Below the pieces are notes generated by a model. That model was not told the DNA's origin and made no database searches. It saw only the letters and a list, made by a program, of their open reading frames with translations. From Iphinoe sp. HA4291-MV1 (GTDB lineage Bacteria; Cyanobacteriota; Cyanobacteriia; Cyanobacteriales; Nostocaceae), in contig JAHHHH010000015.1 in the NCBI GenBank assembly GCA_019359415.1, positions 46,193 through 110,192 on the forward strand: DNA of 64,000 nt, in the 5' to 3' direction. Position 1 is the stretch's first letter. Every line of letters begins with the position of its first letter. A program made the translations under genes and the position numbers. Positions 1 to 64,000 of this stretch are shown one piece after another.

Positions 1-628
1 TATCAGCGAGCATCAGCAAAAAGTTTTCCAAGTTATCTGGAGAACCCCCTAACCAATACTGAAAGCTGAGCATGAAATTTCGGGCGTCCTGTGCTTTGTC
101 CATTGGCAGGTACTTGAGCACTTGCGGTAGTGTCCGCAGCAGCTTTAGCATTCCATCTTGGAACCCAGAGCCTGATTTTTCCTTGCGTTTTCGCATGAAC
201 TGTGCTATTGCACTCTTAGATTGCCCCAACTGTGCCAGGGAGAAGCTGCCCATTTTGTTTAGGCGCATGACTTCGGGCATTGAGGGGAACACAACGGCAA
301 CATCTAGGCGATCGCGGTATGGTGCTACTGCTGCGACTAACTTTTGGGCTAAGTCTTCTATAAAAATCAGCGAGGCTATAAAGATATTGGCACTTGCCAT
401 ATCCTTTTGGAACTCCTCATAGTTCTCTTGGTCTCGGAGTTCTTCAATCAAGTAACCACTGATTTCAATCGCCAAGTTGGGATGATTTTGGTTAATTTCC
501 CGAACCGCTTGTGACAATGCACTCTGGTACTGGGACTCTAACACGACATAGACCACCTTAATTAAATGACGCCCCCGCAGATTATCAGGCGCAATATGTC
601 TAATGGTGGACTTGACGTGAGTGAACAT
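1..628 (-). CDS. chlH: Magnesium chelatase subunit H, N-terminal part (runs off the window)
   Basis: Reading the minus strand from the ATG at 628 gives about 209 uninterrupted codons to the window edge. The product starts MFTHVKSTIRHIAPDNLRGR and contains YLIEELRD and LIFIEDLAQKLVAAV, which are typical of the N-terminus of cyanobacterial ChlH. ChlH is the large porphyrin-binding subunit that works with ChlI and ChlD to insert Mg2+ into protoporphyrin IX, the first committed step of chlorophyll synthesis. Full-length ChlH is about 1330 residues, so roughly 15 percent is visible here. No frameshift or stop is seen. Recognition is by remembered family sequence, without a search. Confidence 0.93.
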   Translation of the reverse strand, partial: MFTHVKSTIRHIAPDNLRGRHLIKVVYVVLESQYQSALSQAVREINQNHPNLAIEISGYLIEELRDQENYEEFQKDMASANIFIASLIFIEDLAQKLVAAVAPYRDRLDVAVVFPSMPEVMRLNKMGSFSLAQLGQSKSAIAQFMRKRKEKSGSGFQDGMLKLLRTLPQVLKYLPMDKAQDARNFMLSFQYWLGGSPDNLENFLLMLAD

Positions 629-1421
629 GCTTCCTCGGCTCCTTTGATGCGTGTTCTCGTTTTGCAAAGTTACGATGTAGGCAAAACCTGCCTAAAGGTG
701 ACTTTACTTCGTTCGGCAATATGAGATTTCTATCAGAAAAAGCTTGCTCAGTGGGGATTTTGTCGTCTATCTGACACAAAACGATATAAAAAGCGAAACA
801 TTTTGTAAAAATTGTTGACACATTAGCAAAGTAAATACTCAGATATAAGTAATACAAATTTATATAACTTTGATAAATTAGCTGCTTTAGTTTCACCACT
901 CTGTGCATCAGAGGAGTGTCTGTAGACAAAAGGTGGGCAACTGTTAGTCAAAATTAACTTATACCTCTGCAGAACTTTTGCGTGAGCAAAAAGTAACAAT
1001 ACTGGTATTTTGGACAAAATAGACAAACCAAACGCTTTCAGCATTCGCGTTCGCCCAAAGCTCAGTGTCTTTGGCTAGGGCATTTCTCTATTTGTTACGT
1101 TATATTACGTAGTTATTGAATGGTATTTTATAACTAATGACTACTTACACTTATTCACTTTTGCTTTGTATATGAAAAGGTGCATAACTTGATTTTGCTG
1201 ACACCTATTAGGAATGTAGAAGGAAAACTTTCTAAGCTTACTTTCTATTTAGAAAATTCACATAATTATACTTTTGTCAATCTGTCAGTCCCAATCTCAA
1301 TCAGTTTATAACCTTTAGGTTTCTTTAGCCACAAGTGATTAATCAGACGTTGATATCCTTCCCAAAGGTTAATCAACAGAAAGAAATAGTTAATACCAGG
1401 GTTTTCTCGTGAGGAGTAGCT
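629..1421. other. Intergenic region between chlH and the amine oxidase gene
   Basis: About 790 bp between two divergently read genes, so it must hold the promoters of both. It is AT-rich. The short minus-strand reading frames inside it have no recognisable protein features. I see no RNA gene, clear repeat or hairpin. Confidence 0.5.
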
Positions 1422-2969
1422 ATGAAGAGAAGAGATTTTATAACAACTGTTGCTGTGTCTGGTGGTTCAGCCTATGCGGCAATGAAGGCTTTGGGCTTGC
1501 TAGAAAAACCAGCAACTGCACAAAGTCCATCACAAAGAGGTTCATTTCGGCTACAGCCCAGCAAAAGAGGCGATCGCGTCATTATTCTTGGTGCAGGCTT
1601 GGCAGGAATGGCTTGTGCTTATGAGTTAGGCAAAGTTGGTTATGACTGTATTATCCTTGAGGCACGTTCACGTGCTGGTGGTCGGTGCTGGACGCTTCGA
1701 GGTGGAGATCAGTTTACTGATACTTTAGGTCAAACCCAGACAGTTCAATTTGATTCAGGCTTGTACTTTAATCCCGGTCCAGCTCGCATTCCCCAAGAAC
1801 ATGTCACACTAGACTACTGTAGGGAATTTGGCGTTGCTGTTGAGGTGAAAGAAAACCTTAACCGACGAGAATATTACTACAACACTCAGAATGCAGGTTC
1901 CTTGTCGGGTCAAAAAGTCCGTGCACGCGAAGCCATAACTGATATACGTGGCTACATATCAGAACTACTGGCTAAAGCCATTAGCCAGGATGCAATTAAT
2001 GCGCCGTTGACAACCGCAGACAAAGAAAAACTCGTTGAGTTTCTCAAAACTTATGGGGGTTTATCTCCAGACTTGTTCTACAAAGGTTCAAGCCGACGTG
2101 GCTTCATTAATTATCCGAGTGCTGAGCAACCAGGCACACAATCAGATCCCTACGATCTGAGTGCGTTAATTCAGTTAGGATTCGCCAACTACGAAGCTTT
2201 GGAATGGAATTGGCAGTACCAGATGACGATGCTACAGCCGATTGGTGGGATGGATCAAATAGCTAAAGCTTTTGAACGTAGAGTCGGTCAGAAGATTGCT
2301 TTCCAATCAGAGGTCAAAGAGATTCGCAAGACACCCAACGGTGTTAGCATCGTGTACACCAATAGCTCAGGCACAAACCAACAAATCAAAGGCGACTACT
2401 GCATCTGCACCATTCCGCTGCCAGTACTCAAGGATATCCCGTCAGACTTTTCTCCCGATATGAAGGAGGCAATTGCCAGTGCTCTCTACGTGCGAGCAGG
2501 TAAAGGTGGCTTGCAGTTCCGACGCCGTTTTTGGGAAGAAGACGAGAAAATCTTCGGTGGGATTACTCGGACCGATCAGGACATTAGTCAGATTTGGTAT
2601 CCGTCAGAAGGTTACCTGTCTAACAAAGGAATTCTCCTCGGCTACTACCAATTTGATGACACCAAAGTAGGAACTCTGTCTCCAGCTCAACGCCTCTCCT
2701 TAGCGCTGGAACAAGGCAGCAACATCCACCCTCAATACAGAAACGAGTTTGAGAACGGTGTCACAGTTTATTGGCCAACAATCCCATACAACTTAGGTGG
2801 CTGGGCAGAGTACACAGATGAGGCTCGACAGAGGTACTATCCCAGACTCAACGAACCCGATGGCAATATTTATCTATGTGGGGAGCATGTGAGCTACTTG
2901 ACATCATGGATGGCTGGTGCTTTGGAATCGGCACGTTTGGTAAGTTCAAAAATTAATACTTTGGCTTAG
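1422..2969 (+). CDS. Tat-exported flavin-dependent amine oxidase (monoamine / L-amino acid oxidase family)
   Basis: A 515-residue FAD enzyme that probably oxidises an amine or amino acid to imine and H2O2; the substrate is not predictable. The N-terminus MKRRDFITTVAVSGG is a twin-arginine signal (RRDFI) with a hydrophobic stretch to about residue 35, so export of the folded enzyme is likely. The FAD-binding Rossmann motif ILGAGLAGMACAYELGKVGY is at about 55-75, followed by EARSRAGGR, the usual second flavin motif. The C-terminal flavin motif YLCGEHVSYLTSWMAGALES (about 480-500) is intact. Length fits the family. The start is supported by GAGGAG about 8 bases upstream. It stands alone, followed by a tandem heptamer repeat and an unrelated gene. 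Confidence 0.88.
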   Translation: MKRRDFITTVAVSGGSAYAAMKALGLLEKPATAQSPSQRGSFRLQPSKRGDRVIILGAGLAGMACAYELGKVGYDCIILEARSRAGGRCWTLRGGDQFTDTLGQTQTVQFDSGLYFNPGPARIPQEHVTLDYCREFGVAVEVKENLNRREYYYNTQNAGSLSGQKVRAREAITDIRGYISELLAKAISQDAINAPLTTADKEKLVEFLKTYGGLSPDLFYKGSSRRGFINYPSAEQPGTQSDPYDLSALIQLGFANYEALEWNWQYQMTMLQPIGGMDQIAKAFERRVGQKIAFQSEVKEIRKTPNGVSIVYTNSSGTNQQIKGDYCICTIPLPVLKDIPSDFSPDMKEAIASALYVRAGKGGLQFRRRFWEEDEKIFGGITRTDQDISQIWYPSEGYLSNKGILLGYYQFDDTKVGTLSPAQRLSLALEQGSNIHPQYRNEFENGVTVYWPTIPYNLGGWAEYTDEARQRYYPRLNEPDGNIYLCGEHVSYLTSWMAGALESARLVSSKINTLA

Positions 2970-3000
2970 TAGGGGCTGGGAACCAATAACTGCTAAATAT

Positions 3001-3054
3001 TGACTAGTGACTAATGACTAATGACTAATGACTCATGACTAATAACTAATGACT
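3001..3054. repeat. Heptamer tandem repeat (TGACTAA-type STRR)
   Basis: Seven or so imperfect copies of a TGACTAA/ATGACTA heptamer lie directly before, and overlap, the ATG of the LpxB-like gene. Short tandemly repeated heptamers in intergenic DNA are a known feature of heterocystous cyanobacterial genomes. Here the last unit supplies the start codon. Confidence 0.8.
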
Positions 3055-4389
3055 GCTGATATTCTGATTCTCTCAAACGGTCCTGGGGAGGTAACAACTT
3101 GGGTGCGTCCAGTTGTTAGGCAATTGCGCCAACAACTAGGAAATGACCGAAACAAAATAAGAATTTCTGTAGTTTTGTCCCCTTGTCCAAACTCCAGTGG
3201 CAAAGAAGCAGATATTGCCCAATCTTATCCCGAAGTAGACCGAGTGCAAGCAGCAGAACATTTTTGGCAGTTTTTACTGTGGGGAAAGACATTTGAGAAG
3301 TGGGACTGGCGTAAGCACGGTGTCGTTGTTTTCCTGGGTGGGGATCAGTTTTTCCCTGTTGTCATCGGCAAAAGGCTAGGCTATCGCACCGTTGTCTACG
3401 CTGAATGGGATGCACGTTGGCATAGCATGATTGACCGTTTTGGAGTGATGAAACCAGTAGTTGCTGCTCGTGTTCCTCAGAAATTTGCCCACAAGTTTAG
3501 CGTTGTCGGAGATTTGATGCAAGAAGCCCAGGATTTGGGAGCAGGGGAGCAAGTAATTTCTCCCTCATCTCCCTCATCCCCCTCATCTTCCTCATCTTCC
3601 TCATTCTCCTCATCCTCTTCATTTCCTACTGAACTAATTGGCGTACTTCCTGGTTCAAAGCCGTCAAAGTTGATGCAAGGGGTGCCCTTGACGTTGGCGA
3701 TTGCGGAATATGTCCATGCAAAAAGACCGCAAACTAAGTTTGTCATTCCTGTCGCCCCGACTTTGGATTTACAAACTTTAGCTAGTTTTGCTGATCCGCA
3801 GAAAAATTCTTTTGTTCAAACCTTTGGTTTTAGTGGTGCTTCTTTAATTCTTCCAGATGACACTGGTAGGGGCTTGCCGTGCCCCTACGACCATCCTATC
3901 CTCAAGACAGGAACAGGTTTATGTGTCCAACTGTGGACTCAGACGCCAGCATACGATTTATTATCCCAGTGCTGTCTGTGCTTAACGACAGTGGGTGCAA
4001 ACACGGCTGAACTGGGTGCATTAGCTGTGCCGATGATAGTTTTGTTACCCACTCAACAACTAGATGCTATGAGGTCTTGGGATGGTTTGCCAGGACTGTT
4101 GGCGAATTTGCCTTTGGTTGGTTCTGGTTTTGCCAAGTTGATTAACGCTCTTGTATTGAGACGATTGGGTTTGCTAGCATGGCCCAATATTTGGGCACAA
4201 GAAATGGTTGTACCGGAATTAGTCGGAAAACTTCAGCCGTCAGAAGTCGGAGAAATGGTATTAGATTTTCTAGATCATCCAGAAAAGTTAGACCAAATAC
4301 GAGCAAAACTAAGAAGAATTAGGGGTGAAGCTGGTGCAGCTAATAAGCTGGCACAGTTAGTTTACGAAGAGATAGAAAAGCAGTTGTAG
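3049..4389 (+). CDS. Lipid-A-disaccharide synthase-like glycosyltransferase
   Basis: A 446-residue cytoplasmic protein related to LpxB-type GT19 glycosyltransferases. It opens with ILILSNGPGEVTTWVRPVV, an SNGPGE version of the nucleotide-sugar transferase N-terminus, and has LGVLPGSKPSKL-like and TVGANTAELGALAVPMIVLLP segments typical of the GT-B C-terminal donor site. True LpxB makes lipid A disaccharide. Many cyanobacteria carry such paralogues of unknown acceptor, so the exact reaction is open. Two low-complexity insertions interrupt the reading frame without breaking it: a Ser/Pro-rich run at about residues 172-194 and a short hairpin-encoded stretch at about 273-281. The start overlaps the upstream heptamer repeat and has no clear Shine-Dalgarno. 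Confidence 0.75.
   Translation: MTADILILSNGPGEVTTWVRPVVRQLRQQLGNDRNKIRISVVLSPCPNSSGKEADIAQSYPEVDRVQAAEHFWQFLLWGKTFEKWDWRKHGVVVFLGGDQFFPVVIGKRLGYRTVVYAEWDARWHSMIDRFGVMKPVVAARVPQKFAHKFSVVGDLMQEAQDLGAGEQVISPSSPSSPSSSSSSSFSSSSSFPTELIGVLPGSKPSKLMQGVPLTLAIAEYVHAKRPQTKFVIPVAPTLDLQTLASFADPQKNSFVQTFGFSGASLILPDDTGRGLPCPYDHPILKTGTGLCVQLWTQTPAYDLLSQCCLCLTTVGANTAELGALAVPMIVLLPTQQLDAMRSWDGLPGLLANLPLVGSGFAKLINALVLRRLGLLAWPNIWAQEMVVPELVGKLQPSEVGEMVLDFLDHPEKLDQIRAKLRRIRGEAGAANKLAQLVYEEIEKQL
3559..3627 (+). repeat. In-frame CTCATC/CTC microsatellite coding a Ser-rich loop
   Basis: Copies of TCATCTCCC/TCATCTTCC within the LpxB-like gene encode about 23 Ser, Pro and Phe residues. It stays in frame and probably forms a disordered surface loop. 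Length is likely to vary between strains by slippage. Confidence 0.8.
3866..3888 (+). repeat. Small hairpin repeat inside the LpxB-like gene
   Basis: GTAGGGGC, then TTGCCGT, then GCCCCTAC: an 8-bp perfect stem with a 7-base loop, translated in frame as part of GRGLPCPYDH. It looks like a short interspersed palindromic repeat that inserted without disrupting the frame. Confidence 0.65.
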
Positions 4390-4395
4390 AAGCGA

Positions 4396-4838
4396 TTATT
4401 TTAAAAGTCGTAAATTAAAAGGATAGTGGTAAGATTGACCATTGTAAGCTCGAACCGATGCAATAATAATCACGAATAACTGAAAAATCAATACCAGAAT
4501 CCAGATAAAGAGTACCAGATAAGATAAAGATAAAAATAGAAGATTGAGAGAATTGACTCCTGAGGAATACGCTGATGAATACGAAAGAACTAAGAATATA
4601 CTCAGAATAGCTGTGATCAAACCAAATACAAATCCATAAATGATCATTGAAATCTGAAAGTTAACTGATTCTTTCCCTTGCTCATTAATAAATGGATGCT
4701 TATCCTTTTGAGTGAGCCAAATGATTAGTGGAATTAGAATCGAGCCAAATGGTATAATTAATCCCGCTAGTGCACTAAGATGACAAGCCATCCCCCAATC
4801 CCCCAAGTACGAGTTGATTTATCAAATTGGTGATGCAT
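4396..4838 (-). pseudogene. DUF4870-type small membrane protein, frameshifted near the N-terminus by an 8-bp duplication
   Basis: The long frame (from the ATG at 4791, or a TTG at 4806) encodes ACHLSALAGLIIPFG and about three membrane segments, with FINEQGKESVNFQIS between them: the DUF4870 pattern of small integral membrane proteins of unknown role. The usual N-terminus lies upstream in another frame. An ATG at 4838 has a strong AGGAG Shine-Dalgarno and reads MHHQFDKSTRTWG, then runs into a stop. GGGGGATT is duplicated in tandem at the junction (about 4790-4806). Removing one copy joins STRTWG to MACHLSALAG in one frame. Either translation restarts at the internal ATG 4791, behind a G-rich stretch, or the gene is broken, or the duplication is a sequencing artefact. 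Confidence 0.75.
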
Positions 4839-4890
4839 CTTTAGACTCTCCTATTGTTATAGCAAACATCAAGACACAGGCATCTTTATT

Positions 4891-5277
4891 TTACTCAGAA
4901 GACTTCCCGTCTCTTCGTCCCAGTTCATAAACGCCACAACCCATACAAGCAAGTATCCCCATGCTTATTGCCCAGCTGCGACCCAAACTGATTTCCACTC
5001 CCCAATTTAGTAACGTACCAATGACCAGAAAGGGCACAATGCTAAAAAGTGAGGCGTAAAAAGCATTTTGTGACTCTCTCGCTTGCTTTGTTTTTTCAAA
5101 TTCTGACTGGCTAGTGTAGAGCGATCGCTCGGCAAAGTTAAACCAACGGTTCAATTGCTGGATAACCCATTCCCTGACTGGGGAAAAACCAAGATATAGC
5201 GCCAAAGACCACAAACTTGCTCCGGCGATCGCGGTTGTGTCTAACTCAAAGCTGAAAGGCAATATTTCAGTCAGCAT
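4891..5277 (-). CDS. Unknown cyanobacterial membrane protein
   Basis: A 128-residue protein I do not recognise as a named family. It has a hydrophobic N-terminal segment (about 15-30), an amphipathic, charged middle with FAERSLYTSQSEFEKTKQAR, and two further membrane segments (about 73-95 and 101-118). It ends in a charged tail (RRDGKSSE). The start ATG at 5277 has only weak upstream purines. It reads the same way as the broken DUF4870 gene with about 50 bp between them, so they could share a transcript. Codon use looks normal for the window. Confidence 0.6.
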   Translation of the reverse strand: MLTEILPFSFELDTTAIAGASLWSLALYLGFSPVREWVIQQLNRWFNFAERSLYTSQSEFEKTKQARESQNAFYASLFSIVPFLVIGTLLNWGVEISLGRSWAISMGILACMGCGVYELGRRDGKSSE

Positions 5278-5362
5278 GGCTTGTGGAAGTTTTGTGGAGA
5301 GTGCGCTTGGTGAAGCTAAACCAATTTTTTAAGCAAATATAGGGACAACCTTAACAGCATTT

Positions 5363-5778
5363 TTACTTATTTGCAACTCTTCCACCGTAATCATAAGAAA
5401 AACTCTTATCGGTAATATCAACTTTAAAATGTTTACCAACGTTATAAAGTTCCTTCACGTAAATGTTTGGCTGCCAAGCTATTTTCGATTCTGTCTTGCT
5501 TGGATAATAGCCAATCCATTGCTTGATATAATTCGTCAGAATCCGCAGCCATCAAGTCCTAACATTTCACCCAGACTCGAAAAACTGGTTTCATCATGAA
5601 GTCCTCTTGCCGTTGCAAGCTTAGAGCATGGGTCGATAATTCGCGCTACTATCATCGCCAGCACTAATCTTCTTTCTCGGCTGTTTTCTTCCTCAATTTG
5701 AGTATCAGTAAAATCCTGCAAAAACATATTCATTTTAGCGATCGCGGAATACAACGCCACAGTTGCCACGGGTGACAA
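5363..5778 (-). pseudogene. IS1634-type (IS4 superfamily) transposase remnant
   Basis: Minus-strand fragments match the IS1634-group transposase pattern. One frame gives ARIIDPCSKLATARGL and SSLGEMLGLDG. After a frameshift come DELYQAMDWLLSKQDRIE and AAKHLREGTL, ending at a stop. The sequence then continues with VGKHFKVDITDKSFSYD, which resembles the C-terminal region of the same family. The catalytic middle is missing, so this is an inactive internal-deletion derivative. I could not identify terminal repeats. Family assignment is from motif memory. Confidence 0.7.
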
Positions 5779-5838
5779 TGACCGGCTAGCAGTTACAAAC
5801 CAAGCGTTGCGAGAATTGTCCGGTGTTAATGAACTGTA

Positions 5839-6054
5839 TTGGCTCTTGTTGTTGTGCTTGCTATAAGTTTCAGCGCACCATCATACGCCGCAACAGGTAC
5901 AGTAAAATGGTTTGATCCAGGGAAAGGGTTTGGTTTTATAGCGCAAGATAACGGACCAGATGTTTTCGTGCATTTTTCTGCTATTCAAACCACTGGACTT
6001 AGGCATCCGGATTTGGTTTGGGGAAGACGAGCCAATCGGTTGCTGCTACCGTAA
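5839..6054 (+). pseudogene. Cold-shock domain fragment behind a signal-peptide-like segment
   Basis: The frame reads a hydrophobic leader ending SAPSYA, a plausible signal peptidase site, then [20 protein letters not shown] and [13 protein letters not shown], the first two thirds of a CspA cold-shock domain with both RNP motifs (KGFGFI, VFVHF). After TTG the sequence switches to unrelated residues and ends. The last strands of the OB fold are missing. The only start is TTG. It lies between a transposase remnant and the 3' end of the PKS, so rearrangement is the likely cause. The leader fusion may be accidental. Confidence 0.6.
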
Positions 6055-6084
6055 CCTTGGAGCAGGATTATGTCTAGAAAGTTG

Positions 6085-9000
6085 CTACGGTAGTAGAACT
6101 GGCTGGGCTAGTTGCTCAACTAACTCTTTTGCCAGTTGGGAAATACTTGGACCCCCCATGAGTTTCATTGTGGGTATGCTCACACCCAGATCTTTCTCGA
6201 GCCGGTTACTTAGCTCCACTGCCATTAAGGAGTCAAGTCCCAAATTGGTCAGCGGTTTTGATCTGTCCAGCTTGGCAGCAGAAGTTCCCAATACCCGTGC
6301 AACTTGTTCAAGCAGGCGAGATTCCAGCAACTGCAGGCGCTCTGCTGGTTGGGCAGCCATGAGGGCATTGGAGAATGAATCTCCTTCTGGAGCATCGCCT
6401 GCTTCTTGTGATACTGCTTTTTCCCCTGCCAAGTGAGAAAATCGTGGTGATACGCCAGCCGCGTGAAGCTGGGACCACCGCTGCCAGTCCATCGATGCCA
6501 CCGTCGTCTGAACTGCCTCAAGGAGAAGCAATTCTCCCAGCATAGAAAGCGCTTGTTGCGACAAAAGTGGTTTAACTCCAATCCGCCTTAGACGCTCGCC
6601 TACTTCCGCGTCCCGAGCAACGTAACCAACATCGGCAATCACGCCCCAGTTGACGGTTAGGGCTGGAAGTCCCATAGCGCGGCGGTGGTGAGCCAGCGCA
6701 TCCAGAAAAACACTGGCAGCCACATAATTCCCCTGTCCTGGGTTTCCCACAATTGAAGTCAACGAGGAGAAATTGATGAAGAAATCCAGCTGCGTATTCT
6801 GGGTCTGCACGTGTAAGTTCCACGCACCCATGACCTTGGGAGCCATCACTTTAAACAAGCGTTCACGGTTGAGTTGCAGCAGGACACCATCGTCCAAAAC
6901 TAAAGCAGCGTGGATAACACCGCGCAACGGTGGCATTGAGTGACGAATATCAGCCAGGACGCCAGCCACCTGGTTTGCATTGCTCACGTCTGCTTTGGCA
7001 ACTACCACCCTTGCGCCTGCTGACTCCAGAGTTTTTACAGCTTCAGATGCGGCTGGTGAAGCAGCACCGCTGCGTCCCATCAATACTAGGTGTTTAGCAC
7101 CGTTTTTGACCAACCACTTCGCCACTGCTAAACTAAACCCACCCAGTCCGCCAGTAATAAGGTAGGTTCCATAACTATGAAATGTCACTTTTTCCTCAAC
7201 AGCGGGAGCCACCACCATATCTGGGTCTTGCAAGGAGACTACTATCTTGCCGATGTGCTTTGCTTGTGCCATATACCGGAAAGCGGTTTGCACCTTGCTT
7301 ATAGGGAAGACCCGATGGGGCAGTGGGTGAAGAGTTTGCTCCGAAAAGTGTTTCATTAATTCCCGAAATAAATCCCCGGCAAAATCAGGGCGATCATGCC
7401 ACAGTTGGTCTAAGTCCACAGCAAAGAAAGACAAGTTATTGCGAAAAGGTCGCAGACCTAATTTAGTGTTCTGGTCGATATCCCGCTTGCCGATTTCGAT
7501 AAAACGTCCGAATCTTGCCAGCACAGAGATACTCAAAAGTATGGCATCTCCTGCCAAAGAGTTGAGGACGATATCGACTCCTTTGCCGTTGGTGAGTTCC
7601 ATCACTTCCTCTGCAAACGCGGTGGAGCGAGAATCCATGATATGATGGACGCCCAGCGCTTTGAGAAATTCCCGTTTTTCTGGATTGCCTGCAGTGGCAA
7701 AAATCTCTGCGCCTGCTTTTTGAGCCAGTTGGATGGCGGCTAGACCCACACCTCCTGCTGCTGCATGAATGAGAAAGCGCTCGCCCTTACGGATTCGCCC
7801 CAAGTCGTGCAAGGCATAGTAAGCCGTGAGGAAAACGGCAGGAATCGTAGCAGCTTCTTCAAAACTAATATGTGCGGGTTTTTTTACCACCAAGCGGGCA
7901 TCTGCGATCATATGACTGCTAAAACTGTGAGGGGCGCTGGCAATAACTTGGTCACCTATCTCAAACTCTTCAACGCCAGAGCCAATTGCAGTAATAATGC
8001 CAGCACACTCTAAACCAAGCGATCGCCCGGAAAAATTGCCCTCTAAGTTAACATCAGCCAGCAAGTTCATTGCCTTGGCGACATCCTTGAAGTTGAGACC
8101 CGCCGCACAAACTTGGATCTCAACCTCTCCCGATCCAGGTTTGGAGCGGGAGATCGCCCGCAGCGTCAAGTTGTCTAAAATTCCTGGTTTGGAAATTTCC
8201 AAACGGAAGGGTTGAGAAGATGCCTGCTTTTTCTGAACTGTTGCAACATCTTTTAGCGACACCGGCATTAACTTGTGGACGTAGCGCGCTTCACCCCGCA
8301 AGGCGATTTCATCTTCCCCCTCATCTGACCATAACTCTGCTTCTAGAGACTGAATTTCTTCAGGAGAGATGGCGTTGCTGATATCCACTCTTGTACACTG
8401 AAGTTTGGGAAATTCATTATTTATCACCCGACCCAGACCCCACAAGGGAGACTGAGCGACTTCAACTGAGTTGACTGATTCTCCTATGGGCTGTGCTCCT
8501 TGGGTTACCAGTACAAGACGAGGAGAACTTCCCACTCGCTCCAACGCTTGAACCAAGTGCAAAACGCTCAAGGTTCCCAGTGTTTGCGCCTCTTCAAGAG
8601 AAGCAACTGTGGTTTCCTCCGTTGGAGTTATGTCCAGACTCCAGAGGTGAACTATCCCACGACAAGCTGGCAGACTGGTACTCACAACTTCCAGGAGTTG
8701 CTGCATATCTTCTGGATGGGACGGGCGGAGCTGGAACTGGTGGGGAGCGAGGCACTTGAAGGCATCTCCAGGCTCGATAAGAATGGGAATTTCTGAGCGT
8801 TTTTGCAGTCGTTGTGCTAATTGCTGTCCAACCCCACATCTGTCGGCAAAAATCAACCAGCTTCCCTGCTGTTCGGGTTTGGGAGTCACTATTGACGAGA
8901 GTTGAGTTTTTCGCTGAACTTGAGGACCAGTAGCCAGAATCACGGTTTGCAGAGACTCAGAAGCGCTATCTGTATCTGAAATGCCAGTAACTTCAACAAA

Positions 9001-12000
9001 CCCGACATCAGCCAGCAAATCTCGCCATTTTTGCGAACAAAGGAGCGGGTGTGCCAGTCGTAAGTCCAGATCGGAAAATAGCCACCAGCCCTTGAGCAAT
9101 CCGAAAACTAGATCTATAAAGCGAGGAGCGTTTGTCAGCTCTAGTAGAATTAGCAACCCCTGCGATGCTAGAAGCTGTTTGACATTCTCCAAGGTGGAGC
9201 GCAAATCGCGGGTGGCGTGCAGTACATTCGCTGCCAGAATCAAATCGAATGAATGAGCGTCAAATCCTTGGGAAACTGGGTCGGTTTCAATATCCAAAAC
9301 CCGGTACTCAATGAAAGGATAATCGCTGAATTTCTGTTGGGCAGAGGTGGTAAACTGTTGAGTAACGTCTGTGAACACATATTCTGTCCGCTTTGCTGGG
9401 AGCTTTGGCAGTACGTAGGATGTCATTGAACCCGTCCCTGCACCGATTTCCAATATCCGCACTTTTCGTCCTGACGGTAAGCGCTCCAGTGCCGCCCCTA
9501 TCGCCTTCTGAACAAGCAGGTTATAGATGCGAGAACTTGGCGCGTCTTGGTACATATGCTCCGATATTGTCATCGAACCTTCCGGGAAAATCAGTTGCAG
9601 CGGATCGACTTCACCGCACAACACTTGAGCCAATTTCTCACCGCATCGTCCCAGCAGCACCAGTTCTGCTTGATAGGCAGGAAAGCGGACCAAAAGTTCT
9701 TTCCAAGTCTGATGTGGTTCTTTCAATTCTGGTATCTGGGAAACCTCCCACCCATCATATATGCGGCGCAGCACGCCATCTTCCTCAAGGATTTCTAGCA
9801 TCCGACCCAACAGACGGCAGTGCTGGTCTACCACGCCCAATTCCTCGGCAAGAGTGGACGCACTTATGGGCTGGTGCAATTGAGGCTCAAAGCCGAGCTG
9901 CTTCAGGGCTTTGAGGACGTAAGCAGCAGACAAAAGGTCTAAGAGCGGCTCTAGCGTTAAGTAGTAATGTTTCCGTCCTAATTGCTCGCTCAAGTGAGCC
10001 GCAACGCTAGACAAGCTGTCGGCAATTTGTTGAGACGAGGGCAGATAATCAGCGGGCTGGTAAACTAAGGCTTGACCGGGGCGTGCTTTCAACTCCCATT
10101 GGTATTCGTAAAGATAGTCCTCTTTTTCTGCAACACCTTCTTGCGCATTTCTCAGGGACTTGCAGCAGAATCCTTGAATTTCAACTAGCACGTTGCCTGT
10201 TTTATCCAGCAGTCGGATATCCCCTTTAATCTGTTTCGCGTTTTGCTCCACTAGACGGGCGTGGCTCCACACTTGAAGTCCGGGACGCCCCCAAACTCGA
10301 AGTCGTTTTATCCCAACCGGCAGGTAAGTTTGCTTTTGTGATACAGTGCCAATAATAACCTGAAAGCAAGCATCCAAGAGAGCCGGATGCAACTGGTAGT
10401 CTTTGACTTGTTTCTCTAAAGCTTCAGGAAGTAAGAGTCGTGCGATCGCTTCTGAGCCAGCACACCAGAGTTGTTCGATCCCCTGGAAATTTGGTCCATA
10501 TTCCAATCCCATTTCTTGGAACTGCTCATAGAGAGTGCTCTTGGAAATTTCCTCAGTACAGCGATCGCGAATCTCGTCCAATACAACTTGCTTGGGGACA
10601 TTGTTATTTTTATTGCCCAACAAGTTGCCCGAGGCGTGTCGCACCCACGACGCTTTCTCACCTTTGGCTTGACTGTGGATGTCGAAAGAAGTTTGACCTG
10701 AGCGATCAACACTTAACTGAATTCTTACGGGTTCATCAGTCAAGAACAGCGCTTTTTGAAGTTCGATGTCTTCCAAAACATAAGACTCCGAGCCAAAAAT
10801 TTCCTTTGCAGCAGCCAGAGCCATTTCCACATAAGCTGCTCCCGGATACACCACAGTTCCCTGGATGCGATGATCTTGCAGATAACAGAGGCGGTCTTTG
10901 TCAATCGCCCCATTCCACACCGGCTGGGCTAATTCCAGACGGCTTCCCAGCAAGGGATGAACCGGCACTCCCAGCACGGAGATCTGGTACGTTTGTCCCA
11001 ACCGAGCTTGCTGCGATTCAGGAGACTCGTTCCAATAACGCTCTCGCTGCCAAGGATAGGACGGCAGGCGGACGAACTGACCTTGCGGATAAAGCTGGTG
11101 CCAGTCAACCGGATATCCCAGCGTGTAGAGCTTACCGAAAGACCCCAACATTACAGTTCTTTCTAGTTCAAAGCGTCGCAAGGAAGGCAACACAGTTGCT
11201 GTTTTATTGGCGAGGGCAGAGCACTCTGAAATATAGCTTGCTAGCACAGGATGAGCGCCAATTTCTAGGAATAGATTATACCCTGCCTGCAAAAGTCCGT
11301 CCACAGCTAGTGCAAACAGCACTGGATTCCTCATGTTTTGCCCCCAGTAGGCACCATCCACTTCTGGTCCTGCAACCTGCAAACCGGTGACAGTGGAAAA
11401 TAAGGGAATGACGGCTTTTTGAGGAGTTATTCCTTGCAAAGACTCTGCTAATTCTGCCTTAATTGGCTCCATCAAGGGACTGTGATAAGGCACCTCCACC
11501 CGCAGGAACCGGCAGAAAATCTGTTTTTGCTCTAAAGATTGGGCAATTTCTTCTAAAGCTTTGCTATCTCCGGATAGAGTTACGGATTTGGGGCTGTTAA
11601 CAGCTGCTACAGAAACGCGCTCTTCGTATCCGACTAGAAACCGTTCTGCTTCCTCTGACGACAGCCCAATCGCTAACATTTTCCCAAGTCCTGCAGCTTT
11701 TGCTTGCAAGCGGCTGCGATGGAAGATGATCCGAACGGCGTCTTTTAAGCTCAAAACCCCAGCAACATGAGCGGCTGCCACTTCGCCGACACTGTGACCG
11801 ACAATCGCTTCAGGGATGATCCCCCAGCTGCGCCATAAAGCAGCGAGAGCGACTTGCACTGAAAAGATGGCACACTGAGCGATTTCGGTAGAGTTGATGC
11901 GCGAAGTCTCCTCCGATGCACTCAGTTCTTCGAGCAGCGACCAATCAGTATATTGCCGTAGCAATTCATCGCACTGTTGAATAGTTTTTTCAAATACGGG

Positions 12001-12678
12001 TTCTTCTGACAACAAAGTCCGCCCCATCGCCCACCATTGCTGTCCCATGCCGGAGAACACGAAAGCGAGTTTGGGTGAGGAGTCTTCCGATGTGCGATCG
12101 CAAGACATTCTATGGCGAGTTTCTCCTGCTAAAAACGCTTCCAGGTGTTCTGCCAGTTCTTGTTTGGAATCAGCCACCACTGCCAATCGGTGGTTATGAT
12201 GGCTTCGGCGCAGGCTTGCAGTATAGCAGATGTCGGATAATGAGGAATCATCTTCCTCTGTTAAAAAATCTTTGTAAGCCACTGCAAACGCCTTGAGCGC
12301 TTCCTCACTCCTAGCCGACAGCGGCAATAGTAGCGATTGGTGACTTGGAGTTGTAGATTGGGGATTGGGTGGCGGCGCTTCTGCAGAGTCTATTTTATCT
12401 ATGAAGCCGCCCCAGCGGGTTTGCATTTTGCCCGGTTTTGTTGTATCAGGGTCATAGAAAGTGTTTACATTCCAGCGGTCTGCTGGCACCTCTGTAATGG
12501 CATCTACACCCTCTTGTAGCAGTTTCCAAAAGGCTTCGGGACTGTTGGCACCGCCCGGAAAGCGGCAGCCGATGCCGATGATGGCAATAGGTTCTGTTTC
12601 AGTTTCCGCTTTTAAGTCAACCTGGGAAGTTTGATTTTTGAAGGTCTTCAAACTAGGGTATTCCGAATTCAGAGTCAT
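6085..12678 (-). CDS. Type I reducing polyketide synthase with deleted ketosynthase core (ksΔ-AT-DH-cMT-ER-KR-ACP)
   Basis: A 2197-residue single-module PKS. Residues 29-97 are the N-terminal strip of a ketosynthase (EPIAIIGIGCRFPGG to GGFIDKID). At residue 98 the sequence jumps to the post-KS linker (EAPPPNPQS), so about 350 residues with the Cys-His-His active site are absent, in frame. AT follows (FSGMGQQ; GHSVGE near 293; YHSPLM). DH has HRIQGTVVYPG. A C-methyltransferase has EIGAGTGS and TDVTQQF. ER has HAAAGGVGLAAIQLA. KR has ITGGLGGFSLAVAKWL. The ACP carries LGLDSLMAVEL near 2150. There is no thioesterase. Such modules extend a chain by a methylated, fully reduced unit, but without KS this one cannot condense alone. 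It is visibly more GC-rich than the divergent gene set at 13.7-27 kb. No clear Shine-Dalgarno at the ATG. Confidence 0.92.
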   Translation of the reverse strand: MTLNSEYPSLKTFKNQTSQVDLKAETETEPIAIIGIGCRFPGGANSPEAFWKLLQEGVDAITEVPADRWNVNTFYDPDTTKPGKMQTRWGGFIDKIDSAEAPPPNPQSTTPSHQSLLLPLSARSEEALKAFAVAYKDFLTEEDDSSLSDICYTASLRRSHHNHRLAVVADSKQELAEHLEAFLAGETRHRMSCDRTSEDSSPKLAFVFSGMGQQWWAMGRTLLSEEPVFEKTIQQCDELLRQYTDWSLLEELSASEETSRINSTEIAQCAIFSVQVALAALWRSWGIIPEAIVGHSVGEVAAAHVAGVLSLKDAVRIIFHRSRLQAKAAGLGKMLAIGLSSEEAERFLVGYEERVSVAAVNSPKSVTLSGDSKALEEIAQSLEQKQIFCRFLRVEVPYHSPLMEPIKAELAESLQGITPQKAVIPLFSTVTGLQVAGPEVDGAYWGQNMRNPVLFALAVDGLLQAGYNLFLEIGAHPVLASYISECSALANKTATVLPSLRRFELERTVMLGSFGKLYTLGYPVDWHQLYPQGQFVRLPSYPWQRERYWNESPESQQARLGQTYQISVLGVPVHPLLGSRLELAQPVWNGAIDKDRLCYLQDHRIQGTVVYPGAAYVEMALAAAKEIFGSESYVLEDIELQKALFLTDEPVRIQLSVDRSGQTSFDIHSQAKGEKASWVRHASGNLLGNKNNNVPKQVVLDEIRDRCTEEISKSTLYEQFQEMGLEYGPNFQGIEQLWCAGSEAIARLLLPEALEKQVKDYQLHPALLDACFQVIIGTVSQKQTYLPVGIKRLRVWGRPGLQVWSHARLVEQNAKQIKGDIRLLDKTGNVLVEIQGFCCKSLRNAQEGVAEKEDYLYEYQWELKARPGQALVYQPADYLPSSQQIADSLSSVAAHLSEQLGRKHYYLTLEPLLDLLSAAYVLKALKQLGFEPQLHQPISASTLAEELGVVDQHCRLLGRMLEILEEDGVLRRIYDGWEVSQIPELKEPHQTWKELLVRFPAYQAELVLLGRCGEKLAQVLCGEVDPLQLIFPEGSMTISEHMYQDAPSSRIYNLLVQKAIGAALERLPSGRKVRILEIGAGTGSMTSYVLPKLPAKRTEYVFTDVTQQFTTSAQQKFSDYPFIEYRVLDIETDPVSQGFDAHSFDLILAANVLHATRDLRSTLENVKQLLASQGLLILLELTNAPRFIDLVFGLLKGWWLFSDLDLRLAHPLLCSQKWRDLLADVGFVEVTGISDTDSASESLQTVILATGPQVQRKTQLSSIVTPKPEQQGSWLIFADRCGVGQQLAQRLQKRSEIPILIEPGDAFKCLAPHQFQLRPSHPEDMQQLLEVVSTSLPACRGIVHLWSLDITPTEETTVASLEEAQTLGTLSVLHLVQALERVGSSPRLVLVTQGAQPIGESVNSVEVAQSPLWGLGRVINNEFPKLQCTRVDISNAISPEEIQSLEAELWSDEGEDEIALRGEARYVHKLMPVSLKDVATVQKKQASSQPFRLEISKPGILDNLTLRAISRSKPGSGEVEIQVCAAGLNFKDVAKAMNLLADVNLEGNFSGRSLGLECAGIITAIGSGVEEFEIGDQVIASAPHSFSSHMIADARLVVKKPAHISFEEAATIPAVFLTAYYALHDLGRIRKGERFLIHAAAGGVGLAAIQLAQKAGAEIFATAGNPEKREFLKALGVHHIMDSRSTAFAEEVMELTNGKGVDIVLNSLAGDAILLSISVLARFGRFIEIGKRDIDQNTKLGLRPFRNNLSFFAVDLDQLWHDRPDFAGDLFRELMKHFSEQTLHPLPHRVFPISKVQTAFRYMAQAKHIGKIVVSLQDPDMVVAPAVEEKVTFHSYGTYLITGGLGGFSLAVAKWLVKNGAKHLVLMGRSGAASPAASEAVKTLESAGARVVVAKADVSNANQVAGVLADIRHSMPPLRGVIHAALVLDDGVLLQLNRERLFKVMAPKVMGAWNLHVQTQNTQLDFFINFSSLTSIVGNPGQGNYVAASVFLDALAHHRRAMGLPALTVNWGVIADVGYVARDAEVGERLRRIGVKPLLSQQALSMLGELLLLEAVQTTVASMDWQRWSQLHAAGVSPRFSHLAGEKAVSQEAGDAPEGDSFSNALMAAQPAERLQLLESRLLEQVARVLGTSAAKLDRSKPLTNLGLDSLMAVELSNRLEKDLGVSIPTMKLMGGPSISQLAKELVEQLAQPVLLP

Positions 12679-13109
12679 GATACAGCAGAAGTTTAGAAAA
12701 ATTTTTTGAACAAAAAAGAACTCACCAAGCCGTTGTCAGAATGGGCTGCGCCCCGCTGCGCTAACAGAATGTTGGCTGGAAACTTCTCTCAAGGGGAGAC
12801 GGCAAAGCCGAACCGGCAGGAGAAGAAATAAGTATGATAAAAGTAAATAAGTATAATTTTGTACATTGTGGATGGTGTATAAAGTGCAGGGCGCAAGCCC
12901 GTAAATGGGAGAAACACCAGACCAAATTTTCAATTTGGTGGTCTGCAATCACCTGAAGGTCTTACTGTCAACTCATTGATTTTGAGTTTTGATTCGGTAA
13001 GTTATTCTTCAATTTGTAATTTATCAAATTATAATTTACCATATAATATTATATTGTTTTTATACTGTTTGACTAAAATGTCAATTCAATTAATTTTGCA
13101 TACTTTTAT
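12679..13109. other. Intergenic region between the divergent PKS genes
   Basis: Must contain the promoter of the minus-strand PKS. It is AT-rich toward 13000-13110. It includes a short palindrome, ACCAAATT/AATTTGGT, near 12921-12942, and fragments resembling interspersed repeats (GCTGCGCCCCGCTGCGCTAAC). No gene recognised. Confidence 0.45.
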
Positions 13110-13316
13110 GCCTAGTCATAGCTGATGTACCGTTGATTTGTGATGATATGTCTTCAGATTTTTTATCTCAACCGATACCAAAGGATCGTTATACATTGAT
13201 AGTTGATGTACGCCATACACAAAAAAGCCTAGGCTCAGCAGATGTAATAGTGGTGTTGCTTCGAGATGATCTTATGCACACAATTCGGTATGGTCTACAT
13301 AGTATGTTATATTAAG
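13110..13316 (+). pseudogene. Fragment of a second SerC-type aminotransferase gene
   Basis: Translates as MSSDFLSQPIPKDRY and VVLLRDDLMHTIRYGLHSML, matching residues of the intact SerC-type gene at 20465-21580 (MSSDFLSQPVPVERY, VVLLRDDLVHTIPSGLHSML), with clear nucleotide similarity over about 200 bp. Similarity starts near GTCATAGCTG and stops near 13316; a short further match (TTACCGCATCCATAT) appears at about 13383. The N- and C-terminal parts are absent and there are frame-damaging changes. It is a relic of a duplicated or rearranged copy. Confidence 0.8.
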
Positions 13317-13414
13317 TAATTGGACAGAAATATTTACACATTACTTTATAGGCTGGATAAGGGTTTCAGGGTCTTAACTACTTACCGCATCCATATCAAA
13401 AGTACGCCAATTTA

Positions 13415-13655
13415 GGCGTTGCATAATAAAGGGATGAATTCCGTGTTTATACTATGCAATTTTTCTACTGTAACTGTATTGGAGTGAGGAAGAATGGTAA
13501 GCGACGAGGTAGGAAAATTACATTTGTGTAAACTGCGAAGCGCTAACGTGCCGCTTTGCTAACGCCAATTCATGGATGTTTATAATCCGCCAAAAAGATA
13601 TTCTGATGAAGTTAAACAAGAATGTTTGAAGTTGTACGTTAAACGAACATAACCG
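13415..13655 (+). pseudogene. IS1-family transposase remnant
   Basis: From the ATG at 13454 the translation CNCIGVRKNGKRRGRK resembles the zinc-finger start of IS1-type InsA proteins. After a frameshift and about 29 bp of extra palindromic sequence it continues RQFMDVYNPPKRYSDEVKQ and ECLKLYV, also IS1-like, then stops. GGCGTTGCATAAT at 13415 could be an IS end. It ends about 20 bp before the PKS start codon, so IS sequence now forms the 5' flank of that gene. Confidence 0.6.
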
Positions 13656-13675
13656 ATATTTTTACTTTACTGAAA

Positions 13676-16600
13676 ATGGATATTGAACCTATTGCAATAA
13701 TTGGTATTGGATGCCGTTTTCCAGGTGCAATGAATCCTGAAGCTTTTTGGCATCTACTCTGCAATCAGCTTGACGCGATCGCTCCTATTCCCTCCGAACG
13801 CCAGCATCTACATTCTTGCTTTCTCCCTGACCCCACTTCATCACAGTCGCAACTTATACAAGGTGGTTTTCTAGAGCAAATTGATCAATTTGACCCGCAA
13901 TTCTTTAATATCGCCCCTCAAGAAGCTGTCAGCATAGATCCTCAACAACGGCTGTTACTGGAAGTCACCTGGGAAGCTCTTGAAGATGCAGGGCTAATTC
14001 CTCAAAAACTCGCAGGAAGCGCAACGGGAGTTTTTGTTGGTGTTGCTGGCTCTGATTACTACGAAATGATGGCAACAGAGCGCACGACAAATGGCTATGC
14101 AGTTGCTGGCAATCTCAGCAGTGTTGTTGCTAACCGTATTTCCTATGTGCTTAACTTGACAGGACCAAGTTTGTCAATTAACACAGCTTGTTCTTCCTCT
14201 CTAGTGGCGGTTCATCTTGCCTGTCAGAGTTTGTATCGGAAAGAATCTAGTTTAGCAATAGCTGCAGGCGTAAATGTCATGCTGTTACCTGAGTTGACAG
14301 CAAGCCTAACAAATGCAGGAATGATCTCGGCTACAGGACGTTGCAGAGCATTTGATGCTCAAGCCGATGGCTTCGTTCGTGGTGAGGGAGTTGGTGTTGT
14401 GGTGCTGAAGCCGCTATCTCAAGCATTGACAGACTCTGATCCCATCTATGCAGTCATCCGGGGTAGTGCAGTCAACCAAGATGGGCGCAGTCATGGACTA
14501 GGTGCTCCTAATCTGCAAGCACAACAGGCAGTACTGCGGCAAGCTTATCAAAATGCTGGAATTTCACCAAGTTTAGTACAGTATGTCGAAGCGCAAGGTA
14601 GTGGAAGTTTGTTAGGGGATGCGATCGAACTTAAAGCCCTGGCAACTGTTTTAGGAAAAAATCGTCTTCCAGGAGATAAATGTCGAATCGGTTCCGTCAA
14701 AACTAACATTGGACATTTAGAAGCAGCCAGTGGCATTGCCGGATTGATTAAAGTGGCGTTGTCACTTAAATATAGACAGATACCGCCAAATTTACATTTT
14801 CAGCAGCCAAATCCGAATGTGGCATTAGATAAACTGCCATTGCAAGTGCAGCAAAACTTGGAGCCTTACAAGAGCAATAGCCCCTGTATTGCAGGTGTGA
14901 GTACGTTCGGCTTTGGCGGTACAAACGTTCATATAGTGATGGAAGCTGCACCCGATTTGGTCAAGGAGTCCTCTGAGATTGAGCGTACCCTACATGTGCT
15001 GACTCTATCTGCCAAAACAGAAACGGCATTGCGCGAGCTAGCCCACCGTTATCACGAGTTTTTAGTTAATCATCCTAATGTATCAATTGCCGATGTTTGT
15101 TTTAGTGCCAATACTGGCAGAACTCACTTTAACCATCGGCTGGCTGTGACTGGGGACTCCACAGCACAAATTGCAGAACGCCTGGAAGCGTTTGCATCGT
15201 CTGGAAAGTCAGCGGGATTAGTGAGTGGTTTTGTCAAGCCCAAGAAAATTCCCAAGATTGGATTTTTGTTTAGTGGCTTGATGAACGGCACACTAGGACT
15301 AGACCGTCAACTGTACGAACTTTCCCCCACCTTCCGCCAAGTTATGGATCGCTGTAATGCGATCGCTCAACCATTGCTCGGAAAGTCTTTGCTTGATATT
15401 CTCTATTCCCCGAATACCTCGGTAAATTCTACCAATAAAATATATACTGATTCAGAATTATTTACGGCAACATTTGCGCTGCAAGTAGCACTTTGCGAAT
15501 TGTGGAAAGCTTGGGGAATTACACCCACAGTCGTTATGGGAACAAGCATAGGAGAGTATGCGGCTGCCTATGTTGCTGGCTTGTTCAGTCTGGAAGACGC
15601 ACTCAAGATGGTAATCTCTGGACAGCAGCATCTGCAATCTGAAAACTCAAAGGGGACAATGGTCGGCGTGCTTGCAGATGAACAGCGAGTAGCGGCTGCA
15701 ATTCAACCGTATGGTGATAAGGTTGCCATCGGTTTCTATGGCGGGTCGCAAATTGTAATTTCCGGTCAGCAAGAGGTAGTTGATGCAGTTGTGGCCGATC
15801 TCAAAGCACAAAAAGTCAAAACTGTTCGCTGGGACACATCTTACGCATATCATTCCCCGCTGATGAAATCGCTGGAGATTGATTTTGCCCAATATAAATC
15901 AGATTATACTCCCTCTCCCCCGCAAATTCCTTTAATTTCTGGTGTTACAGGGCAGCTATCTTCTGATGCCATGACCAAAATAGACTACTGGGTAAGTCTG
16001 ATCCGTGAACCGATGAGATTTGCAACGGGTATGCAAACTATGCATTCGCTTGGAGTTACAGTATTTGTCGAGATTGGGCCAAAATCCAGTTTATTGTCGA
16101 TGGGTATGCGTTGTCTACCGGAAGGAGACGGGACTTGGCTGCCCAGCTTACGTCCGGGGCAATCGGGCGCTCAGCAGTTGTTGTCCAGTTTGGCACAACT
16201 TTATGTTTTAGGAGTACCTGTCAATTGGTCAGGATTTGATCGCGATTATCGGCGCGATCGCCTACGACTACCCACTTATCCTTTCGAGCGACAACACTAT
16301 TGGTTCAGCAGTAGTCGTTCGTCTCCACATCGCAATCTATCCCCGCTACCTCAACGTTCTTTGATTTCTAGCTTACTTGACCGGGGAGATTCGGCGGAAC
16401 AGATTGTTCAGCTTCTTGCCCAAGCCGAATCATTTTTACTAGAGCAAGTGCAACTCTTACCAAAACAAATCACCCGTCAAGATCGACATCACCAGGAAAC
16501 TGGATTCTCCACCGATGAACATGAATCTTTTTTGACCAACCCAACCACAAATGTAGATGTACCCGTCCCTGAAGTTATTGCCCCTGACTCGAATATTGAG

Positions 16601-18277
16601 TTAAGGCGAGTACAACTTGCAACATCCCCAGAAGAACAACAGCAACTGCTTGAAGAATATTTGATAGAACAGATTGCTAAAGTGTTGGGATTGACTCCAT
16701 CCCAGCTAGATGTTGAAGAACCGTTCAATACCTTGGGGTTGGACTCGTTGATGTTAGTTCAACTGGTCAACCGCATTAAAAAAGACTTTGCTTTAGAGTT
16801 GTCAATCGAGGCGTTATTTGAAGACATGAGCCTGATTGATCTGGCTCAACAATTACAAACCCAATTGACCTTGTTTAAAAGTGAATCTGACGATGCTCCC
16901 ATAATGGCTACGAACACAGGGGCTGTTGCTTTGCCTTTATCCTTTGCTCAGGAGTCATTTTGGTCGCAAGTAAAACTAGACCCAAGTAATCCCTTTGCTA
17001 ATCTACCCTTCACCTTGCGATTTACCGGAGAACTTGACATTCCAGCATTAGAACGCAGTTTTAATGAGTTGGTGCATCGTCACGCAGCTTTGCGAACCAC
17101 TTTTGATATTGCCGCAGAACAACCTACTCAAATCATTCATCCGACGATGAATCTGCCTTTGTCGGTGGTGGATTTGCGATCAAGCTCTGAAGCAGAACAG
17201 CAAATAACAGTGCAACAGTTATCCCAACAGGAAGCTCAAGAATCGTTCAATATCGTCCAGGGACCACTTGTGCGAATCACACTGCTCAAGCTCGCGGAAA
17301 ATCAACACATTCTGCTCATTACTGTGCATCACCTGATTACAGATGGCACCTCTATGGTGATCTTTGTTCAGGAATTTACAGCAATCTACCAAGCATTTTC
17401 CCAAGGACAACCCTCGCCCCTTCCAGAATTACCGATGCAGTATGCAGACTTTGTTGTCTGGCAGCGTCAGTGGCTGCAAAAAGATGTACTCACAAAATTA
17501 CAAAGCTACTGGCAGCAAAAACTTGCACCACATTTGGTTGTTCCTGAAATCAAAACAGATCTACCTCGTCCTGCTGTACCAAGATGGAAAGCAGCAATCT
17601 ACCCCTTCCAAATATCTGAAGCGTTATCAGCACAACTCAAAGCACTCAGCAAACAGGAAGGGTGTACTTTATTCATGCTTTTATTAGCAGCTTTACAGAT
17701 ACTAGTACACCATTATACAGGTCAGCGTAACTTCTGTATTGGCACTACCGTTGCCAATCGCAATCGAGCGGAGTTTGAAGCCTTGATTGGTTGCTTTATT
17801 AACCAGATTCCAATTAAAGCCAATTTGGAAGGCAATCCCACATTCCGGCAGGTACTCGCTGTTGTTCGCAAAACCACTTTAGAAGCACATAGTTACAGTG
17901 CTCTTCCCTTGAAACAGATTCTGGAAACTGTACCTCTGTTTAAAACAGATAATGTTCACTCATCTGGTTTACCACTGCTTCTACTTTTCCACAATGAAAT
18001 TCCTTTACTGACTGAGAATGTCAAACTATCAGAACGTCTTTCTCTTCAAGGAGAAAATAGAAAATTCAGGGGAGCAAGACGTGATTTAACTCTGCATATG
18101 GTAGAAGCTCAAAAAGGTATTTGGGGAGAGATGGAATACGATGTTGATCTGTTTTTTGAAAGTACAATTAAAACAATTCTGGAAGATTTGATCTGCTTGT
18201 TACAAGGAATTGCAAACACTCCAGATACTCATATTTCCGAAGGTTTAGGAAAACAATTATGGCTAAATAGCAAATGA
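13676..18277 (+). CDS. Hybrid PKS: KS-AT-ACP-condensation domain
   Basis: A 1533-residue protein. KS (about 1-425) has the nucleophile in NTACSSS and the second histidine in KTNIGHLEAASG. The usual HGTGT motif reads QGSGS, so the first catalytic histidine is Gln. AT (about 515-870) has the nucleophile in GTSIGEY, where GHSxGE is usual, and lacks the GQGSQ loop (FLFSGLMNGT), but YHSPLM is present. The ACP (about 990-1065) has LGLDSLM. The C-terminal region (about 1085-1520) is an NRPS-type condensation domain with HHLITDG intact. No adenylation domain or thioesterase follows. The condensation domain could release the chain onto a free amine or alcohol. No good Shine-Dalgarno; the flank is an IS1 relic. 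It probably leads the plus-strand gene set. Confidence 0.9.
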   Translation: MDIEPIAIIGIGCRFPGAMNPEAFWHLLCNQLDAIAPIPSERQHLHSCFLPDPTSSQSQLIQGGFLEQIDQFDPQFFNIAPQEAVSIDPQQRLLLEVTWEALEDAGLIPQKLAGSATGVFVGVAGSDYYEMMATERTTNGYAVAGNLSSVVANRISYVLNLTGPSLSINTACSSSLVAVHLACQSLYRKESSLAIAAGVNVMLLPELTASLTNAGMISATGRCRAFDAQADGFVRGEGVGVVVLKPLSQALTDSDPIYAVIRGSAVNQDGRSHGLGAPNLQAQQAVLRQAYQNAGISPSLVQYVEAQGSGSLLGDAIELKALATVLGKNRLPGDKCRIGSVKTNIGHLEAASGIAGLIKVALSLKYRQIPPNLHFQQPNPNVALDKLPLQVQQNLEPYKSNSPCIAGVSTFGFGGTNVHIVMEAAPDLVKESSEIERTLHVLTLSAKTETALRELAHRYHEFLVNHPNVSIADVCFSANTGRTHFNHRLAVTGDSTAQIAERLEAFASSGKSAGLVSGFVKPKKIPKIGFLFSGLMNGTLGLDRQLYELSPTFRQVMDRCNAIAQPLLGKSLLDILYSPNTSVNSTNKIYTDSELFTATFALQVALCELWKAWGITPTVVMGTSIGEYAAAYVAGLFSLEDALKMVISGQQHLQSENSKGTMVGVLADEQRVAAAIQPYGDKVAIGFYGGSQIVISGQQEVVDAVVADLKAQKVKTVRWDTSYAYHSPLMKSLEIDFAQYKSDYTPSPPQIPLISGVTGQLSSDAMTKIDYWVSLIREPMRFATGMQTMHSLGVTVFVEIGPKSSLLSMGMRCLPEGDGTWLPSLRPGQSGAQQLLSSLAQLYVLGVPVNWSGFDRDYRRDRLRLPTYPFERQHYWFSSSRSSPHRNLSPLPQRSLISSLLDRGDSAEQIVQLLAQAESFLLEQVQLLPKQITRQDRHHQETGFSTDEHESFLTNPTTNVDVPVPEVIAPDSNIELRRVQLATSPEEQQQLLEEYLIEQIAKVLGLTPSQLDVEEPFNTLGLDSLMLVQLVNRIKKDFALELSIEALFEDMSLIDLAQQLQTQLTLFKSESDDAPIMATNTGAVALPLSFAQESFWSQVKLDPSNPFANLPFTLRFTGELDIPALERSFNELVHRHAALRTTFDIAAEQPTQIIHPTMNLPLSVVDLRSSSEAEQQITVQQLSQQEAQESFNIVQGPLVRITLLKLAENQHILLITVHHLITDGTSMVIFVQEFTAIYQAFSQGQPSPLPELPMQYADFVVWQRQWLQKDVLTKLQSYWQQKLAPHLVVPEIKTDLPRPAVPRWKAAIYPFQISEALSAQLKALSKQEGCTLFMLLLAALQILVHHYTGQRNFCIGTTVANRNRAEFEALIGCFINQIPIKANLEGNPTFRQVLAVVRKTTLEAHSYSALPLKQILETVPLFKTDNVHSSGLPLLLLFHNEIPLLTENVKLSERLSLQGENRKFRGARRDLTLHMVEAQKGIWGEMEYDVDLFFESTIKTILEDLICLLQGIANTPDTHISEGLGKQLWLNSK

Positions 18278-18459
18278 TTCAAAGAAAATTTAGATAGTAT
18301 TAAGTACTGAATACTCAGTTTAAAAAAGTTCTTTGATGAATAACTGAATCCTACTTTTGCAGAACGAAAATGGTTTAATATTAAGGTCGATGGTACAGCA
18401 TTCACTAAAAGTGTTACTGCCAATTTATCAATACACATTCGCGATAGGTTAATATCTAC

Positions 18460-19416
18460 ATGAATTTGAAGCAAGAAATAAAATTGATAACTGGACATCC
18501 ACTCACTGGGGGGGATAAAAATAGCCTCATGACTGTAAGATTTCGTAACATTCTGACCTGGACAGTCTACCCTGGTGTCATGTTGATCGGTCTGATGATT
18601 TATTTTGGGCTGAAAAGTCATGGCATAAACGTATTCCTTAGTAGTTACGTAGCTACAGTCATTGCTGGAGTCGGTCTGATAACTTTTTTTGAACTTGTAC
18701 TTCCTTATCGGAAAGAGTGGTTGCCAAGTAGAAGCGACGTTGGAACTGATTTTATTTTTCTGATGTTGGTACAGGTATTACTCCCGAACCTTCTTTCCAT
18801 TTTATCAATGAGTTGGTTACTAGGATTTATCAAAAACAACAACTGGGACTTAGGTAATTTCTGGCCGCACAACTATCCTATCTGGATACAAATCTTGATT
18901 ATAATGTTTTCTAGTGATTTCTTGAGATATTGGTTACATCGTGCAGCTCATACATGGAGTTTTTTGTGGAGATTTCATGCTGTACATCACTCCGTTCAAA
19001 AATTATATTGGCTTAATGTTGGGAGATTTCATCCCTTAGAAAAAACGCTGCAACTTTTTACCGATACCTTGCCTTTCATTCTTCTTAGCGTATCCAAGGA
19101 AGTACTGGCACTTTATTCTGTTGTCTACTCAATTAAAGCATTTTTCCACCACAGCAATGTAGATGTAAAACTTGGTTGGTTGAATTACATCATAAATGGA
19201 CCTGAGCTACACCGCTGGCATCACTCTAGAACTATTCATGAATCAAACAATAATTACGGAAATCATGTAATAATTTGGGACATTATTTTCGGCACCTACT
19301 TTCTTCCTAAGGATAAAAACGTATCCGAGCTGGGTCTTTTAAATCGCAATTATCCAATGAGTTTTTTAAAACAGATGCAAGCTCCATTTATTCAAGATAT
19401 CGATATAGCTCAATGA
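18460..19416 (+). CDS. Fatty acid hydroxylase / sterol desaturase superfamily, copy 1
   Basis: A 318-residue integral membrane di-iron oxygenase. Three histidine clusters fit the family: HRAAH, HAVHHS and HRWHHS, plus FHHSN. About five hydrophobic segments flank them. Such enzymes hydroxylate or desaturate lipid chains; here the likely substrate is the acyl chain of the neighbouring FAAL/PKS product (inference). It is very similar to the next gene, with whole blocks identical (GLMIYFGLKSHGINVFLSSY), so the pair is a tandem duplication. The start ATG at 18460 lacks a strong ribosome site, and similarity with copy 2 begins only at about residue 20. It follows the PKS gene by about 180 bp. Confidence 0.87.
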   Translation: MNLKQEIKLITGHPLTGGDKNSLMTVRFRNILTWTVYPGVMLIGLMIYFGLKSHGINVFLSSYVATVIAGVGLITFFELVLPYRKEWLPSRSDVGTDFIFLMLVQVLLPNLLSILSMSWLLGFIKNNNWDLGNFWPHNYPIWIQILIIMFSSDFLRYWLHRAAHTWSFLWRFHAVHHSVQKLYWLNVGRFHPLEKTLQLFTDTLPFILLSVSKEVLALYSVVYSIKAFFHHSNVDVKLGWLNYIINGPELHRWHHSRTIHESNNNYGNHVIIWDIIFGTYFLPKDKNVSELGLLNRNYPMSFLKQMQAPFIQDIDIAQ

Positions 19417-19458
19417 CAATTCCTACTCGTCTAAACCTTCCATTACGAAACAGGGTAA

Positions 19459-20394
19459 TTGTTGAATATTTATACTTCAAAAATGGAGAAAAATAGCCTC
19501 GTGAATGTAAGATTTAGTGAAATTTTGACCTGGACAGTTTACCCAGGTGTTATGGCGATCGGTCTGATGATTTATTTTGGGCTGAAAAGTCATGGCATAA
19601 ACGTCTTCCTTAGTAGTTACGTAGCAACAATTATTGCAGGAGTAGGTCTAATAACTTTTTTTGAACTTGTACTTCCTTACCGTAAAGAGTGGTTGCCAAG
19701 TAGAAGCGATGTTGGAACTGATTTACTTTTTATGATATTGGTACAGGTACTACTCCCATACCTTCTTTCCATTTTATCAGTGAGTTTTTTGATCGGCTTT
19801 ATCAACAAGAATCATTGGAACTTAAGTGCTTTCTGGCCGCATAACTATCCCATCTGGATACAAATCTTGATTATGATATTGTCTGGTGATTTTTTCAGAT
19901 ACTGGTTACATCGTGCAGCTCATACATGGATTTGGTTATGGAGATTTCATGCCGTACATCACTCCGTCCACAATTTATATTGGCTTAATCTGGGGAGATT
20001 TCATCCCTTAGATAGAGCGCTGCAACTTTTTTGCGATAGCTTGCCCTTCATTTTTCTTAGTGTATCCAAGGAAGTAGTGGTACTTTACACTGTTATTTAC
20101 TCAATTAAAGGCTTTTTTCAGCACTGTAATGTAGACGTAAAACTTGGTTGGTTGAATTACATCATCAGTGGACCTGAGCTACATCGCTGGCATCACTCCA
20201 TAAAGATTCATGAATCAAACAATAATTATGGAAATTTTACAATAATTTGGGACATTCTTTTCGGCACTTACTTCCTTCCGAAGGAGCGAAAAGTATCCCA
20301 ACTAGGTCTTTTAAATCGCAATTACCCGATGAGTTTTTTGAAACAGATACAAGCTCCGTTTATTAAAGGTATCGATAAAGAGCAATTCTCGTAA
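19459..20394 (+). CDS. Fatty acid hydroxylase / sterol desaturase superfamily, copy 2
   Basis: A tandem paralogue of the preceding gene with the same order of histidine motifs: HRAAH, HAVHHS, HRWHHS. One difference near the third cluster is FQHCN instead of FHHSN. If both copies are active they may act at different chain positions. Membrane topology is like copy 1. The frame opens with TTG at 19459 behind AGGG, or with ATG at 19483 without a ribosome site; similarity to copy 1 starts just after the ATG. The gap from copy 1 is about 40 bp, so co-transcription is likely. Confidence 0.86.
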   Translation: MLNIYTSKMEKNSLVNVRFSEILTWTVYPGVMAIGLMIYFGLKSHGINVFLSSYVATIIAGVGLITFFELVLPYRKEWLPSRSDVGTDLLFMILVQVLLPYLLSILSVSFLIGFINKNHWNLSAFWPHNYPIWIQILIMILSGDFFRYWLHRAAHTWIWLWRFHAVHHSVHNLYWLNLGRFHPLDRALQLFCDSLPFIFLSVSKEVVVLYTVIYSIKGFFQHCNVDVKLGWLNYIISGPELHRWHHSIKIHESNNNYGNFTIIWDILFGTYFLPKERKVSQLGLLNRNYPMSFLKQIQAPFIKGIDKEQFS

Positions 20395-20464
20395 CTAATA
20401 GCTGTAAATTAAACAATAATTACGTCGTACCAACAATTGCCAATTTCTAATCCACAAAACATAA

Positions 20465-21580
20465 ATGGATTTGCAAAATTTGAACAATCCCAACAATCAT
20501 TTAAACTTTTCTGGAGGACCTGGAGCATTACCTGAATCAGTGCTAAATGCTACTCAAACTGCGATTATAAATGTGCCAGAAGTCGGCTTGTCATTGCTAG
20601 GCATCAGTCATCGCTCTGATTGGTTACGCAATGTACTAGATGAAACTGAAGAAAACTTGCGGAATTTACTCTCGATTCCGAAGAATTATCATGTTCTTTT
20701 TTTACAAGGGGGTAGTAGTCTACAGTTTTCAATGATACCCATGAATTTCTTACGTGGGAACAGAAAAGTTGCAGAGTATATTGTATCTGGTTATTGGAGT
20801 ATTAAGTCCGTACCTGAAGCCAGAAAAGAAGGGCAAGTGCAGGTAGTGTGGGATGGAGGAGATAGCAGTTATAAACGATTGCCGACAGCTGAGGAACTTG
20901 TACTTTCATCAGATGCAGCTTATCTACATTATGTCTCGAACGAAACGGTAGAGGGACTACAATTTTCCTATCTACCAGGCATAGCTGGTATACCGTTGAT
21001 TTGCGACATGTCTTCAGATTTTTTATCTCAACCTGTACCAGTTGAGCGTTACGCATTGATATACGCCCATGCACAAAAAAATCTTGGACCAGCAGGTGTA
21101 ACAGTGGTATTACTTCGAGATGATCTTGTTCACACAATTCCGTCTGGTCTACACAGTATGTTAGATTACCGTACCCATATTGTGGGTAAGTCAATTTACA
21201 ATACGCCGCCAGTATTTGCACTATACGTAATAATGTTAGTTACCCGTTGGCTACGGAAAGACATTGGTGGACTTGCTGCAATGGCGAAGATTAACGCAAC
21301 AAAAGCAGCGACTCTCTACAAAGTGCTTGATGAAAGCGGAGGGTTTTATCAAGGTCATGCTGTTCGAGAGTATCGCTCAGTTATGAATGTTGCTTTCCGA
21401 TTAGCTAACCGCGATCTAGAGCGTTTATTTCTCAAAACCGCAGTGGAAAACGGATTTTATGGGTTGGACGGACACCGTTCAATCGGAGGTTTGCGGGCAT
21501 CACTTTACAATGCAGTTACTCAGTCTGGAGTAGAGGCTTTAGCTGGATTTATGCATGACTTCCAGCAACGCTACGGTTAA
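20465..21580 (+). CDS. serC: Phosphoserine-aminotransferase-type PLP enzyme in the biosynthetic cluster
   Basis: A 371-residue class V aminotransferase of the SerC type. Family residues are present: NFSGGPGALP at the N-terminus, SHRS, GGSSLQF for phosphate binding, CDMSSD with the PLP-pyridine Asp, the Schiff-base Lys in AQKNLGPAG, and the C-terminal HRSIGGLRASLYNA with the substrate arginine. Length is normal. SerC converts 3-phosphohydroxypyruvate and glutamate to phosphoserine and 2-oxoglutarate. Its place between lipid hydroxylases and a FAAL suggests a cluster role: supplying serine or phosphoserine, or aminating a chain intermediate. It could also be the strain's housekeeping serC. A decayed fragment of a close copy lies at 13110. 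Confidence 0.88.
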   Translation: MDLQNLNNPNNHLNFSGGPGALPESVLNATQTAIINVPEVGLSLLGISHRSDWLRNVLDETEENLRNLLSIPKNYHVLFLQGGSSLQFSMIPMNFLRGNRKVAEYIVSGYWSIKSVPEARKEGQVQVVWDGGDSSYKRLPTAEELVLSSDAAYLHYVSNETVEGLQFSYLPGIAGIPLICDMSSDFLSQPVPVERYALIYAHAQKNLGPAGVTVVLLRDDLVHTIPSGLHSMLDYRTHIVGKSIYNTPPVFALYVIMLVTRWLRKDIGGLAAMAKINATKAATLYKVLDESGGFYQGHAVREYRSVMNVAFRLANRDLERLFLKTAVENGFYGLDGHRSIGGLRASLYNAVTQSGVEALAGFMHDFQQRYG

Positions 21581-21644
21581 AGCGATTCTATAGTATGCCA
21601 ATTATCACAAAACAACTACTTTAACTCTTTCAAGTACAAATACA

Positions 21645-23771
21645 GTGATCTATCACAATTTATTTTCAGCACATTCTCCACAAGAAGCAACTTTAGTTGA
21701 TTTGTTACGTTATAGGGCGCAACAACAACCAAACCATGTCCCATATACCTTTTTAGTAGATGGAGAAACAGAAAAAGTTAGCTTCACTTATGAAAAATTA
21801 GACCAAAAAGCACGCGCCATTGCGGCATTGCTTCAGAGCATGAAAGCTTTTGAAGAAAGAGTGCTGCTTCTCTACCCGCCCGGACTGGAATTCATTGCTG
21901 CTTTTTTTGGGGGTTTGTATGCGGGTGTAACTGTTGTACCCGTGTATCCACCACGAGGTAAACAGCGGATAACACGCGTACAAACTATTGCAAAAGACGC
22001 ACAAGCAACTTTTGCACTCACCACCTCATCTGTAATGACTAAATTGGGAGAAAGATTCAAAGAAGAACCAGAATTAGCAGCTTTGAAATGTATAATGACT
22101 GATGACATTGCCGAGAATTTAGCATATGATTGGTCTTTTCCTGAGATTACTAACAACTCACTAGCACTTCTCCAGTACACATCTGGTACGACAGGAAACC
22201 CGAAAGGGGTGATGGTGAATCATGACAATCTACTCTATAATTCTGCTTTAATTTATCAGGCTTTTGAGCATACACCTGACAGTCGAGGTGTTATTTGGCT
22301 TCCTCCTTACCACGATATGGGGTTGATTGGTGGAGTCCTGCAGCCTGTATATGGTAATTGCTCAGTTACACTGATGTCGCCAGAGTCTTTCCTACAAAAA
22401 CCTTTTCGCTGGCTAAAAACTATTTCCGACTATCAAGCAACTACCAGTGGTGGACCTAATTTTGCTTATGAGCTGTGTGTTGATAAGATTACTCCCGAAC
22501 AACGCAAACAGCTTGATTTGAGCAGTTGGGAGGTTGCTTTCAATGGTGCTGAACCTGTAAGAGCGGAAACTATTGAGAAGTTTTCAGTAACCTTTGCAGA
22601 TTGTGGCTTTAGAAGAAGTGCTTTTTACCCCTGCTATGGAATGGCAGAAACAACTTTGATTGTGTCTGGAGGTTTGAAAAAAGAGCCACCAGTGATTCGC
22701 TTTGTGCAAGATAAAGCGTTTAAGCAGAATCTGATTGTGACTACTACTAGCGAGTCAGAAGATGCTAGGGCGATTGTCGGTGTTGGTCATAGTAGCTTAG
22801 ACCAAAAAATTGTCATTGTTAACCCAGAATCATTAACTCGCTGTCCAGATGGAAAAATTGGAGAAATTTGGGTTGCAGGGCAGAGTGTGGCTGGTGGCTA
22901 CTGGAAGAAACCCGAAGAGACTCAACAGACATTTAATACCCAATTGCAAGACACAAAAGAAGAACCGTTTCTACGCAGCGGAGATTTAGGATTTTTACTC
23001 AATGGCGAACTATTTATCACAGGTCGCCTCAAAGATATGATGATTATTCGAGGGCAAAATCATTATCCCCAGGATATTGAATTAACAGTCCACAATAGTC
23101 ATCCCGCACTGCGAGCAAATTGTGGGGCAGCATTTTCTGTAGAGATAGAAGGTGTTGAGCAGTTAGTTATTACTCAAGAGATAGAACGTACTTACTTACG
23201 TCAATTGGATGTTGATGAGGTCGTTAAGACTATTCGTCAGGCAGTGTCAGAGCAGCACCAGTTACAAGTATATGCCATTGTGCTACTGAAGACAGCGAGT
23301 ATCCCGAAAACTTCTAGTGGTAAAGTTCAGCGTCACGCTTGTCGAGTTGGGTTTCTGGATAAAAGTTTGGATGTTGTCGGAGATTGGACTGCAAATCTTG
23401 AGCAAACAGACTTACAACAACTTCAAGCAGAAGTAGACGACCTTTGGGAACAAGTACATTCTTCAGATGTTAATTCAGATATTAATAAATTTGAGGCAGA
23501 TCAGGAATCATTCAAGCCAACTTTGACAGAAAAAGAAATCCAAACCTGGCTGATTTCTCATCTCGCCATGTACTTGAAAATACCTCCTGATGAGATAGAT
23601 ATTCAAGAACCTTTTACTGCATATGGTCTAGATTCAGCAGTGGCGGTCAGTATGACAGGTGAATTAGCTCAATTGATTGGCTGTGAACTGGGACTGACTC
23701 TTTTGTGGGAGTACCCCACCATCGAAACCCTAGCGCAGTATTTAGTAGAGGAATATAGCAATCCTATTTGA
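21645..23771 (+). CDS. Fatty acyl-AMP ligase fused to an acyl carrier protein (FAAL-ACP)
   Basis: A 708-residue didomain loading protein. The AMP-forming domain (about 15-575) has the P-loop LLQYTSGTTGNPKGVM, PPYHDMGLIGG, YGMAETT, RSGDLGF and GRLKDMMIIRGQNHYPQDIE, which are FAAL features. Lys in KTSSGKVQRH is the late catalytic lysine. The ACP (about 625-705) carries the phosphopantetheine serine in AYGLDSAVA. FAALs activate a free fatty acid as acyl-adenylate and pass it to an ACP, starting lipopeptide or polyketide assembly. The start is GTG at 21645 and gives the expected N-terminus. The gap from serC is about 60 bp. This gene is the clearest evidence that the cluster product begins with a fatty acid. 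Confidence 0.93.
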   Translation: MIYHNLFSAHSPQEATLVDLLRYRAQQQPNHVPYTFLVDGETEKVSFTYEKLDQKARAIAALLQSMKAFEERVLLLYPPGLEFIAAFFGGLYAGVTVVPVYPPRGKQRITRVQTIAKDAQATFALTTSSVMTKLGERFKEEPELAALKCIMTDDIAENLAYDWSFPEITNNSLALLQYTSGTTGNPKGVMVNHDNLLYNSALIYQAFEHTPDSRGVIWLPPYHDMGLIGGVLQPVYGNCSVTLMSPESFLQKPFRWLKTISDYQATTSGGPNFAYELCVDKITPEQRKQLDLSSWEVAFNGAEPVRAETIEKFSVTFADCGFRRSAFYPCYGMAETTLIVSGGLKKEPPVIRFVQDKAFKQNLIVTTTSESEDARAIVGVGHSSLDQKIVIVNPESLTRCPDGKIGEIWVAGQSVAGGYWKKPEETQQTFNTQLQDTKEEPFLRSGDLGFLLNGELFITGRLKDMMIIRGQNHYPQDIELTVHNSHPALRANCGAAFSVEIEGVEQLVITQEIERTYLRQLDVDEVVKTIRQAVSEQHQLQVYAIVLLKTASIPKTSSGKVQRHACRVGFLDKSLDVVGDWTANLEQTDLQQLQAEVDDLWEQVHSSDVNSDINKFEADQESFKPTLTEKEIQTWLISHLAMYLKIPPDEIDIQEPFTAYGLDSAVAVSMTGELAQLIGCELGLTLLWEYPTIETLAQYLVEEYSNPI

Positions 23772-23943
23772 GACCCGAACACAGGGGACAAGGATGATAA
23801 GGAAAATGTGTTTGTAACTAACTTGGGATTGCTATATCAATGAGATTGTGGATGAATTACTTGATAATATTTAGTAACAAAAGACAAGGTTTCTGTTCGC
23901 AGCCTCAATAATTTCCCGATTACCTTCAAGCAAACAAACCAAA

Positions 23944-24426
23944 ATGTTTTACCAACCTACTGATTTCAAATTTACAGAGAGCCTAGAATTAAACTGGCTG
24001 CTCATCAAAGATGAGTTAAATAGACTGCAACAAGGTAATTCTATGCCTTGGCAAAAAGAGTTTCTTTATAACAAAGGCTGGGATATTCTTAGTTTGTATT
24101 CTTTTGGTAAAAAAATAGAGCATAACTGCCGCTTGTGTCCAGAAACAACAAAATTAGTAGAATCTATTCCTGGAATGACCACGGCGACTTTTTCTTCCCT
24201 TGCACCAGGAACTCACATTGTTCCTCATAAGGGATATATAAACACTGTACTTCGTTGTCATTTGGGTTTAATTGTGCCTGATGACTGTTGGATACGGGTG
24301 GGGCATAAAACGAAAACCTGGGAAGAAGGTAAGTGCTTAGTTTTTGATGATACCTTTGAGCATGAAGTTTGGAATCGCAGCAATACCCCCAGAATAATTT
24401 TATTGATCGACTTTAAAAAAGTCTAA
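23944..24426 (+). CDS. Aspartyl/asparaginyl beta-hydroxylase-like 2OG-Fe(II) oxygenase
   Basis: A 160-residue protein with the core of the Asp/Asn beta-hydroxylase family. SSLAPGTHIVPHKGY carries the first iron histidine in PHKG. NTVLRCHLGL follows, then FDDTFEHEVWNRS with the second histidine. There is no membrane anchor, as is usual for bacterial versions in peptide or lipid clusters. It probably hydroxylates a carrier-bound or free amino acid or acyl unit using 2-oxoglutarate. It lies about 170 bp after the FAAL and 8 bp before the P450 gene, so it should be co-transcribed with the P450. Confidence 0.82.
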   Translation: MFYQPTDFKFTESLELNWLLIKDELNRLQQGNSMPWQKEFLYNKGWDILSLYSFGKKIEHNCRLCPETTKLVESIPGMTTATFSSLAPGTHIVPHKGYINTVLRCHLGLIVPDDCWIRVGHKTKTWEEGKCLVFDDTFEHEVWNRSNTPRIILLIDFKKV

Positions 24427-24434
24427 CTTTTTAT

Positions 24435-25703
24435 ATGAAAGAAGAAGCAATTAGTCCGAAAAACGACCAAACCATAAACTCAACAAAAGGAGTCAACTTC
24501 AATCTTTTCGATCCTAATTTTAACGCTAATCCTTATCCAACTTACCATCGCCTCCGCTCAGAAGATCCGGTACATCGATACTTTGTTGGAGGTGATTGGA
24601 TCGTTACCCGCTATGCCGATGTCAAAGCAGTTTTAAAAAGTGGTTGTGTTCGCACTGATGATAGACCAAAATCAATACAAGAAAGAAACAAATATCTCCA
24701 AGACAAGGAAAAAAATCTAAATACTCTTGCTTTTACCACCAGCCGATTTTTATTTTATATGAACCCACCAGACCATACCAGATTACGTGGGTTGGTGGGT
24801 AAAGGCTTTTCTTCTGTAGTTGTTGAGCGTATGCGTCCCCATATTCAGGAAATTGTGGATGAATTGCTTGACAAAGTTCGACACAAGGGGAGTATGGACA
24901 TTGTTGCCGATCTTGCCAGTCCACTTTCTGTGAATGTGATTAGTAGGCTGTTGGGAATACCAAAAGAAGCTCAACAGCAGCTTCATCAGTGGACTAATGT
25001 TTTGTCCCGAATTTTAGATCCACTGGTGTCACTAGAAGAATATAAAGCGATGAATAAAGCTACAGAAGAGATTCAGGAATATTTACGTACTCTGATTGCC
25101 GAACGAGAAAAAGATCCACAAGCAGACTTGATTAGTAATTTGATTGCAGCTAAAGAGCAAAATGATAGGTTAAGTCAAAAGGAACTATTGGCAATTTGCA
25201 CATTGTTATTTGGGGCAGGTGAAGAAACCACAGGAAATACAATAGGCAATGGAATGCTGGCATTGCTACAACACCCTAACCAAATAGAACAACTCAAAAG
25301 AGAACCAACAAAGATCCAAAGTGCTGTAGAAGAAATAATTCGCTACGATAGTGCAATTCAAATGTTAACCCGTATTGCTACTGATAATTTAGAAATAGGC
25401 AACCGAACAATAAAAGCAGGTGAAAAGATAGTTCTTTGCTTAGGAGCAGCGAACCGAGATCCAAAACAGTTTCCAGAACCCGACGAGTTAAATATTAATC
25501 GAGAACAGAATCAGCACGTTGCTTTTGCTGATAGTATTCATTATTGCTTGGGAGCTGCACTAGCACGCGTGGAAGCTCAAATTGCTATTAACACACTAAT
25601 TCAACAATTTCCTGATTTAAAGTTAGCTTCAAACAAGCTTGAGTGGAAAAAGAGTATAGTCATACGTGGCTTAAAAGCTCTACCTGTAAGTTTTACTGGC
25701 TAA
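24435..25703 (+). CDS. Cytochrome P450, intact copy
   Basis: A 422-residue soluble bacterial P450. The I-helix is FGAGEETTGN, ExxR is in EEIIRYDS, and the heme ligand lies in IHYCLGAALAR. The heme-loop consensus FGxGxHxC is altered to FADSIHYC, with both glycines replaced, which is unusual although the cysteine is present. Early motifs (NPPDHTRLRGLVGKGFSS) are normal. It probably oxidises the cluster product. The start ATG is 8 bp after the previous stop. A paralogue follows 42 bp downstream and shares long blocks, showing tandem duplication. Redox partners are not encoded here. Confidence 0.9.
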   Translation: MKEEAISPKNDQTINSTKGVNFNLFDPNFNANPYPTYHRLRSEDPVHRYFVGGDWIVTRYADVKAVLKSGCVRTDDRPKSIQERNKYLQDKEKNLNTLAFTTSRFLFYMNPPDHTRLRGLVGKGFSSVVVERMRPHIQEIVDELLDKVRHKGSMDIVADLASPLSVNVISRLLGIPKEAQQQLHQWTNVLSRILDPLVSLEEYKAMNKATEEIQEYLRTLIAEREKDPQADLISNLIAAKEQNDRLSQKELLAICTLLFGAGEETTGNTIGNGMLALLQHPNQIEQLKREPTKIQSAVEEIIRYDSAIQMLTRIATDNLEIGNRTIKAGEKIVLCLGAANRDPKQFPEPDELNINREQNQHVAFADSIHYCLGAALARVEAQIAINTLIQQFPDLKLASNKLEWKKSIVIRGLKALPVSFTG

Positions 25704-25745
25704 GTAATTTATATCAATTTTAGATATTTACAGGAGATGTGTGCA

Positions 25746-27190
25746 ATGGAGCAAATTGCTAATACAAATAAGGCTCAAAAATTAGGGATTGCAAAAGCTC
25801 TTAAATTCAATCCTTATGACCCAAAGTTTCAGGCAAATCCCTATCCCGTCTACCACCAACTCCGCTCTGTAGAACCAATACATCAGAGCTTCACGGGTAT
25901 GTGGGTAGTGACTCGCTATGCTGATGCTAAGGCAGTTTTGCGCGACTCTCGCTTTTGTGTTAATAAAATGCAAAAAAATGTTAAACATAAGAGCCATTCT
26001 CTAGAGCAGCGAGATTTCAATACACTTGCACAAGCGATTGATAAATGGTTAATATATTTAGACCCACCTGAACATACTAGGTTGCGAGGGCTAATTAGTA
26101 AAGCTTTTTCTTCTACAAGCATCAAATTTCTGCGTCCCCAAATTCAACAAATCACCGATGAATTGATTAGCAAAGTTCGGCACAAAGGTTTCATGGATGT
26201 TATATCCGATTTTGCTTGCCCATTACCTTGCAATGTCATTGCTGCAATACTAGGGGTACCTCTTGAAGATTGGTTTAAGCTATATCATTGGTCAGATGAA
26301 CTGTCTAATATCCCATATTCCGCACTTCAAAATGTATTATCTTACTTTTCAAGAATAATTTCTAATAATGCTCAAATTATTAAGTATTAATATTGAAAAT
26401 CATTGATAATTCGTGCTCTTTATTTAACCATTGTTAGCCAGATTTTGGAAATCTACGCGTATTACACGATGAAGTGCGGAAAGTGGGTAATATTTTAGAT
26501 CCGCTCAAGTCTCTGGAAGACTATGAGCAGATGAATAAAGTGGCACTAGAATTTACAGATTACTTTAAAAGCTTGATTGCACAACGTCAAAAAAGCCCGC
26601 AACAAGATTTGTTAAGTGCGTTGATTACAGTTAAAGAAGAAGATAACAAGCTAAGTGAAGAAGAAATTATATCTGTCTGTATGTTATTGTTCTTTGCTGG
26701 TGAAGAAACCACAGTGAATCTCATAAGTAACGGTATGCTTGCTCTATTGCGTCACCCACAGCAGATGCAGCAACTCAAGACACAACCAACACTCATCCAA
26801 AGTGCTGTGGAAGAAATGCTACGTTATGATAGCCCAATCCAAATCATTACACGAGTAGCGACTGAAGATGTTGATATAGATGGTATCACTATTCGATTTG
26901 GTGAGAAAGTTCTTGTGATTTTAGGCGCTGCAAATCGCGATCCTGCACAGTTTCCTGATCCAGATCGCTTCGATATTACACGAACTAATAATAGTCACTT
27001 AGCTTTTGTTGATGGTATCCACTATTGTTTGGGTGCAGTATTGGCGCGGATTGAAGCTGAAATTGCCATTAATACACTTGTGCAACAATTACCTGACCTG
27101 AAGCTATCACAAGATAAGCTTGAGTGGCGCAACAAGGTTGGTTCTCGCAGGCTAAAGGCTCTCCCTGTTATTTTTAAGTCATCAATTTAA
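25746..27190 (+). pseudogene. Second cytochrome P450, split by a 176-bp insertion
   Basis: The N-terminal part (ATG 25746 behind AGGAG, to about 26311) reads ANPYPVYHQLRS, DPPEHTRLRGLISKAFSS and HWSDELSNI, then runs into foreign sequence and a stop near 26388. The C-terminal part resumes after 26487 with ILDPLKSLEDYEQMNK, FFAGEETTVN, EEMLRYDS and FVDGIHYCLGAVLAR. Removing the insertion and one copy of the TAATAT duplication restores DELSNILDPLKSLEDY in one frame, aligned with the upstream P450 (SRILDPLVSLEEY). All catalytic motifs survive on the two pieces, so the interruption looks recent. The insertion plus duplication is 182 bp, not a multiple of three. Confidence 0.9.
26312..26487. mobile_element. 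176-bp MITE-like insertion with 18-bp terminal inverted repeats
   Basis: Left end CCCATATTCCGCACTTCA (26312-26329) and right end TGAAGTGCGGAAAGTGGG (26470-26487) are inverted repeats matching at 16 of 18 positions. TAATAT flanks the element on both sides (26306-26311 and 26488-26493) as a target duplication. The interior is AT-rich and has no coding capacity, so it must have been moved by a transposase encoded elsewhere. I cannot name the parent IS family. Confidence 0.88.
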
Positions 27191-27412
27191 TATAAAGCTA
27201 CAACCGAATGGCACGCTCGTTAAGTGCTCCTAACACCGTTTCACGAACTTCCCAGGTTGGGGCAATTCCTTCACTCTTTTTACCTCCCCCTTGCTCCCCC
27301 TGTATTACTCATGATGCTCCCTCAAGGCTGATGAATAGCTTTTTTATTTTCTGATAACATTCTATACTTGTGCTGCTAATGTTGCCTTTTTTTACACAAC
27401 AGGAAAAACGAT

Positions 27413-27790
27413 TTATGCTTGCACTTTTGAGTAACAAGCGTTCAGCAGAACACACTCAACTCCCTTTCTGGCGAATAGCTTAAACATACCGGAGAGTGCG
27501 TCCGCTTGCACAAACGCTATCTGCCCTGTTTCATCCTCCAGAATAATTCCATCTTCTCCAGTACCGTGTCCGCAAAAGTGAACAATCTGGGGCTGGCTGT
27601 CGAGAATTGCTCGATAAAAGTCGCGCGATCGCACTGCCCATTTTTGCTCTAGCTTGAACAGTTCTCGCTTATTTGCGCGTCGCAATCCCTCATCAATTTC
27701 CCGTACCTCTTCATCCAGTCGTAACTGAGAAGTCTTTCTTGGATTCGCCGCCAAGAGCAAAATTGTTTTGACACGCGTGTTTTCACTCAT
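27413..27790 (-). CDS. CHAT/caspase-like peptidase domain protein, C-terminally truncated
   Basis: A 125-residue protein starting MSENTRVKTILLLAANP, a common opening of cyanobacterial CHAT-type proteins. QPQIVHFCGHGTGEDGI holds the putative catalytic histidine and VECVLLNACYSK the cysteine. In intact relatives the sequence after NACYS continues for many residues through the rest of the caspase fold; here it stops five residues later (SKVQA). It is probably a truncated gene, or a minimal version. No effector or partner domain remains and the neighbours do not suggest a system. Confidence 0.72.
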   Translation of the reverse strand: MSENTRVKTILLLAANPRKTSQLRLDEEVREIDEGLRRANKRELFKLEQKWAVRSRDFYRAILDSQPQIVHFCGHGTGEDGIILEDETGQIAFVQADALSGMFKLFARKGVECVLLNACYSKVQA

Positions 27791-27948
27791 AGCGGGAGTA
27801 CGGTGAGAGTATTATACCTTTATGATTGACAAATTGAATGATTTGTGGTGAATGCACAAAGTCAGCACAGTAAAAATTTTTGCTGATACTTATATATCAT
27901 TCTATAGATGAAACCAAAATTAACTTATGCACAATTGAAGTGAACCCA

Positions 27949-28061
27949 CTAGTGAAGAAACACACGTAGGTGGGCACTGCTAATTAGATCCTGCTCACTA
28001 TATGAGAGTTTTAGTGGCAGTGCCCACCCTACACTACTTGCTTTCTAGTGAAGAAACACAC
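27949..28061. repeat. 67-bp inverted-repeat element flanked by 17-bp direct repeats
   Basis: GTAGGTGGGCACTGC at 27966 pairs with GCAGTGCCCACCCTAC at 28017-28032. CTAGTGAAGAAACACAC occurs on both sides (27949-27965 and 28045-28061). A related element with the same ends and size lies at 52278-52345. It is non-coding and sits downstream of ftsW. Confidence 0.75.
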
Positions 28062-28098
28062 TGTTCCCTATTCCCTGTTAAGAGTTCCCTGTTCCCTT

Positions 28099-29292
28099 TT
28101 ATTTCTTCTGAAAAAGACGCCGTTTCCGCCTCTTCTCACTCTCCTCTCGCAACGGCACCACTTCAGCTTCGCTACTCTGGCGTGCCGCCCGAATGAGCAA
28201 CCCAGCTGCTATCAAACTGGCAATCATCGAATTCCCGCCATAACTAAACATAGGCAATGGCAAACCAGTTGTTGGTAGGGCACCAGTGGTAACACCAATG
28301 TGGAGTAATGATTGTCCTACCATCAGAATTGTTACGCCGATCGCCACTAGTCGATACACTGGATGCTTTGCCTTGAGAGCAACAATTAATCCTAAAATGG
28401 CGTAGAAAGCAAGGAGTGATAACAGTACCATACTACCAACAAAGCCAAACTCCTCAGCAAATACTGCAAAAATAAAATCAGTATCCTGAATTGGTAGATA
28501 AAACTGCTTTTGTTGAGAAAGCCCAAATCCCGCTCCCCATTGTCTACCAGAACCCACTGCTAGCAAACTTTGTACCAGTTGATAGCCATCCCCGGTTGGA
28601 TCAGCCCAAGGATTGAGGAATGATAACACCCGCTTACGTTGATATTCCTTGATACTGATACTGAGTCCTGCTAACAACACTCCCCCCAATGCTGTTCCTC
28701 CTAAGTACTTGTAAGGTAATCCAGCTGCAAGGGCAATCAACCAAATCGTCATACCACACAATGCTGTTGTGCTCAAGTTGGGCTGTGCCAAAATACCTAA
28801 GATAACTAGACCAAAAATACCTAGCCAAAAAAAGCGCACACGCCAACTCAGCTTTTCCCAGTGACCAAAAAGTCGCGCACTCTGCAACACCAAAAAAGGT
28901 TTAATGAGTTCAGAAGGTTGAATTGGAATTGGTCCTAAAGCTATCCAGCGGGATGCATCAAAAGCCTTTTTTCCCAATCCTGGTATCAAAGTAACGAAAA
29001 TCAACCCCAAAAGCAGTATCACAAACCAATGAGATATGCTTAAAATCCTACGCAAAGGCACATGAACAACAATATTGAATACTATTAAACCTACTAACAC
29101 CCATAGAATTTGACGCTTGAAGTAGTACAATCCGTCATGATGACGGACATCAGCTACGGCATAGGATGCCGAAAATAGCATGACTAACCCCACAAACAGC
29201 CAAACCAGTGTTAACCAGCGCAATAAACGCGCTTCTAATGCCCAGCTGGACACGGAGTCATCAAATAATGGAATCAGGCGGCGTACATTCAC
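28099..29292 (-). CDS. ftsW: SEDS family cell-division protein FtsW
   Basis: A 397-residue polytopic membrane protein with about ten membrane segments. Signatures of the SEDS glycosyltransferases are present: ARWIALGPIPIQPSE-type sequence (here SRWIALGPIPIQPSELIKP), QLVQSLLAVGSG, DTDFIFAVFAEEFGF with the catalytic Asp region, and the C-terminal PLPMFSYGGNSMIASL. SEDS proteins polymerise lipid II into glycan strands with a class B PBP. FtsW and RodA are hard to tell apart by eye, but this length and motif set fits cyanobacterial FtsW. The C-terminus is a basic tail (KRRKRRLFQKK). It appears to be a single-gene unit. Confidence 0.87.
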   Translation of the reverse strand: MNVRRLIPLFDDSVSSWALEARLLRWLTLVWLFVGLVMLFSASYAVADVRHHDGLYYFKRQILWVLVGLIVFNIVVHVPLRRILSISHWFVILLLGLIFVTLIPGLGKKAFDASRWIALGPIPIQPSELIKPFLVLQSARLFGHWEKLSWRVRFFWLGIFGLVILGILAQPNLSTTALCGMTIWLIALAAGLPYKYLGGTALGGVLLAGLSISIKEYQRKRVLSFLNPWADPTGDGYQLVQSLLAVGSGRQWGAGFGLSQQKQFYLPIQDTDFIFAVFAEEFGFVGSMVLLSLLAFYAILGLIVALKAKHPVYRLVAIGVTILMVGQSLLHIGVTTGALPTTGLPLPMFSYGGNSMIASLIAAGLLIRAARQSSEAEVVPLREESEKRRKRRLFQKK

Positions 29293-29386
29293 GATTAATA
29301 AAACTAAGTGTCATCGTTCGGAGTTGAAGTTAATAATACCAAGTTGCATTCAAAGAAGAGAGGGTGTGGTCATAAGTAGTTGATTA

Positions 29387-29426
29387 GCAATGGGCAATGG
29401 GCAATGGGCAATGGGCAATGGGCAAT
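29387..29426. repeat. GCAATGG heptamer tandem repeat
   Basis: Five full GCAATGG units and a partial one in the spacer between the divergent ftsW start and the end of the TetR gene. Same class of heptamer repeat as near 37640 and 58680. Confidence 0.85.
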
Positions 29427-29522
29427 GTCTCCTTGTCCATTCCTTCACCAACAGATTTTGACCACACGCAAGAAGAGATCAGTTTCAAAGATACTGTGCT
29501 AATGGTTATACAGAATTGGAGA

Positions 29523-30116
29523 TTAAGCGGTTGATTCCTGTTTCAGGATAAGAGCAATGGCGCGGCGTATATACGCTTCCATTGGCTCATCACTAGGCTT
29601 GACAACCAGTGCATAAAGCATGATTCCGCTTATAAGGTCAAAAACGATATCACTGTCCATATCTGCTGGGATTTCATTTCTTGCTTGAGCACGTTCAATC
29701 ACAACATGAAAAGCTTGACGTCGTGGCTTGAGATATTTTGTCCAGTAGACTTGAGCAAATTGGGGACTGCTGGAAGCAGCACCGATAATCATAGCAAGAA
29801 TTTGACGACCCAGAGGTGTGAGGCTCGTTTTCACAGCACTCTCAATAATACAATCTAAGTCTCCCCAAACCGTACCTTTGTCAGGAATCTCTATCTCTTC
29901 TCGAAGACTTTCAATGGCATCTGCGACTAGTTCTTCTTTGGAGCGATACCATCGATAGATTGTGGTTTTACCGACACCAGCACCAAGAGCGATCGCATCA
30001 ATGGTTATACGTTCGTAACCCACTTGAGCTAACAAGTCAAGGGTTGACTTGAGGATGGCTTGATGAGACTGAACACTGCGCGGTCTTCCAGGTTGTTTTT
30101 TAGCAGATTCATTCAT
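29523..30116 (-). CDS. TetR/AcrR family transcriptional repressor
   Basis: A 197-residue regulator. The N-terminal helix-turn-helix spans about 20-66 (LLAQVGYERITIDAIALGAG, then KTTIYRWYRSKEELVADAIE), preceded by a basic segment (KKQPGRPRS) typical of this family. The C-terminal ligand-binding domain is helical. It is divergent from the Coq4-like gene at 30222 with about 105 bp between starts. A 24-bp imperfect palindrome in that gap is a likely operator, so it probably represses the neighbour and perhaps itself. The ligand is unknown. Confidence 0.9.
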   Translation of the reverse strand: MNESAKKQPGRPRSVQSHQAILKSTLDLLAQVGYERITIDAIALGAGVGKTTIYRWYRSKEELVADAIESLREEIEIPDKGTVWGDLDCIIESAVKTSLTPLGRQILAMIIGAASSSPQFAQVYWTKYLKPRRQAFHVVIERAQARNEIPADMDSDIVFDLISGIMLYALVVKPSDEPMEAYIRRAIALILKQESTA

Positions 30117-30181
30117 GCAATGACCAAAGAAAACTCTTTCTTTAAAGAATTATGAACAGACTTGATCCTGGTATCTCAAAC

Positions 30182-30205
30182 TTACGATACTATTTTGTGT
30201 CGTAA
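30182..30205. promoter_or_regulatory. Candidate TetR operator
   Basis: TTACGATAC, then TATTTT, then GTGTCGTAA: two 9-bp half sites matching at 8 of 9 positions, in the divergent promoter between the TetR gene and the Coq4-like gene, 16 bp before the latter's ATG. Position and symmetry fit a TetR dimer site. Confidence 0.6.
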
Positions 30206-30221
30206 ATTATTGGTGCAAATT

Positions 30222-30761
30222 ATGATTCAACGTACTCGTCCTCAATATACTTATAAAAACAGCACTCAAACCCTAAGGCAGGGATTGGAGGAGTATTACG
30301 CTGCAAATCCAGATTTTACCCATCCAAATCAGATGCCGCCGGATTTCGCCAGAATCATGTATGCTCATGATGCCAGCCATGTCGTATTTGGCTGCGATAC
30401 TGATATGTATGATGAATTAAAACTGCTGCCTTTGACCTTTCTTGCAAGCGATTACAAGTTTCGATACTGGTTACGCGATCGCAAGAATCCAGCAGTAGAT
30501 GTGATGTATGATGACTTGGTGAAGCGCCAAGGTCTACTATGGTTGTATGGTTCGATATTGGCAGTATTGCCGCGATTATTGCCAGAACTCGTGGTGATGT
30601 GGTTCAAGACTCGTGGTTCACGGAAGTACTATCCGTTTTTTGACTTTGAACCACTACTTGAGTGCTCCCTGTTAGATATTCGCCAAGAGTTTGACCTTTT
30701 TTCACTTATTTCGTCAAGAAAAAACAACGAAATCCAACTCCAGGTAAATTTAGAATCCTAG
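30222..30761 (+). CDS. Coq4-like protein
   Basis: About 179 residues from the ATG at 30222; a TTG at 30162 would start inside the operator region and is unlikely. Residues 49-65 contain HDASH, eleven residues, then E: the HDxxHx11E metal motif of Coq4, a protein of ubiquinone biosynthesis that binds zinc or lipid. Cyanobacteria make plastoquinone, so bacterial Coq4-like proteins here probably have another role; some act on hydrophobic compounds. The sequence is otherwise helical, with no signal peptide. It is regulated, by inference, by the divergent TetR gene. Function is unproven. Confidence 0.72.
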   Translation: MIQRTRPQYTYKNSTQTLRQGLEEYYAANPDFTHPNQMPPDFARIMYAHDASHVVFGCDTDMYDELKLLPLTFLASDYKFRYWLRDRKNPAVDVMYDDLVKRQGLLWLYGSILAVLPRLLPELVVMWFKTRGSRKYYPFFDFEPLLECSLLDIRQEFDLFSLISSRKNNEIQLQVNLES

Positions 30762-30789
30762 TGGTTTAGAGTGAAAACCTCATAATAAA

Positions 30790-30816
30790 CAAAAAAGAGG
30801 TCTACGTGACCTCTTC
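30790..30816 (-). terminator. Rho-independent terminator of the apc operon
   Basis: On the minus strand AAGAGGTC, loop ACGTA, GACCTCTT, followed by a T run. It lies about 36 bp after the apcC stop codon and faces the right way. Confidence 0.85.
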
Positions 30817-30851
30817 ACAACTCCCTACAATTCGTATTCGGTCTAGAGGAA

Positions 30852-31058
30852 TTACAACAACCCAGTATTTGTGCCTTGTCTACCAGTAGCCAACTCTACT
30901 TTGACAATTTTGCCTCCCATTTTTTGAATCCGTTGTTGTTCGCTGAACCAATTTTCGTAGGGAACAAGCTTGGTGAAGTAGGTGTTTTGCAGTTCGCGCT
31001 GAGTGCGAATCCGAGTTTGGCTGGGTACACAAGCAGTAATTTTAAACAGACGTGACAT
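30852..31058 (-). CDS. apcC: Phycobilisome 7.8 kDa core linker polypeptide
   Basis: A 68-residue basic protein, MSRLFKITACVPSQTRIRTQ, with the CpcD-type fold of the small core linker. It caps allophycocyanin trimers in the phycobilisome core and tunes their absorption. Length is standard. AGGAG sits upstream of the ATG. It is the last gene of apcE-apcA-apcB-apcC, separated from apcB by a 225-bp spacer with long inverted repeats and followed by a terminator. Confidence 0.96.
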   Translation of the reverse strand: MSRLFKITACVPSQTRIRTQRELQNTYFTKLVPYENWFSEQQRIQKMGGKIVKVELATGRQGTNTGLL

Positions 31059-31102
31059 TGTTCTATAGCTCCTATAGTGATGTGGAAACTTTTTTATTTC
31101 AA

Positions 31103-31239
31103 AATTGTGAGTGCATATCTTTATCTAATCACTCAAAGGCTGGAAATCAAGCATCAATACTAGACCTCTAACACTCATCACACATAATATTTAGCAAGAT
31201 AAGCGATTAAATGCTCTAGCACTCACGATTGATTTCCAG
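31103..31239 (-). promoter_or_regulatory. Long-range RNA stem between apcB and apcC
   Basis: AATTGTGAGTGC (31103-31114) pairs with GCACTCACGATT (31219-31230) at 11 of 12 positions. CTGGAAATCAA (31140-31150) pairs perfectly with TTGATTTCCAG (31229-31239). The two pairings overlap at their right arms by two bases. In apc operons the apcB-apcC gap often holds a partial terminator or processing stem that keeps linker output low relative to apcA and apcB, which would suit this structure. Confidence 0.55.
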
Positions 31240-31283
31240 ACCTTAAGGATGCCGCACCTAAACTATTAAGCGCAACTTAGCTC

Positions 31284-31769
31284 TTAGCTTAAGCCAGAGG
31301 AGGTATAGTCCAAGTAAACGCCAATTTCCTTACCAGCGTCAGAACCTACCAAGCTAGCGGTAACTTCCTTGACTGCTTGGATAGCTTGTACGGTGGAACC
31401 AACAGGTACACCTAAGGAGTTGTAGGTTTCTTTCAAACCATTCAACACACGCTCATCTAGGATAGATGGATCACCAGCCAACATAGCATAGGTAGCATAG
31501 CGGAGGTAGTAATCCAAGTCGCGGATGCAAGCAGCATAGCGACGGGTGGTGTACATATTACCGCCAGGACGGGTAATGTCAGAGTATAGCAGGGACTTAG
31601 CCACAGCTTCTTTGATGATTGCAGATGCGTTAGCTGCGATGGTAGTAGCAGCACGTACGCGCAACTCACCAGTTGAGAAGTAAGCTCTTAGCTTTTGCAG
31701 AGCAGAACTATCCAAGTACTTACCTTGAACGTCAGAAGAGTTAATAACAGCGGTAATTGCGTCTTGCAT
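31284..31769 (-). CDS. apcB: Allophycocyanin beta subunit
   Basis: A 161-residue biliprotein. Cys81 in [16 protein letters not shown] binds phycocyanobilin, and Asn71 in GGNMY is the residue methylated in beta subunits. It pairs with ApcA to form the alpha-beta monomer of the phycobilisome core, which passes energy to the photosystems. Length and ends are normal. An AAGGA ribosome site precedes the ATG. It lies 65 bp after apcA and is certainly co-transcribed. Confidence 0.98.
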
Positions 31770-31834
31770 GTTGTTATTTCCTTATTTCGAACCTTATTGC
31801 ATTCCTTCAGTTTCAGCAGGGAAATAACTTCACC

Positions 31835-32320
31835 CTACTGCAAGCCACCGACTACGGCATCGAAGTAAGAGCCAGCTTCAGCAGCGTCTTCAGCAGACAA
31901 CAGTGAGGCAGCAACGCTCTTCATCCCGTTGACACCAGCAGCAACGGCATCAATAGGAGTACCAAGGGACTTGTACATTTCGCGAACACCCACAAGCCCA
32001 ATTTCTTCGATGGGGGTAGCATCACCAGCTACAACGCCGTAGGTGACGAGGCGGAGGTAATAATCCAGATCACGCAAACAGGTAGCGGTCATTTCTTGAC
32101 CGTAAGCGTTACCACCAGGAGAAACAACGTCAGGGCGCTTTTGGAACAGCTGATCACCAGCTTGCTTCACAATGCGATCGCGGTTGTCGGTGAGAACTTG
32201 AGCAATACGAAGACGCTTTTCACCACTAGTAACAAAGCCCTTAATCCCATCTAGTTCGCCAGGACTGAGGTAGCGGGCTTCTGCATCAGCATTCACGATG
32301 GACTTCGTGACGATACTCAT
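31835..32320 (-). CDS. apcA: Allophycocyanin alpha subunit
   Basis: A 161-residue biliprotein starting [20 protein letters not shown]. Cys81 in [14 protein letters not shown] is the phycocyanobilin attachment site. It forms core trimers with ApcB. The ATG is preceded by GGAGGA. The 439-bp gap to apcE upstream is long enough for its own strong promoter, as usual for this operon. Confidence 0.98.
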
Positions 32321-32759
32321 GAATGGATTCCTCCAGTACGAATAAAACCAGGGTTTAACTAAACTGGTATGACTTCATTGGTAAACTGAGCTTTTTTCTC
32401 GTATGACGAAACAACAGTTGAATAACCGCTGTAATAGCGTGCATTCCGAGTCTGCTTGAGTAAACACAAGTACACAAAGCTTTAAAACTCATCTACCTTC
32501 CGGAATTATTTTCGGGCATTATGTTGAGCTTATATGACTGCTCTTAACACTTTGTAATATAGCTTTTCATGTTTGCTTATGTTAAGCCGTACATGAATGC
32601 AACGTTAAGAACAGTTAAGCCTCATAAAGGACAAGTATAGGCACAGATGGGGGCAAGGGGAAAATTCTTCCCCATGTCCCCATGTCCTAGGCTTAACGCG
32701 AGCTATAACCTTCCGTCAGTATAGCAGGAGACGGGACAGACTAAGACTGCTTGACTAAG
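32321..32759. other. apcE-apcA spacer with the likely apcA promoter
   Basis: No gene. On the minus strand a GGGGAAG/TTCCCC hairpin lies about 90 bp after apcE and could attenuate read-through. Further on are repeated CTTAAC motifs and TATATTACAAAGTGTTAAG, whose first half resembles an RpaB-type HLR1 element. The match is weak and I do not assign a site. Confidence 0.35.
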
Positions 32760-36478
<3,719 letters not shown>

Positions 36479-36563
36479 CGGAGAGGGTGGGATTCGAACC
36501 CACGGATGCTTTCACATCACTCGATTTCAAGTCGAGCGCATTCGACCACTCTGCCACCTCTCC
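36479..36563 (-). tRNA. tRNA-Ser (anticodon UGA)
   Basis: On the minus strand the acceptor arm GGAGAGG pairs with CCTCTCC, with discriminator G at 36479. The anticodon stem CTCGA/TCGAG encloses CTTGAAA with anticodon TGA. A long variable arm (GATGTGAAAGCATC) identifies a class II serine tRNA. The T loop is GGTTCGAATCCC. CCA is not encoded. Confidence 0.97.
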
Positions 36564-36638
36564 AGTAAAGCTGTCAGCGTTTAGCTGTCAGCGGTCAACC
36601 AAAAACAAAGCTGACCAAATGTGTATTATACCTCATAC

Positions 36639-37568
36639 TTATGCAGGTTGCACTACTGGACTAGGTTTTTGATAAAGAATTTCCTCAGATATAACGCTGA
36701 AATCCTTTCCAACCCAGACGAGAGAGACTTGGGAGACGATACCACCTTCTAGCAGAACAATGGAGAAGTTACGCTGCTTGTGGTTGCCATGTTCTATAAT
36801 CCTGGGTACACTTGCAGCGTTCAAGTAAACTATCCCCTCTGGACTTCTAAAGACCCGCTTTCGCGGCTCTTTCTTAGTGTGTCGTAGGGTGTGGTGCATA
36901 TGACCAAATGTCACAAGAGGTATGGTTTTCCCATCTGTAATAGTCGCAGATATTGCCTCGGCTAAATCTGGATCGCCAAAATCACCACCTATGGGATGCC
37001 AATCTTTGCCACAAGGATCTTCTGGGCGATCGCCCAACCCAGTTGGACCATTGTGACCCAGAAAAATAATCGTCTGGTAAGCTGCACTCTTTACTGCTCT
37101 TACAATACGGGCTGTGGACTCTTCAAAACTGGTCACACCATACCATTGTTGGTAGAAATCAGTATATTTCCATTCTGGTCCACCCCAGCTAAAAGGACGA
37201 CCTCCAACAACCGTTAAGGTAAAAGCCGGAAAATCTAGCTTACTGTAACCAACTTCGGCTTCACCGAATAAATCGAGTTGCTGTTGTACCCAGTCTTCCT
37301 TGGTGCGATCGTAGGGACACTTCTTACGTCCCCATTCTGTGGCAGTGTACCAAGCATCGTGGTTTCCCATCACCGCTGCTTTGGGAATGTCGAGGGATGC
37401 GATCGCTCTGACCATATTCACCGACTCATTGCCAAAATCCCCAACAAACAGCACTAAGTCAACACCCAGATGTTTAAGTGCAATGCCATCATCTTCTTCC
37501 CATTGGTCGTGAATATCTCCTACTACAGCAATTTTCAAATTTTTTGAGTTTGGTTTCTGACTGGTCAT
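36639..37568 (-). CDS. Calcineurin-like metallophosphoesterase
   Basis: About 309 residues from the ATG at 37568 (MTSQKPNSKN); a longer frame to 37661 would translate an upstream heptamer repeat and is unlikely. The metallophosphoesterase motifs are VVGDIHDQW, FVGDFG, MGNHDAW, LGHNGPTGLG and FGHMHH, giving a complete dinuclear metal site. It belongs to a family common in cyanobacteria and chloroplasts whose substrate is unknown. It is soluble and stands alone. A 118-bp piece of this gene (37360-37477) recurs unchanged at 52092-52209. Confidence 0.86.
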   Translation of the reverse strand: MTSQKPNSKNLKIAVVGDIHDQWEEDDGIALKHLGVDLVLFVGDFGNESVNMVRAIASLDIPKAAVMGNHDAWYTATEWGRKKCPYDRTKEDWVQQQLDLFGEAEVGYSKLDFPAFTLTVVGGRPFSWGGPEWKYTDFYQQWYGVTSFEESTARIVRAVKSAAYQTIIFLGHNGPTGLGDRPEDPCGKDWHPIGGDFGDPDLAEAISATITDGKTIPLVTFGHMHHTLRHTKKEPRKRVFRSPEGIVYLNAASVPRIIEHGNHKQRNFSIVLLEGGIVSQVSLVWVGKDFSVISEEILYQKPSPVVQPA

Positions 37569-37633
37569 GCCACTTTCCTTGCCATCTGTTTCCAGCATAG
37601 GAAAATTACAGGATTTTGACCAAAGAAGTAGAA

Positions 37634-37661
37634 GGGGCAATGCCCAATGCCCAATGCCCAT
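37634..37661. repeat. TGCCCAA heptamer tandem repeat
   Basis: Three TGCCCAA units and partial ones upstream of the metallophosphoesterase start. This is the reverse complement of the GGGCAAT heptamer at 29387. Confidence 0.8.
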
Positions 37662-37738
37662 TTGTCAAACACTTTTGGTAAAAACTACTATAATTGAATC
37701 CACTAGATAAAAACTTGTAACATTCAGCAACATTAACC

Positions 37739-38713
37739 GTGTTTACGACTGCGCTTGCTTTAAACGAAAAAACCGAACAGGGTAATCTACCATTGGATTT
37801 ATTTGCAGCCATTGAGAATTTAAAAAAAGAACTCAATGCGGTTATCCTGGCACATTATTATCAAGAACCGGACATTCAAGATATTGCGGACTTTATTGGG
37901 GATTCGCTACAGCTTGCTAAAGCAGCAGCTGATACAAATGCAGATGTTATTGTCTTTGCTGGTGTTCATTTCATGGCAGAAACGGCAAAGATTCTTAATC
38001 CTGACAAAGTCGTACTTTTACCTGATTTGAATGCTGGTTGTTCTTTAGCCGACAGTTGTCCACCAGAGGCGTTTGCAGCGTTTAAAGCTGCACACCCAAA
38101 CCATTTGGTAGTTTCTTACATCAACTGCTCTGCTGATATTAAGGCAATGAGCGATATTATCTGTACCAGTTCCAACGCCGTCAAAATTGTACAGCAGATT
38201 CCCAAAGACCAGCCAATTATTTTTGCCCCAGACCGGAATTTAGGAAGGTATGTGATGGAAAAAACTGGGCGAGATTTGGTTTTGTGGGAAGGGAGCTGTG
38301 TTGTCCATGAAACCTTTTCTGAAAAGAAAATTGTGCATCTCAAAATAGCACACCCACAAGCGGAGGCGATCGCTCATCCAGAATGTGAAACTGGTGTATT
38401 GCGCCATGCAAGTTTCATCGGCTCTACAGCGGCTTTACTCAAGTATTGTGAACAAAGTCCCTCTCAAGAATTTATCGTTGCTACAGAATCTGGAATCATT
38501 CACCAAATGCAAAAACGAGCGCCTCACAAGCGCTTTATACCCGCACCGCCATTGAATAACTGCGCGTGTAACGAATGTCCTTTTATGCGATTAAATACCT
38601 TGGAGAAGCTCTACTGGGCGATGAAAAATCGTACCCCAGAAATCACCTTACCAGAGAATATTCGCATGGCAGCATTGCGACCAATTCAAAGAATGCTAGA
38701 GATGAGTGCGTGA
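37739..38713 (+). CDS. nadA: Quinolinate synthase A
   Basis: A 324-residue NadA, which condenses iminoaspartate with dihydroxyacetone phosphate to quinolinate in NAD synthesis. Family signatures are [19 protein letters not shown] near the start, [13 protein letters not shown], and three conserved cysteine sites for the 4Fe-4S cluster ([17 protein letters not shown], and the C-terminal CACNECPFM region). Length is normal. The start is GTG at 37739. The flanking genes are unrelated. A perfect 22-bp palindrome lies 28 bp after the stop. Confidence 0.95.
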
Positions 38714-38740
38714 GACTAAGAGAATGTCTGAGAAGTTCTG

Positions 38741-38762
38741 GGCGAATATAATTATATTCGCC
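38741..38762. terminator. Perfect palindrome after nadA
   Basis: GGCGAATATAA followed directly by TTATATTCGCC, 28 bp after the nadA stop. It would fold as an RNA hairpin but has no clear T run, so terminator function is uncertain. Confidence 0.5.
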
Positions 38763-38932
38763 TGGTCATGAGCGCAAAGAAATAGGCAAAAGAGCAATAT
38801 TAGCACCATTTTCCGGTAGTCTGTAAGACATGTTCTGCAGAAGGGTGTGCGTATGGTGGTAAGCGAATAACAATTCAAAATTCAAAATGCCTCCTCCGGA
38901 GGAGCTACGCTAACAAAATTCAAAATTAAAGA

Positions 38933-38969
38933 CAGTTTGAGTTGGGGATTTAAACCCCAACTCAAACTG
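38933..38969. repeat. 15-bp perfect inverted repeat
   Basis: CAGTTTGAGTTGGGG, loop ATTTAAA, CCCCAACTCAAACTG. It is followed by more repeat-like DNA. It could be a cyanobacterial interspersed hairpin. There is no gene from 38714 to 39125, only such hairpins. Confidence 0.75.
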
Positions 38970-39016
38970 AAACTACGTATAGACGTAGGGGTCTTACACC
39001 CTTTGATGTACGATAA

Positions 39017-39050
39017 GTAAAAATTAATTCTCTTGAGAATTAATTTTTAC
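39017..39050. repeat. 16-bp perfect inverted repeat, AT-rich
   Basis: GTAAAAATTAATTCTC, TT, GAGAATTAATTTTTAC: a near-complete palindrome of 34 bp. It is the third hairpin in a 310-bp stretch after nadA. Confidence 0.75.
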
Positions 39051-39125
39051 TCTCAAAATCAGTGAACATACAGTATGTATCAATTACCTACGCTTATTTA
39101 AAAGTATCGAACCAGAGGTTTTGAG

Positions 39126-39227
39126 ATGTTGCTTGATGGGAAATATGCATTGATTACAGGAAGTTCACGCGGTATTGGCAGAGCGATCGCCCGTATGCGC
39201 AAAGCGCAGGCTAACCCCCTGACCTGA
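39126..39227 (+). pseudogene. Short-chain dehydrogenase fragment
   Basis: MLLDGKYALITGSSRGIGRA is the NAD(P)-binding start of an SDR (FabG-like) protein, with the TGxxxGIG motif complete. After IARM the frame changes to unrelated residues and stops at codon 34. The junction lies at a GCGATCGCCC site followed by repeat-like DNA. The rest of the gene is not present downstream. Confidence 0.75.
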
Positions 39228-39552
39228 ATCTTTACATTAATTTTAATTAATGACTTAACATTTTTATATTAATCTCATGAGAGAATAATCATAATCATTG
39301 TAGCGTAGCACAAGACTTTTACAAAAATATTAATTTCAGCTATTTGGCTAGAAAATAAACTCTCAACCCCTTGGACATATCTAAAGTTAGAAAATTGGAC
39401 TTAATTTTTCTTTTAGCAGAGTGATGGAAGCTGTCTACGAGCGCTAATTTGCTCGTGATGGTAGAGTGTTAAAAAACTTCTTCCTTTACTTCCTTCAGCA
39501 TAACAGTGGTCTGCCTTCTGTCTTATTTTAGTGACATTTGACTATAATCTCT

Positions 39553-40932
39553 ATGAACCTTGATTGTCTCTTTGAGATTGTTGACCGCCTGCTAATTGAG
39601 AGCCATAATCGCCCCCTTAATTCCACAGAAAACCTGATTCTGCGTGGCATTTGGCAGTATAAAACTTATAACCAAATGGCGATAGAGGCAGGTTATAGTC
39701 CCGGCTACTTTACCAATGTCGTTGCCCCAGAGTTGTTTGGGCGACTCTCCGAGGTCATTGGTCAGCGCGTGACCAAAAAAAACTGTCGGGTGCTGCTGGA
39801 GTCTTATGCCATCACCAAAGCAGCCCCAAAGACAAAACTTTTGAGACAAGATCTGACACGATTTCCCTCCACAGTTCACCAGGATACATCACCTTGCTAC
39901 CCCAGTGGCTCAGTTCCTCTCGACTCTCCCTTTTACCTCGAACGTTCTTTCCTTGAGAAGCAAGTTTATCAAGAAATTGGGAAACCAGGAGCGCTAATCA
40001 GGATTAAAGCTCCCAGAGAAATGGGCAAAACTTCACTGCTGCTGAGGATTCTTGACTATGCGAACCGCCAGAGCTACCACACTATCAGCTTGAATCTAGA
40101 ACAAGTCGAGCGGGCAATTCTGAGCGACTTGAATCAACTTTTGCGTTGGTTTTGTGCCAATATCGCTCGCCAGCTTCAGCGTCAACCGATGTTAGACGAG
40201 TATTGGGATGAAGATTTGGGAAGTAAAATTAGCTGCACCCTCTACTTCCAAGAATATCTACTAGAGTCAATTAATACTCCTCTGGTCTTGGCACTGGATG
40301 AAGTGAACTATATTTTCGAGCATCCCCAAATAGCGAAGGATTTTCTACCTCTGTTGCGTTCTTGGTACGAAGAAGCGAAAAGACTGCCCATTTGGCAAAA
40401 GCTTCGTCTGCTCGTGGTTCACTCAACAGATATTTATGTTCCTCTCGAACTTAATCAGTCTCCTTTCAATGTAGGGTTACCGATTCAGTTAGACAGCTTC
40501 AGCCAAGAAGAGGTGCAGCAGTTAGCCCAACGCTATGGACTCAATTGGACAGATGGGGAAGGAGCCAGACAATTAATGGCAATGGTCGGGGGACATCCGG
40601 CACTAGTACACTTAGCACTCTATCATCTGGGTCGAAAGGAGATAACGCTGTCGCAACTGCTAGAAACTGCTCCTACTACTAGCGGAATTTATTCTCATCA
40701 TTTGCAGCGTCACTGGGCAACCTTGCAAAAACAGCCTGAGTTAGCACAAGCTTTTGATACCGTTCTGAATGCCAATGAAGCTGTTCCCTTAGATCCCATC
40801 CTAAATCACAAGTTAAGCAGTATGGGGCTGATTAAACTTTCTGGAGCTCAAGCGATCGCAGGTTGTGAATTGTATCGACGATTTTTTACGAAAAAGGGAG
40901 AGCAACATTCAGTAGACCGAAAAGATTTCTAG
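39553..40932 (+). CDS. HTH-AAA-like ATPase (vMAP-type N-terminus), C-terminus altered by insertion
   Basis: About 459 residues from the ATG at 39553. The N-terminal domain (1-85) is helix-turn-helix-like: LNSTENLILRGIWQYKTYNQ and AIEAGYSPGYF, matching the N-terminal domain seen in many cyanobacterial signalling ATPases. The ATPase follows: P-loop PREMGKTSLLLRIL near 158-170 and Walker B PLVLALDEVNYIF near 244. Later parts (LDSFSQEEVQQLAQRYGLNW, MVGGHPALVHLALYHL) are the STAND/AAA-like lid. There is no C-terminal effector repeat. The last eight codons lie inside the left inverted repeat of the 216-bp element at 40908, so the native end is probably replaced. Confidence 0.82.
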   Translation: MNLDCLFEIVDRLLIESHNRPLNSTENLILRGIWQYKTYNQMAIEAGYSPGYFTNVVAPELFGRLSEVIGQRVTKKNCRVLLESYAITKAAPKTKLLRQDLTRFPSTVHQDTSPCYPSGSVPLDSPFYLERSFLEKQVYQEIGKPGALIRIKAPREMGKTSLLLRILDYANRQSYHTISLNLEQVERAILSDLNQLLRWFCANIARQLQRQPMLDEYWDEDLGSKISCTLYFQEYLLESINTPLVLALDEVNYIFEHPQIAKDFLPLLRSWYEEAKRLPIWQKLRLLVVHSTDIYVPLELNQSPFNVGLPIQLDSFSQEEVQQLAQRYGLNWTDGEGARQLMAMVGGHPALVHLALYHLGRKEITLSQLLETAPTTSGIYSHHLQRHWATLQKQPELAQAFDTVLNANEAVPLDPILNHKLSSMGLIKLSGAQAIAGCELYRRFFTKKGEQHSVDRKDF

Positions 40933-41123
40933 AAGGCTTACCATTGGGGCATTCTGGCGGATTGTATACAATCCGCCAGAATGCCCGTATCATCTGCGTT
41001 TTGAGCAATAGGGTTGTAGATGAGTTCTCCTGCTAAGGTAAGCGATCGCTCGACCCTGTGCCCAAAACATCGCCCCAAACCCTCATTCTTGCGTTGACTG
41101 ACAAAAGTTTTCGGTCTACTGAA
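40908..41123. mobile_element. 216-bp MITE-like element with 16-bp terminal inverted repeats and an inner 40-bp palindrome
   Basis: TTCAGTAGACCGAAAA (40908-40923) and its exact complement TTTTCGGTCTACTGAA (41108-41123) bound the element. Inside, 40947-40986 is a perfect palindrome with 20-bp arms meeting at GTATAC. No open frame of note. A partial second copy of one end lies at 63567-63604. The parent transposon is not identified. No target duplication was found. Confidence 0.75.
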
Positions 41124-41290
41124 CATTTCATCGGAAATTTTGGGTCTGAAACCCCGTTTTTCTAGGACGGCTTTGCACAGAGATATTCGTTAAAATAGTA
41201 GAGGTCACTGACCGCTTGTAAAAATCTACGCATATCTGGGCACGGAGCCGCACACAATGCACTGTTGTATCGATACCTTCTCAACGGTTC

Positions 41291-42853
41291 TCAAAACGCG
41301 TGTTGGATGACTTCTCCCATCTCGTTTAATTTTTGGCGAACTATTTGTGCATAGGGACTGGTCATCAAACGATTTTTGCCTGCTTGAATTTCATTGCTTG
41401 CTGCTTGAAAAACCTCATCATCTACAAATACTTCGATTTGTTCAACAAGATTTTTGAGATAATTTGGTTCAAGAGGTATTTTAATTAAATCTTCTTTTTG
41501 TGCTTTGCTTAAAATACGTTCTAGTAAGTTTTGCACGGTCTGTTGGCGGACTTTTGCCAGGAGTTTCCCCGGATCTAACACCCTTCGAGCTTGGTCCCAA
41601 CTGGACATTTTGAAAATTTCCGTGATTTCTCTCAAAGATTTTCCTTGCTCGTAGTAAAGTTGCAATGCAGGAATAAATTTTATTGCTAAAGGTGCATACC
41701 TCCTGCTCGTTTTTAATTTGCTGATATGATTTTGAAGTTCTTGTTCGATAACTTGATTAAAAGTAAGCTGAAATTGGAAGTGTAAAAATTCCAAGAGTTC
41801 ACTTTCTTCGACATCAACTTCGCTCATAGATTTAGAGAGTAAATCACTTCTCAATGAATACTCTCCAATCTCTGAGTCTTGAAATTCTAGAGATCCGCGA
41901 CAACTCCAAATGTCGTATTGTCTCAGTTGTTCTGCTACGTATTTGAGAGCTTTCATCAACTTAGTAGTGTTGTTGATAGCGATACCCCGTTCCAGAAGTA
42001 GCGCCAGCATTTCTTGCAGTTGAGCATTGGTAGGATCGGGACATCGCTTTGCTGTTTGTCGTTGTTTTAATCGGTCGCGACGGTAAACTGCATGAAATAC
42101 TTCGACTAAATTACTATCGCGTGTTGATAACTGTTTAATTTGGTTGCGTCGAGTGCGGTTCAATAATGCCCAATCGCTGAAATGTTTAAATCCAAACTCT
42201 GATAAAAATTTTCTGAGTTCTGGATGCTGCTTAGTTTGTAAATATGCCCAGTTCTCCAAACTCATTAATTCTGGTTTAAATGTTTGCAGCACTCTCACTG
42301 TAAAGTATTGATACGCTGCCTCCGTTGTCTGAGCATCGTGATTGACAACAAGCTGTTTTTTACGCTCTCTATCTAAAATTATCAATCTTTTACCATCATC
42401 ATTCAAAACAAACCCTAATAAATCTTGATATCTAAAACTTTTACCACCAAAAAGATGGGTAATTTTTTTACAAGCTTTTAATATTGCTTCGCTAACATAG
42501 CATCGCAAACAAAGTCCAGCATAAGCTTTCACTAGGTTATCAACAGAATTTTCGCTATAAAAGCAATTCAATAGAGTAACTTGTAAGCTGTCACCGGAAG
42601 AAGCACCAAGTTGCTGAGTGAGGAAATTTTGTGCAGTTTTTACAGGATGAAGTTTGTATCCGAGTCCTTCACTAGCAAAATGAATTTGCCACATATTTCC
42701 ATATCTAGAGAATGGATGTATTGGCGATAGCCTTTGTGGAAATTTAGTATTTGGATCTTTTTGAGTTAGACAAGATGTATCAAAACCTCTTTCTATTTGA
42801 TCTGTGTATTGCTGTCCATAGTTTTGAGTTTTATTTTTCCTATCTTTAGCCAT
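41291..42853 (-). CDS. Cyanobacterial sigma-70-like helix-turn-helix protein of unknown role
   Basis: About 520 residues from the ATG at 42853 (MAKDRKNKTQ); the frame extends to a TTG at 42916. I recognise the family as a conserved cyanobacterial one but know no function. It is helical and charged. YYEQGKSLREITEIFKMSSW and DQARRVLDPGKLLAKVRQQT near the C-terminus resemble the region 4 helix-turn-helix of sigma factors, and the mid-region (QTFKPELMSLENWAYLQTKQ) resembles sigma-like regulatory proteins. A cysteine-rich stretch (GLCLRCYVSEAILKACKK) is near 110-130. No membrane segment. It faces the ATPase gene, with the MITE-like element between them. Confidence 0.6.
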   Translation of the reverse strand: MAKDRKNKTQNYGQQYTDQIERGFDTSCLTQKDPNTKFPQRLSPIHPFSRYGNMWQIHFASEGLGYKLHPVKTAQNFLTQQLGASSGDSLQVTLLNCFYSENSVDNLVKAYAGLCLRCYVSEAILKACKKITHLFGGKSFRYQDLLGFVLNDDGKRLIILDRERKKQLVVNHDAQTTEAAYQYFTVRVLQTFKPELMSLENWAYLQTKQHPELRKFLSEFGFKHFSDWALLNRTRRNQIKQLSTRDSNLVEVFHAVYRRDRLKQRQTAKRCPDPTNAQLQEMLALLLERGIAINNTTKLMKALKYVAEQLRQYDIWSCRGSLEFQDSEIGEYSLRSDLLSKSMSEVDVEESELLEFLHFQFQLTFNQVIEQELQNHISKLKTSRRYAPLAIKFIPALQLYYEQGKSLREITEIFKMSSWDQARRVLDPGKLLAKVRQQTVQNLLERILSKAQKEDLIKIPLEPNYLKNLVEQIEVFVDDEVFQAASNEIQAGKNRLMTSPYAQIVRQKLNEMGEVIQHAF

Positions 42854-43286
42854 AATTAGTATCCACTCATTCTTGTGTATTGAATCTAAGGTTGGCTTAA
42901 TGTTTTTAATTCTCAAACCAAGTTACAGTGTTGAAAATACAGCTAAGATTGATAAAAGGGTTAATTCTGAGAGCATCCCAAATATGTTTTCACTTTTCAC
43001 TTTTTTGACTTACGTTTTGATATTAGCTTTGCTCTTAGTCTCTTAATCTCATAAAACTTATTTCATAACTCATTAATAATCTCATATAAAAACTCATGAA
43101 AAAATACAAAAAAATCAATAAATGTATCAATTGAGGTTATTTAGTACCTTTTATGCTGAGATTTCTACTGAAGAAGGAGTCACGAAGACAAAATTCAGAA
43201 TATGTCCTACGGATACGCTACGCGAACAGAATCGAATCGATGGCACTTGCAATATTGACGAAATTATTGATACCATTCAACAGTAG
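42854..43286. other. Intergenic region upstream of the sigma-like gene
   Basis: AT-rich spacer that should include the sigma-like gene's promoter. At 43278-43295 is an 18-bp perfect palindrome, CAACAGTAGCTACTGTTG, overlapping the end of the coiled-coil relic. No other gene seen. Confidence 0.4.
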
Positions 43287-43524
43287 CTACTGTTGAGCAG
43301 TAGCACGATTTTTCAGTTTTTGTAGCGAGTCCTTTAGTTGCTCGTTCTCGTTCTTGAGTGCCTCGATTTCGTGCTGTTTTTCCTTTAACTGCCGTTGTAT
43401 TGAGGAAAGTTGCTGCTGCTGCTTTATCAACCACTCTCCGATTCCCAGTAAGTTTCTCCCTACTTAGTAATGTTTTTTTCATGAGTTTTTCTATGAGTTC
43501 TGGGATGAGTTTTATGAGTTTCAC
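43287..43524 (-). pseudogene. Small coiled-coil protein with a one-base frameshift
   Basis: The frame from 43524 begins MKLIKLIPELIEKLMKKTLL, then after SREKL the sense continues in the neighbouring frame as LGIGEWLIKQQQQLSSIQRQ, a heptad-rich coiled coil with EIEALKNENEQLKDSLQKL, ending at a TAG at 43287. A single-base change at CTTACTGG would join the two. The protein would be about 80 residues. It resembles coiled-coil leaders of several transposase or regulatory families, none certain. Confidence 0.45.
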
Positions 43525-43900
43525 GCACTAAGAAAAAACTAATATCAAAGGTAATGCACTGCTACAGAAGTTCTTGCTCAGGGAAAATGTTGCTCTGTTG
43601 ATCCTTATTGGTTTTGAGGAAGCTAAACTTTATCTCGTTAATGTTGAATACGGAGAATTTTCAGTACGTCATAAGTAGTCAGACAGAATTAATGACATAA
43701 GTATCTGAGTAAAAATGATGTATTAATCACAATTTAAGATGATATTTTTCTGAGAAATCAATCCTCTTTCGTATAAATTGTTAAGTTGAATTTATTGCCA
43801 AATCCGACATCATCATGTATATCGCAAAAGATTCTTTGGGATAATCCTCGTCGTTTTTACAATTTGTCTTGAATTGCAGATTATATAGGAGGCAAGGACA
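43525..43900. other. Intergenic region
   Basis: No gene recognised. AT-rich, including AGGAGG-like purines just before 43901 that look like a leftover ribosome site. Confidence 0.35.
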
Positions 43901-44023
43901 ATGGCTGCACAAAATCCAATTTACTCTCGAAGAATTTCTCTCTATGCCATCAAAACTACTAAAAGTTTGGCTGCTATTCACGCTGCCAATATTATTCACA
44001 AAGATATGGCGTTGCTAAATTAG
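43901..44023 (+). pseudogene. Serine/threonine kinase-ATPase gene fragment
   Basis: ISLYAIKTTKSLAAIHAANI followed by IHKD matches kinase subdomain VI of the multidomain kinase-ATPase family (compare IIAIALTETLIQIHKVSIVH in the 1898-residue protein at 46378). Just upstream, in another frame, IQFTLEEFLS is the preceding segment of the same domain. The frame stops eight codons later. It is a short decayed relic of a paralogue. Confidence 0.6.
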
Positions 44024-44153
44024 AGTATCATTTCTCAAGGTAGCGATCGCGGTTTCAAAAAGGCAATTACAGTTAATCATACCTTAGTTTAGTAACGCCA
44101 CATTAAAAGCGTTGATCCTAAAAAGTTGTATATCGAGTAATTACGAGGAAGCA

Positions 44154-46301
44154 ATGGTTCAAGAATTAAACAACCAATTTCCGCCAGTTCCAGAGTCAAT
44201 TATGAATGCTTTACGGCATGAATTCATTAATAATCAAATAAATATGCAGATTATTGATGGAACATTGCCTAATGATTTGCAAGGTCACGTTTTTATCGTT
44301 GCACCCGTTGGTAATATTGACTCTCAAGGTCTCCCCTACAAAGACGGAAACACATTCTTGAGTGGGGATGGCATGATTTATCGACTCGATTTTACTCAAC
44401 CAGGTCAAGCTACATTAAAGACGCGAATTGTTAAACCACCAGATTATGTGGCAGATCAGAATATTGAGTCGCTCCCATTCGCCGATCTGCTTAAGTTTCA
44501 CAATCATGGCATCGTCAGATTTTCTTATATCCTCGGCTCTCGTAACCTATTAAATACAGCTTTTTTACCTATAAAATTTCCTCAAGAATCAAGTGAGCGT
44601 CTATTGGTAACATATGACGCAGGTCGTCCCTACGAAATTAACACGGAAAAACTATCAATAGGAAATCCAGTTGGACAGACAAAAGAATGGAAATCGGCAA
44701 TTCCATTACCGTATCTTCCTTTTAACCCGATTTTAAGTACCGCACATCCTGCCTTTGATACCTACACCCATCAAATGTTTACAGTAAATTACGGCAGATC
44801 TCTAAGCAATTTTTTAGGAACAGAAGAAGGTAAACAGTATCGAGAAGTTCTAAACAATCTTTATCAAGAACTTTTAAAAAAGAGCGAAGAGCAAGAACTA
44901 AAACTTTTAAACGAGAGCGAAAGGAAAAAACTGCTGTTGCGAGGAGAATTTGTAAAATTATTGTTAAAAATTATAGATGATTTTGTTAATGATTTTGTCA
45001 ATTTAATTTGCTGGGATGACACAGGTAGTCTAACAAAATGGAACTTGATTAATCCTGATGGATTGCCAATCAAGATTAAGCAAAGTATACATCAGATTGG
45101 AGTGACTGAAGATTATGTGGTGCTGCTGGATACATCTTTTACTGTTGGCATTGAGCAAATAATGAGCAACTGCTTACCTTTTCCCGAATTATTCCCACTA
45201 GGAGAGTTCTCAAGTTACCAAGATTTTTCAAAATGGTTGAGAAAATTATTCCAATCCACGCTTAAGCCTTCACCAGATTCAACTTTTTATATTGTGCACC
45301 GTGAAGATCTAAAAGAGGGAAAAGATTCAGTTGTAGCCCAGAAAATAGAAATTCCTCTTGAAGCTTCTCACTTTCTAGTAGATTATAAAAATCCTGATCG
45401 CAAAATTACACTCCACGTCGCTCATATTTGTGCTTGGCATGTTGCCGAATGGCTTCGTAATTACGATAAATCCGCTTACCCCGAACAGCCTTTAAACGAA
45501 GATTTGTATGGAATGCAACAGTGTGAAATGGATATCAGCCGAATGGGACGTTATGTCATAGACGTTAGTAGCCAAAAACCAACAATTGCATCTAAGAAAG
45601 TTATAGCTGATGAGCGTTGTACTTGGGGACCAGGGCTATTTACCTACCTTGATCGGCTACCGTCTTCGGGTTTGACTCCAGAACGGCTAGATAATATCTA
45701 CTGGATTTCTTTTGGACTCTGGGAGGAGCTAATGACGGATTCTATGTTAGAACTCTACAAAGATTACAAATACAGAATCAAGTCACTGGAAGAAATTCTC
45801 AAACTGGGAAAAGATGGAATTCCAGCTACTTTGTTCCGATTGCATACATCGTCAAACGAATCGATGGCGATCGCCGATTACTACAAGTTCCCTCCAAGTC
45901 ATATAGCGCTTTCGCCCCAGTTTATCCCGCGCAAGAATAATCAAGAAAGTTCGACCAATGGCTACATTATATGTTTTGTTTTTAATCTAGAAGGGGATGG
46001 AATATGGATTTTTGATGCTGGGGATTTGAACAAGGGACCGCAATGTAAAGGACCGCAATGTAAATTACATCATCCCGAACTTAACTTCGGGTTTTCATTG
46101 CACGCAACATGGTTACAAAATATCAGTTCCCAAAAGCCTATCTATGAGTATTCGGTAGAGGAAGATTATCGGGATTCAGTGGAGAATTTACTTAAGTTTG
46201 TGGAGGAGGATTTTTCTTCCTTTACAGGCACAGAGACAGAGAAACTCAAAAAAGCTATTCGCGACCTATTTGACAAGAAGATTTACCCACAGTGTGAATA
46301 G
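44154..46301 (+). CDS. Carotenoid oxygenase family protein
   Basis: About 715 residues from the ATG at 44154, which follows GAGGAA; the frame is open to 44112 without a ribosome site. Carotenoid cleavage dioxygenases use non-haem iron held by four histidines. Candidates here are STAHPAFD, IHQIGVTEDYVVLLD, LHVAHICAWHVAEW and FGFSLHATW. The N-terminal LPNDLQGHVFIVAPVGNIDS fits the first blade. It is longer than typical bacterial enzymes (about 490), with extra charged helical sequence near 225-285 (QELLKKSEEQELKLLNESER). Substrate could be a carotenoid, apocarotenal or stilbene. The 75-bp gap to the following giant gene and same strand allow co-transcription. Confidence 0.8.
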   Translation: MVQELNNQFPPVPESIMNALRHEFINNQINMQIIDGTLPNDLQGHVFIVAPVGNIDSQGLPYKDGNTFLSGDGMIYRLDFTQPGQATLKTRIVKPPDYVADQNIESLPFADLLKFHNHGIVRFSYILGSRNLLNTAFLPIKFPQESSERLLVTYDAGRPYEINTEKLSIGNPVGQTKEWKSAIPLPYLPFNPILSTAHPAFDTYTHQMFTVNYGRSLSNFLGTEEGKQYREVLNNLYQELLKKSEEQELKLLNESERKKLLLRGEFVKLLLKIIDDFVNDFVNLICWDDTGSLTKWNLINPDGLPIKIKQSIHQIGVTEDYVVLLDTSFTVGIEQIMSNCLPFPELFPLGEFSSYQDFSKWLRKLFQSTLKPSPDSTFYIVHREDLKEGKDSVVAQKIEIPLEASHFLVDYKNPDRKITLHVAHICAWHVAEWLRNYDKSAYPEQPLNEDLYGMQQCEMDISRMGRYVIDVSSQKPTIASKKVIADERCTWGPGLFTYLDRLPSSGLTPERLDNIYWISFGLWEELMTDSMLELYKDYKYRIKSLEEILKLGKDGIPATLFRLHTSSNESMAIADYYKFPPSHIALSPQFIPRKNNQESSTNGYIICFVFNLEGDGIWIFDAGDLNKGPQCKGPQCKLHHPELNFGFSLHATWLQNISSQKPIYEYSVEEDYRDSVENLLKFVEEDFSSFTGTETEKLKKAIRDLFDKKIYPQCE

Positions 46302-46377
46302 TATCTCTTTTTTTTATCACAGATAAACACAGATATGATATCTGTGTTTATTACTTTTATTCAAAGAAAAGACAACT

Positions 46378-49300
46378 ATGATTATACTGACAGGATACAC
46401 AATAACCGAAAAGATTTATGAAGACGCAAAAATAGTTATTTATCGAGGAATAAATAATCTAGAAAAAAAACCAGTTATCATTAAAACTCTTAAAAATGAT
46501 TATCCTAGTATCGAAGAGATTACGAGCTTAGAACAAGAGTATAAACTGATACAAACAGTAGAGTGCCAAGGAATTATCAAACCCTATAAGTTAGAAAAAT
46601 ATCAAAACAGTTTAGCTCTAGTTTTAGAAGATTTTGCAGGTCAAGCTCTATCCTTATTACTTCAATATACTCAACTTTCACTTAAAGATTTTTTGATTAT
46701 TGCTATTGCTTTGACAGAAACTTTAATCCAAATACATAAAGTTTCTATTGTTCATAAAAATATTAACACTAGCAATATTCTGATCGATCCTAAAAACAAA
46801 GAGATAAAACTGACTGGATTTAGTAATGCTATTACCTTTACTCAAGAGCAACAGATAATTACTATTTCCAATATACCACAAAATTGTCTTGCCTATATAT
46901 CACCAGAGCAAACCGGGAGAATGAATCGTTCTCTTGATTATCGTACCGATTTTTATTCCTTGGGCGTTACTTTTTATGAAATATTAACTGGCACTGTACC
47001 TTTTACTAGCACCGATCCAATTGAGTTAGTTCACTATCATATCGCAAAACAACCTGTGCCACCATCGAAGAAAAGGCAGATTCCCAAAGCAATATCGAAT
47101 ATTGTCATGAAACTTTTAGCCAAAAATGCTGAAGACAGATATCAAAGTGCTGCTGGATTAAAATTTGACTTGGAAAGCTGTCTGCTGCAACTGCAAAGCA
47201 CAGGGAAAATAGAGCACTTTCCACTAGGTCAGCGCGATCGCGGCAACAAACTAATTATCCCGCAAAAACTTTATGGACGAGAGCGAGAAGTGCAAACCCT
47301 CTTGGATGCCTTTGCAAGAGTCACCCAAGGAGCAACGGAGATAATGCTTGTTTCTGGTTACTCAGGAGTTGGCAAAACTTCAATAGTTAATGAAGTTCAT
47401 AAGCCTATAGTAGAAGCAAGGGGATATTTTATTTGTGGTAAATTTGACCAGTTTAAGCTAAATATTCCTTATCTTGCTCTGATTCAGGCTTTTCAAAATT
47501 TGATTCGTCAGCTATTAACAGAAAGTGAAGAAAAGATTGCTATTTGGAAAGAGAAACTATTAAATGCTCTAGCTCCCAACGCACAGGTAATTATTAATAT
47601 AATTCCCGAAGTTGAATTGATTCTTGGGGAGCAGCCGGAAGTACCACAGTTGGAATTCTCAAAATCCCAAAATAGATTTAATCTGGTATTTCAACAATTT
47701 CTTAATGTTTTTTGTCAACCAGAACATCCGCTAGTCATTTTTCTCGACGATTTACAGTGGGCAGATGCCGCATCTCTAAATTTAATTCAACTTTTGATGA
47801 CTAAAGATCGTAGCCAATATCTGTTTGTGATCGGGGCGTATAGAGATAACGAAGTCAGTCCCAATCATCCATTGATTCAAACTATAGAGAAAATTAAATT
47901 AAAGGGTACTGTTATTAATAACATTAATATTAAATCTTTAGATTATATTTATGTTAGTCAATTAATTGAGGAGAGCTTAGGGAGAAATGTAGATACAAAG
48001 AAAATAAAACCTTTTGTACAACTAATTTTCAATAAAACCCAAGGCAATCCCTTATTCTTGATTCAATTAGTCACCAGTATATACGCAGAAAACTTGCTAG
48101 TTTATCAAGCAAATATTGACAGATGGCACTGGAATATCGAACATATTCAAGCAATTGGTATTATTGATCGTAACATTGTTGAACTGATCGCAGTAAATAT
48201 TTTTAAACTGCCGCCAGAAACTCAAGAAATTTTAAAAATAGCTGCTTGTATTGGAAATTATTTTAATTTGGAAATTCTGGCGCTTCTTAATAAGAAATCT
48301 AAATTATCTACAGCTAAAGAACTGTTACCAGCACTTCAAGCTGGTTTGATTTTACCCCAATCCGATAGTTATAAGATTCCTCTGGTTTTTGCTGAGTCAG
48401 AAGTACAAAATTTAGATGTCTATGATGTCCAAGCTGACTACAGATTTTTGCATGACCGCGTACAGCAAGCTGCTTATTCTTTGATTTCGGATTCTGAGAA
48501 ACAATCAACCCATTACCAAATTGGTAAATTACTACTAAAAAATAGTAATTTACCAGAGAAAAAAGATAATATTTTTACCATTGTTAACCAACTCAATTTT
48601 GGCATTGATTTACTCCATACACAGTTAGAAAAAGATGATTTAGCAAAATTAAATCTCATTGCTGGACAGAAAGCGAAGATAGCTACAGCTTATGAAGCCG
48701 CTATTAATTATTTAAATTTGAGCCTAGAACTTTTAGGAACAGATAGCTGGAATCGTCAATATGACTTAACTGTTACTCTTTATCTAGAAACATCAGAAAC
48801 TCAGTATCTTAATACTAATTTTGAACAAGCTTCAAAAGTATGTGACATCGCTATTAAACAAGTTAAAAATATTATTCAAAAAGTTAAATTCTATAGAATT
48901 CAGATTAGAGTCACATTAGCGAAAAATCAGATTCAATTAGCAGTAGAAATAGGACTAAAAATTCTTGAAATACTGGAAGTGAGACTTTGTCAATCACCTC
49001 CTCAAGATCTAATTCTTGAAGAGTTAGCTAAACTGCCAAGAATGACCAATCTCTACAAGCTGGAAGCAATTGAGACTTTAATGCTAATACATCCACCAGC
49101 CTGTTTTTCCGAAAGTTTGCTTGCTCTGCCTATTTTATATACAATGCTTGAACTTTCTAGGCAATACGGAAATTCGTCACCCTCTATTTATGCCTATGCT
49201 GTTTATGGCAATATTAGAACTTGGCTAGTACCAAATATAGATTTCTCATACCAACTTGGTCAATTGGCTTTATTCTTATTATCTCAACTGAACGCTCCAG

Positions 49301-52074
49301 AATTAAAATCTAAATCATTTGTGGCAATTTCAATTAATATTACTCACTGGAAAAAGCACACTAAAAAAACAATTGAACCACTGTTTCAAGCAATTCAAAG
49401 CGGTTTAGAAGTTGGAGACTTGGAATTTGCTTGTTATGCTGCTCATTACTACTGTTTGCATTTATTTTTTAATGGAACTAATTTAGAAATACTGCAAAAT
49501 AATCAACAAAAATATATCGTATCAATTCAAAAATATAAACAAAAACATCAGTTTTTTTTAGCAAAAATATTTGATGAGATAGTAAAAAGATTATTTCAAA
49601 ATTCCGCTCAAAAAAATGTTTTAAATAATCATCTTATTGATGAAGGATTTTTATTCTCTTTACAAGAAAGAAACAATTTACTGGCTATGTTTAGCCTGTT
49701 TTTTGCAAAATGTCTAATTTGCTATTTTTTTAAAGATTATAAAAAGTCTCTAGAGTCTGCTCAAATAGGGTCAAACTATTCAGGTTTTGTGCGAGCCGAA
49801 ATTATATTTACTCAACATAATTTCTACTATTCTCTGGCTGTTTTGGCTCAATATCACTATGCTCATTTGCCAGCAAATCTAAATAACGAGAGTGAGGAAC
49901 ATCAGTATTTGAGCCAAGTGACCCAAAATCAGGAACAAATGAAATATTGGGCAGACCATTGCCCCATGAATTATCAGCATAAGTACGAATTGGTAGAGGC
50001 AGAAAAAGCCCGTGTTTTAGGACAAATTCCTACAGCTATGGAGTATTATGATCGTGCAATTCAGGGGGCTAAAGAACAGGACTACATCCACGAAGAAGCC
50101 ATAGCTTACGAACGCGCAGCAGAATTTTATCTCTCTCTGGGTAGAGAAGAGATAGGACGACTTTATCTGAAAAATGCTCATCATTGTTATAGTCGTTGGG
50201 GCGCTTTAGCCAAAGTTCAAGCCTTAGAATTGGAGTATCCACAGTTTCTAATGGATATAAACGACCGAAAAGAAAACCAAAGCATTAATACAACGGAATC
50301 TACCGCTAGTACAAATCCCCAAGCACTCGATATCGTCACAGTTACCAAAGCCTCTCAAGTATTAGCTAGCGAAATTAAACTAGACCAACTGCTGGCTAAG
50401 TTAATGAAAACTGTAATTGAAAATGGCGGTGCTCAAAAAGGCTTTCTGATATTAAAAAAAGATCAGAAATGGGCGATCGCAGCTGAAGGGACGGTAGATT
50501 CTGATGACGTGACTCTACTGCGATCGCTTCCCATTGACTCTGTAGATGACGACAAGCAGACACCTATCCTACCAGTTGCGATCGTTAACTATGTTGTCCG
50601 TACTCAAGAAAATGTAGTTCTTAATAACGCTACCGAAGAAGAACAGTTTATCCGCGATCCCTACATCGTCGCCACTCAACCAAAATCGATTCTCTGTACT
50701 CCTTTGTTACATCAAAGTAAAGTAAGTGGTATTTTATACCTGGAAAATGATTTGACCACAGGTGCATTTACTAGCGATCGCATTGAAGTTTTAAGAATTC
50801 TTTCTGCTCAAGCTGCTATCTCCATTGAAAATGCTCGTCTCTACGGACAGTTAGAAGATTACAACCGAAATCTAGAGCTAAGAGTAGAAGAACGCACTCA
50901 ACAACTCTCACAAACCCTAGAAATTCTCAAAGCCACCCAAGCCGAACTGCTGTTTGAAAACGAGTTACTTAAAAGTGCTGAACAACCTTCTACCTTTGAT
51001 TATCAAGTGGGAGGAAGTTTGCCGATGGGTTGTCCCACTTATGTTGTACGTTCAGCAGACCGTTATCTCTACCAGGCGTTGAAGCGCGGGGAGTTTTGTT
51101 ACATTCTCAACCCTCGGCAGATGGGCAAGTCAAGCCTGATGGTACGCATGATCAACCATCTCCAGCATGAGGGATTTAGCTGCGGAGCGATCGATCTGAC
51201 GCGCATTGGTAGCGAAAACGTCACACCTGACCAATGGTACAAAGGCTTGACAGTAGAGCTATGGCGAAGTTTTGGTTTGTTAAGAAAGGTTAATCTAAAA
51301 ACTTGGTGGCAAGAGCAAGGAGATATTTCTCCGGTTCAGAGATTGAGTCAATTTATTGAAGAAGTTTTGCTAGTTGAAGTTGCTCAAAATGATGATACTA
51401 TCTCTAAAAATCTGATAATTTTTATCGATGAAATTGATAACGTCTTAGGCTTGAATTTCCCAGTTAATGACTTTTTTGCTCTGATTCGCTCTTGCTATAA
51501 TCAGCGCAGTATTAATCCAGAGTATCGACGTTTAACCTTTGCTCTTTTTGGGGTCGTCACCCCTGGCGACTTAATTACTGACCATCAAAGAACGCCCTTT
51601 AACATTGGTCAGACCATTCAATTGGAAGGTTTTAAAGAGCATGAAGCCCAACCTTTACTTCAGGGATTGACCGAGAAAGTGAGCAATCCTCAAACACTCT
51701 TAAAAGAAGTGTTAGCCTGGACTAGCGGTCAGCCTTTTTTGACCCAAAAGCTCTGTAAACTCATCCGCAATTCTTCATCTCCTATTCCTACAAACAGAGA
51801 AGCCGAATGGATTGAAAATTTGGTGCGAACAAAGGTAATAGAAAATTGGGAATCACAGGATGAACCAGAGCATTTGAGAACTATCCGCGATCGCCTCCTC
51901 AACAGCAAACAATCCGTTCGGCTACTAGAACTCTATCGACAAATTCTGCATCAAGGAGAGATTGTTGCAGTTGATAGTGCAGAGGAAAAAGAATTGCTTT
52001 TGTCCGGGTTAGTAGTCAAGCAACAGGGAACTTTGAGAGTTCAGAACCATATTTATGAATCGATCTTTGTTTGA
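46378..52074 (+). CDS. Pseudokinase-ATPase-TPR-GAF-ATPase signalling protein
   Basis: An 1898-residue protein. Residues 1-270 are kinase-like: Lys in PVIIKTL is kept and LAYISPEQTGRMNRS is typical, but HRD reads HKN (IVHKNINTSN) and DFG reads GFS (KLTGFSNAI), so both catalytic aspartates are gone. An AAA_16 ATPase follows (GREREVQTLLDAF, GYSGVGKTS, LVIFLDDLQWAD; about 295-600), then helical repeats to about 1290, a GAF domain (about 1300-1480) and a coiled coil. Relatives usually end in a histidine kinase. Here the coiled coil is joined to a second AAA-like ATPase (NPRQMGKSSLMVRM, LIIFIDEIDNV; about 1520-1898). That ATPase usually carries a C-terminal repeat domain; here the protein stops at HIYESIFV. 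Probably a cytoplasmic signalling hub of unknown output. Confidence 0.85.
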   Translation: MIILTGYTITEKIYEDAKIVIYRGINNLEKKPVIIKTLKNDYPSIEEITSLEQEYKLIQTVECQGIIKPYKLEKYQNSLALVLEDFAGQALSLLLQYTQLSLKDFLIIAIALTETLIQIHKVSIVHKNINTSNILIDPKNKEIKLTGFSNAITFTQEQQIITISNIPQNCLAYISPEQTGRMNRSLDYRTDFYSLGVTFYEILTGTVPFTSTDPIELVHYHIAKQPVPPSKKRQIPKAISNIVMKLLAKNAEDRYQSAAGLKFDLESCLLQLQSTGKIEHFPLGQRDRGNKLIIPQKLYGREREVQTLLDAFARVTQGATEIMLVSGYSGVGKTSIVNEVHKPIVEARGYFICGKFDQFKLNIPYLALIQAFQNLIRQLLTESEEKIAIWKEKLLNALAPNAQVIINIIPEVELILGEQPEVPQLEFSKSQNRFNLVFQQFLNVFCQPEHPLVIFLDDLQWADAASLNLIQLLMTKDRSQYLFVIGAYRDNEVSPNHPLIQTIEKIKLKGTVINNINIKSLDYIYVSQLIEESLGRNVDTKKIKPFVQLIFNKTQGNPLFLIQLVTSIYAENLLVYQANIDRWHWNIEHIQAIGIIDRNIVELIAVNIFKLPPETQEILKIAACIGNYFNLEILALLNKKSKLSTAKELLPALQAGLILPQSDSYKIPLVFAESEVQNLDVYDVQADYRFLHDRVQQAAYSLISDSEKQSTHYQIGKLLLKNSNLPEKKDNIFTIVNQLNFGIDLLHTQLEKDDLAKLNLIAGQKAKIATAYEAAINYLNLSLELLGTDSWNRQYDLTVTLYLETSETQYLNTNFEQASKVCDIAIKQVKNIIQKVKFYRIQIRVTLAKNQIQLAVEIGLKILEILEVRLCQSPPQDLILEELAKLPRMTNLYKLEAIETLMLIHPPACFSESLLALPILYTMLELSRQYGNSSPSIYAYAVYGNIRTWLVPNIDFSYQLGQLALFLLSQLNAPELKSKSFVAISINITHWKKHTKKTIEPLFQAIQSGLEVGDLEFACYAAHYYCLHLFFNGTNLEILQNNQQKYIVSIQKYKQKHQFFLAKIFDEIVKRLFQNSAQKNVLNNHLIDEGFLFSLQERNNLLAMFSLFFAKCLICYFFKDYKKSLESAQIGSNYSGFVRAEIIFTQHNFYYSLAVLAQYHYAHLPANLNNESEEHQYLSQVTQNQEQMKYWADHCPMNYQHKYELVEAEKARVLGQIPTAMEYYDRAIQGAKEQDYIHEEAIAYERAAEFYLSLGREEIGRLYLKNAHHCYSRWGALAKVQALELEYPQFLMDINDRKENQSINTTESTASTNPQALDIVTVTKASQVLASEIKLDQLLAKLMKTVIENGGAQKGFLILKKDQKWAIAAEGTVDSDDVTLLRSLPIDSVDDDKQTPILPVAIVNYVVRTQENVVLNNATEEEQFIRDPYIVATQPKSILCTPLLHQSKVSGILYLENDLTTGAFTSDRIEVLRILSAQAAISIENARLYGQLEDYNRNLELRVEERTQQLSQTLEILKATQAELLFENELLKSAEQPSTFDYQVGGSLPMGCPTYVVRSADRYLYQALKRGEFCYILNPRQMGKSSLMVRMINHLQHEGFSCGAIDLTRIGSENVTPDQWYKGLTVELWRSFGLLRKVNLKTWWQEQGDISPVQRLSQFIEEVLLVEVAQNDDTISKNLIIFIDEIDNVLGLNFPVNDFFALIRSCYNQRSINPEYRRLTFALFGVVTPGDLITDHQRTPFNIGQTIQLEGFKEHEAQPLLQGLTEKVSNPQTLLKEVLAWTSGQPFLTQKLCKLIRNSSSPIPTNREAEWIENLVRTKVIENWESQDEPEHLRTIRDRLLNSKQSVRLLELYRQILHQGEIVAVDSAEEKELLLSGLVVKQQGTLRVQNHIYESIFV

Positions 52075-52091
52075 TGCCCTCAGAATAGAAT

Positions 52092-52209
52092 TGGTTTCCC
52101 ATCACCGCTGCTTTGGGAATGTCGAGGGATGCGATCGCTCTGACCATATTCACCGACTCATTGCCAAAATCCCCAACAAACAGCACTAAGTCAACACCCA
52201 GATGTTTAA
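52092..52209. pseudogene. 118-bp exact copy of part of the metallophosphoesterase gene
   Basis: Identical at every position to 37360-37477, including the VGDFG and MGN coding region on the minus strand. It begins 18 bp after the stop codon of the giant ATPase gene. Flanking DNA on both sides is unrelated to the source locus. No IS end is visible. It is too short to function. Confidence 0.92.
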
Positions 52210-52277
52210 TCAAGAGCTTTCCCTGGTTATCCGAACCGTATTGAGACAACTAAGTGGGTGGACAAAATTAAATTCAT

Positions 52278-52345
52278 GGTGGGCATTGCATATCAAAAGA
52301 TTGTAACCTTTGCAGAGCAATTGTTTTAAGCAATGCCCACCCTAC
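52278..52345. repeat. 68-bp inverted-repeat element, second copy
   Basis: GGTGGGCATTGC at 52278 pairs with GCAATGCCCACC, followed by CTAC, at 52330-52345. Same ends and size as the element at 27966-28032 but with different interior sequence. Non-coding. Confidence 0.75.
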
Positions 52346-52413
52346 TGGCATATTGCATTTATTTATGTCCATCTACTTACGCACGGTTGCATGTTTCATG
52401 TACCATACTTTGA

Positions 52414-53187
52414 TCAATATCCACTCAGCATTCCTCGCCGCTTAGCCTCACGTTCAGCAAGATGAAAAAGTAGTAAGCCTATAGCAAAATATCCTACCCC
52501 ATTGATAATAGCTATACCCAATTTTGTGAAATCTAAACTCTCACCTCTTGCCATTAAGTCACGCAATAATCCTGCACCAGGAGCCATGGGCAATAATTCT
52601 GCCAAAATTTTTGCTGGTCCTGTCCAAGTTTCTGTAGGAGTTGTCAATAAAAATAAAAATGGAAACTGAGAGAGGGCTATCAGTTGCTGGATACGCTTAA
52701 ACAATAAGGCTAAAGACCCCATTGCAAAAGCAAAGCCATTGGCTCCCAAGACGACTGTTACAAAGGGTAAAAGTAACGTTGGGGGAAAGTTAAAACGACT
52801 TCCAGTAATTACCATTATGATAAAGAGAATACCGAGGATTTCCACCGTCTGCAAGATCAAATTAGCCAATGTCCGCATTAAGAAGACCTTGATCGCGCCA
52901 TACCGTGAAAGGAATACTTGTTCTAAAGTGCCAGTTTGAGTCTCTTGTTGCAACTCTCCTGCGAGGTTTTGCAGAGTGAATGTCACCAAAGTCCAAAGCA
53001 CATAACCAATAATGATTGAGTCGAGGCGATCGCTTAATTGAAAAGCAGAACCAGCAATGTAACGAGCACTCAAGAAAAGTCCATAAAACACAGAAGCGTA
53101 GACAACAATACCAGCAATTGCCTCAATTGGATAACGGCGAAATTGAATCCAACAGCGACGCAATTCAGCAAGAAATAATTCAAACAT
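52414..53187 (-). CDS. ABC-2 type exporter permease
   Basis: A 257-residue membrane protein with six predicted segments and an ABC-2 permease pattern: a charged N-terminal ELRRCWIQFRRYP, a conserved loop GELQQETQTGTLEQVFLSRY between segments 2 and 3, and PLLF-like hydrophobic repeats. It pairs with the ATPase gene just upstream; the two overlap by 8 bp, which implies translational coupling. Two identical half-units probably make one exporter. Substrate unknown: lipid, drug or peptide are all possible. Confidence 0.88.
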   Translation of the reverse strand: MFELFLAELRRCWIQFRRYPIEAIAGIVVYASVFYGLFLSARYIAGSAFQLSDRLDSIIIGYVLWTLVTFTLQNLAGELQQETQTGTLEQVFLSRYGAIKVFLMRTLANLILQTVEILGILFIIMVITGSRFNFPPTLLLPFVTVVLGANGFAFAMGSLALLFKRIQQLIALSQFPFLFLLTTPTETWTGPAKILAELLPMAPGAGLLRDLMARGESLDFTKLGIAIINGVGYFAIGLLLFHLAEREAKRRGMLSGY

Positions 53188-54109
53188 TGCTCATTCTTCC
53201 TTCTCTGATTATTTGTAAAAAGATTTCTGTGAGGTCAAATTGCTCTTTTCTCACATAGTTCAGAGGTAATTTTTTGACTATATCGAATACTTTATAAAGT
53301 AATTCTAGTTGACTTACATAGATAATTTTTCCATCTTCAATATCAGCACCAACTTTTTCCAACTCTGCAATTCTTGCCTTATCTAGTGGAACTTCCATTT
53401 CGATTTTGTAAGCTGTACTAGAAAACTGCCGGATGAGTTCTTGTGTTGGTGCTTCTGCTAAAATTTTCCCTTTTTGGAGGATAGCAATTTTATCAGAAAG
53501 TTCTTCAGCTATTGCCAATTGATGAGTTGTTAACAAGATAGCACAACCAGAAGCAGCAATTTCTCGCACCAGAATTTTCACATCTTCAGTTGCTTCTACA
53601 TCTAATCCTAAAGTCGGTTCATCTAATAATAAAAGCAAGGGTTGATGAACTAAGGCAACTGCAAATGCAAGTTTCTGCTGCATCCCCCGTGAAAGTTGCT
53701 GCACTGGTGTACGGCGTTTGTGGAGCAAACCAAATCTTTCTAAAAGTGCAATTCCTGACTTACGGGCTTCGCGATGGGAAAGTCCTTTTAACACCCCAAA
53801 GTATTCCAAATTCTCTTCTGGAGTTAGTCGCCAGTAGACATTACGATTTCCTTCTAGGACGGCACCCATCTTTTGCAACGCTGCTGGGTTGCGATGGGGG
53901 TCACTTCCAGCAATTCTGATCCAACCAGCATCCGGCTGAATCAATCCTGTCATCATTTTAATACTCGTTGTTTTGCCTGCTCCATTCGGACCAAGAAATG
54001 CCAAAACCTCACCAGGGAAAATAGTTAAGGAAACGTTCTTGACTGCTTCCACTATTTGGTTACTTTGGTGATATGTTTTCTTGAGGTTGTAAGCTTCAAG
54101 TGCTTTCAT
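53180..54109 (-). CDS. ABC transporter ATP-binding protein
   Basis: A 309-residue ATPase of the ABC-2 exporter group. Walker A GPNGAGKTTSIKMM near 40-53, signature LSRGMQQKLA near 143, Walker B LLLLLDEPTLGLD near 160, and the H-loop LLTTHQLAIAEEL near 195 are all intact. A C-terminal extension of about 90 residues is typical of drug or lipid exporter ATPases. It is the first gene of the two-gene operon. A 14-bp inverted repeat ends 17 bp before its ATG. Confidence 0.93.
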   Translation of the reverse strand: MKALEAYNLKKTYHQSNQIVEAVKNVSLTIFPGEVLAFLGPNGAGKTTSIKMMTGLIQPDAGWIRIAGSDPHRNPAALQKMGAVLEGNRNVYWRLTPEENLEYFGVLKGLSHREARKSGIALLERFGLLHKRRTPVQQLSRGMQQKLAFAVALVHQPLLLLLDEPTLGLDVEATEDVKILVREIAASGCAILLTTHQLAIAEELSDKIAILQKGKILAEAPTQELIRQFSSTAYKIEMEVPLDKARIAELEKVGADIEDGKIIYVSQLELLYKVFDIVKKLPLNYVRKEQFDLTEIFLQIIREGRMSNV

Positions 54110-54125
54110 GTTATATTTAGTACCT

Positions 54126-54160
54126 ATATTTTGTGTAGTTTATTATACTACACAAAATAT
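54126..54160. promoter_or_regulatory. Operator-like palindrome upstream of the ABC exporter
   Basis: ATATTTTGTGTAGT, loop TTATTAT, ACTACACAAAATAT: perfect 14-bp arms, from 17 to 51 bp upstream of the exporter ATPase start. It could bind a repressor dimer or form an RNA hairpin in the leader. Confidence 0.5.
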
Positions 54161-54302
54161 AACTTTTGAAAATCAATATCTTCGCTCGATTCTTGGGTTA
54201 TCGAACTATTCCCCAAGCACAACGTATTTTATCAAACCAGCTTGATAAAGTTTTTTCTCTGCTTGTATGAAAGCACTCTGCTTAGTTAATGACTATACCA
54301 GG

Positions 54303-54629
54303 CTACATCCGTGCCAAAGCAGCGACCTTGGATAGCTTATCTTTATTTAGCCCTTCCAGTTCGTTTAGGTGGAGCCAGCCTTCCTTGACCAATCTAGCAA
54401 AGACAAAGAGCAGAACAGAATATTGGTAGTCGTACTTACCCTCGACTTCATGCCTTCTAGCACTCAAGAAATCGTGTAACCGCCAGAGATCACTCAATTC
54501 CACGAGTGTGCTTGCTTCTTCTCGAACTTGTTTCAGCAAAGCCTCAACTTCTCGCTTGTAGGCTTGATCAAAGGCAGTTCGAGCTATCTTCTTCTCAGTG
54601 TCAGTCCACTCAGCTTCACTCACTTGCAT
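54303..54629 (-). CDS. frp: Fluorescence recovery protein
   Basis: A 108-residue helical protein. LWRLHDFLSARRHEVEGKYD and VFARLVKEGWLHLNELEGL match the FRP family. FRP binds the C-terminal domain of photoactivated orange carotenoid protein and speeds its return to the dark form, ending phycobilisome quenching. It lies 132 bp downstream of the OCP gene on the same strand, the usual arrangement, with a hairpin between. The active-site region around the W-x-x-H and R-R pairs is complete. Confidence 0.92.
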   Translation of the reverse strand: MQVSEAEWTDTEKKIARTAFDQAYKREVEALLKQVREEASTLVELSDLWRLHDFLSARRHEVEGKYDYQYSVLLFVFARLVKEGWLHLNELEGLNKDKLSKVAALARM

Positions 54630-54694
54630 AACTCAATCTGAAATTTGTGCGGTAGTTAGTTGGTTAGGATTGTTCCGTTTGCGGAAGAGTAATT

Positions 54695-54720
54695 GAGCGC
54701 TCTTGGTTAACAGAGCGCTC
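54695..54720. promoter_or_regulatory. Hairpin between ocp and frp
   Basis: GAGCGCTCT, 8-base loop, AGAGCGCTC. It has no T run on the minus side, so it may reduce rather than stop read-through into frp, or protect the ocp transcript. Confidence 0.5.
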
Positions 54721-54761
54721 CCCACAATAGTTAGTGATTTACTCTCCGCGTGTGAGTTTTC

Positions 54762-55721
54762 CTATCGAACCAGGTTCAGAAGCTCTTTGGGAGAGGCTAA
54801 CAAGTCAATGGCTACGAAAAAGATCTTGCCTTCAGGGTTGATCAAGAACCGCCAAGCCATGTTCATGCCCACTGCTGCGCCAAACCAGGGAGTCTGAACC
54901 TTGCCTGTAACTTTCACTTGAGTGTAGCCATCGTCTCCAGGTTCAGCGACACCGCGCTCTGGCACCAAGTTGAGGTTCTGACACTCTTCTCGGAAGAACC
55001 GCAGGATTGCATCTTTGCCAACGATCGGTTTTTGAAAGGGAGGTTGCAAAGCACCGTCCGCCACGAACAGCTTAATTAGTTCATCAAAGTCATTTGCATT
55101 CAAGTTGTTCATGTAGCTCAACACTGTTGGGTTGTCGAGACCTTGAATGGTGACTTTAGTACGCTGAGACGTTTCTTTGGGCGGGACCACAGGTTCAGAA
55201 ATTCTGGCATAGTCGCCTAGTTTACTTGCATCAAACCCCATGTCTACAACCGAGTTTCGCAGGACAGTGATCTGTTGTCCTTGATCCATGTTTTTGAGGG
55301 CTTCCAATACAGCAGTAGCGTTGGCTGAAAGCTTATAGCCAGCCGGAATTGGCGCGACAGTGCCTTGCTCCATCCATTCCCCAAGCTGATTCCAAAAACC
55401 TAGCTTAATATTAGGCGACCAAGTAGCATAGGTACGGCAAATGGGCGTATCTGCGTGGTTTGCCAGATCACACATAACCTGAGTTTGCTCCTCAAAGGTC
55501 ATTTGCTTGATTTGGTTCAGGATTCGTTCGGCAAATTGCATACTGGCTGCACCGGGAGCTGCAACTGTGATGGTTTTGCCCATCTCCAGAAAAGCGAACC
55601 ACGTCCATGCCAGTTGATCTTCGGCACTGAGTTGGTTGAATCGTGCAGTCAAAGCCGGTACTGCATCAGCCGATAATGTGCCGGGAAAAATACCACGAGC
55701 GGAATCGATAGTAATTGCCAT
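54762..55721 (-). CDS. ocp: Orange carotenoid protein
   Basis: A 319-residue photoactive quencher of the phycobilisome. The start is the ATG at 55721 (MAITIDSARG); the longer frame to 55805 adds unrelated residues. The N-terminal all-helical domain (about 20-165) and the C-terminal NTF2-like domain (about 195-317) are both present. Arg155, needed for domain closure and quenching, is present. The carotenoid-ketone ligands of the C-terminal domain are Tyr203 and Trp290 (201 and 288 in Synechocystis). Strong blue-green light drives it to bind ApcA/ApcB and dissipate energy. With frp downstream it forms a photoprotection unit. Confidence 0.97.
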   Translation of the reverse strand: MAITIDSARGIFPGTLSADAVPALTARFNQLSAEDQLAWTWFAFLEMGKTITVAAPGAASMQFAERILNQIKQMTFEEQTQVMCDLANHADTPICRTYATWSPNIKLGFWNQLGEWMEQGTVAPIPAGYKLSANATAVLEALKNMDQGQQITVLRNSVVDMGFDASKLGDYARISEPVVPPKETSQRTKVTIQGLDNPTVLSYMNNLNANDFDELIKLFVADGALQPPFQKPIVGKDAILRFFREECQNLNLVPERGVAEPGDDGYTQVKVTGKVQTPWFGAAVGMNMAWRFLINPEGKIFFVAIDLLASPKELLNLVR

Positions 55722-56645
55722 GTAGAGGGTTACCTCACTAAGTTTGTAACTGACTAAAGGTGAAGCAATAGATCTCTGGTGATACAGTTTTGCTCCCCCA
55801 GTCATTAAATTATCACGAAACGTTACATTTATTTACAATATTTTATATTCAACTCAGCAACTTAGTTCCGTTGGTAGCTGTAATACCTGAAGCATAGGCA
55901 CTACAGTGAGCAATTATCTTTTGAGCCAGGTGTTTCTCTTTAATATCTGATACATTTCTTGACAGACTAAGGTAAAGAGGTTTTCATTTACACGTCAAAG
56001 TTGATTCCTCTACATCCTTTGCAAGTCACGATTGGGTTAGTGCTACCATAATTCGGTTAGGGATAAGTCGATCAAGTTCCCAGTTCGCCTGAATCTAGGA
56101 GGCGTAGTAGACCCGCTACAGGTAAAGAAACATACGCGTTTGACTAACTTTGCCTAAATGTCTGTGACTTAAAGGAAAGATTGCCGAAATTTCAAGTAAA
56201 AGCTTGCCGAATCCAGAGCCAGACTGGCTTTATGCATCTTCAACAGAACGTCGAACTTCCCAGAAAGCTTCCACGACTTCCTTCTTCCATCTGGAGTTTA
56301 GACGACGCATTAATCGACACAAAACGCGCAACCCTCCCCCTTCGGGTATGCCTTCTCCTGACGGAGACACTGCGTGAACGGCACGCCAAGGGCGAACGCC
56401 AGTTCCCTACGGTAAGTCCTGCGGACAGGCTGCGCCAACGCGTAGCGTCTCCCTTAGGAGAGGGAAACCCTCATCAAGGACTGGACTCACCAAATCAAGC
56501 AGGATTTTTAGTATTAATTGAGAATTTATTCTAATAAATGGCTTAATTTGGGGCACTTCACGATTAATCGTGGAGCGCACAACGATTACCCATAAAGGGT
56601 TGCGCGTTTTGTGCAGGTTTTTCCCTCGACTAGTTTGCGCTTGTG
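55722..56645. other. Intergenic region with repeats between ocp and dnaG
   Basis: About 920 bp with the ocp promoter at its left end. CACAAAACGCGCAACCC (56318-56334) and its exact complement (56596-56612) bound a 295-bp stretch. Inside are interspersed repeat pieces (TTCTCCTGACGGAGAC; GCGTCTCCCTTAGGAGAGG) related to the insertion in dnaG. The reading frames here have repeat-like composition and I do not call a gene. Confidence 0.55.
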
Positions 56646-58628
56646 TCAAAGCAATTCCCAGAGAGAGAATTGCCGTTGGCGTTCTAATTCCTGAAGTCGG
56701 TGTTTTTCTGCATAGAAAGCCTTACAATAAGACTCCGATTTTTCCGGTTCAGTTTCTGGATTGGTTTGCTCAAATAGTTCCCAGAAGTGACGACAGCGCT
56801 TTTCACGCAGCACCTGTTCCATACAAGCAGTCGCTGCCTGGATCGATTTATCGTGGCGTGAGATAATTTCTTTTTGGGTTTTCTCATTTAAATGAAATAA
56901 GTGAGATACCAATTCCATCTCTTCAGGAAACTCTAGACATCTGTCTTGCACAATTGATACCAAATCATGTTCCATTCCAGAAGAAACCTCTAAAATTTGC
57001 CGCCAGAAAAAGCGGTGATGAGAAAGACTAAATTGCAAATCTCGCTCTTCTAAAACATCAACTATAGCCTGACGATATTCTGGATAGTGCAAGTAAATTT
57101 GCAGTAATAAAGCCTCTGCGACTTCTAAAAGACTGCTTTCTTGAGGTGCAAGACTTTGCTGTGCTGCTACAGGTTGCTGCTTGATGACTGGTATTGGCTT
57201 GCGGTAAGTAGTAGCAGGAGCAATCTGAGTGAGAAGATTTTCTACCCTTAAGGGTATCAGTCTGGTATCTCCTAAACTGAGAATTTGAGCACAGTGGGAA
57301 ATGTAATAGTTACGTGTATCACCATTAGCAATATTTTTCAATAATTTCACTATCTGCCCAGAGACTTGTTGGAAATCAGCAGCCTGTTTCAAGTCGCGGT
57401 CTTTTGTCATTTGCTGAATTTGCCAATCTAGCCAAAGTGGAGCATTTGCTAATAGTTCTCTATAATCTTCTGGCTTGCGTCCTTGCAAATATTCGTCAGC
57501 ATCTTTACCATCGGGTAAGTTGAGAATCTTGAGCTGGACTTCACCGTTGTATGCGAGTTCGGCAATTTCCCTGATCGCCCTGTCTGTAGCATTTGTTCCA
57601 GCTTTATCAGCATCAAAGTTGAGGACTAACTGTTTGGAGTCGGTGTAGCGTAATACCTGCCGTATTTGTTCTAAACTTAGGGCAGTACCGAGAGAGGCGA
57701 TCGCATTATTAATCCCAGCTGCGTGGAGAGCGATCGCATCAAAATATCCTTCCACCACCACAGCTTGATCGAGTTGAGAAATAGCTGCTTTTGCTTTGTC
57801 AAGAGCAAACAAAGTTTTCCCCTTGATAAAAACTTCTGTTTCGGGTGAATTCAAATATTTAGGTTGTTCATCACCTAAACTTCTACCACCAAAGCCAATG
57901 ACACGCCCAAGAACATCGTGGATAGGAATCATCACGCGATCGCGGAACACATCATAATAACCACTTGCTTCCTTACGTGGTTTAATCAAACCCGCTTTTT
58001 CCACCAGTTGCACTGGGTAGCGTTTATCCTTAACCAAGTAGCGGTAGAGTGTTTCCCAACCTGCGGGTGCATATCCGAGACTGAACTGCTCTATTGTTTC
58101 TTCCTTCAGTTGGCGCTTGGATTGCAAATACTCCAATGCCTTCTCTCCCGAAGTCGCCTCTCCTAAGGGAGACGCTCTTGCAACAACGGGGGGAACCCCC
58201 GCACGGCGCTTCTCTCCACTGTACCTGAGAGCGTGTTGATAAAACTGTGCCGCTGCAGCTAGAACTTCATACAGTTGTTCGCGCAAAGACAACTGACGTT
58301 GCAACTCTTGCCTTTGTTCAGGTTCCAGTGTTTTCACAGATACTTGGTAACGCCGCGCTAAATCCAATACCACTTCACCAAAAGAGCGCTTTTCCAAGTC
58401 CATGAGAAACTTAATAGCATTGCCTCCAGCTTGACAGCCAAAGCAATAGTACATTTGCTTATTCTGGCTGACAGTGAAACTAGGAGTTTTTTCTGAGTGG
58501 AAGGGACACAAACCTACATAGTCTTTCCCGCGCTTGCGTAAGACAACATATTCTGAGATGACATCGACAATGTCAGTTCGTTGTTTCACTTCGTCAATTG
58601 TGTCTGGATGCAAGCGAGGAATGTGCAT
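56646..58628 (-). CDS. dnaG: DNA primase
   Basis: A 660-residue DnaG that makes RNA primers for replication. The zinc-binding domain (about 1-100) has CPFH and CFGC. The TOPRIM core has VVVEGYFDAIALHAAG and LNFDADKAG. The C-terminal helicase-interacting region is helical. The start ATG at 58628 gives the usual MHIPRLHPDTIDEVKQRTD. Between YSGEK and ALEYLQSKRQL there is an extra 23-residue stretch starting RRAGVPPVVARASPLG, encoded by a 69-bp repeat flanked by GGAGAGAAG duplications. Without it the sequence reads like other cyanobacterial primases, so the insertion is tolerated in a linker. Confidence 0.96.
   Translation of the reverse strand: MHIPRLHPDTIDEVKQRTDIVDVISEYVVLRKRGKDYVGLCPFHSEKTPSFTVSQNKQMYYCFGCQAGGNAIKFLMDLEKRSFGEVVLDLARRYQVSVKTLEPEQRQELQRQLSLREQLYEVLAAAAQFYQHALRYSGEKRRAGVPPVVARASPLGEATSGEKALEYLQSKRQLKEETIEQFSLGYAPAGWETLYRYLVKDKRYPVQLVEKAGLIKPRKEASGYYDVFRDRVMIPIHDVLGRVIGFGGRSLGDEQPKYLNSPETEVFIKGKTLFALDKAKAAISQLDQAVVVEGYFDAIALHAAGINNAIASLGTALSLEQIRQVLRYTDSKQLVLNFDADKAGTNATDRAIREIAELAYNGEVQLKILNLPDGKDADEYLQGRKPEDYRELLANAPLWLDWQIQQMTKDRDLKQAADFQQVSGQIVKLLKNIANGDTRNYYISHCAQILSLGDTRLIPLRVENLLTQIAPATTYRKPIPVIKQQPVAAQQSLAPQESSLLEVAEALLLQIYLHYPEYRQAIVDVLEERDLQFSLSHHRFFWRQILEVSSGMEHDLVSIVQDRCLEFPEEMELVSHLFHLNEKTQKEIISRHDKSIQAATACMEQVLREKRCRHFWELFEQTNPETEPEKSESYCKAFYAEKHRLQELERQRQFSLWELL
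58140..58208 (-). repeat. 69-bp interspersed repeat inserted in frame in dnaG
   Basis: Contains hairpins GCGGGGGTTCCCCCC and GCGTCTCCCTTAGGAGAGGC. The 9-bp direct repeat GGAGAGAAG (on +, CTTCTCTCC at 58140-58148 and 58209-58217) marks the insertion borders. Its length of 69 keeps the frame. Confidence 0.85.
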
Positions 58629-58673
58629 ACTGATTAAGAGTTATACTGTTTCACTTTAAGGTTGATACAAATG

Positions 58674-58790
58674 GGAATTGGGCATAGGGCATAGGGCATA
58701 GGGAATTGGGAACCCAGAACTGGGAACTAGGAACCAGGAATCGAGCATTGCCCCTTGCCCATTGCCCATTGCCCATTGATCATTGACTAT
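58674..58790. repeat. Heptamer tandem repeats (GGGCATA, TGCCCAT)
   Basis: Runs of GGCATAG, GGGAACY and TGCCCAT units fill the dnaG-amidase spacer. They are imperfect, direct, 7-bp spaced and non-coding. Confidence 0.8.
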
Positions 58791-58889
58791 GGACTAATGG
58801 TTCTGATGAATATTATATTCTTGATGCAAATCTAAGAATGACGCTCTAAAATTACTAATCACTTAATTGTATAAGAGGAAATACTGAAA

Positions 58890-60242
58890 ATGGGACGTAT
58901 TTTTATTTCAGCAGATCACGGAGGTAAAGAAGCAAGAGGAACAGATCCAGGCTCAATCGCCGGTGGGACAACCGAAGCTAAGGAAATGATTTTGTTGCGG
59001 GATTTGATAGTCACTGAACTCAGAGCGCGTAATTTTGAAATCTTAGCAGTTCCAGATGATTTGAGTGCTCAACAAACTATCGCTTGGATAAATTCTCGCG
59101 CTCGTCAAAAAGATGTTGCCATAGAAATTCATGCTGATGCTGCGAGCAATCCTTCTGTGCGTGGAGCAAGTATTTTCTACATTGTTAACAATGATGAGCG
59201 CAGAAGCAATGCCGAACTGCTACTCGTGGGGCTATTGCGCCGCGTTCCTCAGTTACCAAACCGAGGAGTTAAGCCAGACTCAGCATCAGGTTTGGGAAGT
59301 TTAGCATTTTGTCGTCAGACAGCAATTGCTTCTTTGTTATTGCAAGTTGGCTTTCTCACTAGCCCAGACGATCGCGCTTTGCTGCAAACTCGCCGCCGCG
59401 ACTTTGCGCTAGGAATTGCTGATGGACTCGCATCTTGGAGTCGTACTATTGATCCTGGTTCAGGAGGAGAAGCAGACCCAACATATCCGGTATTCAGTAT
59501 CAATATTAACGGGCAACTTTACCCAGAGAAAGGGATACTCATTAATGGTAATGCTTATATTCCCATTGACTTAGCGGATCGCTTGCGGATTGATTTGTCC
59601 AAAGCGCCTAATGTCAGCCGTGTGACTTATCGTCGAGTTGTTTACGTCAAAGCTATTGAACTGCGGGACTTTCATGTTTCTGTCTCATGGGATAGTGCAA
59701 GTCGCACTCTCAATTTGCGCTCGATTGTGCAAATTCCCTCTGGTCAAATTGACAAGATTATGTTAGTAGGTTATACATCAGAAGTGCAGTTGCAGCTATT
59801 TCTGAGGAACAACAATGAAAGTGCGATCGTGCAGTTTCCTGACTTGTCCAAACTCTATCGGGAAGAAGCAACAATAGAAGGGGTAAACCATGACATTGCC
59901 TTTTGCCAAATGTGCCTAGAAACTGGATTTTTACGCTTTGGCGGCGATGTCAAACCAGAGCAAAATAACTTTGCAGGCTTAGGGGCTATTGGTGGTGGTG
60001 CAGAAGCGGCGTCGTTTGAAAGTGCTAGAATTGGCGTCCGGGCACACATCCAACACCTAAAAGCTTACGCCAGTTTGGAACCATTGGTGCAGGAAGTCGA
60101 AGATCCGAGATTTCGCTTTGTGGCGCGTGGTATTGCCCCATCAGTCAACCAACTATCAGGACGTTGGGCTGCAGATTTGGAATATGGTAACAAAATTATG
60201 GCGATGCTCAAACGGCTCTATGAGTCGGCAGGACTAATATAA
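58890..60242 (+). CDS. N-acetylmuramoyl-L-alanine amidase with C-terminal glucosaminidase-like domain
   Basis: A 450-residue protein. The Amidase_3 domain (about 1-190) has the zinc histidines in ISADHGGKEARG and AIEIHADAASN. The usual catalytic Glu in the V(E)xGFLSN motif is Gln here (LLLQVGFLTSPDD). A beta-rich middle (about 200-290) resembles the copper-amine-oxidase N-like fold that binds cell wall. The C-terminal third (about 330-450) has EGVNHDIAFCQMCLETGFLR and QNNFAGLGAIGG, the pattern of glucosaminidase-type muramidases. There is no signal peptide, so export, if any, must be non-classical. A wall-remodelling role is likely, but amidase activity is doubtful given the Gln. Confidence 0.8.
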   Translation: MGRIFISADHGGKEARGTDPGSIAGGTTEAKEMILLRDLIVTELRARNFEILAVPDDLSAQQTIAWINSRARQKDVAIEIHADAASNPSVRGASIFYIVNNDERRSNAELLLVGLLRRVPQLPNRGVKPDSASGLGSLAFCRQTAIASLLLQVGFLTSPDDRALLQTRRRDFALGIADGLASWSRTIDPGSGGEADPTYPVFSININGQLYPEKGILINGNAYIPIDLADRLRIDLSKAPNVSRVTYRRVVYVKAIELRDFHVSVSWDSASRTLNLRSIVQIPSGQIDKIMLVGYTSEVQLQLFLRNNNESAIVQFPDLSKLYREEATIEGVNHDIAFCQMCLETGFLRFGGDVKPEQNNFAGLGAIGGGAEAASFESARIGVRAHIQHLKAYASLEPLVQEVEDPRFRFVARGIAPSVNQLSGRWAADLEYGNKIMAMLKRLYESAGLI

Positions 60243-60258
60243 GTGCTTAGTCTCGATT

Positions 60259-61206
60259 TCAATTCAATTGCGCTAAGGAAAAAAGTTGCTCAGCAAAGTA
60301 TTCAATCAAATCGCGGTGTGCTAGCTGAGCGCGCCACCATTGCGGTATCCCCAGTTCTCCATAAAAGGCTCCAGCTAATTGTCCGTAAACGGCACCCGTT
60401 GTATCGGCATCATCGCCTAAGTTGACGGCTAAAAGACAGCCTGACTCAAAAGACTGACTGTGATAAAACGCCCACAACGCAGCTTCTAAGGATTCGACCA
60501 CATAACCTGTTCCTTTAATTTCTGGGGGTTGACGATGTTTGAACGACCCCGCTGCAATTGTTTCGATTTCGTCAACTAAGGGGTTTTCTTCCCAATAGTT
60601 GGGAATTGGGCTGTAGTGAGGAGAGAGTAATTCCTCTCGACTAGCTCCATTGACGGCTCCCACGAGCAATGCACCTAAAGATCGGCAAGCATCGACAGCC
60701 GTTGCTGCACCGTGCGTCGTGCGAGAACTCTCACCTGAGGTTTCAATCGCTTGTTCCGGGTTTCGGGCGAAAAACAGAGGTACAGGTGCCAAGCGCATGA
60801 TAGAGCCATTCCCAGCACTGTAGGGATCTGTGGAACCACAGTAATGCTCGCCTGTCCTTTGAAACCGAAACAGCGCTGATAGAACAGTGTTGCCGATATC
60901 AAAGCAGTATCCTGTGCAGCTCAGGTGTCCTGTTTGATACCATTGCAAATATCGTTTCAATTGATCGGTTGGGGCAAACCCGTTGTGCTCGATCAGGCTT
61001 TCTGCCAAACACAGTGCCATTGAAGTGTCATCCGTCCACTGTCCCGATAGCAGTCCAAAAGGACCGCCGCCGACCATATCCTTAATGGGTGTAAACGTGC
61101 CTGGTGGCTTGAACTCTAAAGTGGTTCCCAGTGCATCGCCAGTAGCTAAACCAAGAAGACATCCACGATAACGCTCGATTGGTTGCATAATAGAATTGGC
61201 CATCAA
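60259..61206 (-). CDS. ADP-ribosylglycohydrolase family protein
   Basis: A 315-residue DraG-like hydrolase that removes ADP-ribose from a protein or small molecule with dinuclear Mg2+. Metal and substrate motifs are present: [42 protein letters not shown] and [18 protein letters not shown]. The ends look complete. Convergent with the amidase gene: the stop codons are 16 bp apart. No ADP-ribosyltransferase partner is seen nearby, so the target is unknown. In cyanobacteria such proteins are common and need not relate to nitrogenase. Confidence 0.92.
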
Positions 61207-61395
61207 GTTGAGGTCGAAATATCTTTTCCAAACGTCGAAACTATACTCATGCGATCGCTCTGCGATACTACTATAGCAATCCTAAATGATTCATGAGAAT
61301 CTCTTTTTGTGTCTTTCCTTCGTGTCCTTCTCCTGGCGGAGACGCTGCGCGAATGTGTTCTTTGTGGTTCGTTAAAAAAATTCACTACTATTTAC

Positions 61396-61686
61396 TTAGT
61401 GAAAATAACTGCATATCAACTTACCTGGAGCATTGTCCTCAAATGGCACGAGCGTCCCATCTTTTTCAACTTTAATTTGCTTAAAACAGTTGTAGACTTC
61501 GATGGGTCTTTTGACTCCATCTACACTCACAGCAGCCCTATATTCCCAATAATTTTTGGCACTGCGTTTGATGCTGAGAATGCAAATTTGATAACCTTGA
61601 TAATCCCGACATACAGATGCCTCAGCAGGGAAAGTTACTAAGAAAAAAAGTATCAATAGCAGTACGAAAGCAATATATTTCATCAT
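61396..61686 (-). CDS. Small secreted protein of unknown function
   Basis: About 96 residues from the ATG at 61686 (an in-frame ATG at 61701 adds five). The N-terminus MMKYIAFVLLLILFFLVTFP ends AEASV, a signal peptide. The mature part has three cysteines (SVCRDYQGYQICIL, YNCFK), which could form disulfides, and ends in CSYFH. I do not recognise a family. Isolated, with about 190 bp on the right of the ADP-ribosylglycohydrolase gene start. Confidence 0.65.
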   Translation of the reverse strand: MMKYIAFVLLLILFFLVTFPAEASVCRDYQGYQICILSIKRSAKNYWEYRAAVSVDGVKRPIEVYNCFKQIKVEKDGTLVPFEDNAPGKLICSYFH

Positions 61687-61825
61687 GCTAATATCACGCA
61701 TTTAATTTCCAAGCCAACTCATAACCAAAATACTAGACTTCTTGCACTCATTCATTCATTCATTCTTTCTTTCTTTTGGCGCGAAACAAATGATAACATC
61801 CTTGTGCTTCTGCCCATCCAACAAA

Positions 61826-62686
61826 CTACAAACTTTTTCTTTTAGGAATCACATATCTTATTCCACCTTTAGCACCAACAGTATCACCTTTGTAACGAGG
61901 GATAATATGAATACTGGCGTGCATCATATTTTGACCTGCATCTCGATTGATGTTCATTCCCACATTGAAACCATCTGGTTCAAATTCTTGACTGAGAATT
62001 TCTTGCACTCTGTTAACCATAAACCAACAAGCAGATTGCTCTTTAAACGGTAGTTCAAAATAATTACTAACGTGACGTTTTGGAACGACCAAAACATGAC
62101 CTTTACTCACGGGATAACCATCAAAAATAGCATACGCAGTTGCTGATTCGGTTAAGATAGTTAGGTTTTTATGAGGATTGCAAAATATGCAATTATTAGA
62201 TGAATTTCTCTGTAAATTATAATGTATATACTCGTAAATTTCGCAATAATCATCTAAGTGAATTGATTTAAAAGGAAGTTTGACAATACACTGATATGTA
62301 GTTTTTTTGTGGATATAATGTTCTCGAAAACCTTCTCTTTTTATATCCCTTCTCACTGCATAATACGCTTTTCCTCCTGGCTTCAATAGGTTCGACACTC
62401 TCATGATAACATCCGCTTGTTCTTCAAGAAACAAAACGTTTAAAACATAAAAGCAAATTATTGTGTCAAATTTCTCATTAGGGTATTCTGGGAAATAATA
62501 AGGGTCATAACCTGTAATATCAAATCCTTTTTGTCGTAATAATTTAACATCATTGCCCAAGCCACAACCAAAGTCTAAGATTTTACCTTGAAGCAGATTC
62601 TTATCTAACAAAAACTGTGCAGGTACTGATAGGTAAGTTCTTTCTATTGCTGTGAGGTGGCTGAATTGATTTTTTTGCTTTTTCAT
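61826..62686 (-). CDS. Methyltransferase-HIT domain fusion
   Basis: A 286-residue two-domain protein. The N-terminal half (about 20-150) is a class I SAM methyltransferase: ILDFGCGLGNDVKLLRQKGF, then VSNLLKPGGKAYYAVRRD. The C-terminal half (about 160-286) is a HIT-family nucleotide hydrolase or transferase domain with NCIFCNPH, a CxxC zinc site, and VSKGHVLVVPKRHVSNYFEL. The HIT triad HxHxHxx reads HASIHII: the middle histidine, normally the nucleophile, is Ser. The fusion and the altered triad suggest a binding or signalling role. It may act on nucleotide-linked or tRNA-like substrates; nothing in the context decides. Confidence 0.8.
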   Translation of the reverse strand: MKKQKNQFSHLTAIERTYLSVPAQFLLDKNLLQGKILDFGCGLGNDVKLLRQKGFDITGYDPYYFPEYPNEKFDTIICFYVLNVLFLEEQADVIMRVSNLLKPGGKAYYAVRRDIKREGFREHYIHKKTTYQCIVKLPFKSIHLDDYCEIYEYIHYNLQRNSSNNCIFCNPHKNLTILTESATAYAIFDGYPVSKGHVLVVPKRHVSNYFELPFKEQSACWFMVNRVQEILSQEFEPDGFNVGMNINRDAGQNMMHASIHIIPRYKGDTVGAKGGIRYVIPKRKSL

Positions 62687-62888
62687 GGAAACATAAATCT
62701 TCTTTCGATTAAGTAGCCGATATGAACTGCGTACATCAGCAGCGATGAAATGTTATACGGCTTCAGACGCTATAGTATATTTTATACTTTTAATCATTTG
62801 GGGGTTCAGTGTTAGCACTTATCATCTCGAAACTAAAAAAGCGATCGCCCAAAGAGCGATCGCACTATCCTCACAGGAGGGTTCGGAA

Positions 62889-63479
62889 CTATGCAGTCTT
62901 AAAAAACCTGATAATCTCGCGCACATGATCCAAAAATTGCCCATCTGTAGAAAGTTGAGCGATCGCCACTCGCGCTTCTCTTGCCAGACGTTCATGTTCG
63001 ATTTGATTTGTGGCACGTAGTTCTTCAAAAGAAGCGGCAATTCGAGCTAATTCTTTGCGCGTTTCTTCTAAATAAATTTGTTGGTTGGCTGCTAAGGAGA
63101 AGGGCTGTTCTGGGTTAAGTTGTTCTTCTAAGCGCTTAACGGTTACTTCTAAAGTGTCAAAACGGGAGCGAAGTTCAACAACATCTTCACGTGGATACTT
63201 CCATTCTTGGCGAATCATAACCAATCGTGCATACAAGTATTCATAGGCACTGATGGCTGGACGTAGTCCTGTTAATAACAAAGCCGGACCAGAACTGACA
63301 TAGCCGACTGCACTAATACCAGCGGTAGCGAGGACGTAAAGAGCAACAGCTGAAAATAAGTGTAAGGTAATGGCAATAAGGAGCGTAGACGCGTTCGCGC
63401 AGCGTCCCGCAGGGAAGCGGCTTGTCGTCAGACATCGCCGTGCCAAAACCTTGACGTAATCCTGTTGTTTCTCATCCAC
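62889..63479 (-). CDS. Membrane protein with coiled-coil tail, in-frame repeat near the N-terminus
   Basis: A 196-residue protein of unknown function. Hydrophobic segments at about 32-54 and 58-75 (ALYVLATAGISAVGYVSSG) are followed by a heptad-rich tail (RFDTLEVTVKRLEEQLN, EETRKELARIAASFEEL). Cytoplasmic coiled coils after membrane anchors suggest a scaffold. Residues 16-30 (LTTSRFPAGRCANAS) are encoded by a repeat (CGCTTCCCTGCGGGACGCTG) found elsewhere in this genome, so part of the N-terminus has been replaced or enlarged by it. The start ATG at 63479 has AAGGAAT-type purines upstream. Confidence 0.6.
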   Translation of the reverse strand: MDEKQQDYVKVLARRCLTTSRFPAGRCANASTLLIAITLHLFSAVALYVLATAGISAVGYVSSGPALLLTGLRPAISAYEYLYARLVMIRQEWKYPREDVVELRSRFDTLEVTVKRLEEQLNPEQPFSLAANQQIYLEETRKELARIAASFEELRATNQIEHERLAREARVAIAQLSTDGQFLDHVREIIRFFKTA

Positions 63480-63566
63480 TGGAATTCCTTTTTCAGTTGA
63501 TTGTGCTGCTTGAAAGGTAGATTAGAAGCTGATTTCGCCCTCTTGCATTCCCATGGAAAAATGAAG

Positions 63567-63604
63567 ACTGGTAAGGCTTCTGGAAAACTTTTCGGTCTAC
63601 TGAG
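63567..63604. repeat. Partial copy of the 216-bp element end
   Basis: TGGTAAGGCTTCTGGAAAAC, then TTTTCGGTCTACTGA, matches the complement of 40908-40945 (TGGTAAGCCTTCTAGAAATC, then TTTTCGGTCTACTGA). One end of the MITE-like family is therefore present here without its partner end. Confidence 0.75.
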
Positions 63605-63615
63605 TATTAGTAGAC

Positions 63616-63840
63616 TTGGGAGACGCAGTTGCAGACGAATTATCTTTACCTTTTGACCGCATTTCTTTGGAGATGATTTATCGAGGATTGTACCATTTCA
63701 GCGTTGCTTACGACAAAGGTAACGCGGATGACCCCATTAAGTACTTTGCTGCAAAAGAGAATCAAGATTTAGGAGTAGTCAAAACCCTGCGAAAGCCAGT
63801 CTCCAAGCTGGATTTATCCCCTTTTCCTGCACCTTCTTGA
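63616..63840 (+). pseudogene. Transposase C-terminal remnant (IS4-superfamily-like)
   Basis: LPFDRISLEMIYRGLYHFSV, then GNADDPIKYFAAKENQDLGV and VKTLRK resemble the C-terminus of a cyanobacterial IS4-like transposase. The catalytic region is missing; the start used here is a minimal one next to the element end at 63604. Family call is tentative. Confidence 0.6.
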
Positions 63841-63851
63841 CAAAAGTGCAA

Positions 63852-64000
63852 TTACCTTAACCTCTCACCGATGTATGTAGTCAGGGTTGGAGAAGATGGA
63901 GTATTTTGCGTATCTGGAGAAATTGGAACAAGTTCAAGACCAAGAGCATGAGCTTTGTTCCTGAGATTTTTTAGGACTTGCTCGTTGTATTTCTGCTCGT
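63852..64000 (-). CDS. C-terminal end of an unidentified protein (runs off the window)
   Basis: The minus strand reads EQKYNEQVLKNLRNKAHALG, then LELVPISPDTQNTPSSPTLT and a stop at 63852, without a start inside the window. The KNLRNKAxxLGxELVP pattern is like the tail of some cyanobacterial transposases. I cannot be sure. Confidence 0.4.
   Translation of the reverse strand, partial: EQKYNEQVLKNLRNKAHALGLELVPISPDTQNTPSSPTLTTYIGERLR

Follow-up and report, generated by a model that had tools for sequence, protein, structure and literature searches.

A conserved cyanobacterial gene set with FAAL-ACP, SerC and lipid hydroxylases may assemble hydroxylated N-acyl amino acids on a non-elongating PKS/NRPS relay

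Enzymes of the FAAL family adenylate a fatty acid and load it onto their own ACP. In enacyloxin biosynthesis, a C domain reportedly releases the polyketide by joining it to a soluble acceptor. FAAL-initiated lipopeptide clusters of cyanobacteria include those for puwainaphycin, laxaphycin, microginin and other compounds (listed in Table 2 of PMC11837247); the main text accompanying this table contains no mention of a P450, a hydroxylase or an aminotransferase. Passages in PMC4661987 and PMC6855096 describe non-elongating KS0 domains, in which the HGTGT His has been lost from a KS that is itself retained, and OlsH is described as an N-acyl-ornithine synthetase (PMC12493201). Within the titles and abstract openings of the open-licence literature, no description of a cluster with the gene set reported here was found.

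The window analysed here is a stretch of 64,000 nucleotides from Iphinoe sp. HA4291-MV1 (GCA_019359415.1, JAHHHH010000015.1, positions 46,193-110,192 of the forward strand; contig C26). It contains a core of eight co-directional genes (13676-27190, + strand) and, in front of it, the reducing PKS gene PKS1 (Table 1). All gene types named in the original prediction were recovered with Pfam and NCBIfam models, and the proposed FAAL priming is supported by a FAAL-ACP didomain, so that the FAAL, carrier protein and KS/C machinery typical of a FAAL-initiated PKS/NRPS pathway are all present. Two further places in the same genome hold a FAAL-ACP gene adjoining a P450. The claimed co-occurrence stands, as more than a chance grouping, for the core, whose orthologues remain grouped in three other cyanobacteria (Nostoc NMS7, LEGE 12452 and Brasilonema HA4187), and falls for the reducing PKS; that related strains might keep the genes apart is true for PKS1 and false for the remaining genes. 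The gene set is real yet consists of two parts, a conserved core and a probable bystander.

Table 1. Positions in the window of the core genes, their motifs and adjoining elements.
Feature	Position	Strand	Evidence
PKS1, AT-DH-MT-ER-KR-ACP protein with KS cut to about 75 residues	6085-12678	-	Pfam; paralogues
serC remnant, residues 173-233, upstream of PKS2	13118-13309	+	sequence match
PKS2, predicted KS(0)-AT(0)-ACP-C protein	13676-18277	+	Pfam; orthologues; catalytic residues; dN/dS
KS Cys motif NTACSSS, kept	14180-14200	+	catalytic residue comparison
KS motif EAQGSGS, HGTGT His to Gln	14588-14608	+	catalytic residue comparison
KS second-His motif NIGHLE, kept	14705-14722	+	catalytic residue comparison
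AT motif MGTSIGE, GHSxG His to Thr	15536-15556	+	GQG motif altered as well
Condensation domain, C-terminal in PKS2	16913-18250	+	PF00668, 306 bits
C-domain motif HHLITDG	17327-17347	+	HHxxxDG intact
FAH1, OlsE-like membrane di-iron hydroxylase	18460-19416	+	PF04116; NF052566; tree
FAH2, second FA_hydroxylase copy	19459-20394	+	Pfam/NCBIfam; tree
SerC, phosphoserine aminotransferase of NF009112 (PRK12462) type	20465-21580	+	NCBIfam; motifs
FAAL-ACP didomain, carrier motif GLDS	21645-23771	+	Pfam/NCBIfam
AspH/OlsC-like 2-oxoglutarate hydroxylase, 160 aa, Asp_Arg_Hydrox	23944-24426	+	PF05118, 180 bits
P450a, intact	24435-25703	+	Pfam
P450b, broken gene (ORFs 25737-26390 and 26474-27190)	25737-27190	+	Pfam; comparison with relatives
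MITE-like element inside P450b	26312-26487	.	inverted repeats; flanking repeat; genomic copies

Central to our interpretation is PKS2, whose orthologues are 77-86% identical (tblastn pieces). Our survey of KS-AT modules covered 30 of 49 matches, retrieved from four genomes; five belong to the PKS2 family and 25 to others. In all five, the HGTGT His of the KS is replaced by Gln and the His of the AT GHSxG motif is missing, whereas both are retained in each of the 25 other modules examined. The GQG motif of the PKS2 AT is changed too; the AT arginine, at whose position the alignment is ambiguous, was excluded as evidence. With its HGTGT active-site His lost and its Cys kept, the PKS2 KS may be a KS0 domain that transfers an acyl group without condensation. 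Because KS and AT lack these key histidines, the chain extension originally ascribed to this protein probably does not take place; as judged from its residues, PKS2 would instead pass the FAAL-loaded acyl group to its C domain, with the AT probably dead as a malonyl loader. The KS is still under purifying selection (dN/dS 0.15-0.28), with values similar to those of the C domain (0.23-0.27). Could PKS2 nevertheless add one malonate and let its C domain set free a beta-ketoacyl amide? The KS still has its Cys and second His, the AT its Ser and the carrier domains their serines, purifying selection acts on both KS and AT, Gln in place of the KS His might leave some activity, and the AT might work through a variant site or with help in trans. 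Set against the loss of both histidines throughout this family and the altered GQG motif, we consider such an extension unlikely.

The reported absence of an adenylation domain was borne out for the contig: on C26, a FAAL query found itself and two ACPs (E<=0.001), and the same query detected many A domains on other contigs of the genome. A-domain matches were likewise absent from the Nostoc NMS7 and LEGE 12452 contigs and the Brasilonema stretches examined; the adenylation-PCP module of which a FAAL-initiated lipopeptide cluster should have at least one was consequently found neither on C26 nor in these relatives. Since its HHxxxDG motif is intact and no A domain was found on the contig, a soluble acceptor, as already proposed, is the simplest reading for the C domain. 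Among the matches listed outside its own genome, none of those to the C domain exceeds 46% identity (388 genomes of the order). The core might alternatively encode just the first steps of a conventional lipopeptide pathway, its terminal C domain partnering an A-PCP protein encoded elsewhere in a genome that is rich in NRPS/PKS genes and in which FAAL-ACP-P450 sets on contigs C14 and C99 have the closest KS-AT paralogues (54-55%) in their vicinity. We regard this as improbable, given that no A-domain match lies near the core here or in the relatives' stretches examined, and that SerC would serve no need in such a pathway.

SerC scores 575.1 bits against NF009112 (cut-off 563) and hence belongs to this family; its catalytic motifs QKNLGPAG, SHR, SNET, HRSIGGLRAS and YNTPP are retained. 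Besides the intact gene, the genome holds one further match, the serC remnant, which lies where Nostoc NMS7 and LEGE 12452 carry serC. The postulated link of SerC to the chemistry of the C domain gains support from the intact motifs and from synteny with the C-domain gene in four of four loci seen. A SerC match was found in 12 of the 388 genomes of the order, its own counted; eight of the other 11 were retrieved, three of them yielding 4.5-10 kb (contigs or contig ends), and a comparable cluster around SerC was absent from all eight neighbourhoods. In a sample of the phylum, six other genomes encode SerCs of 46-54% identity (E<=1e-100). In one SerC-matching genome, L143, NRPS-type domains end about 3 kb from SerC, and the best SerC match in a plasmid collection (56%, Paraburkholderia sp. 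FT54) adjoins a RimK-family ligase gene. We rejected a role of SerC on a beta-keto acyl substrate, given that it retains the motifs of a phosphoserine transaminase and that the pathway should not generate a beta-keto group. SerC might merely raise the supply of serine or vitamin B6, with another amine or alcohol as acceptor and, consequently, another acyl amide or ester as product: SerC enzymes also act on phosphohydroxythreonine, as stated in the NCBIfam name, and C domains can reportedly esterify soluble acceptors, with enacyloxin as the example. This possibility appears rather doubtful to us, as this type of SerC is unmatched in 376 of the 388 genomes, and its synteny with the C domain in all four loci is accompanied here by a decayed extra serC copy.

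FAH1 and FAH2, which are 79% identical to each other, score 188 and 194 bits against NF052566 (OlsE) and miss its cut-off of 475. Both nest within a clade with a support of 1.0 in our tree, and GH3 and MR_MLE genes lie downstream in 23 of the 25 other clade members (the remaining two have a partial GH3 match and 41 bases of downstream DNA, respectively), compared with none of 52 loci outside the clade. The GH3 proteins of this clade resemble OlsH but miss its cut-off. This FAH-GH3-MR_MLE operon is widely spread and separate, and it looks like another aminolipid pathway; a search of the open-licence literature returned no paper on it. Among the matches listed outside the own genome, those to FAH do not surpass 37% identity (388 genomes of the order). 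The AspH-like enzyme, whose counterparts in Nostoc NMS7 and Brasilonema are 86-87% identical to it, likewise stays below the cut-offs of NF052565 (OlsC; 134 bits, cut-off 450) and NF033391 (LpxO; 95 bits, cut-off 500). The aminolipid analogy is consequently a distant one, as FAH, AspH and the GH3 proteins all score too low for the OlsE, OlsC and OlsH models. Relatives of AspH have a LanM gene in one case and an NRPS-like gene in another as neighbours, which suggests peptidyl substrates. A near search of the plasmid collection returned two short matches, one to an AspH relative adjoining NRPS-like genes and one to the MITE (query range 26308-26492 of the window); protein searches of this collection gave matches that were all below 60%.

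The order SerC-PKS2-FAH-FAAL/ACP-P450a-P450b-AspH-DevB-DevC is found in Nostoc NMS7, and SerC-PKS2-FAH-FAAL/ACP in LEGE 12452, where the contig then ends short of the exporter position; the FAH of LEGE 12452 is shorter, and AspH has no match anywhere in this assembly. In Brasilonema HA4187 the genes are spread over two contigs, one with PKS2-FAH-SerC-HlyD-DevC and the other with KS-AT-ACP, FAAL/ACP, P450a, P450b and AspH, this KS-AT-ACP being a second copy. DevBC-type exporters are known for heterocyst glycolipids. DevB and DevC of Nostoc NMS7 reach 361 bits (cut-off 129) and 455 bits (cut-off 290); the Brasilonema DevC scores above its cut-off, with the HlyD-type partner scanned with Pfam only. 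No DevBC genes lie beside the core in Iphinoe sp. HA4291-MV1, in which the nearest DevC relative is located on contig C30.

The KS of PKS1 is reduced to about its first 75 residues: compared with two paralogues of the same genome, about 350 residues including Cys-His-His are absent in frame, and PKS1 thus lacks the KS that a complete reducing type I PKS must have. An orthologue beside the core was found in none of the relatives' stretches examined, and the PKS1-like genes of Brasilonema are 40% identical and lie on a separate contig (C83). For these two reasons, we reject PKS1 as a pathway member and consider it probably a bystander; the methyl-branched product that had been envisaged loses its support with it. 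PKS1 may once have resembled its C30 paralogue, which has a terminal thioester reductase domain and is adjoined by a sulfotransferase gene and a DevBC-like pair; other window ORFs compared gave no match in the C30 or C48 stretch.

Of the P450s claimed initially, P450a is intact and the second is one gene split into two ORFs by a 176-bp insertion. This element is flanked on both sides by the 6-bp direct repeat TAATAT (26306-26311 and 26488-26493), has 28-nt imperfect inverted repeats as termini, and finds 15 genomic matches (67-100% identical, own copy counted). The product of Iphinoe sp. HA4291-MV1 therefore probably lacks one oxidation. The MITE in P450b, the KS-less PKS1, the serC remnant and the lack of an adjacent exporter could be taken to mean that this strain has only a degenerating remainder of the whole locus. 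With P450b unbroken in two relatives, the remaining core ORFs open over their full length and gene-wise dN/dS at 0.13-0.41 (AspH versus Brasilonema, 0.61, excepted), we judge such a decay improbable.

Collectively, we give about even credence to a core that operates as a non-elongating PKS/NRPS relay and forms a hydroxylated N-acyl amino acid through amidation of free (phospho)serine; what the product is, which head group it bears and where it is oxidised are inferences. FAAL would activate a fatty acid and charge its own ACP, where P450a may oxidise the bound acyl. Judging by the residues, the KS would then transfer the acyl without C2 extension to the PKS2 ACP, which would stay free for it because the adjacent AT has probably lost the ability to load malonyl units. 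The C domain would join the acyl to an amino acid, presumably a free one since no A domain was found, and SerC may supply this acceptor as O-phosphoserine or, once dephosphorylated, serine. From their family context, the two OlsE-like FAHs together with the AspH enzyme of OlsC-like type would hydroxylate the head group, the acyl chain or both. In two relatives, the core is followed by a DevBC-type exporter. More tentatively, and with somewhat less than even confidence, KS0-AT0-ACP-C could be a dedicated acyl-amide ligase for an N-acyl-O-phosphoserine or N-acyl-serine aminolipid, with hydroxylases recruited from FAH-GH3 operons and DevBC-type export. If true, the standard cluster-mining rule that KS plus AT equals one more C2 unit would lead to a wrong product prediction, a lipopeptide starter module would be shown to be convertible into an amino-acid-lipid synthase, and OlsBA, OlsF and GH3/OlsH would be joined by a further way for bacteria to make amino-acid lipids, one based on carrier proteins. 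The core would then also be small enough to be handy for heterologous expression.

As in the FAAL-initiated lipopeptide clusters covered by Table 2 of PMC11837247, FAAL-ACP loading is followed by a KS-AT protein; unlike them, the core has no adenylation domain that was found on its contig, its KS and AT are predicted to be elongation-dead, and it possesses SerC and two lipid hydroxylases. With KS0 domains, as far as the passages cited above describe them, PKS2 shares a KS kept without its HGTGT His, but it differs in being a cis-AT protein whose AT is probably disabled as well and whose ACP is immediately followed by a C domain. A C domain with a free acceptor and no A domain recalls enacyloxin release, although an amino-acid amide of a non-elongated acyl is expected here. 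The ornithine-lipid pathways (OlsH/OlsE/OlsC) are resembled in that an acyl would be amidated to a free amino acid prior to OlsE-type and OlsC-type hydroxylation, and in that the core FAHs nest in a clade tied to OlsH-like GH3 genes. In contrast to these pathways, the core would amidate a carrier-bound acyl with an NRPS C domain, where they use GH3, OlsB or OlsF, it is without a recognised O-acyltransferase, and its expected head group is of the serine type and not ornithine.

The window spans 46193-110192 of contig C26, in a genome of 7.36 Mb whose cyanobacterial origin is indicated by a phycobilisome linker gene and by its relatives. Pfam and NCBIfam searches bear out the gene types named in the original prediction. 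All core genes share one strand, with neighbours 8-182 bases apart in the ORF table (the gap within the broken P450b excepted), so that the core looks like a single operon.

Features of the window and of fetched loci (L-numbers); positions are those of the window unless a locus is named
Feature	Position or locus	Strand	Gene order or content
Flavin amine oxidase gene	1422-2969		near PKS1
PKS1	6085-12678	opposite to core	
Fragment of a second serC	13118-13309		
Core	13676-27190	+	PKS2 (KS-AT-ACP-C), FAH1, FAH2, SerC, FAAL-ACP, AspH-like, P450a, P450b
MITE-like element	26312-26487		
Phycobilisome linker gene	32760-36059		
Nostoc sp. NMS7	L040		SerC-PKS2-FAH-FAAL/ACP-P450a-P450b-AspH-DevB-DevC
Nostocales LEGE 12452	L041		SerC-PKS2-FAH-FAAL/ACP, then end of contig
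Brasilonema angustatum HA4187-MV1, first contig	L039		PKS2-FAH-SerC-HlyD-DevC
Brasilonema angustatum HA4187-MV1, second contig	L170		KS-AT-ACP, FAAL/ACP, P450a, P450b, AspH
Second Brasilonema module	L170:13701-16424		KS0-AT0-ACP
AspH relative, Brasilonema angustatum	L176:3975-4610		between LanM lanthipeptide synthetase and GNAT genes
PKS1 paralogue, own genome	L174 (C30:56000-75900)		intact KS, terminal thioester reductase domain; sulfotransferase and DevBC-like pair downstream
FAH-GH3-MR_MLE operon (example)	L047:10001-13648		
SerC relative, Paraburkholderia plasmid	L151:13709-16074		adjoins RimK-family ligase gene

A scan with FAH1, one of the two OlsE-like hydroxylases, across 84,980 species, each represented by a single genome, gave at least 592 pattern matches, 571 of them confirmed. 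Of the best 80 loci retained, three carried PKS2 and SerC homologues, all three cyanobacterial and 76-84% identical; as these three are among the best 80 of at least 592 matches, further genomes with the cluster are possible. The same gene set recurs despite differing order, and its association is thus not due to chance. Across 388 genomes sampled from the window's order, the FAH matches listed outside the own genome did not exceed 37% identity. Rare, therefore, and also conserved, the gene set had no earlier description in the literature searched. The fragment of a second serC lies where serC is found in Nostoc NMS7 and LEGE 12452, and consequently the window arrangement, in which serC follows FAH as it does in Brasilonema, may be a derived state. 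In LEGE 12452 the FAH is shorter, and AspH found no match in the assembly. The second Brasilonema module, adjoining the FAAL gene and cut by the contig end, has a KS and an AT predicted to be non-elongating (KS0-AT0) and no C domain.

The best-supported new point of our analysis is the non-elongating KS-AT of PKS2: judged by its motifs, it does not look able to extend a chain. The roles of the GHSxG and GQG motifs are known from the AT family. In the five modules of the PKS2 family (window, Nostoc NMS7, LEGE 12452 and two from Brasilonema), the AT keeps its Ser, the GHSxG His is replaced by Thr, Ile or Ala, and GQG reads GL(M/S/I). Their KS domains carry Gln instead of the HGTGT His while keeping Cys and the second His. 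As controls, we used the 25 other KS-AT modules examined, all of which retain both histidines and the Cys (30 of 49 matches from these four genomes were fetched, five being of the PKS2 family). A KS without the HGTGT His is termed non-elongating in PMC6855096. Pairwise dN/dS values for KS (0.15-0.28) and AT (0.23-0.31) are comparable with those of the C domain (0.23-0.27), and both therefore look like selected domains rather than debris.

The C domain of PKS2 is of full length and contains HHLITDG. As originally proposed, no A domain accompanies it: the FAAL query detected none on contig C26, though many on other contigs, and none was present on the contigs of Nostoc NMS7 and LEGE 12452 or in the portions of Brasilonema sequence that were read. 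Independent support for amide formation comes from the FAH proteins. In a midpoint-rooted FastTree phylogeny of 111 sequences (two from the window, 80 from FAH1-scan loci, 29 from order-sample loci), the five cyanobacterial cluster FAHs fall within a 30-member clade (support 1.0). Of its other 25 members, 23 have genes for a GH3-family ligase and an MR_MLE protein just downstream, with matches starting within about 0.5 kb of FAH; one of the remaining two has only a partial GH3 match, and the contig of the other ends 41 bases past FAH. Outside the clade, none of 52 FAH1-scan loci, some with short flanks, had a GH3 or an MR_MLE match at E<=1e-6. OlsH was the sole NCBIfam match of the two GH3 proteins tested (75 and 65 bits, below the cut-off of 620), as was OlsE for the FAHs (188-194 bits, below 475). 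OlsH has been shown to make N-acyl-ornithine (PMC12493201), and OlsE hydroxylates head groups of ornithine lipids (PMC11631085). From this context and the OlsE match, the FAH lineage seems to have N-acyl amino acids as its substrates, and the role of GH3 would fall to the C domain in the cyanobacterial cluster. The FAH-GH3-MR_MLE operon is itself conserved (L042-L061, L064, L068, L098) in Nitrospira, Nitrospinaceae, deltaproteobacteria, Bacteroidetes, Alphaproteobacteria and a Fimbriimonas MAG, and resembles a pathway to N-acyl-amino-acid lipids that includes a racemase-like step.

SerC scores above the NF009112 cut-off and keeps its catalytic motifs. Of the 388 order genomes, 12 gave matches at E<=0.001 (own included, one very weak), and it can therefore hardly be the usual serine gene there; SerCs of 46-54% identity occur in six further genomes of a phylum sample (7/386 with own, E<=1e-100). 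Its retention with the C-domain gene in four of four loci leads us to favour O-phosphoserine or serine as the acceptor. Two points count against this choice: SerC enzymes also use a B6-pathway substrate, and the gene could be accounted for simply by a role in supplying serine. The Paraburkholderia SerC relative (56% identical) hints at a further case of SerC serving an amide ligase.

P450a resembles PksS and BioI-type P450 (299 and 276 bits); BioI acts on acyl-ACP. Since FAAL-ACP adjoins a P450a-like gene at two further sites in the own genome, action of P450a on the ACP-bound acyl chain is plausible. The AspH-like enzyme scores under the OlsC/LpxO cut-offs. Its relatives outside the cluster lie beside the LanM gene (63% identical) and, as a 121-residue ORF (66%), beside NRPS-like genes carried by a plasmid of Nostoc UHCC 0926, so that the amino-acid part may be its target. 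In Nostoc NMS7 both DevB and DevC score above their cut-offs, as does DevC in Brasilonema; DevBC is a known pump for heterocyst glycolipids. No DevBC pair lies at the window core, the nearest DevC relative (76% identical) being on contig C30.

Two of the predicted genes, correctly typed, needed revision. The second P450 is a single gene, P450b, interrupted by 182 bp: a 176-bp element that has imperfect 28-nt inverted repeats at its ends, together with a flanking 6-bp repeat, TAATAT. The element has 15 matches in the own genome (67-100% identity, self counted), a Fischerella plasmid match spans the same stretch, and P450b is uninterrupted in two relatives. The reducing PKS1 does possess AT-DH-MT-ER-KR-ACP, but its KS breaks off after about 75 residues, the sequence resuming near the KS-AT linker. 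Two paralogues in the own genome, on C30 and C48 (66-68% identical over the remainder), retain the missing ~350 residues with DTACSS(S/A), EAHGTG and NIGH. The loss preserves the reading frame, and the remaining ORF is open; a short-read assembly error is possible. PKS1 was absent from the stretches read in Nostoc NMS7, LEGE 12452 and Brasilonema. The paralogue locus on C30 is possibly a sulfated lipid cluster. The flavin amine oxidase gene had no match in the compared stretches (C30, C48, L170, L171, L176).

Collectively, the predicted product is most likely a hydroxylated N-acyl amino acid formed without chain extension, for which serine is a reasonable guess as head group. Compared with FAAL-initiated hybrid clusters, the core represents a variant of this type that would work like an aminolipid pathway.
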